From positions 1 through 27,280 of IMG/VR virus record IMGVR_UViG_3300021960_000409: 27,280 nt of DNA; one strand, written 5' to 3'. The notes below the pieces were generated by a model that saw nothing but the letters and a program-made list of their open reading frames with translations, searched no databases and was not told the origin of the DNA. Shown one piece after another: positions 1-27,280 of the stretch (position 1 is the stretch's first letter; each line of letters starts with the position of its first letter). The stretch is from a virus. The position numbers and the translations under genes are program-made.

Positions 1-2
1 CA

Positions 3-2669
3 GACAAATATGATGCCGCATCTAAAAACGCAATAACTGCATTAGATAAAGGTTCTGAATCTATACAAAAACAAACTGATATGTTAAAGAAGTTAGAAGA
101 AGGAAATATAAGTGCTGAAATAGCTTCCAGAGATATGACTGTAACACTAAAAACAGTAGAAGAGGCACTTGAAGCTGCAAAACTACTACCAGTTGATCCA
201 GAAAGTATTGTTATAGTTCAAGAGCTGACCAAACAACTTAATGAATTAAAAAATGTAACTCAAGCTGTGGTTAATAGATTTGTTGCACAAGATGCGTTGT
301 TTAAAAAATTAAATAAAAGTATGAGTGGCAGTTTACAATTATTAGACTCAATGGGAGAAACTGGTAATATAAATGCAGCAACTGGTGCTTATGCTACTTC
401 AGAAAAACAAGCTCTCACATTTCAAAGAGAAAATTTTAAACTGTTAGAAGCAAGACTTGTTAAACTTAAAGATATAGAACTACAAATGAAAAGAGGAGAG
501 GAAGTTAGTGCGCATGATAGAGCTTTAATGGCTGAAAAAGGCAAGTTAGAGGATAACTTACTATTAATAGCAAAAGACTCTTTTGCTCAAGCAGTTAAGA
601 TACTATTAAAAAGCGAAGATCAACTTAAGGCTGAACAGAAAAAAATAGATAAGATGCAACAACAGCTTGATATACTAAGGCTACAAAGTGCTGAGGCAAC
701 AAGATTATCTGCTATACGTGAGCGAGATGCCGCACAAACTAAGTTCTTAAGTATAGGTGCAGATGCTATGGGAGTAGCACCAAGAGCATCTTCTCGAGGT
801 AATGATAAAACAGGTCTTCCAGGTAATTTAGCTGCCGCTGCTGAACCCATTAATACCAGAAATGCTTTGATACAATCAAGCTTAGCTTCAAGTAGTGCTT
901 TTGAACGTGGTCAAGCAGGTATTAATTTAGATAAACAATATTTAGCATCTCAAGATGCTATAATAGCTAGAGAGAAAAAACGAGTAGATTTAGCAAAAAA
1001 ACGAGTAGAAATTGAAAACCGAGGTTTAGCTATACAAAGAGAAATGCGTATGATGGCTGTTCAAGCTAAAGCTGATAGTGCATCTGCTGCCGGGGAGCTT
1101 GCAGTAATGAGAGCAGAAGAAGCTGCTACTATTATTCAAGAAAGATCACTATCTACTACTAAAGAGATGGCAGATGCCAGACTAAAAGTAATGGAAGCTG
1201 AGAGAGATGCTGAATTAGCAACTATTGGTGGTAAAATGGCAGTAGTTAAAGAAGAATTTGAACAAGCTAAAGAGGTTATACAAGAAAAAAGAGATATATT
1301 AAACACAGAAGCAGAAAATCATAGATTAGAAACAGCACGTCTAGAAAGACGTAGAACCATGGAATTAGAAATTGTAAGAGCTGAAAGAGAAATGATAGTA
1401 GCAAGAAAATTACTTGAGATTCAAAAAGCCAATGATGAAAAACAAGCTATTATCTCAAGAAGAGATATTGCAGTAAAAAATGCTGAAAATGAAAAAACAA
1501 ATAAACTTGCATCTATAGCACTACAGGAAAAAGACTTTGAACTATTAAGAATGAGAATAGAAGCTGATGATGACTTTTTAATAAGGTATGCTCAAATAAC
1601 TGAAGGACTGGCTAATGCTATGGGTACTACTTATACAGCCCCAGGTGAAAATCCTAATGTAAAAGATCCTACAGAAAAGGCTTTAGAATTTATTGATAAA
1701 ATGACGGATCCTGAAAAAGGTTTTTTTGCACAACAAAGAGGTATTATAGGGGCTACAGCAAGTAATAAAACTAGAACAGCCAACACTGTTGCTGGAGATG
1801 ATGAAGCAGCTCGATTAGCTAATCAACAAAGATTAGAAGGTGAACTAGAGTCTATTAGACATATTAATAGTTTAAAAACTCTTATGGAAGATCAAGAAAC
1901 CACATTTTTAGAAGAGGAAGCAGCAAAACAAGCCGAGATGATTAAGTTAAAGTTAGATAATTTAGATCTTGAAGACCAAAAAGCAAAACAAGCTTTTGCA
2001 GATAAAATGGCTGCATTAGGTGTTGAAGCAGCAGTAGTTAAAGAAGCATTTAGATTGAAAAAAGAAGCTGATGAATATGATCTAAGCCAGAAAAAACGCA
2101 TGGTTCAACTAGGAAAAGATCTGGCCTTTGGTATATCTGACACTTTAGGTAACGCTATGATGAAGTTTCTAACCAATTTACAAGAAGGCAAACCACTCAT
2201 AGAAGGTATTGGTGATTTATTTATCAATATGCTATTTGATATTCAACAAAAAATACTCCAAGCAAGTGTTATTGATCCTATAACCGATTCTGTAACTGAC
2301 TCTTTAATGGGTAGCTTTGGTAAGATGGCTTTCTTTGGCGGTGTTACAGGTGGTACTGTTCGTAATATGGCTGCCGGTGGTGAAGTAAATGCACTTCGTG
2401 ATCGTGTACCTGCTATGTTAGAGCCTGGTGAGTTTGTAATTCGTAAAACAGCTGCTAAATCTATAGGGGGTTCTGCATTAGGAAAAATGAATGCTACTGG
2501 AGCTGCAGGTATGGGCAATGTAGAATTTAATATTGTTAATAATGGAGCACCCAAAGAAGCAGCACAACAGGGGCCACCTAAAATAGATACAGATAAAATT
2601 GTAATTGATGTTGTAATGAGAGATTTAAGTACTAATGGTCCTATTAGAAAAGCTCTTAGAAGTGGATAA
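3..2669 (+). CDS. Tail tape measure protein, 5'-truncated by the window edge
   Basis: This is the C-terminal part of the protein that sets tail length and lies inside the tail tube. The frame is open from base 3, so the first ATG at 81 is internal and the true start lies beyond the left edge. The visible part is mostly charged, Ala/Glu/Lys-rich helix with long coiled-coil stretches (roughly residues 150-220 and 300-480, counted from the ATG at 81). A less charged segment near residues 680-760 is typical of tape measure C-termini. The strongest signature is the tail end, AAGGEV followed by RVPAMLEPGEFVIRK and a Gly-rich stretch, a pattern seen in many siphophage tape measure proteins. Genes for M- and L-like tail-tip proteins follow directly, as expected in a lambda-type tail module. 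Family call is confident; total length is unknown. Confidence 0.9.
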   Translation, partial: DKYDAASKNAITALDKGSESIQKQTDMLKKLEEGNISAEIASRDMTVTLKTVEEALEAAKLLPVDPESIVIVQELTKQLNELKNVTQAVVNRFVAQDALFKKLNKSMSGSLQLLDSMGETGNINAATGAYATSEKQALTFQRENFKLLEARLVKLKDIELQMKRGEEVSAHDRALMAEKGKLEDNLLLIAKDSFAQAVKILLKSEDQLKAEQKKIDKMQQQLDILRLQSAEATRLSAIRERDAAQTKFLSIGADAMGVAPRASSRGNDKTGLPGNLAAAAEPINTRNALIQSSLASSSAFERGQAGINLDKQYLASQDAIIAREKKRVDLAKKRVEIENRGLAIQREMRMMAVQAKADSASAAGELAVMRAEEAATIIQERSLSTTKEMADARLKVMEAERDAELATIGGKMAVVKEEFEQAKEVIQEKRDILNTEAENHRLETARLERRRTMELEIVRAEREMIVARKLLEIQKANDEKQAIISRRDIAVKNAENEKTNKLASIALQEKDFELLRMRIEADDDFLIRYAQITEGLANAMGTTYTAPGENPNVKDPTEKALEFIDKMTDPEKGFFAQQRGIIGATASNKTRTANTVAGDDEAARLANQQRLEGELESIRHINSLKTLMEDQETTFLEEEAAKQAEMIKLKLDNLDLEDQKAKQAFADKMAALGVEAAVVKEAFRLKKEADEYDLSQKKRMVQLGKDLAFGISDTLGNAMMKFLTNLQEGKPLIEGIGDLFINMLFDIQQKILQASVIDPITDSVTDSLMGSFGKMAFFGGVTGGTVRNMAAGGEVNALRDRVPAMLEPGEFVIRKTAAKSIGGSALGKMNATGAAGMGNVEFNIVNNGAPKEAAQQGPPKIDTDKIVIDVVMRDLSTNGPIRKALRSG

Positions 2670-2678
2670 GGAAATAGA

Positions 2679-4280
2679 ATGGCTACATACCCATCAGACG
2701 CTACTGCAGATATAACTGCTTTTTCTGTTATAGGTACAACTACTTATAACAATACAGGAAGTACTGTAGAATTTGCATTACCCAGTACTATAACTACTAA
2801 AGCAGCAGCTGTGGTAACTCAAGATGGTGTTACACAAGATACTACTGCGTATAATTTATCCAGTGATGGTACTAAAATAACTTTTGGAGTAGCTCCTAAT
2901 GCTACTACCTTAGTTGTAAAAACTATTAGTCTTCCTAGTAGATTTAGAGTACTTAGAAGTTTTCCAAGTGTAAAAGTAGTTGATTATAATAGTTCTGCTT
3001 TAGCTGTTAATGGTAATACATATACTGTTAATGGTTCGCAAGAATTTTGGTCTCTTCCTTTTAACTCTAATGTAGATAATACCAGTGACTTTATGGTTTA
3101 CGTAGGGGGTGTATTTCAACAACCTGGAGCGTATACTTATCCTTCTGTTACATTAGGTAATGACGGGATAGATATAGGTGATAATGCTGCTGTTAAGTTA
3201 TTAGCTAATTTTGCAGATAATTTAACAGATAGTTCAGATAATCCTCATACCATTGGTTTAAATACAGGTTCTGCCAGTTATAGTGGTAGTAATATAGTAT
3301 TAGCGGGGGCTACACAACTTAGTATACCTGCAAGTACTGATTTTAATGTAGGAGAAGAAACATCTTTTACTTTTGAAACTATTATAACTCCTGATGCAGG
3401 AACTCAGATGAGTGCTAATCAAACTTTACTTGCCTGTCAACAAAATAGTGATGAGTACTACTTTTTAAGAACCGTAGGTACTAATGCTACTATAGGCTTT
3501 ATAGTAAATCATGGTGGTTCTATAGTTGAAGCATATGGTGGTAACTGCAATGGAGGAAGTAGTTATAATGTTGCTGTATCTTATGATAAGACTACTGCTA
3601 ATTTAAGACTTTATGTAGCTGATACTTTAGTAAAATCAGTTAACTATAATCCTCCTGTCTCAGCTTTTAATAGTCGTTTAAATATAGGAGCAAACAACAA
3701 TGTCACAGGAGGGTCTCAAGCCAGTCAAGAAAGATATAAAGGTAAGATAGAATATCTTAGAATATCAAAGGTAGCTAAATTTAGAACTGCAACTATACCG
3801 GTCCCTGCTACTACTGCAACTATTATAGGAGGAGCTCCTTTAGGCGCTGCTGATGTTAATGATACTTTATCTATTAGAGTATTTGAACAAGCTACTTCTG
3901 AGCAAGGAAGATTTACTTCTATGGCAGATAGAAAACCTGATAGTGGATTTAACTTTTCTAAGAAATTTGATGTAGCAAAATTTAAATCTACTGCTGGGTA
4001 TGAGAAAAGAAGATTAAAATCTAGAAGACCTCTTAGATCTTATACTTTACAATATACTAATGTCTCTGGAGTAGAAAGAACTGCAATTGAAAACTTTTAT
4101 AATGCACGAAGTGGAGAATTTGAATCTTTTAGTTTTGACTTGTCACACCTAAATGAAAGTGGTACAATTACTACAAGATTTGATGGAGACTTAGCTATAA
4201 CTCAAGTTTTATCATCAGGTACTCAGTTAATTGATAATTTTTTTACTGTTTCCTTTAAATTGCAAGAGACATATGACTAA
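2679..4280 (+). CDS. Minor tail protein (lambda M-like/DUF2460-like C-terminus) with a LamG-like insert
   Basis: A 533-residue tail-tip protein. The last ~100 residues (GYEKRRLKSRRPLRSYTLQY, then FYNARSGEFESFSFDL and FDGDLAITQV) fit the minor tail proteins that follow tape measure genes, where an R-x-x-R/P-L-R-x-Y stretch precedes a 'FYxARxGxFxxFxF' strand. Residues ~165-385 look like a concanavalin/LamG jelly-roll: alternating beta strands with SFTFETIITPDAG, LRLYVADTLVKSV and KGKIEYLRISKVAKF near its end. Such domains often bind sugars or protein. The N-terminal ~100 residues also look beta-rich. The start is ATG with AAGGAAA a few bases upstream, 9 bases after the tape measure stop. Its stop overlaps the next ATG (TAATG). 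In lambda the M protein is only about 110 residues, so the insert is a large addition. The LamG assignment rests on pattern only. Confidence 0.78.
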   Translation: MATYPSDATADITAFSVIGTTTYNNTGSTVEFALPSTITTKAAAVVTQDGVTQDTTAYNLSSDGTKITFGVAPNATTLVVKTISLPSRFRVLRSFPSVKVVDYNSSALAVNGNTYTVNGSQEFWSLPFNSNVDNTSDFMVYVGGVFQQPGAYTYPSVTLGNDGIDIGDNAAVKLLANFADNLTDSSDNPHTIGLNTGSASYSGSNIVLAGATQLSIPASTDFNVGEETSFTFETIITPDAGTQMSANQTLLACQQNSDEYYFLRTVGTNATIGFIVNHGGSIVEAYGGNCNGGSSYNVAVSYDKTTANLRLYVADTLVKSVNYNPPVSAFNSRLNIGANNNVTGGSQASQERYKGKIEYLRISKVAKFRTATIPVPATTATIIGGAPLGAADVNDTLSIRVFEQATSEQGRFTSMADRKPDSGFNFSKKFDVAKFKSTAGYEKRRLKSRRPLRSYTLQYTNVSGVERTAIENFYNARSGEFESFSFDLSHLNESGTITTRFDGDLAITQVLSSGTQLIDNFFTVSFKLQETYD

Positions 4281-5854
4281 TGACTGCTAGAAATTATGAT
4301 ACTATTCTTACAGTAGCTGATGCTACTAATTTTGTACCTGGCAACTCTATAGTAGGTTCTACAAGTGCTACTGTAGGTTTTATTGCTAATGTAGATGTTG
4401 TTAGTAAACAGATAAAAGTAAAATTAAATAATGTTATGCAAGAGTTTCATAATAGCGAAACTATTACCTCTAAATCTGCTGTTATAAGTGGTACTGCAAA
4501 CGGATCCATAAACACTCTTAGTCTTCCTTTTCAATCAAATATATTTGCCAGTTTAACTACTACTGCTACTACTACTATAGCATCCCAAGCTCCAAGTTCT
4601 TTTATTGCTGCAAAAAATGCTTTTACCCAAAATCCTATTATTAGAATGTATGAAGTATACTATCCTGGTGAGTGGTTTCCTCCTGATCCTAATGGTAATC
4701 CTACAGAAAATGGAGAAGGTAGGGCTTGGCCTGTAGATTTTCCTTTAAGATTTGCAGATATAGCAGGAGATTTAGTATCAGATCTAAATTATAATGTAAC
4801 TTATGGTGGAACTTCTTTTGTACCTTATCCTGTTGATATATCAAGTATTAGTCAAGGTACTGATGGTAAAATTAATGAACTTACCTTAACAGTATTTAAC
4901 GTAGATAATATCATAAGCACTTTAGTTGAAAATCCTTATCTATTAGGAAATAACATATCTAACTCTTGTATAGCTTATGTAAATAGTGCTCCTGTACATG
5001 GTATAGATCCAAGAACTATAAATGCTGATCCTGCAGATGTGGGTAGCATAGGTGATGTAGCTTTTGATACTTTAACAAGAGCGAGAGCAAATGGGTTAGC
5101 ATTTAGTACTACTGTGGTAGGTGCTTATGGACAAGCTAATGCTTCTTTTACAAAAGAACAGACAGAATTTGTTAATGGCACTTGGCAGATACAAAAAAAT
5201 GATACCAGAGATTTATCTGGAGCAGTAGTAAACATAACAACTACCTTTGCTAATTTTTTAGATGTTTGGCCGGAGCATAGTTCTGTTAGATATGTAAGTT
5301 CAAATGTGGTAGAAGTATATAATGCTATGCCTTATAGAGTAGGAGATGTTGTCAGATCCTCAAAAGGATCTACTTCTGGTACTATACAAAGTATACAAGA
5401 AAATAGATTTTTATTTCTTAACAACGCCTTAGAAGCTAATACTGTTGTAGGAGATCAAATTTTTATTATTAATGCAGAGGCAGATAGTGAGTCTTATATT
5501 GAAGATAGATTTAAAATAGATCAACTTGAATCCTTAAATGATGTTACAGGCACTTTTGGATTAGTATCTTGGTTACAATATTTTAAACAAGTAACTCCCA
5601 GACGTAAATACTATAAAAATACGTGTCAATGGAAATATAAAGGTGAAGAGTGTCAGTACCCAGGACCAGCAGGTGGTACTATACCTGGTACCTCTCTTAC
5701 TGCTAATACAAATCCTATAGGTGTAGACAATAAAACTGCTTCAGGACCAGAAGGTGACATATGCGGTAAAAACATATTAGCTTGTACCTTAAGAAATAAT
5801 TCTATACATTTTGGAGGTTTCCCTGCAACAGGACGTACCATTCCAAAACAATAA
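4280..5854 (+). CDS. Tail-tip protein, lambda L-like, with probable [4Fe-4S] cysteines
   Basis: A 524-residue tail-tip protein. Residues 449-515 carry four cysteines, C449-x8-C458-x36-C495-x6-C502, followed by the FGGFP motif. This matches the C-terminal domain of lambda gpL, which is known to hold a [4Fe-4S] cluster; as I recall, the outer spacings of 8 and 6 are the same there. Only the central spacer differs, and here it contains a Gly/Pro/Thr-rich stretch. The ~290-residue N-terminal extension relative to gpL is beta-rich and starts with a small barrel-like segment (residues 1-75). A second segment resembling it lies near residues 335-400 (both with VGD or PGN turns followed by a Ser/Gly-rich strand). 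The ATG overlaps the stop of the preceding minor tail gene by one base, so translation is probably coupled. The last 44 bases overlap the radical SAM frame. Confidence 0.82.
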   Translation: MTARNYDTILTVADATNFVPGNSIVGSTSATVGFIANVDVVSKQIKVKLNNVMQEFHNSETITSKSAVISGTANGSINTLSLPFQSNIFASLTTTATTTIASQAPSSFIAAKNAFTQNPIIRMYEVYYPGEWFPPDPNGNPTENGEGRAWPVDFPLRFADIAGDLVSDLNYNVTYGGTSFVPYPVDISSISQGTDGKINELTLTVFNVDNIISTLVENPYLLGNNISNSCIAYVNSAPVHGIDPRTINADPADVGSIGDVAFDTLTRARANGLAFSTTVVGAYGQANASFTKEQTEFVNGTWQIQKNDTRDLSGAVVNITTTFANFLDVWPEHSSVRYVSSNVVEVYNAMPYRVGDVVRSSKGSTSGTIQSIQENRFLFLNNALEANTVVGDQIFIINAEADSESYIEDRFKIDQLESLNDVTGTFGLVSWLQYFKQVTPRRKYYKNTCQWKYKGEECQYPGPAGGTIPGTSLTANTNPIGVDNKTASGPEGDICGKNILACTLRNNSIHFGGFPATGRTIPKQ

Positions 5855-7022
5855 AATAAAAGGTTGTATACTACCTTGGATACATTTATTCGGTAGTATA
5901 AGTGGAAACTTTTATCTTTGTTGTCATGCTGAGTATACACCCATAACTACTATAGTTGGTACGCATAACGAATCTTTAGGTGACATTTGGAATGGTGATG
6001 CCTACAAAAAAGCACGACTTGATTTTATAAAAAATAAGATACCTCCAGAATGTATATCTGCTTGTTATAAAAAAGAAAAACAAGGTAGTGATAGTAACAG
6101 ATTAAAAGCTAATCAACGATTTAATAAATTAGCTCCATTACAATATAAAACAAATAAAGATGGTAGTTTAGATTCTAATCCTACTTATTTAGATATTAGA
6201 TTTGGAAACTTATGCAATTTTAAATGTAGAATGTGTGGGCCAGGAGCTTCTACAAGTTGGTATGCAGATACTACTTCGTCTGGGTGGTCTAAAACAATTG
6301 ATCATTATAGCAATAATGATAATTTTTGGGTAGATGTGCCTAAATTTATTCCTGAGCTACAAGATGTATATTTTGCTGGAGGAGAGCCTTTTGTGCAGCA
6401 AGGTCACTATAAAATGCTTGAACTTATTATAGATTCTGGTTATGCAGCAAATGTAAATCTTAGTTATAACACTAATCTTAGTTATTCTAAGTTTAAAAAA
6501 TATGATTTAAAAACTCTCTGGTCTAATTTTAAAAAAGTATCTGTATGGCCAAGTGTAGAAGGATATGGTAAACGTGCTGAATATGCAAGAAAAGGTTTAT
6601 CATGGTCTAAGTTTGAGGAGCATACTAAACTTTTTAAAGATAATATAACTACTGTAAGTTCTGTTATAAATATTTATAGTATTAGTTCTATGCCTGATCT
6701 TATTCTATGGTGTAAACGTAATAACATTCATTTCTATGGAACTACTCAGTCTGAGCCGCCACATCAAAAAATTACTTGTTTACCTAAAGAATCTAAACAA
6801 CAAATGATTTCTATGTATAAAAAATTTGTTAATGAATACTCTTCTATACTGACTTTTGAAGATTTACAACAAATTAAACATTGGCTATCTTATATGACCA
6901 GTAGCGATGACAGTAATTTATTGCACGATTTTAAAATAGAAACAGAAAGACTTGATTCTCTACGTAGAGAATCTTTTACTGATACTTTTCCGGAATTTGC
7001 TACATGGTACAAGACTTTATAG
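5811..7022 (+). CDS. Radical SAM enzyme inside the tail-tip operon, N-terminal Cys-rich type
   Basis: A radical S-adenosylmethionine enzyme. With the TTG at 5811 as residue 1, the cluster motif CNFKCRMC is C135-x3-C139-x2-C142, binding the [4Fe-4S] that cleaves SAM. FAGGEPF near residue 193 is the usual SAM-contact motif. The N-terminus has CILPWIHL and a CCHAEY pair (C19, C37, C38), a pattern that in related phage proteins resembles an auxiliary-cluster (SPASM/twitch-like) segment placed before the core. The substrate is unknown. The frame has no ATG before the core: the longest version starts at TTG 5811, inside the end of the L-like gene, and no in-frame ATG precedes the conserved CILPW motif. 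CTG 5823 has GGAGG five bases upstream, but those bases also encode the Gly-Gly of the L-like FGGF motif. The end overlaps the next gene by 19 bases. Family confident, start and role not. Confidence 0.88.
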   Translation: MEVSLQQDVPFQNNKIKGCILPWIHLFGSISGNFYLCCHAEYTPITTIVGTHNESLGDIWNGDAYKKARLDFIKNKIPPECISACYKKEKQGSDSNRLKANQRFNKLAPLQYKTNKDGSLDSNPTYLDIRFGNLCNFKCRMCGPGASTSWYADTTSSGWSKTIDHYSNNDNFWVDVPKFIPELQDVYFAGGEPFVQQGHYKMLELIIDSGYAANVNLSYNTNLSYSKFKKYDLKTLWSNFKKVSVWPSVEGYGKRAEYARKGLSWSKFEEHTKLFKDNITTVSSVINIYSISSMPDLILWCKRNNIHFYGTTQSEPPHQKITCLPKESKQQMISMYKKFVNEYSSILTFEDLQQIKHWLSYMTSSDDSNLLHDFKIETERLDSLRRESFTDTFPEFATWYKTL

Positions 7023-7402
7023 GCTTACGTCATTCATATGATGACATAAATTGCATAACATTAATTAAGAGATTTTACGATAGTAAGTTAAATTTACAAT
7101 TTTCTTTACCAGAATACCCCCTATCTAAACATTGGATTAAAGAATTTACTACAGTTAGTATTGATAATTGGGCAGCTCAATGTGCTAAAAAAGTAAGTTT
7201 GACAAATGCTAAAGATTATGATGTAATAGCATTTAGATCAGAAAAAACAAATTTAATAATTCATTTTGGTATGTATTTAATGGCTTCCAAAATGCTACAC
7301 ATCGAAGAAGGGGGAATTTCGCGTGTGGAAACTTTATCCGATTATTGGGTAGAGAGCATACATGCGATTTATAGACATGACAATTTGGTACAACAAATAT
7401 AA
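7004..7402 (+). CDS. NlpC/P60-like cysteine peptidase domain, first of a tandem pair
   Basis: A 132-residue protein with the layout of an NlpC/P60 papain-like fold. C17 lies in DINCITLIKRFY, where the catalytic Cys starts a helix. The strand DYDVIAFR is followed by IIHFGMYL with H87 as the likely catalytic His, and H97 could be the third polar residue. In lambda this domain is the C-terminal half of tail protein K and is thought to act on cell-wall peptide or in tail-tip assembly; members of the family cleave gamma-D-glutamyl-diaminopimelate or related bonds. Here it is a separate protein, starting 19 bases before the radical SAM stop and overlapping the next gene by 41 bases. The sequence is divergent (Asn, not Asp, before the Cys), so activity is uncertain. 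It has the same plan as the next gene product. Confidence 0.68.
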   Translation: MVQDFIGLRHSYDDINCITLIKRFYDSKLNLQFSLPEYPLSKHWIKEFTTVSIDNWAAQCAKKVSLTNAKDYDVIAFRSEKTNLIIHFGMYLMASKMLHIEEGGISRVETLSDYWVESIHAIYRHDNLVQQI

Positions 7403-7808
7403 AGATTTTCCATATTTACATTTAGGTAATGATATAGAAACAGGGATTGATTGTTTTAATCTCTGTAAATTAGTGTACTTAGAAGAACTAAATATTAATA
7501 TTCCCTATACTACAGATTATTTTTGTAAAATTATAGATGAAGATTGGTACAGCAAAACACAAGAAAAACTTTTTGAACGCGCAGCAACGGATGAATACGG
7601 CTGGATAAAAGTAAAAGATCCTAAACCGTTTGATGTTATAACCATGAGTTTAGGATCTACTAATGTTACTAATCATTGTGCTTTATATGTAGATAGAGGT
7701 AAAATTTTACAAACTATGATAAAACATAAAAGTTGGATTGCTCCTTATGGAAACTACTATAAACAATATACTACAGGGATATATAGATGGAAAGATTTAC
7801 AAAACTAA
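7362..7808 (+). CDS. NlpC/P60-like cysteine peptidase domain, second of a tandem pair (lambda K C-terminal type)
   Basis: A 148-residue NlpC/P60 protein that fits the family better than its upstream neighbour. The catalytic Cys is C31 in GIDCFNLCKLVY. The strand PFDVITMSLG precedes NHCALYVDRGKILQTM with H105, and H119 may be the third residue. In lambda the equivalent domain is fused to a metallopeptidase as tail protein K, a tail-tip protein needed in assembly and possibly in local cell-wall hydrolysis. Two start codons are possible: ATG 7362 (used here) and ATG 7377, five codons later; neither has a strong Shine-Dalgarno sequence, and both lie inside the upstream gene, which suggests coupled translation. 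The end overlaps the metallopeptidase gene by 22 bases. The pair appears to be an old duplication, as the order of motifs is the same but identity is low. Confidence 0.8.
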   Translation: MRFIDMTIWYNKYKDFPYLHLGNDIETGIDCFNLCKLVYLEELNINIPYTTDYFCKIIDEDWYSKTQEKLFERAATDEYGWIKVKDPKPFDVITMSLGSTNVTNHCALYVDRGKILQTMIKHKSWIAPYGNYYKQYTTGIYRWKDLQN

Positions 7809-8158
7809 AAGAAGATATGAACGCACATAGTATGCAAGATTATCCTAGAGAGTGTGTAGGTATTATAACAAATGACTTTACTTATATACCATGTAAGAAC
7901 ACCTCTCCTTTTCCAAAGGATACTTTTATATTAGATCCTGCAGCTTTAGTTAAATATGATGAAAATATATGGGGAATCTTTCATTCACACCCAGGAGACG
8001 AAAATCCCCTACCAAGTAAAGAAGATAAAGTAAGTGCTGCTTTCCAAGAATATAAATTTCTGGTAGGATTTAATAATAAATTTTTTCTATATTGGCTAGA
8101 CTCTAATGTAGATGCACTCATGTTTGATGAGTTTAAGGAAGAACATCTTGTTAATTAA
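7787..8158 (+). CDS. JAMM/MPN (JAB) metallopeptidase, lambda K N-terminal type
   Basis: A 123-residue zinc metallopeptidase domain with the full JAMM set: E22 in YPRECVG, H66 and H68 in FHSHPG, S77 and D80 in PSKED. The E-HSHP-PS-D order is that of the N-terminal domain of lambda tail protein K and of bacterial JAB peptidases. Here it is a stand-alone protein lying downstream of two NlpC/P60 genes, so domain order is reversed compared with the lambda fusion. It is probably a tail-tip component or assembly peptidase; its substrate is not known. The ATG lies inside the upstream gene (22-base overlap), with AGGG nine bases before it. The end overlaps the I-like gene. All metal ligands are present, so activity is plausible. 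Confidence 0.88.
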   Translation: MERFTKLKEDMNAHSMQDYPRECVGIITNDFTYIPCKNTSPFPKDTFILDPAALVKYDENIWGIFHSHPGDENPLPSKEDKVSAAFQEYKFLVGFNNKFFLYWLDSNVDALMFDEFKEEHLVN

Positions 8159-8882
8159 TCTTAAGATACACTCAGCTTATAATAAATTTTTTAGTGAAAA
8201 GATATATACTTTTGATGCTTATAGTGCTTTAGACATTATAGGCTATCTTAGAGGTGTGCATCATAAATTTTCCAAACATATGGTGGATATAGCATCAGGA
8301 AAGTCTGATGATTGTTTTAATTTATTAGACGGTAATTTACAAGAAATTACTGATGAAATGCTATATATTAAAAAATTTAAAGAAGGTGAGACTGTACATT
8401 TAGTGCCTACTATATGTGGTGGAGGTGGTAAATCTGGTAGAAAAATGTTTATGATATTTGCTATAGCTGTTGTAGTTATGAATCCTGCTCTTTTAGGTTC
8501 AGTAGGCAGCAGTCTTGGATCTATGTTTAGCGCTGGTGCTCCTTTAAATGCTATACCCCAATTGGGCGCAGTAAATGTAGGTGCAAGTGCAGCTACTGGT
8601 TTAAGTTTTATGCAAACTATGGGCCTTAATTTAGCTATGGCTGCTGTTACTTCTTTGATGACTAAATCTCCTGCAAAAAGAGCAAGTAAACAGACTGAAT
8701 CTACAGTAAGAGAAAATGGTATGTTTGGAGGACTTACTAATAGTTCTACAAGCGGTACTCCTATTGCTTTAATATATGGACAAACACGAGTAGGTGGTCA
8801 GTTTTTAAGTGGTTATATAAGTTCTATTGATCATGGTAGTGGTGACCCTATTAGTGTAGGAGGACAATTCGATGGCGTTTAG
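8148..8882 (+). CDS. Tail assembly protein, lambda I-like, probable TTG start
   Basis: This gene sits where lambda I sits, between K- and J-type genes, and has the same build. Its N-terminal part is a small ubiquitin-like domain (INLKIHSAYNKFF, FDAYSALDIIGYLRG, VHLVPTICGGG), followed by a Gly-rich hinge. A hydrophobic, Gly/Ala/Met-rich stretch (IFAIAVVVMNPALLG and beyond) then leads into a C-terminal tail ending in PIALIYGQTRVGGQFLS. I place the start at TTG 8148, which has AAGGAAG six bases upstream and gives an MLINLKIH start resembling the family. The frame also has ATGs at 8112 and 8127, but they lie deep inside the metallopeptidase gene and would add residues with no family look. Gpi-type proteins act in tail-tip assembly and are not thought to be in the finished tail. 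The end overlaps the J-like gene by 11 bases. Confidence 0.75.
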   Translation: MLINLKIHSAYNKFFSEKIYTFDAYSALDIIGYLRGVHHKFSKHMVDIASGKSDDCFNLLDGNLQEITDEMLYIKKFKEGETVHLVPTICGGGGKSGRKMFMIFAIAVVVMNPALLGSVGSSLGSMFSAGAPLNAIPQLGAVNVGASAATGLSFMQTMGLNLAMAAVTSLMTKSPAKRASKQTESTVRENGMFGGLTNSSTSGTPIALIYGQTRVGGQFLSGYISSIDHGSGDPISVGGQFDGV

Positions 8883-11800
8883 AAACTTTACTAATTATTC
8901 TACTTTTTCTGTTCCACAGATACAAGGAGCTAAAGGCGGTAAAGGTGGAGGAGCTGAACCGCATACTCCTATCGAGCATCCACAAAGTTTATTTTCTACT
9001 GATATTTTATTTGTAGTAGTGGGGTTAGGTGAGGGTCCGTTATACAGAATTAATCCTAATGGTCCTCAAGATGTAGAATTAGGTGATAATACTATTGATG
9101 ATCTAATAAATTTAGATGGGAATGGTTTAGAAAATACGTCTAAGTTTAAAATATTATCTAATACAGGTACTACAACACAAAATAGATTAGATGTATTTGG
9201 TGAGACAGTTACTACTCCTCAAAATTTTGCTTCTCCTGTTACTTTGAGAAGTGGTGGCGGAGGTATACCTGCATCTCAGGTAACTTTACAAGAAACATCC
9301 TCAAAAGATTGGGATGCTATATCTTTTAATTTTGCTATTGGAGGTTTACAAAGAATAACTGATAAAGGTGATGTATTAAGCCATAGTTTATCAGTAGCTA
9401 TAACTGTATTTGACCATACAGGTACTACTACTATAGCTACTGCCAGTAGAACTATTAGCGGTAAAACTACTGTAGCATTTAAATTTAGCATTAAAATACA
9501 AATACCTGAAGCTAGTAAGAATGTAAATGGTTACAGATTTTCTATTAGAAAAACTTCTGGAGATGGTACAAGTTCAGGTACTACTGATGATGTAAGTATA
9601 CAGGGTTGGAATGAAATAGAAAATTCTCCACAATCTTATCCAAGAACTGCTCATATAGGTTATGCATTAAAAGCAACAGATGAGCATAATGGTATACCTA
9701 CTTTTACATCTTTAGTTAAAGGTTTAATACATAAAGTACCTTCTAATTATAATCAACCTACTTTATCAACCGGAGAAATTGATTGGAGACATATAGAAGT
9801 ACCTGCTACAGGAGCAGAAAGTTCAGCTACTGCTGGTTACTATATGCAACAAACAGGATCTTCTGTACAAACTAGTTCTACTATTAACATATATAATGGT
9901 ACTTGGGACGGTACTTTTGTATATTCATGGTCACAAAATCCTGTATGGATTATATATGATCTACTTACAAACAAAACTTATGGTCTAGGAGTACCTGAAG
10001 AAAATATAGATAAGTATAGGTTTTATCAGATAGCACAATTCTGTGATGCTTGTGACTACACTACGGGTAATTTCATAGGAGTAGATGGTTTAGCTGACGG
10101 AACTTTTAGAAGTAAAGCCAGAGGTACTTTTACATCAAATAGAGAAAGACAGTTAGGAGTTGCCCAAGGTACAGTTATTAAAGAAAGAAGATTTACTTTA
10201 GATCTTATTATTGCTGATCAAGCTGAATCTTTTGATACTATTAATAGCTTAGCAGCAAGTTTTAGAGGAGCAGTATTATATGCTCATGGTAAAATTACTC
10301 TTGCTTGTGATCTTCCTGATGAAACTCCTGTTATGGTATTTAATGAAGCTACTATGAAAGAAAATACTTTTATTATTTCCGGTAATAAAGAGAGCGATAT
10401 TTTAACTGGTGTAGATGTAAGCTATGTTGATCCTACTAATCACTATAAACGAGAAACTGTACGTATTGATCAGTTAGGTAGTAATGATGGAATAACACAA
10501 ACTGAAATAGAAAATATAACTTCCTTAGACTTAGTAGGTGTAACTCGAAGAAGTCAAGCTCTACGATTTGCTCAATATCAGATAGCTGCTTCAAGATATT
10601 TAAAAAGAACAACTACTTTTACTACAGGTACAGATGCTTTGCAATTAGTTCCTGGTGACGTAATCTCCGTAGCACAACAAGCTTCTGGAGTAGCTTATGG
10701 TTTTGGAGGTAAGGTAAGAGCTGATTCAGTTGTGACACCTAATAATACTAATGTATTCTTAGAACACTATACTGTACCGTCTCTTAGTGCAAGTAATTTT
10801 GGATCATCTAACACCAGTCCTTTAGCTCTTCGTATTATAAAAGTAAAAAGCGACAGAATAGACTTATACTTAGTATCTAATTCTAATTTTACACTAAGTA
10901 CTACTGATAATGTTACCTCTGGGTTTGACCAAGCTATTGTTAATCCTATTGAAAGATTTAATCCAATTACTAAAAGTTGGGATGCTTATACAGCTTTTAC
11001 TGCAAATAATAAACCAGAAGCCGGAGATCTATGGACATTTGGTGAAATAGATAATCCTGATAATTTTTATACTTCTAAGAGCGATAAATTATTTAAAGTT
11101 ACGCAACTTACAAGAGAAACAGATGATGAAGAAGTATCTATATCTGCCGTTGAATACATATCTAATGTGTACGTAGACTCAGATAAATTTATTGATTATA
11201 AACCTACTGCATATACAGATATTCAATCCTCACTAACTGTTCCTCCTGTACCTCAATTTAAGTTTATTGCAAGTCCTAGGACAAGATCTGACGGTTCTGT
11301 AGCTGTAGACGGATTAATACAAGTAAATACTGATAGATTAGGTTTTGGTATTAGTTATGTAACTGAATATGAAATATCTAAACCTACTGGAGGATCTTTA
11401 GTAGCAAATAATATAGTAGTAGGTGATGTTAATACTATACAAGTAGTAGATGCAAATGTATTAGTAGGTGCTCCTGCTACTGCTACACTTGTAGGTAAAA
11501 ACGGTTTTACAAGTCCTGCAGGAGAGATAAAACTACTATGCACTGCTATTGAAAATACAGATACTATTGGTGGTACCGTTGATGGTAACATATCTCTAAC
11601 AGTACAAGGTTTTGGACAAGTATTTGATGATAATTTTCAATGTAATGTATTAGATGCTAATGATAATAGTGTGTTTGGTGCTCTAAAAGGTGAAGACCAA
11701 ATTAGTATACCTGTTAATCAGAATGTATCTGCACAAGGATTATTAAATTTTGTAGGTTTTGCGCCAATTGTCACAGCACTTAGTCGTACTATAGTAGGCC

Positions 11801-14800
11801 ATACAGTAGCTACTGATACTATAAAAATTGATAATACTAGAACTGATGATGAAACCCTTCTTAGTAAGATACCTCCAGCTCCTTTTTACGTAACAATAAA
11901 TCAACTACTTGACTCTAGACATTATAATAATAATACTTTTTATGTATCAGGTTCTGAGTTTACTCATGTACAATCTGGAGAAATAAATGATAGTGTTTCT
12001 GATAGTATTACAATTGATTTACCTGTTAGGCCTCGTGACGCAGCTTTTGTTAGACTATTTATTGATGGAGAACAAAAAACTGCGGGACAATTTACAGTTA
12101 ATCACACTAATCCTGCAGTAAATGCTACAATAGTTTATACTAAAGGTTCTACAGACACTGCATTCAGAGCTGAAGTAGATTACTATAGTGTCCCTATTAT
12201 TGAGAGAGGTGATAATGTACAAGCAGCTACTTCTAATGTATTTAGTGTAATAGAATGTACTTATGATCCTGCATCCAGTTTGTCTAATACAGCACTAACT
12301 GCTAATAATATATATAAAATAAAATTAGCTGCTTCTCCTAAAGCTAATTTAGGTGGTTTATTCTTTACTAACATATCTTCTGATCCCACAGGATTTTTAG
12401 GCAATATATCAGGAGGTACAGCTACTTTAGACTATGATAGAGATACTTTTCCTGGCAAATTTAGTTTAGCAAATAACCGAGTATATAATTTACAAATCGG
12501 TTCAGATTTTGAACAACTATTCTTAACTAAGGATCAAATTATACCTGGCTTACTACAAGGTACTACAGCACTAAGAGCTAGAAACAAAACAAGAGGTGGT
12601 AGAACCAGTGCTTTTAATACTAAGTTTATTCATATAGACAATATACCTATACAAAAAGTAAGAAATGCTACTATAGTAGAATCTTTATATAGGGAACAGA
12701 CAGGTGGTGTTGCTGTAAGAGCTACTATACAATTTGACCATATTTTTCAACAGAATGTAACTGACTACGAAATATCTTATAGAATGGATTCAGTAGATGA
12801 TGTGGGTGTAGATGATGGTGGTACAGATTTAACATCTTTTAATACTGTTAAAGTTCCTGCATCTGGGTTAGATAGTGATAATAAAATTAGATTTACAGTA
12901 AATGGAATAAACAGAGGTTTAACAAGTGATACCAGAAATATAATATTTAGAATTGTACCTTTAAATAAAGATATAAGAGGTTTACAAGCTACTGTAACTA
13001 AATCTATTATAGGTAAAACTGCTAAACCTGCAAATATATTTAACTTTACTGGAGGTCAGCAAATTGACCAAATTACTTTGTTATGGTCTTATGCACGTAC
13101 CACTGATGGAGAATTAGCAGATCTTGATCTTAAAGAAGTAATTGTAAAACGCTTACCAGGCGCTAGTGACGCAACTATAGATAATTTTGTTGCAGCGGCC
13201 GACTTAGTTACTATTTCAGCAGGTACTGCCCGTAAGTCAATACCTATTGATACTTATGGAGAATTTACTTACTTAGCAAGAACCAGAGATACAAGTGGTA
13301 ATTTTAGTGAGTCTGTTGTAGGTATTACTCTCACTACCAGTCGTCCTATTAGAAGTACCGTAGTTGCTGCTTATAATGAAGATGATCCTTCAACTAACTT
13401 TACTAATATAGTAAATACTAATAATGGAGAAACTAACTTTCCTTCTTTTTCTCAAAGTACTACAGGAGGATTAGCTTTTGCTGTTAGACCTTCTCCTTTA
13501 AGTGGTCCGAGTACTGCTACTGACAACGCTAATGGTACTTCCAGTGGTTGGTCTGCTACGTCTTCTGCTTCTGACTTATTAGCAGCAGGCTCTGGAGAAT
13601 ATATAACTCAAATTAGAGATTTTGGTAGTACTGTGACAGGTGCTATATACGTAGAAATTGAAGGTACTCAATCTGTTCAAACAAATTACAATAGTGCTAA
13701 AGAATCTATATTAACAGGTGTTACTGATGCTTCCGGTACTGTTGGTGTTCTAAAAGATGCAAGTTTTGGTGGTATAGGTACTGTATTAGGTTTTTCTAAT
13801 AGTTCTGTAGTAAGTCCTCGATTTGATTCTAATAATCAGACTTGGATGAGTGGTGGTGAGTCTGGTAATGTCTATGCTATATGGAATGATGGTCAGTATG
13901 TAGGTAATGTTATAAGTATCTCTGCTATAACAAAAGCCAGTCCTGCAGTAGTTACTACTTCAGGTAGCGAGCATGGACTGGTTAATGGCAATAGAATTAT
14001 TATTCATGATGTAGAAGGCATGACTGAAATAAATAATAGAGAACTATATGTTAATCGAGTAAACGCTACCAGTGTACAATTATATACTGATGCATCAACA
14101 ACCGCTGCTCTTAACTCTGGTGGTTTTGGTACTTATACTTCTTCAGGTGTATTAGATCAAGGTGATTATGCTAATTCCAATTCTTATTCGTTAATTGCAG
14201 GTTTGATAGATGCTGATGAAATTAGATTAGGCCAAACCTTTCATTCAAATGGTGATAGTACTGGAAGTAATGCTCTTGGTAATGTAACTACTGCAGCCAG
14301 TAATTATAAATTAGTTAATCTTAGACAGTATTCTGATTCAGGTACTGGTGATACATATGCCGGTAGTTTAGGTGCAATAAAAGCTCAAACACAAATTAGA
14401 ACTACAACTGCCGCTAACGCACAACTTTATGCTGCAAATATTAATGGATCTACAGGTGCATCGGAAGGTAACGCAGATATTTCTCAGTTTGTAGGTTCTG
14501 CAGTAAATGATGGTTTTCAAACTTATCAAGCTGGTAGTAGAACTTTTAGACAATTTCAATTAAAATTTATTGTGCAAAATGATCTGCCTGATGAATTTGA
14601 CTTTACAATTGATAAATTTAGGTATACTATAGAGAAAGATACAGTTACCTTTACAGATACTACAGCATATAATGCAACTACTAAAACTATTAGTATGGTT
14701 GACTCAGGGTTTTTAACCAGACCCGTAATAAGTTATGCAATGTTAAATGAGGATATACATGCACCTCACACTGTAGTTACTACCGCAGCGTCTAATCAGT

Positions 14801-14889
14801 CAGTTACTTATAAAGTATTAAGAAGTGATGGTTCTACTGGCGACACATCAAATGGTATGTCTGTAATGATGACAGCAACAGGAGTATAA
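8872..14889 (+). CDS. Central tail fibre / host-specificity protein, lambda J-like, 2005 residues
   Basis: This very large protein forms the tail-tip hub and central fibre that contacts the host. The N-terminus has the Gly-rich KGGKGGG turn and the HPQSLFSTDILFVV stretch typical of J proteins. Residues ~245-480 match the J core: RTAHIGYALKAT, NPVWIIYDLLTNKTYGLGVP, YRFYQIAQFCDACDY and TLDLIIADQAESFD. Residues ~1290-1500 have fibronectin-III-like strands (ITLLWSYAR, FTYLARTRDTSGNFSE). Residues ~1685-1750 (SEHGLVNGNRIIIHDVEGM, then ELYVNRVNATSVQLY) match a small beta domain, resembling the FCCH domain of ubiquitin-activating enzyme, that recurs in marine phage proteins. Lambda J has 1132 residues, so about 900 are extra, mostly in the receptor-facing half. 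The start is ATG with GGAGG eight bases upstream. The C-terminal third probably sets host range; its receptor cannot be read from the sequence. Confidence 0.92.
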   Translation: MAFRNFTNYSTFSVPQIQGAKGGKGGGAEPHTPIEHPQSLFSTDILFVVVGLGEGPLYRINPNGPQDVELGDNTIDDLINLDGNGLENTSKFKILSNTGTTTQNRLDVFGETVTTPQNFASPVTLRSGGGGIPASQVTLQETSSKDWDAISFNFAIGGLQRITDKGDVLSHSLSVAITVFDHTGTTTIATASRTISGKTTVAFKFSIKIQIPEASKNVNGYRFSIRKTSGDGTSSGTTDDVSIQGWNEIENSPQSYPRTAHIGYALKATDEHNGIPTFTSLVKGLIHKVPSNYNQPTLSTGEIDWRHIEVPATGAESSATAGYYMQQTGSSVQTSSTINIYNGTWDGTFVYSWSQNPVWIIYDLLTNKTYGLGVPEENIDKYRFYQIAQFCDACDYTTGNFIGVDGLADGTFRSKARGTFTSNRERQLGVAQGTVIKERRFTLDLIIADQAESFDTINSLAASFRGAVLYAHGKITLACDLPDETPVMVFNEATMKENTFIISGNKESDILTGVDVSYVDPTNHYKRETVRIDQLGSNDGITQTEIENITSLDLVGVTRRSQALRFAQYQIAASRYLKRTTTFTTGTDALQLVPGDVISVAQQASGVAYGFGGKVRADSVVTPNNTNVFLEHYTVPSLSASNFGSSNTSPLALRIIKVKSDRIDLYLVSNSNFTLSTTDNVTSGFDQAIVNPIERFNPITKSWDAYTAFTANNKPEAGDLWTFGEIDNPDNFYTSKSDKLFKVTQLTRETDDEEVSISAVEYISNVYVDSDKFIDYKPTAYTDIQSSLTVPPVPQFKFIASPRTRSDGSVAVDGLIQVNTDRLGFGISYVTEYEISKPTGGSLVANNIVVGDVNTIQVVDANVLVGAPATATLVGKNGFTSPAGEIKLLCTAIENTDTIGGTVDGNISLTVQGFGQVFDDNFQCNVLDANDNSVFGALKGEDQISIPVNQNVSAQGLLNFVGFAPIVTALSRTIVGHTVATDTIKIDNTRTDDETLLSKIPPAPFYVTINQLLDSRHYNNNTFYVSGSEFTHVQSGEINDSVSDSITIDLPVRPRDAAFVRLFIDGEQKTAGQFTVNHTNPAVNATIVYTKGSTDTAFRAEVDYYSVPIIERGDNVQAATSNVFSVIECTYDPASSLSNTALTANNIYKIKLAASPKANLGGLFFTNISSDPTGFLGNISGGTATLDYDRDTFPGKFSLANNRVYNLQIGSDFEQLFLTKDQIIPGLLQGTTALRARNKTRGGRTSAFNTKFIHIDNIPIQKVRNATIVESLYREQTGGVAVRATIQFDHIFQQNVTDYEISYRMDSVDDVGVDDGGTDLTSFNTVKVPASGLDSDNKIRFTVNGINRGLTSDTRNIIFRIVPLNKDIRGLQATVTKSIIGKTAKPANIFNFTGGQQIDQITLLWSYARTTDGELADLDLKEVIVKRLPGASDATIDNFVAAADLVTISAGTARKSIPIDTYGEFTYLARTRDTSGNFSESVVGITLTTSRPIRSTVVAAYNEDDPSTNFTNIVNTNNGETNFPSFSQSTTGGLAFAVRPSPLSGPSTATDNANGTSSGWSATSSASDLLAAGSGEYITQIRDFGSTVTGAIYVEIEGTQSVQTNYNSAKESILTGVTDASGTVGVLKDASFGGIGTVLGFSNSSVVSPRFDSNNQTWMSGGESGNVYAIWNDGQYVGNVISISAITKASPAVVTTSGSEHGLVNGNRIIIHDVEGMTEINNRELYVNRVNATSVQLYTDASTTAALNSGGFGTYTSSGVLDQGDYANSNSYSLIAGLIDADEIRLGQTFHSNGDSTGSNALGNVTTAASNYKLVNLRQYSDSGTGDTYAGSLGAIKAQTQIRTTTAANAQLYAANINGSTGASEGNADISQFVGSAVNDGFQTYQAGSRTFRQFQLKFIVQNDLPDEFDFTIDKFRYTIEKDTVTFTDTTAYNATTKTISMVDSGFLTRPVISYAMLNEDIHAPHTVVTTAASNQSVTYKVLRSDGSTGDTSNGMSVMMTATGV

Positions 14890-16158
14890 ATGGCATTAAC
14901 CGATTCAAACACCTATATTGAGCCAACTGCAGGTACATCACTTAATGCTGCTAGAACTCAATTTAATAACTCCATGCGCTCTTTGCTTACAAATTTTAGA
15001 AGCTCAGCAGCTCTTTCAACTGTAAATATTGTTGCAAGTGGTGTAGCTACTGATATACCTGATGGTGCTATGATGCAATTTGCTAATGCAAATGTTAATG
15101 CATTATTTATCTCTGATTCTACCACTAAGAAGAGCTCTCATATTGGTGGTAACTTTACTAGAGTAGGTATAGGACATCGCATAGAAAATGGCTTACCAGC
15201 GTTAACTTCTAATGTTTCACATTATGATATTGGAGAATTAGTAGTAACAGTACAAGAAGGCGCTGCACAGTCAGCCAGTCGGTTATATTTAAAAACCAGT
15301 AATACTGCTTCTATAGGATCTTTTTTAGACATTGGTACTCCTGGTGCTTTAAGTATTGTAAATACTATGATAGCTACCTCTGGGGTTACTTCTGATAAAA
15401 TCAATCTTGCTGTTCGTAATATTAAAACTAATGATATTGAGATAGTATCTACTGCAGCTGGAGGTGGAGGTACATGGTTTCCAGAAGTTACAGGTGTACA
15501 ACACGCACAACTTGCCATATCTGGTATAGGAGCAGGGTCTAATAGTGCTATAGTATTAGCAGGCTCTAATGCTACATCTAATCTGTCCTTAGCTTTTGAA
15601 CCTAACCAAATTGGTAATGGTAGTCACAATCAATTACATCATTTAGGTCTCAGCATAGTAAAACAAAATGGGGGTTACGCTCCTATAGCTTCTAACGTAC
15701 TGTTACAGTCTGCAATTTTAGGAGGCACAGATACTCCAGTACCTTTAGTACCTGCAGGTACTATAGTAGCTATGGCAGGAGCTGTACCTGCTGGTTGGTT
15801 AGAATGTGTTGGAACCGCTATTAGTAGAACCACATATTCTGAATTGTTTGCTATATTAGGAACTACTTATGGTGCAGGAAATGGTTCTTCTACTTTTAAT
15901 ATACCTAACTTTGAGAATAAAGTTATGATAGGAGAGTCCTCCTCTCATGCACTTGGACCAGGCGCAGGAACATTTGCTAGTGGGGGTACTATTACTACTG
16001 GATCAACTACTACAACTATAAATACTACTACAGCTTCTGCTTCAACAGGTGTTAAAGATGCTGGGGGTCTAACATGTGTGACAGGTGTTACAGCTGCCGC
16101 CCACACTCATACTGCAGTAATACCACATGCAGTAGCAAGATACATAATTAAAACATAA
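14890..16158 (+). CDS. Tail fibre protein with a phage tail-collar domain
   Basis: A 422-residue fibre or collar protein. Residues ~287-345 form a phage tail-collar domain: PAGTIVAMAGAVPAGWLEC, then YSELFAILGTTYGAGNGSSTF and NIPNF. This domain is common in short tail fibres and fibre tips. After it comes a Gly/Thr/Ser-rich stretch with AAHTHTAVIPHAVARYIIK, a usual C-terminal form in which His residues may bind metal. The first ~270 residues are beta-rich with no family I can name, and probably attach to the J-like protein or form a shaft. The ATG directly abuts the J stop, with AGGAG six bases upstream. It is most likely a virion protein involved in host attachment. Confidence 0.85.
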   Translation: MALTDSNTYIEPTAGTSLNAARTQFNNSMRSLLTNFRSSAALSTVNIVASGVATDIPDGAMMQFANANVNALFISDSTTKKSSHIGGNFTRVGIGHRIENGLPALTSNVSHYDIGELVVTVQEGAAQSASRLYLKTSNTASIGSFLDIGTPGALSIVNTMIATSGVTSDKINLAVRNIKTNDIEIVSTAAGGGGTWFPEVTGVQHAQLAISGIGAGSNSAIVLAGSNATSNLSLAFEPNQIGNGSHNQLHHLGLSIVKQNGGYAPIASNVLLQSAILGGTDTPVPLVPAGTIVAMAGAVPAGWLECVGTAISRTTYSELFAILGTTYGAGNGSSTFNIPNFENKVMIGESSSHALGPGAGTFASGGTITTGSTTTTINTTTASASTGVKDAGGLTCVTGVTAAAHTHTAVIPHAVARYIIKT

Positions 16159-16168
16159 GAGGGAAAAT

Positions 16169-16744
16169 ATGGAATATATAAAATTTTACATAGATGAGAT
16201 GGATCAAAGCTGTGTATTTTTTGAATACAGAAAAATAGAAGAAAATACGAAAGGCCCATTAATAACTAGGGCTTTTCCTTTTAGTAAAATAATTGAAAAA
16301 GAACCAAAAATAGAAGAACTGGTTTCGGGACCAATTATAGGTATTTATTATGAGCAGAGAGGTTTAAACTTTACAAGCGAGAGACAATGGATAGGTAAAA
16401 TTGAACCACTCGATCAAGAATTAATTGACTGGATCAAAGACTTAACTGAAAAAGTATGTGTATTAGAGATATATGATGAACTACTAAAACCTCCTACAAT
16501 TGATGAGCAGGTTGAGGATTTTATAAAAGAATTTTTTGAAGAAGGAGATTCAGAACCTCTTGAGCAAAAAGATTTCTTAGCAGAATTTTTTGAAGAAATA
16601 TCAAATGATAATACTTCTAATGAAACTGTTGTAAGTAGTTCTGATAATACTCTGACAGGTAGAATAAAAGAAAAATTTAATAATACATCATTAGAAACAG
16701 TAGATTTTTTAACAGAATTTTTTGAGCAGCTTGACGATGATTAA
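16169..16744 (+). CDS. Acidic protein of unknown function with three EFFE motifs, between two fibre genes
   Basis: A 191-residue acidic protein that I do not recognise. Its first ~105 residues look like a compact mixed alpha/beta domain (KFYIDEMDQSCVFFEYRK, then IDWIKDLTEKVCVLEIYDE). The rest is low in structure and carries the same short motif three times: DFIKEFFEEG (117-126), DFLAEFFEEI (135-144) and DFLTEFFEQL (179-188, at the C-terminus). Each would form a short amphipathic acidic helix, spaced by Asn/Ser/Asp/Thr linkers. The ATG has AGAGGGA just upstream, ten bases after the collar gene. Its place between the collar and repetitive fibre genes is where tail-fibre assembly chaperones are often found, so a chaperone or adaptor role is possible, but there is no similarity to lambda Tfa or T4 gp38 that I can see. 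Confidence 0.55.
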   Translation: MEYIKFYIDEMDQSCVFFEYRKIEENTKGPLITRAFPFSKIIEKEPKIEELVSGPIIGIYYEQRGLNFTSERQWIGKIEPLDQELIDWIKDLTEKVCVLEIYDELLKPPTIDEQVEDFIKEFFEEGDSEPLEQKDFLAEFFEEISNDNTSNETVVSSSDNTLTGRIKEKFNNTSLETVDFLTEFFEQLDDD

Positions 16745-16760
16745 TATTTAAGGAGTTAAT

Positions 16761-18512
16761 ATGGCGCTAACACGCATAACATCAACAGTTTTAGGGTCAA
16801 ATGCGGTTACTACCGATAAAATGGCTAATGGATCTTTAACAGCACGCTTATACGGAATAGCATCTATTCCTGCAAGTGCTTTAGATGCTACGGCCAGTGC
16901 AACAAGTTTAGTTGCAAATATAAATACAGTATCTGCTAATGTAACAGCCCTTGAAGCAAGACGAAATGCTAATCAAGCAGGTGCTGTATCTACTATAACT
17001 ACTGCAGACCTTACTGCTGATAGAGCATTAATTAGTACTGGAGGCAAGGTAGCAGTAAGTGCTGTTAGTACTACTGTTTTAGAATATTTAGGTGGTACAA
17101 CAGGTACTATACAAACTCAATTTGATTCAGTAAGCTCAAATGGTGCTGATATTGTAGCAAACGTTACTTCTGTTGAAGCTAGAAGAGTAGCTAATATTGC
17201 TGGAGCAATATCTACAGTAGTTACTTCTGATTTAACAGCTTCAAGAGCTCTTGTATCTGATGGTAGTGGTAAAATAGCTGCATTAGCTTCTGTTACATCT
17301 ACTGAATTAGGATATGTAGATGCTACCTCATCTATACAAACCCAACTTACTGCTGGTGTTACTAATACTAACTCTGTTAAAGCAAATGTAGATGCAGCCG
17401 AAGCTAATATAGCAGGTATAATAGCAGGTACTAAAAACTTTACTGGTCAAGTTACTATGGGTGATGACTTAGTAATTCAAGGTAATTTAGTTGTAAATGG
17501 TGATACTACTACTTCTAATACTATTAATGCCGTTATACAAGACAGATTTCTTATGCTTGCTAACTCTGTTACCGGCACACCTAGTGCTGATGTAGGTATC
17601 TTTATGAATAGAGGAACTTCTGGTAATGCAGCTATTTATTATGATGAGTCTACTAAATCATTTACCTTATCAGAAACCAGAGATCCTGATAGTAATGTTG
17701 TTATTAGTCCTACAGGTGCAGCTAATCTTATTACGGGTCAAATCACTGCTACTTCTGTAAAATATAATGGCGCAGATTTGAATACAGCTATCACAGACAA
17801 TCGTTCTGGTGCCGTATCTACTGTATATAAAGATGATCTTACTGCTTCCAGAGCTATAGTATCTGATGGAAGCGGTAAAATTGCTGTCTCAGACGTTACT
17901 TCAACAGAACTTGGTTATTTAGATGGCGTATCTTCCAGTGTCCAGACACAGCTTACTGCAGGAGTGACAGAGACTACAGCCCTTGAAGCAAGACGTGTGG
18001 CGAATATAGCAGGCGCAGTATCTACTATTACTACAGGTAACTTAACAGCTTCAAGAGCTCTTGTATCTGATGCCAGTGGTAAAGTAGCTGCATTAGCCTC
18101 AGTTACTTCTACTGAACTTGGATATTTAGATGCTACCAGTTCTATTCAGACACAATTAGATTCTAAAGGAGGTACTGCAGATTTTCAATCTAATGACTTT
18201 ATAACTTATACTCAGTTAAATGCTAATATTAATGTAGTATCTGGTAATGTTGCATTAGGTCTTAAACAACTTATAAACGTTTCGCCAAGCGCTGATGGTG
18301 AGGGTGCAGGTAATAATAATTTCTTTGTAGCTACTCCTGCTGGAGGTAATCCTACAGCTATTGATAATGTAACAGTTACTATAAACGGTGTTACACAAAT
18401 TAAAACAAATGATTACTTATATGATAAGAACACAGGTAAGGTAACCTTTAAAGAGGCGTCTATACCGTCAGGTCTGACTGTTCAGATTGTAAGTCTTAAT
18501 CCGCCAACCTAA
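16761..18512 (+). CDS. Repetitive tail fibre / virion structural protein
   Basis: A 583-residue fibre-type protein built from repeats. Four copies of a ~55-60 residue unit occur at residues 64-123, 138-197, 346-399 and 408-467. The unit begins with EARRxAN, then GAVSTI, LTASRALVSDGSGKIA, VTSTELGYLD and SSIQTQL. The third copy lacks EARR. Between copies 2 and 3 lies a domain (DDLVIQGNLVVNGDTTTSNT, then VIQDRFLMLAN and GIFMNRG) known from structural proteins of marine myo- and siphophages. The C-terminal ~65 residues (TPAGGNPTAIDNVTVTINGV, then VTFKEASIPSG) form a closing beta domain. The start MALTRITSTVLGSNAV is also seen in such fibres. The ATG has AAGGAG nine bases upstream. The stop overlaps the second radical SAM gene by one base. 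Repeats 2 and 4 are very similar at the DNA level, so recent duplication or gene conversion is likely. Confidence 0.82.
   Translation: MALTRITSTVLGSNAVTTDKMANGSLTARLYGIASIPASALDATASATSLVANINTVSANVTALEARRNANQAGAVSTITTADLTADRALISTGGKVAVSAVSTTVLEYLGGTTGTIQTQFDSVSSNGADIVANVTSVEARRVANIAGAISTVVTSDLTASRALVSDGSGKIAALASVTSTELGYVDATSSIQTQLTAGVTNTNSVKANVDAAEANIAGIIAGTKNFTGQVTMGDDLVIQGNLVVNGDTTTSNTINAVIQDRFLMLANSVTGTPSADVGIFMNRGTSGNAAIYYDESTKSFTLSETRDPDSNVVISPTGAANLITGQITATSVKYNGADLNTAITDNRSGAVSTVYKDDLTASRAIVSDGSGKIAVSDVTSTELGYLDGVSSSVQTQLTAGVTETTALEARRVANIAGAVSTITTGNLTASRALVSDASGKVAALASVTSTELGYLDATSSIQTQLDSKGGTADFQSNDFITYTQLNANINVVSGNVALGLKQLINVSPSADGEGAGNNNFFVATPAGGNPTAIDNVTVTINGVTQIKTNDYLYDKNTGKVTFKEASIPSGLTVQIVSLNPPT
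17232..17347 (+). repeat. Fibre gene direct repeat, copy 1
   Basis: The DNA encoding fibre residues ~158-196 is nearly repeated at 18042-18157. The first 30 bases of the two copies are identical, beginning TTAACAGCTTCAAGAGCTCT, and the rest differs at scattered positions that are mostly synonymous. Two further, more diverged copies of the same unit lie near 16996-17130 and 17830-17960. Confidence 0.8.
18042..18157 (+). repeat. Fibre gene direct repeat, copy 2
   Basis: Partner of the repeat at 17232-17347; the two starts are 810 bases apart, a multiple of three. Recombination between the copies would remove or add 270 residues of the fibre in frame, including the central non-repeat domain. 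Confidence 0.8.
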
Positions 18513-19513
18513 TGAAAAAGTATAGACAACTTACAACAGAATTAACTTTTAGATGTAATGCCAAGTGTCCTGCTTGTCATAGAGTTAAACCTCTTCGTAT
18601 TAATTTAAATGATAAAAAATATACTATAACATTAGATAAATTTAAACAACTATTTTACCCAGAATTACTTAAAAATTTAGAATGGTTAGTTATTAATGGT
18701 AATTTTGGTGACTCTGTAATGAATAAACAGTTTCGTGAAATTATATCATATGTTAAAGAGCATGATACTCGTATATTAATTCATACTAATGGCGGTATTC
18801 ATGGACATGATTACTGGACAGATGTAGGAAATATATTAACAAATCGTGATATTATTAATTTTGATATGGATGGTTTAGCAGATACACATTCTAAATATAG
18901 GATTAATACTAAATTTGAAGATGTATTTAGTAATGCTTGTTCAGTGATTAAAGCAAATACTGCACAAGTGCATTGGAAGTATATAGTATTTGAGCACAAT
19001 AAACACCAAGTAGAAGAAGCTCGACAAATGGCTTTAGATTATAACTTTCATACCTTTTCTACTGTTAAAACTTCAAGAGATGTATTTGCGCCTAAGAGTG
19101 GTAAATTTATACATTCTAAAAAGAATAAAGAAAATATGGATAAAGCTGAACGAGTTATTAAATGTGTGTGGGATAACTGGGGTAAGTGGTATGTGTCTCC
19201 AGAGGGATTAGTATTTAGATGTTGTTGGACAGGGGGGCATTATTATGATGAAAATCAATCTCGTTTTTACTATCCTCCTAAATTTGAAAATTTATTTAAT
19301 GGATTACACGTTCCTTTGGAAAAGATTCTAAGTTATGATTATTGGACTAAGTTACAGAATTATTTAAAAGGGTATGATAGATCATTTAGCTTATGTAAGT
19401 CTCAGTGCGGTAAAATTGTATCATCAATAGAAAAAACAGAAGAAAATCTTACTACAGGCAAGAAAGTTTTATTTGATTCACATAGTCAAAATGCCCAAGT
19501 AAGAGAAGCCTAA
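18512..19513 (+). CDS. Radical SAM enzyme with a SPASM-like C-terminus, coupled to the fibre gene
   Basis: A 333-residue radical SAM enzyme. The cluster motif CNAKCPACH gives C15-x3-C19-x2-C22. In place of the usual GGEP it has INGNFGD near residues 70-76, a variant seen in related radical SAM/SPASM proteins. The C-terminal part carries C218, C237-C238 (FRCCW), C295 and C299 (SLCKSQCGK), a set consistent with an auxiliary Fe-S cluster domain. Enzymes of this build often modify peptides or proteins. The ATG overlaps the fibre stop (TAATG), there is no good Shine-Dalgarno sequence, and translation is likely coupled to the fibre. It is of a different subtype from the radical SAM protein at 5811-7022, so it is not a simple duplicate. 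The substrate is unknown; the fibre just upstream is an obvious candidate. Confidence 0.88.
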   Translation: MKKYRQLTTELTFRCNAKCPACHRVKPLRINLNDKKYTITLDKFKQLFYPELLKNLEWLVINGNFGDSVMNKQFREIISYVKEHDTRILIHTNGGIHGHDYWTDVGNILTNRDIINFDMDGLADTHSKYRINTKFEDVFSNACSVIKANTAQVHWKYIVFEHNKHQVEEARQMALDYNFHTFSTVKTSRDVFAPKSGKFIHSKKNKENMDKAERVIKCVWDNWGKWYVSPEGLVFRCCWTGGHYYDENQSRFYYPPKFENLFNGLHVPLEKILSYDYWTKLQNYLKGYDRSFSLCKSQCGKIVSSIEKTEENLTTGKKVLFDSHSQNAQVREA

Positions 19514-19523
19514 CTTTAAAAAT

Positions 19524-19552
19524 TTGCCATAACCATAAATTTAAAGTATTCT
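19524..19552 (+). promoter_or_regulatory. Possible sigma70-type promoter before the small-protein genes
   Basis: In the 71-base gap after the second radical SAM gene, TTGCCA (19524-19529) and TATTCT (19547-19552) are separated by exactly 17 bases, close to -35 and -10 consensus. The same gap has an AT-only inverted repeat, CTTTAAA (19514-19520) with TTTAAAG (19540-19546). In DNA this AT-rich chance matches are common, so this is only a candidate. Confidence 0.35.
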
Positions 19553-19584
19553 ACATATAAGAATTAATTTGTAAAGGATAAGCT

Positions 19585-19953
19585 ATGAACAAAGACGGAC
19601 ATACTGATGTTGCATCATCTAAACGTATGATGCAAACTATTATTGAAGATGCTAAAGATATACTTAATGCTCTTCCTTCAGATGAAGAAGCTGCATTACC
19701 TACTTGGTGGACAAACAAGTTAGCTGTATCTTCTGCTTATATTAATTCTGCTAGAGATTATTTAGTTTATGGTTCTGATACTGGTGATACTCCTGTAACA
19801 TCAACTTGTGATGATTGTGATATGGAAGATTGCCAATGTGACGAAATAGAAGAAGTTATAGAAGATATAATGGATGAGTTTCAAGAAGTGACTGAAGTAT
19901 TAGATGATGATATGATGCCTCCTTCTTACAGATATATAACTAATGCCTCTTAA
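19585..19953 (+). CDS. Small acidic protein with a CxxC...CxC cluster, function unknown
   Basis: A 122-residue acidic protein. The central part, EAALPTWWTNKLAVSSAY then INSARDYLVYG, resembles a segment ('PxWxxxKLxxAxxYLxxxxDYL') found in many small marine-phage proteins of unknown role. After it comes a cysteine cluster, C-DD-C-DMED-C-Q-C (C-x2-C-x4-C-x-C), set in Asp/Glu and fit for a metal ion. The C-terminal third is very acidic (EEVIEDIMDEFQEV). AAAGGA lies about six bases before the ATG. The gene ends inside the next one (11-base overlap). It follows a promoter-like sequence, so it may begin a separate transcript. No enzymatic function can be inferred; a structural or scaffolding role is only a guess. 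Confidence 0.7.
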   Translation: MNKDGHTDVASSKRMMQTIIEDAKDILNALPSDEEAALPTWWTNKLAVSSAYINSARDYLVYGSDTGDTPVTSTCDDCDMEDCQCDEIEEVIEDIMDEFQEVTEVLDDDMMPPSYRYITNAS

Positions 19954-20137
19954 ACGAGGTAAGTCTAAAAAGACTATCTCAAAAAATGTAAAAGAGCTAA
20001 TGAAAAAACCCTCAAAGGCTCGATCTAAAGGTATAAACACTTTAGCGAAAAAATTGGGTGTAACTAAGAAAGAGGCTCAAAGACGTCAGGCAGTAGCAAT
20101 AGCTCTAAGTGCGTCAGGCAAGTCTCGAAAAAAATAA
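19943..20137 (+). CDS. Small basic phage protein (DUF6496-like)
   Basis: A 64-residue, Lys/Arg-rich protein. The C-terminal part, GVTKKEAQRRQAVAIALSAS then GKSRKK, matches a motif ('xxxRKQAIAIALSExG') recurrent in short phage and bacterial proteins of unknown function. The N-terminus is disordered and basic, so nucleic-acid binding is plausible. It overlaps the end of the acidic gene, so an acidic and a basic protein are made from a coupled pair. A hairpin terminator lies directly downstream. Confidence 0.72.
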   Translation: MPLKRGKSKKTISKNVKELMKKPSKARSKGINTLAKKLGVTKKEAQRRQAVAIALSASGKSRKK

Positions 20138-20140
20138 TTT

Positions 20141-20165
20141 ATGTAGCAAATAGCTACATTTTCTT
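20141..20165 (+). terminator. Weak intrinsic terminator or attenuator
   Basis: ATGTAGC and GCTACAT form a perfect 7-bp stem (20141-20147 and 20153-20159) with a 5-base AAATA loop, followed by TTTTCTTT. It sits between the basic protein gene and the beta-helix gene. The stem has only three G-C pairs and the T run is broken, so it may end only part of the transcripts. The Shine-Dalgarno sequence of the next gene follows at once, leaving no room for a promoter between them. Confidence 0.6.
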
Positions 20166-20180
20166 TAAAGGAGAAACATT

Positions 20181-20807
20181 ATGGGAACTACTTATAGCGT
20201 TGGAGGTCCATTCTCTACATATAGCACAATCGCAGATATCGACTCAGGAGCATTTGCCGCTGGCGGAAATACTCTTGAAATTTATCCAGGTACTCACACC
20301 TGGCCTTCTACTGCCAAAGAAATGAAAAATATGACTATCGTTGGCATTGGTGGAAAAAATGCTTGTATCATTTCAGGCTCTATTAATCTTAGCTCAGCTT
20401 CTAGTGGTGAGAACTACATTTCTGGTCTTACTATTAATGGTACAGCCTCTGTACCTGCAATTGACGTACAGACACCTACTACTCGTTGTGGTATGCATGT
20501 AAGTGACTGTGTACTTACTACTAGCTCTTTAGCTATACAAAACCACACACCTATTTCAGTTGTATCTGGCACTGATGGTCCTGCTACTACTATTAGGAAT
20601 ATTTGGTCTAGCTGTACTGCTGGTCTTGCCTGTAACTCAAATGTAACAGCTGTCAGCTCTACAATGGCAGGAGCATGGAATAATCCACCTGTTGACAATC
20701 AATCAGGTCAAGCTGCTGGTCTTATTGGTGTTGCTGACTTGTTGTATGCTGCTGCTAACTCAGGTAACATGACTGAAACAGTGACTGCAAGAACTATTGT
20801 CAGCTAA
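20181..20807 (+). CDS. Beta-helix-like (pectin-lyase fold) protein, probable virion surface protein
   Basis: A 208-residue protein with the short, regular beta strands of a right-handed parallel beta helix: LEIYPGTHTWP, MTIVGIGGKNACIISGSINL, YISGLTINGTASVPAIDV, MHVSDCVLTT, AIQNHTPISVVSG and ATTIRNIWSSC. The 'xIVGIGGKxxxIISG' stretch is typical of pectin-lyase-like proteins, and similar small proteins in phages are often virion decorations or fibres. No catalytic residues are evident, so an enzyme role is unlikely. AAAGGAG lies seven bases upstream of the ATG, one of the best ribosome binding sites in the window, which points to a high product level. It follows a weak terminator. The protein is somewhat richer in Cys than usual for a virion protein (five residues), though none make a clear motif. 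Confidence 0.65.
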   Translation: MGTTYSVGGPFSTYSTIADIDSGAFAAGGNTLEIYPGTHTWPSTAKEMKNMTIVGIGGKNACIISGSINLSSASSGENYISGLTINGTASVPAIDVQTPTTRCGMHVSDCVLTTSSLAIQNHTPISVVSGTDGPATTIRNIWSSCTAGLACNSNVTAVSSTMAGAWNNPPVDNQSGQAAGLIGVADLLYAAANSGNMTETVTARTIVS

Positions 20808-20847
20808 TAGCTAATAATTAAAAAAATTTTATAAAGGAGAACGAATC

Positions 20848-21150
20848 ATGGGAATGATCAAAAAAGAGGTAACTGGTAATGCTAATGCATTGAAATATGT
20901 AAAAGCTGCTACTGGTGTCCAAGCTGGTGCTGATGGCGGAACTATCGTTAAAGGCACTAAAAAAGGTCTTGGTAAAGCCGCCGATCCTTATGCACCTATT
21001 AATTCAGCAATACCTGTTGAGTATAATCTTTCAAGACAGTTTATGGCTGAAGGTACAAAAATGCAAGAAAATGCAAATACTACTGGCGGACACAATGCAA
21101 AAGTACCTACTGGCGTATATAGTATTGCTAAAGGCCGGAGTAAGTTTTAA
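20848..21150 (+). CDS. Small protein of unknown function with a strong ribosome binding site
   Basis: A 100-residue protein I do not recognise. It is Gly/Ala/Lys-rich, with few hydrophobic stretches (VTGNANALKYVKAATGV, then GTIVKGTKKGLGKAADPY). No membrane segment or signal peptide is visible, and the composition suggests an extended or virion-bound protein. AAAGGAG lies eight bases before the ATG, as for the beta-helix gene, so the two are probably both strongly made. A 246-base ORF in another frame overlaps it, but this frame is favoured by its ribosome binding site and codon use. Confidence 0.6.
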   Translation: MGMIKKEVTGNANALKYVKAATGVQAGADGGTIVKGTKKGLGKAADPYAPINSAIPVEYNLSRQFMAEGTKMQENANTTGGHNAKVPTGVYSIAKGRSKF

Positions 21151-21152
21151 TA

Positions 21153-21365
21153 ATGGCTAAATCACTTTCCGGTGTCGAAAATAGAGCAGGAAAAGCTGTA
21201 ACGATTGGTGACAATCGTTATGGTCTTCGTGAAGTTTACGATGCTGAAGAGATGCAAAAAACTTTAGCGTACTATAAAGCGGGCGGTCAACTTACTGTTA
21301 AAGAGGTAAAGAATCCTCTTACTCAAACAGTAAAGACAGTTAAACTAAATGCCAATCGTACCTGA
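21153..21365 (+). CDS. Small protein of unknown function
   Basis: A 70-residue protein, unrecognised. It has a short mixed fold pattern: a strand-turn (VTIGDNRYGLREVYDAEEM), a helix, and a Lys/Val-rich C-terminal strand pair (QLTVKEVKNPLTQTVKTVKL). It starts two bases after the stop of the upstream gene and its end overlaps the small basic ORF at 21349, so three small genes seem to be translated together. No motif suggests a function. Confidence 0.55.
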   Translation: MAKSLSGVENRAGKAVTIGDNRYGLREVYDAEEMQKTLAYYKAGGQLTVKEVKNPLTQTVKTVKLNANRT

Positions 21366-21459
21366 AGTTTTTCAAAGGTCTAAGGTAAAATACACTAAAC
21401 CAAAAAAACGTAAGAGTGTTAAGTCTAAAAAGAAAAAAATTAATCGGCGTAAAAAATAA
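21349..21459 (+). CDS. 36-residue Lys/Arg-rich peptide, last plus-strand gene
   Basis: A short ORF, ATG 21349 to TAA 21459, overlapping the upstream gene by 17 bases. It encodes MPIVPEVFQRSKVKYTKPKK and then a run dominated by Lys and Arg to the C-terminus (SKKKKINRRKK). Its 3' end runs 20 bases into the convergent minus-strand gene. About half the residues are Lys or Arg. Basic peptides of this type can bind nucleic acid, but in an A-rich genome Lys-rich ORFs arise easily, so this may be non-coding. The lack of a strong Shine-Dalgarno sequence is offset by the overlap with the gene upstream. Confidence 0.4.
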   Translation: MPIVPEVFQRSKVKYTKPKKRKSVKSKKKKINRRKK

Positions 21460-22183
21460 CTCCGTGATGTTTACTAACTTTTATACTTTGCACTAAAGCT
21501 CTTAACCAAGTTTTTTCATAAGGCGCACATATAAACATGTGCGCCTTACACGTTTCCATGATCTTACTCATCATATTTTTATTATCTACATCACAAGATA
21601 TAAATACTAAATCATCTTCTAATAAATAGCTATAATCATAATCATAACCGTCACAAGTTACTATATGTATATGGTCTTTTGCAGGAGACTTAGTGACTAT
21701 TTCTCTTCCTACTGAAGCTCTTTTTTCATCTATTTCTATACCTACTTGTTGTATATGTTTATACTTTTTCTGTATATCAAACATAGAATATGGATACATT
21801 CCTGAGCCTACTAATACTAAGTTTTTACATGTTTTAAATAATGAGGTTCTTTTTTTATCTAATAAAGTTTTATATATCCAAGCATTTGTTTCTGCTCTAC
21901 GATATGCTAATAAGGCTCTATGCTTACTTACACTACTTGGATTTGCCCATCCAGTCATTACAGTATTAATTGTTTCTTCATCTGTATTATAAGTTTTATC
22001 TCTAAATATAAAACTTGTGTTACCTGATGCAATAGCTTGTTTTCTAGCTATTAGAAAATTAGCTATTTTTCTCTCTAACTCTTTTTTAGCGTCTTCTGTT
22101 AGTAGTCTGAGGTTAACCATTTCACTCTTAGCTACCAAGTCTTTCCAAGCAATTTCTTGTTTTTTTATATCTTCAAAATTCAT
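21440..22183 (-). CDS. Nicotianamine-synthase-like SAM-binding protein
   Basis: A 247-residue protein from ATG 22183. The frame extends upstream to an ATG at 22234, but that adds 17 residues lying inside the glycosyltransferase gene; MNFEDIKKQE is the more natural start. Residues ~122-225 form a SAM-binding Rossmann domain: NLVLVGSGMYPYS (motif I, residues ~122-133), VGIEIDEKRASVGREI (acidic end of strand 2), HIVTCDGYDY (motif II) and DLVFISCD (motif III). The GSGxxPxS form of motif I is the one seen in nicotianamine synthases and their bacterial/archaeal relatives, which transfer the aminobutyryl or methyl part of SAM to an amine. The N-terminal ~105 residues are helical, as in that family. 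The substrate is unknown. It is the last gene of the minus-strand block and overlaps the glycosyltransferase end by 11 bases. Confidence 0.65.
   Translation of the reverse strand: MNFEDIKKQEIAWKDLVAKSEMVNLRLLTEDAKKELERKIANFLIARKQAIASGNTSFIFRDKTYNTDEETINTVMTGWANPSSVSKHRALLAYRRAETNAWIYKTLLDKKRTSLFKTCKNLVLVGSGMYPYSMFDIQKKYKHIQQVGIEIDEKRASVGREIVTKSPAKDHIHIVTCDGYDYDYSYLLEDDLVFISCDVDNKNMMSKIMETCKAHMFICAPYEKTWLRALVQSIKVSKHHGVIFYAD
21519..21548. repeat. Perfect 12-bp inverted repeat near the convergent gene ends
   Basis: TAAGGCGCACAT (21519-21530) and ATGTGCGCCTTA (21537-21548) are perfect reverse complements, with the 6-base loop ATAAAC between them. It lies inside the 3' part of the NAS-like gene, 60 bases past the last plus-strand stop. 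Six of the twelve pairs are G-C, well above the local average. It has no T run after it on either strand, so it is not a standard intrinsic terminator, but it could stop or stabilise plus-strand transcripts running into the convergent block. Confidence 0.75.
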
Positions 22184-23294
22184 TATATATATCCGATAAT
22201 ATTTGGGCGCTATTAGATGTACCTTGTATATCATATTTAAAACGTTGTGGCTTATATCCGCCCACTACTTCATCTAATACTGTCTTAATAGTACCAAATT
22301 CAGGCATAGTAAGTACTTTATAGTAGTCATAAGGCTCAAACGTAAAAGCTCTTACAAATTGTTCCATTTTCCTTCCACTCTGTCTTGGTACCACTATAGA
22401 GGGTATCTGACTTTTTAGTATTTCTACTGTTGCATTATATCCCCCATAAGTTACATACCCAGCACAATCTATTAACTTATTACGTAGTTCTGGTACATAT
22501 TCTACAAGATATATATTTTTATTTTTTCTACCGCCAATAGAATTATATTTATTAGCTATAGGCATAATAAATTTATGATTAGGATATAGATGTGCTATCT
22601 CTGCAATTTTTTTAAATATTATTACTGCTTCATCTTTGTTAAGACCAGTACTAATATAAATATTATTATTTTTTTGTTTATGTAAAGGTTGAGATTCATC
22701 ACATACATAACCTGTATATTTAAGCATATGTTTAATATCATTTATAATTTGTACAGAGTTAGACTGTCTAGTTCTATCACTAATAAGTGGTAGTATATCT
22801 TTATCCCCATGAACTAATATACAATCTGCATAATATTTACATACTATATTTTGAGTGTATAATACCCAATCTTGTAATTGGGTACTATGCGGCTCATCCC
22901 ATGGGAAATCTCTAACAGATATAACAATTTTTATACCTCTTTTTTTACATTCTTCAAGGTATCTAAAGTATTCATGTGCAAATTGTTGTCTACAAAAAGG
23001 AAAACCTTCACATACTAATACTTTAACTTTATATTTTTCTATAGTTTTTATAAATTGATTGATACGAAAATTTATGATAGTAGCCTGTTGTATAAATTGA
23101 AATACTTTATTTATATCAGGTATTTTATAATTACCAAGAAAAGCTGTATGAGGTACTTTATACTCTAAAGGGGGTTGAAATAGCTGATCCATAATAATTA
23201 CATCATGATATTCGGCTGTTTTCTCTGCTATAAATTTAATTCTTTGGGAGTGCCCTAATCCTCTATAATATTGAGTTAAAAATCCTACGGACAT
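22173..23294 (-). CDS. GT-B type glycosyltransferase (COG4671/MurG-like)
   Basis: A 373-residue glycosyltransferase of the GT-B fold, two Rossmann-like halves. The N-terminal half starts with the Gly-rich turn YRGLGHSQRI (residues 10-19), typical of MurG- and COG4671-type enzymes. The C-terminal half has GYVTYGGYNATVEILKSQIP (279-298) and VVPRQSGRKMEQFVRA (301-316), matching the nucleotide-sugar binding motif 'GGxxTxxEal..xxPxixxPr..EQ..ra'. It probably moves a sugar from a nucleotide donor to an unknown acceptor, which could be DNA, a virion protein or a host surface glycan. It lies directly after thyX (one-base overlap) in the minus-strand block. No signal peptide or membrane segment is visible, so it should be cytoplasmic. 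Confidence 0.75.
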   Translation of the reverse strand: MSVGFLTQYYRGLGHSQRIKFIAEKTAEYHDVIIMDQLFQPPLEYKVPHTAFLGNYKIPDINKVFQFIQQATIINFRINQFIKTIEKYKVKVLVCEGFPFCRQQFAHEYFRYLEECKKRGIKIVISVRDFPWDEPHSTQLQDWVLYTQNIVCKYYADCILVHGDKDILPLISDRTRQSNSVQIINDIKHMLKYTGYVCDESQPLHKQKNNNIYISTGLNKDEAVIIFKKIAEIAHLYPNHKFIMPIANKYNSIGGRKNKNIYLVEYVPELRNKLIDCAGYVTYGGYNATVEILKSQIPSIVVPRQSGRKMEQFVRAFTFEPYDYYKVLTMPEFGTIKTVLDEVVGGYKPQRFKYDIQGTSNSAQILSDIYNEF

Positions 23295-23956
23295 TACAGA
23301 TCCTTAGCTAAGGGAAATACCTCTGCTATAGCTTGTCCACATGCTTGTGCTAATTCCATATGTTCTTTTTGTGTACCATTAGCACTTCTTAATTCAATAT
23401 AATGAACCCAAGAGCGTAGAGTACCATTTACGTATAGTCTGGATAAAGTTAAACCTTCTGGTAATACTTTTCTTGCCTGCTCTTTAGCAATACCATTTTC
23501 TATAGCCCAATCATATGCTCTTTCTACTTCTTGCATTACAGCACGCTGTTTTACGTTCCACATATTTTGAAGTTCTTCATCATTAGTTTCGATTGAATTT
23601 TGACGATTCTTTGTATCTTGTAATCTAGCTTCTGATGTTTCAAAATAATCAGCGCCCATATCCGCAGGATCAGCGTATCGTTGTGAAAATTCTTGAAAAG
23701 AGAATGAGCGATGTCTCAAAAGCTGTCGTGCAATATCTCTTGTAGTTTCAATTTCCATTGTAGCTGATACCATTTCAAGAGGAGACCAATGTTTATGTTT
23801 GATTAGATACTTAATTAATTTTTCGGTTGTTTCACTATTCATTTGATTTGTAGGATTTGATACTCTTGCGCAGTATGCTACAAAATCTTGCAAATTATCT
23901 ATACCTATAAAGGTTCCAGGCATAACTTGTGTATACCCCATTAGTTTAGCTTTCAC
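23294..23956 (-). CDS. thyX: Flavin-dependent thymidylate synthase ThyX
   Basis: Makes dTMP from dUMP, using methylenetetrahydrofolate, FAD and NADPH. The ThyX signature is intact: RHRSFSFQEFSQRY at residues 81-94 (family form RHRxxSxxxxSxRY). Other conserved parts are present: HWSPLEM before it (residues ~56-62), ARKVLP and YVNGTLRSWVHYIELR in the C-terminal half. At 220 residues it is of normal length. It overlaps the dUTPase gene by 11 bases and the glycosyltransferase by one base. With dUTPase just upstream, the pair forms a dUTP to dUMP to dTMP route, useful to a phage with AT-rich DNA. Nothing in the sequence suggests a changed substrate such as hydroxymethyl-dUMP. Confidence 0.95.
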   Translation of the reverse strand: MKAKLMGYTQVMPGTFIGIDNLQDFVAYCARVSNPTNQMNSETTEKLIKYLIKHKHWSPLEMVSATMEIETTRDIARQLLRHRSFSFQEFSQRYADPADMGADYFETSEARLQDTKNRQNSIETNDEELQNMWNVKQRAVMQEVERAYDWAIENGIAKEQARKVLPEGLTLSRLYVNGTLRSWVHYIELRSANGTQKEHMELAQACGQAIAEVFPLAKDL

Positions 23957-24650
23957 TTGGTTTTACTCCTGTTGGTTCTTCAAGATCTTCTACTTGTTCT
24001 ATTTTTCTTTTATGAGTGGCTGTTAACGTACCATCAATATCTATCTCATCTACTAAGTAAGTACTTATACCTCCTTGAGTATATTGTTCTACTATAGCTC
24101 TTCCATATTCTACATCAGGTTCAAATTTTTTAATATCATGTACTTCTGGATTAAGTTTCTTTTTTAATTTTTGAATATAACTTTTAGCTGATGAATTTTT
24201 CCAAGCAATATCTTCTATCTGATCAACATAATTTATTACCATTCGAGGACGATAGTTTACAGAAAAAGTTGCAATTTTTTGAGTAGGCTGTATAGTCTGT
24301 GCTTGTTCAAAATTATTTTTAATCAGTAACCATATTTCATTTCTAAACGTATATTCAAAAGTAGATACACCATCTGCCAATGACAATCCTTGCTCATATA
24401 CTAAGTCAGTAAACGAATTAACTTCAATGCGAAAATTAGGATTTTTTAAAGCAGGGTATATTCCTGTAGGTATAGGTATAATCTTATTTGCAGGAATTTT
24501 TACAGGCTTAGTTATACATGCTCTAAGATGAAAGAAGGGATCAAGATTAGTATCTTGATTGAATCCCCACTCACAGCTATATGTTTTTTCTAAATACTTA
24601 GCAGTAGAACTTTTCTCAATATCAATCTCACAGATTCGATAGTCGGTCAA
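23946..24650 (-). CDS. dut: dUTPase-like protein with a C-terminal extension, probable TTG start
   Basis: The core follows the trimeric dUTPase plan: IIPIPTGIYPAL (strand before motif II), RIEVNSFTDLVYEQGLSLAD (where motifs II and III lie), VSTFEYTFRNEIWLLIKN (motif III/IV region, like 'GVIDxDYRGEI') and TQKIATFSV (like 'GDRIAQLvf'). The enzyme hydrolyses dUTP to dUMP and pyrophosphate, keeping uracil out of DNA and feeding ThyX. The usual RSS/RSG motif is replaced by NSF and the GV-D Tyr motif is changed, so activity needs proof; a dCTP-deaminase relative is possible. A C-terminal extension of ~80 residues has no match I know. The start is best at TTG 24650, with AAGGAG about nine bases upstream. 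The ATG at 24686 would overlap the exonuclease by 59 bases with no ribosome binding site. Confidence 0.72.
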   Translation of the reverse strand: MTDYRICEIDIEKSSTAKYLEKTYSCEWGFNQDTNLDPFFHLRACITKPVKIPANKIIPIPTGIYPALKNPNFRIEVNSFTDLVYEQGLSLADGVSTFEYTFRNEIWLLIKNNFEQAQTIQPTQKIATFSVNYRPRMVINYVDQIEDIAWKNSSAKSYIQKLKKKLNPEVHDIKKFEPDVEYGRAIVEQYTQGGISTYLVDEIDIDGTLTATHKRKIEQVEDLEEPTGVKPSES

Positions 24651-25467
24651 GAGCTTCTTCTCCTTCTTTACCGGCCATAATAGCATCGGTACAGTACTTT
24701 AGATTAATTAGATTTTCATTTCTAATTAGTCTTTCTTTACCCGCATTTAGATTTTGTATATACTTAGCACGACCTTTTAATGGCAAAGCTGCCAATAGAT
24801 TATCCAGAGTATGATACTCTTTAGCAAGTCCTTGTGCTCTCTTAGGTCCGATACCTTCAATACCTATAATGTTATCACCTTTATCTCCTTCAATAATTCT
24901 GGACATCATAAACTGTGCGGGTGTAAGTTCTAGATCTTCTTGTAGTGATTCAAGAGTAACTTCTTTGCGCCCAAATATATTGAATACCGATACATCTTCT
25001 TTGATTAGTTGTAATAAATCCTTATCTGATGACACAACCCAAGTATGGTTATAGTTTTGTGATAGATTTTGAGTAATCCATGCAAGAGTATCATCAGCCT
25101 CTACTCCTCTAAACTTTACTACTTCTTCATCAATATCATCAGGAAGAGCATTAAGAACAGCAAAGAACTCTTCAAAACGTTTTACTTCATCTGGATCATC
25201 AGATTTTGTACGAGTGCCTTTATAGTCTTCAAGCATTTCCATTCGATAATAGCTCTTACCAAAGTCAAAACATACAATAGTACGTTTAGCTTGATAAGAT
25301 TTTGCAAGTGATTGTATAGTACGAATAAAATCATCAGCAAAAGAATCATGATTAGGTCTGCGAAGCCATCTGTATGATAGATTGTTTGCATCAACAATTA
25401 GTAGATTATTATAGTCAGAGTAGTCAGTTTCTTGCACATCTGCAAGATCATTCCATGATTTAGTCAT
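24628..25467 (-). CDS. 5'-3' exonuclease (FEN/T5 D15 / T4 RNase H family)
   Basis: A 279-residue structure-specific nuclease that removes RNA primers or flaps, or degrades 5' ends. The PIN-type core has the acidic metal ligands: LLIVDANNLSYRW (D26), the Arg/Tyr arch YYRMEMLEDYKGTR, GVEADDTLAWI and VSSDKDLLQLI. The helix-three-turn-helix DNA clamp is clear: EGDKGDNIIGIEGIGPKRAQ. Its length fits the phage members. It starts with AGGAG seven bases before the ATG, the best ribosome binding site in the minus block, and comes after a 61-base gap with a promoter-like sequence. Its end overlaps the dUTPase gene. Role: phage DNA replication or host DNA breakdown. Confidence 0.92.
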   Translation of the reverse strand: MTKSWNDLADVQETDYSDYNNLLIVDANNLSYRWLRRPNHDSFADDFIRTIQSLAKSYQAKRTIVCFDFGKSYYRMEMLEDYKGTRTKSDDPDEVKRFEEFFAVLNALPDDIDEEVVKFRGVEADDTLAWITQNLSQNYNHTWVVSSDKDLLQLIKEDVSVFNIFGRKEVTLESLQEDLELTPAQFMMSRIIEGDKGDNIIGIEGIGPKRAQGLAKEYHTLDNLLAALPLKGRAKYIQNLNAGKERLIRNENLINLKYCTDAIMAGKEGEEALDRLSNL

Positions 25468-25491
25468 ATTTATCTCCTGTGTTTATAAATA

Positions 25492-25520
25492 AATATAACA
25501 AATATAAAAGAAGTTAGCAA
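25492..25520 (-). promoter_or_regulatory. Possible promoter for exonuclease-dut-thyX block
   Basis: In the only sizeable gap of the minus block, read on the minus strand, TTGCTA (25520-25515) and TATATT (25497-25492) are 17 bases apart. The -10 has five of six consensus bases and the -35 four of six. The ATG of the exonuclease is 25 bases downstream of the -10, with a good ribosome binding site between. The region is AT-rich, so the match is only suggestive. Confidence 0.35.
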
Positions 25521-25528
25521 TAGCTATA

Positions 25529-25999
25529 TCACTTCTCTTCCCTATACTTAGGTAACTTATCAGCTTTCTTTACTGCTTTAATCCACTCATCTAATCTAGA
25601 TATTTTAAACTTGTGCCCAAAAGATGAAATCTCTACGTAGTCATCCACTTCTGTGTCATCATCATATGCTGCAAAATCTTTAGATCTGTCCCATCTAAAT
25701 AGTAATAGAGGTTTCTTCTTCATTACTTCTGCTTCTCGTACTGCTTGTTCCCAAAACCCAAATATATTAGTAGTTTTAGAAGTTAATAGATTATTCCATT
25801 GAATCTCTTTATAATGTTTACACTCAATACAATAAGGCCACCATGCAGTATCATGTGGTGTCCATATATCTCCTTTTAAATAATCTATTGCCCCAGATAA
25901 TGGAACCCTTCTAAACTCTACATCAAATTCTTTACTTAATAGTGTAGCTATTTTTTGCTCATAAGCTGAACCTTTAGCCTTACTTTTATTATATGCCAT
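25529..25999 (-). CDS. PD-(D/E)XK nuclease, possible Holliday-junction resolvase
   Basis: A 156-residue nuclease with the PD-(D/E)XK layout: KGSAYEQKIATLL with E14, then KGDIW with D44, then YCIECKHY with E59 and K61 (the E-C-K form of E-x-K). This order is that of archaeal Hjc-type resolvases and phage nucleases of similar size. It could resolve branched DNA before packaging or help break down host DNA. The last third (LLLFRWDRSKDFAAYDDDTE, then VEISSFGHKF) is beta-rich and may bind a partner. It starts three bases after the amidinotransferase stop and ends 61 bases before the exonuclease. Resolvase versus general nuclease cannot be settled from the sequence. Confidence 0.75.
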   Translation of the reverse strand: MAYNKSKAKGSAYEQKIATLLSKEFDVEFRRVPLSGAIDYLKGDIWTPHDTAWWPYCIECKHYKEIQWNNLLTSKTTNIFGFWEQAVREAEVMKKKPLLLFRWDRSKDFAAYDDDTEVDDYVEISSFGHKFKISRLDEWIKAVKKADKLPKYREEK

Positions 26000-26002
26000 C
26001 TA

Positions 26003-27031
26003 CTATGAGGCTCTCTTTCTTTTTAGATCTAAAGTAACACAATGAAATCCGCCTGCTAAAAGTCTATCATGCCTTAGTTCTAAAGGTATAGTTTCGATAC
26101 CTACAGCATTAAGTTTTTCATGAATTTCTATTTGTTTTTTATCTACAATAGCAAGATTTGGGTTTACACTAAGAAAATTCATACCAATCCATTCACTTGC
26201 TCCCCAAGGTAATCCAGCTGGTGCTGTTGTTTCTCCAACACATTCATTTATCCAAATCTTATCCCAAGATTTAAATAATTCAGGTTCATTATCTATATTT
26301 ACTCTACTTGCGTTATATAATACTAAACCTTCTCTTACTGGTACAATAGTACTATCTAAATGTGCATATGAATATAAACCTTCTACTATATGAACTTTAT
26401 ATTTACTGCCTAATATACGCTGTAACCATTCACCACCGAGTCTATTTCCTGTATTAGATATTTGATATAATATATCATCGTTTACACGTACACAATTAGC
26501 TGCCTCAAATAAGATCTCTTCATTATTTAATGCAGGGACTCCGTTTGTATCTTCTTTGTAGTTTTTATCAAATAGTAAAGGTATAGGAGCCTTTAACCAT
26601 GTACATCCTTCACGAAACATTTGTGTAAAAATATCTCTATATCCCCAGGTTTCAAATTGTCTATTCCATATAGGAGAAGGTGTCTCTATAATTTTATCAT
26701 CTATAATAAGTGTAAGATCTCTGGGAGAGTAATAATGCCAGTTTTTACCCTTCCATGTAGGTGATTGCGTATTGGCTTCTGCATATTGTGTATTTGGTCT
26801 ATGTACTTTTACACCTAAAGACTTTAATGTATTACTCAGTACTTCAAGATCTTCATTTTGTTCATCTATAATTTGTTGAGGATAAAATCCTGCTACGGAT
26901 TTAATATACTCTTCTTCGAACTCTGGGTACTGACATTTTAACGTACTAATATTAGGTATAGGTATATTACAATAATCAGCTGTACCTACTATAATTTCTT
27001 GTAGTTCATCCCAATCATTATTACAAGTCAT
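26003..27031 (-). CDS. Glycine-amidinotransferase-like enzyme (AGAT/StrB1 family)
   Basis: A 342-residue member of the amidinotransferase family, which moves the amidino group of arginine to an amine such as glycine or an aminocyclitol. The C-terminal LAGGFHCVTLDLKRKR carries the nucleophile C331. H224 in YAHLDSTIVP and the acid D105 in YSPRDLTLII agree with the active-site positions I recall for StrB1 (D108, H227, C332). The spacing D105 to residue 176 (71) and 176 to H224 (48) also fits, but residue 176 (LFEAANCVRV) is Glu where the family has a catalytic Asp. IIETPSPIWNRQFETWGYRD, SNTGNRLGGEWLQ and WIGMNFLSV are further family matches. The Glu may still act as the base. The acceptor is not known. 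It overlaps the partial gene upstream by 11 bases. Confidence 0.85.
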   Translation of the reverse strand: MTCNNDWDELQEIIVGTADYCNIPIPNISTLKCQYPEFEEEYIKSVAGFYPQQIIDEQNEDLEVLSNTLKSLGVKVHRPNTQYAEANTQSPTWKGKNWHYYSPRDLTLIIDDKIIETPSPIWNRQFETWGYRDIFTQMFREGCTWLKAPIPLLFDKNYKEDTNGVPALNNEEILFEAANCVRVNDDILYQISNTGNRLGGEWLQRILGSKYKVHIVEGLYSYAHLDSTIVPVREGLVLYNASRVNIDNEPELFKSWDKIWINECVGETTAPAGLPWGASEWIGMNFLSVNPNLAIVDKKQIEIHEKLNAVGIETIPLELRHDRLLAGGFHCVTLDLKRKRAS

Positions 27032-27280
27032 ACTTCATTCTTCCATCCCATATTCTTGAGAAACATAGCCTATTTCCATTACCGCCTCTGTTATATTCTC
27101 TAAAGCGTCCAGAATAGTCTATACCAAAATATATACAATAGGAAGGTACTAAATCAAGTTTTTGACAAAATGCAAGTTGTTTACTATGGTATTTCTCAAA
27201 TACATAATTAGCTGGAAATTTCTTCATCATAGCAGTACCAAGATATGCACTTAGTAAATTAATATAATTATAGTTATATT
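27021..27280 (-). CDS. Unidentified protein, 3' end only (runs off the right edge)
   Basis: The frame is open from the right edge to the stop at 27021, so only the last ~85 codons are visible; the ATG at 27230 is probably internal. The visible part includes ANYVFEKYHSKQLAFCQKL and FGIDYSGRFREYNRGGNGNR. It contains two cysteines close to a hydrophobic stretch (PSYCIYFGIDY) but no motif I can name. It overlaps the amidinotransferase start by 11 bases, so the two are probably translated together and may work together. Confidence 0.5.
   Translation of the reverse strand, partial: YNYNYINLLSAYLGTAMMKKFPANYVFEKYHSKQLAFCQKLDLVPSYCIYFGIDYSGRFREYNRGGNGNRLCFSRIWDGRMKYDL

Follow-up and report, generated by a model that had tools for sequence, protein, structure and literature searches.

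Organization of the tail operon

The window, i.e. the whole stretch of DNA that was analysed, comprises 27,280 nucleotides of the record IMGVR_UViG_3300021960_000409, and all genes and features considered below lie on its + strand. It belongs to a lineage of lambda-like tailed phages that is known here from environmental contigs alone. The gene at 4280-5854, described as L-like in an earlier note based on the DNA sequence, encodes a true Phage_tail_L protein (PF05100, 85.6 bits; cut-off 25), the tail-tip hub. It is followed by the gene for RS1 (5811-7022; 403 aa), a radical SAM enzyme with an N-terminal twitch domain, and then by the genes for two NlpC/P60 proteins, NLP1 (7004-7402; PF00877, 24.6 bits, cut-off 23) and NLP2 (7362-7808; PF00877, 36.3 bits), and a JAB-domain tail protein (7787-8158; PF14464, 39.5 bits; PHROG 30) corresponding to one half of a lambda K-like protein; judging by the domains of lambda K, we take these three genes together to be K-like. 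Further downstream are the genes for an I-like tail assembly protein (8112-8882; PHROG 32, E 3.9e-15) and a J-like central fibre or host specificity protein (8872-14889; tblastn hits to tail proteins of isolates, best-listed E 2e-41). The gene order DUF2460/L/NlpC-JAB/I/J is thus shared with the M-L-K-I-J tail-tip module of lambda (order of L, K, I and J: PMC10721106), except that a radical SAM gene separates L from the K-like genes and that K is split into NlpC, NlpC and JAB.

The block that follows encodes a tail collar fibre protein (14890-16158; PF07484, 67.8 bits), an acidic protein with C-terminal F[IL]x[ED]FF repeats (16169-16744), a repetitive fibre protein (16761-18512; PHROG 16122), which measures 214-863 aa across relatives, and a second radical SAM enzyme, RS2 (18512-19513; 333 aa), with a C-terminal twitch domain. 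Viral relatives were represented by the best 80 of 552 matches for RS1 and the best 80 of 141 for RS2, and, in two scans each, by the best 80 of 352 plus the best 80 of 396 for L and the best 80 of 157 plus the best 80 of 159 for the 16169-type protein.

Two radical SAM proteins of probable twitch type

RS1 was assigned to its class by the match to the NCBIfam model NF033640 (N_Twi_rSAM; 353.6 bits, curated cut-off 170). It displays an N-terminal CILPW...CC motif, CxxxCxxC at C135/C139/C142 and GGEP at residues 190-193. C37, C38, C81, C85, C135, C139 and C142 are conserved in all 54 aligned sequences and C19 in 51 of them; the five conserved auxiliary cysteines are all N-terminal to CxxxCxxC. 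In the AF2 model of RS1 (pLDDT 93) the predicted structure is nearest to BlsE (Z 12.4) and MoaA (11.8), and a sequence search of the PDB returned only viperin (E about 3e-5 across 40 residues). The class assignment of RS2 is based on its cysteines, PHROG 21308 (E 1.8e-29, the match being confined to positions 418-656 of 735) and the predicted fold. Its CxxxCxxC cysteines (C15, C19 and C22) are conserved in 35/35 sequences, NGNFGD is found at 62-67, and the five conserved auxiliary cysteines (218, 237, 238, 295 and 299) are C-terminal. The model of RS2 is closest to SuiB (Z 19.2, rmsd 4.2, 262 aligned residues), followed by SkfB, BlsE, DesII, anSME and MoaA; the PDB sequence search gave no match. 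Both proteins are divergent members of their class, scoring below the gathering score of Pfam Radical_SAM (PF04055; 20.9 bits for RS1 and 15.1 for RS2, against 29.5).

The short SPASM model of Pfam also matches RS1 (30.8 bits, cut-off 21.5). SPASM enzymes have seven auxiliary cysteines; only five are conserved in each of RS1 and RS2, so that the SPASM label initially attached to the pair gives way to a twitch-like one. The SPASM domain holds two auxiliary clusters and the twitch domain is a truncated SPASM with one. RS1 and RS2 look like twitch enzymes, the number of their cysteines fitting one auxiliary cluster. Their auxiliary domains are homologous and represent one architecture with the order swapped, N-terminal in RS1 and C-terminal in RS2, in line with the original view that the two are of different subtypes.

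The annotated start of RS1, TTG at 5811, falls in the stretch of L that encodes FGGFP, with GGAGG (5813-5817) following it. From this TTG the overlap with L is indeed 44 bases (5811-5854), as first reported. However, RS1 may really start at the in-frame CTG at 5823-5825, with GGAGG as the ribosome-binding site (possible start signal, 5813-5825), in which case the overlap would be 32 bases. Across 53 distinct L genes, this region invariably uses GGA for its first Gly and CCT for its Pro, whereas GGA accounts for 4-70% in 17 of the 18 other invariant Gly columns and CCT for 15-91% across the other 19 Pro columns; the remaining Gly column (GGA 98%) is likewise in the RS1 overlap. Against a CTG start, GGAGG is also retained by 31 of 37 relatives in which RS1 starts elsewhere. 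The length of the L/RS1 overlap differs from relative to relative.

Conserved linkage and selection

The linkage to tail genes is strict: among the relatives listed, RS1 directly follows L in 98 of 99 distinct cases, and RS2 directly follows the fibre gene in 63 of 64, the remaining one being at a contig edge. Downstream of the 99 distinct RS1 are NLP1 (85), NLP2 (7), a contig edge (6) or another gene (1). The RS1/NLP1 overlap is 19 bases in 76 of the 85 with an NLP1 neighbour, the window included, and, with this overlap near-constant, L is therefore not a privileged neighbour of RS1. RS2 and the fibre gene overlap by one base (TAATG), precisely as noted before, and do so in 52 of the 64 distinct RS2. 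In 60 of these 64, the gene two places upstream of RS2 is of the 16169 type. Viewed from the other end, RS2 is found downstream of the 16169-type gene in 89/89 loci (not deduplicated) with at least 3.5 kb of sequence beyond it. Among the 106 distinct 16169-type proteins, the fibre gene and then RS2 come next in 85; in the other 21 the contig stops before, in or just past the fibre gene, with at most 2,459 bases remaining. RS1 and RS2 occur together in 18 of 28 long contigs chosen by us, always on the same strand and separated by 11-14 kb.

Comparison of the window with close relatives yielded dN/dS values of 0.04-0.06 for RS1 (2 pairs) and 0.03-0.08 for RS2 (4 pairs); those of L (0.15; 2 pairs), JAB (0.16-0.26; 2), collar (0.11-0.34; 2), the 16169-16744 protein (0.08-0.19; 3) and the fibre (0.26-0.31; 2) were obtained in the same way. 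RS1 and RS2 are under strong purifying selection. Since the gene order is conserved in dozens of distinct relatives and dN/dS is 0.03-0.08, chance can be excluded, and both radical SAM genes are real. Overlapping, co-directional genes suggest joint expression. Part of the conservation in gene order may be due to slow rearrangement in this lineage.

Distant relatives (24-36% identical) in bacterial and archaeal assemblies lie beside L in none of 28 loci. One bacterial relative, 49% identical, comes from a Neomarinimicrobiota MAG. RS1 is not a common gene of that group: two of 245 genomes match at E 1e-30, and one alone is close. Such bacterial relatives, together with the dispensability of RS1 (see below), would fit RS1 and RS2 being accessory hitch-hikers with a host protein, RNA or lipid as their target. 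We consider this improbable, given the very low dN/dS and the fixed position of the genes in a structural operon across deep divergence; furthermore, the only RS1-type gene above the cut-off outside the tail block of the 28 long phage contigs is a paralogue in one of them (G007).

A possible role in tail maturation

We give an even chance to the explanation that the two twitch-type enzymes of the tail operon tailor co-encoded tail proteins before assembly. RS2 would be a fixed component of the fibre block, acting in the first place on the 16169-16744 protein, at its F[IL]x[ED]FF segments, and in the second place on the fibre. RS1 would belong to the tail-tip block, as a distinct and optional enzyme, its target being some tip component, not demonstrably L. 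The reaction could be, e.g., a cross-link, epimerisation or oxidation at aromatic or acidic residues. Both the class of the substrate, a tail protein, and its identity are inferred. Against a tail-protein substrate, the solved enzymes nearest to RS1 and RS2 include BlsE, DesII and MoaA, which act on sugars or nucleotides.

The main rival is accordingly small-molecule chemistry, e.g. on sugar nucleotides, with products that decorate the virion or the cell surface. The twitch enzymes BtrN and MoaA have small molecules as substrates and share with RS1 and RS2 the cysteine number of a single auxiliary cluster, and it is BlsE and MoaA that RS1 resembles most in fold. In Pelagibacter phage Mosig, a relative of RS2 is located some 8 kb away from tail-fibre genes, in a cluster whose other members include aminotransferase, carbamoyltransferase and methyltransferase genes, and a weakly glycosyltransferase-like gene is retained by many relatives. 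Nevertheless, no other sugar-biosynthesis genes were recognised by Pfam or PHROG in the tail operon of the window, where RS1 and RS2 are lone genes wedged amid structural ones, and the best fold match of RS2 is a peptide maturase, SuiB. We regard small-molecule chemistry as rather unlikely.

Absence of RS1 and its possible target

The proposed tailoring of a tail-tip protein by RS1 raises the question of its partner, and the earlier note saw the product of the overlapped gene as the substrate of each enzyme. In this form the idea is not supported, as RS1 can be absent while L is nearly intact, and the fibre is far more variable than RS2. RS1 is missing at two places on the L tree: 14 contigs that form one group lack it, and in the locus L443 it is absent from its usual position. 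Two losses are the simplest explanation; RS1 is dispensable. In the RS1-less clade L retains 119 of 133 near-invariant columns, and RS2 is still present.

Cysteines C449, C458, C495 and C502 of L are invariant (11/11 aligned) and presumably form a [4Fe-4S] site, by analogy with lambda gpL, which carries such a cluster (PMC10721106). That RS1 builds or repairs this cluster is highly improbable, considering the near-intact L of the RS1-less clade, the aligned member of which retains all four cysteines. In addition, tail-L sequences are present in 153 isolate records, as opposed to three records with RS1-like sequences at E 1e-5, all of them distant.

Among the tip genes, NLP1, NLP2, I and DUF2460 show no loss of a near-invariant column that goes with the absence of RS1; two such losses are seen in JAB and five in L. 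The latter five (F18, N22, I35, A36 and N37) might have marked RS1 as specific to L; however, all are intact in L443, and L of the RS1-less clade has an insert near them, which is why we do not read the changes as a footprint of RS1. Distance correlations with RS1 across 32 non-redundant loci (partial r: NLP2 0.34, DUF2460 0.29, NLP1 0.18, JAB 0.01, L -0.04) singled out no clear partner for it among the tip genes.

Candidate substrates of RS2

The 16169-16744 protein, which has no match in Pfam, PHROG or phage records, ends in an acidic tail with two to three F[IL]x[ED]FF repeats. The core of repeat 1, FIKEFF (residues 118-123; 16520-16537), is invariant in 12/12 aligned sequences. In repeat 2, FLAEFF (136-141; 16574-16591), L137, F140 and F141 are invariant and F136 nearly so across 12 aligned sequences. 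Repeat 3, FLTEFF (180-185; 16706-16723), is the second copy of a DFLxEFF motif; of 102 distinct full 16169-type proteins, 40 have two copies of it. Within the phage loci, F[IL]x[ED]FF repeats are found in 222/222 copies of the 16169-type gene versus 0/3569 other called genes. Around distant RS2-like enzymes the motif is scattered (4 of 1595 ORFs at 29 genome-contig and two named-phage loci), and the repeats were rejected as a substrate of those enzymes. Likewise rejected was a small basic ORF after RS2 as a precursor peptide: it is absent from that position in the clade of the window and in other clades that keep RS2 and is therefore not required.

The adjoining fibre, with which RS2 overlaps so regularly, would be the obvious alternative substrate, and many of the fibres listed have similar C-terminal sequences. 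Yet across the 21 loci compared RS2 identity is 72-98%, against only 30-81% for the fibre, which is also strongly variable in length, and the RS2-adjacent fibres of five loci (L181, L185, L188, L190 and L191) have a different C-terminal end, which makes modification of the fibre by RS2 quite unlikely. The partner of RS2 that is conserved in this block is the 16169-16744 protein, on which the earlier note is silent, and it is the better candidate substrate. As a tentative proposal, which we would sooner doubt than accept, RS2 modifies the repeats of this tail-associated protein of its own block in a maturase-like manner, and the permuted RS1 performs an independent, optional modification of the tail tip.

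Relation to known systems

RS1 shares with NF033640 proteins a score above the cut-off and the N-terminal auxiliary cysteines, but the subclade described here is fixed between L and the NlpC tail genes; our literature search found no function assigned to the family. From BtrN, MoaA and BlsE, with their one-cluster cysteine number, RS1 differs in genomic setting and in having the twitch domain at the N-terminus. RS2 is alike in fold to the SPASM/twitch peptide maturases SuiB, SkfB, CteB, PqqE and ChlB, but has five auxiliary cysteines rather than seven and a radical SAM core without a preceding N-terminal extension, and would act on a phage protein instead of a short precursor. RiPP radical SAM maturase systems combine a precursor peptide with a leader-binding (RRE) domain and yield a modified peptide; a repeat protein is linked to RS2 wherever the contigs extend far enough to show it, and Pfam recognised no RRE domain in RS2.

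The literature matches listed, with preprints and most subscription papers outside their scope, include no radical SAM system for tail maturation, in keeping with the initial impression that no described phage system was involved. If the proposed tailoring is correct, this phage lineage finishes its tails by radical chemistry, a kind of virion maturation not reported among those matches, and part of the uncharacterised NF033640 family would acquire a function; the RS1-less clade would provide a natural control. A phage radical SAM protein is mentioned in a different context in PMC10783043. In pelagimyophages, according to PMC7029224, the host recognition cluster, which also has to do with tail fibres, carries radical SAM cassettes; these are variable cassettes of myophages, whereas RS1 and RS2 are single fixed genes of a lambda-like operon.

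Conserved linkage of two radical SAM genes to the tail block

The window, a virus record of 27,280 bases, carries a tail block in the order tape measure (named from its position and make-up, without a family match), DUF2460, L (the tail-tip gene, 4280–5854), RS1 (radical SAM, 5811–7022), two NlpC genes (NLP1, 7004–7402; NLP2, 7362–7808), JAB (7787–8158), I (8112–8882), J (8872–14889), collar (14890–16158), the 16169 protein (16169–16744), fibre (16761–18512) and a second radical SAM gene, RS2 (18512–19513). Viral-contig scans with RS1, RS2, L and the 16169 protein supplied the relatives (best 80 per alignment scan). The earlier note had coupled each radical SAM gene to the tail gene that it overlaps, and this linkage is conserved in the relatives checked. 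RS1 lies directly behind L for 98 of the 99 distinct full RS1 proteins (>400 bits on a custom RS1 profile), and an NlpC gene comes next in 92 cases and a contig edge in six; the exception on both sides is a Neomarinimicrobiota MAG contig. RS2 directly follows the fibre gene for 63 of 64 distinct proteins, the remaining one being at a contig edge. In a hand-chosen set of 28 long contigs, 18 contain both genes on the same strand, 11–14 kb apart; in nine others the place of RS1 or RS2 falls, by arithmetic, off the contig. The tenth, G011, is without RS1 at its place and has elsewhere only below-cut-off matches, the better one of 43.7 bits with four stops. RS1-like sequence was found in three of 50,697 phage-isolate records (E 1e-5), each about 24% identical.

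L comes in two forms, of about 524 aa (as in the window) or about 755 aa (e.g. L008:7777–10041), the longer having an extra inserted stretch that weakly matches J in some loci. An intein-like insert lies near the J N-terminus in some relatives (L387:8315–15520, L443:4433–6244; CFPAGSLV.../CFPAETLI...), its start motif occurring in 11 of 307 J ORFs (not deduplicated). Two minus-strand genes keep together in relatives: 22173–23294, weakly glycosyltransferase-like and without a match among phage records, and 21440–22234, without a Pfam match.

One two-domain plan in opposite order

RS1 passes NCBIfam NF033640 (353.6 bits against a cut-off of 170). RS2 matches PHROG 21308 (E 1.8e-29) and other models only weakly, its best NCBIfam model being far under the cut-off (43.1 against 380). 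In RS1, C19, C37, C38, C81 and C85 precede the SAM cysteines C135, C139 and C142, all invariant in 54 aligned sequences save C19 (51/54); in RS2 the SAM cysteines C15, C19 and C22 come first, followed by C218, C237, C238, C295 and C299, invariant in 35 sequences save C238 (34/35). Profile comparison in local mode matched the auxiliary domains to each other (probability 76%, E 2.2e-5) and the cores to each other (97.5%), with 0.9% for auxiliary against core. Therefore, as judged from these profiles, the pair is one two-domain plan in reversed order; a recent duplication is out, in agreement with the earlier view that the genes are not simple duplicates.

The predicted models have mean pLDDT of 93 (RS1) and 80 (RS2). 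Counting rows at most 1 apart in Z as tied, the RS2 model is nearest to SuiB (Z 19.2, rmsd 4.2, 262 aligned), then SkfB (18.0) and BlsE (17.7), and that of RS1 to BlsE (Z 12.4, rmsd 4.0, 217 aligned), then MoaA (11.8) and SkfB (11.6). Most RS1 rows begin near residue 100 or beyond, so that its N-terminal part is little tested by these matches; folds resembling RS1 over its whole length were matched in uncultured Caudovirales and in Vibrio phage KVP40 as well. Because both are conserved single enzymes within a structural operon, the gene order points to tailoring of tail proteins by RS1 and RS2. A serious rival is twitch chemistry on small molecules instead, of the kind treated in an excerpt of PMC9012708.

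RS1 is optional in the phage lineage

L is followed by RS1 in 205 loci, directly by NLP1 in 15 (14 contigs) and by NLP2 in L443, a relative's locus; four loci end before the next gene (loci not deduplicated). On a tree of 70 L proteins, rooted by midpoint only, the seven from L-then-NLP1 loci form one branch (100/100), whose sister is the RS1-bearing L145/L146 (97/78, fork not starred), and L443 is placed elsewhere (100/98). RS1 absence thus appears as two changes on this tree, most simply read as two losses, and RS1 is optional in the lineage. No RS1-like sequence was found in the six contigs of the RS1-less clade searched, one of them of 70 kb; the L443 contig spans just 6.2 kb, which leaves room for an RS1 elsewhere in that genome. 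RS2 was found in five contigs of the clade (G011, G030, G032, G033, G281) and not in G031, G034, G035 and G280, where its place is reckoned past the contig end, G280 ending within a long ORF in the place of fibre. Since RS2 is kept in this clade, the functions of RS1 and RS2 are separable.

Columns with at least 97% conservation in RS1-bearing phages were scored as kept when at least 90% of the RS1-less clade had them: 63/67 in DUF2460, 119/133 in L, 15/20 in NLP1, 21/21 in NLP2, 32/34 in JAB and 3/5 in I. Five columns were lost in L, two in JAB and none in the other four. The four cluster cysteines of L are intact in the aligned member of the clade, and its five L changes are not common to L443. 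Therefore L is not shown to be the substrate, and the earlier proposal that RS1 acts on L is doubtful. According to an excerpt of PMC10721106, the gpL cluster's own role is still to be characterised.

A candidate substrate for RS2

Across 21 loci compared with the window (L055, lacking a full-length RS2, was left out), identity was 72–98% for RS2 and 30–81% for fibre; dN/dS was 0.03–0.08 for RS2 (four pairs) versus 0.26–0.31 for fibre (two pairs). Nothing in Pfam, PHROGs or the phage records matched the 16169 protein. Its N-terminal part is variable; its C-terminal tail is acidic and includes VEDFIKEFF as well as KDFLAEFF once or twice. Of the 24 columns that are invariant in the protein, 19 fall from residue 103 onwards. 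The second motif is present in all 102 distinct full proteins, the strict first motif in 92 and a near variant of it in the other ten. The core F[IL]x[ED]FF occurs in 222/222 copies of the gene, and even the looser F[ILV]x[EDQN]FF in none of the remaining 3569 gene calls from the phage loci. RS2 is found downstream of 85 of 106 distinct 16169 proteins, each time behind a fibre gene; for the other 21 the contig goes on for no more than 2,459 bases, the first RS2 codons being visible in L318, L325 and L360 and the L478 contig ending in fibre-like sequence. As a constant companion with aromatic repeats, the 16169 protein is the best candidate substrate of RS2.

Much of the wider family (e.g. L214, L176, L199) has a conserved basic ORF of 64–78 aa (KFKFLRFPNQGIRRNEKIRKLAT...GYPIKYSKPIGFKRKR) immediately after RS2, which the window's clade lacks at that place; the one tried had no Pfam match.

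The start of RS1

The RS1 TTG at 5811 lies inside a stretch of L that reads CAT TTT GGA GGT TTC CCT. Where the overlap is 44 or 56 bases (53 distinct L genes), every gene uses GGA for the first of these glycines and CCT for the proline. At other invariant L columns GGA use is 4–70% in 17 of 18 for Gly (98% in the last, which is in the overlap), and CCT use 15–91% in 19 for Pro. The fixed codons preserve GGAGG five bases upstream of an in-frame CTG, and translation of RS1 may start at this CTG (5823). GGAGG is also kept in 31 of 37 relatives with other RS1 starts and in four of eight without RS1, so the codon bias is not unique to a start in the 5811 region.

Other relatives and further radical SAM genes

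RS1 relatives occur at 29 loci in genome contigs. All but one are 24–36% identical, none of these 28 being beside L; the exception (49%; L223:7878–9065), in the Neomarinimicrobiota MAG, lies between genes lipoprotein-like by eye. It is the only close match among 245 Neomarinimicrobiota genomes and possibly a trace of the phage's host range. An RS2-like gene shares the stretch in ten of the 29 loci (L229, L230, L232, L233, L234, L242, L244, L246, L247, L249), so both plans travel together outside these phages too. Among relatives in named phages, that of Mosig belongs to a biosynthetic cluster about 8 kb away from tail-fibre genes, and that of Vibrio phage K566 is near further radical SAM genes. 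In pelagimyophages, radical SAM genes occur as variable cassettes within the host recognition cluster (PMC7029224). Among the phage contigs, one relative has a second N-terminal-twitch radical SAM gene (L388:3588–4688) outside the tail block, near PDDEXK-like and exonuclease genes, and another has two more genes, radical SAM-like by eye, placed one after the other ahead of a fibre-like gene (L389:2127–3858).
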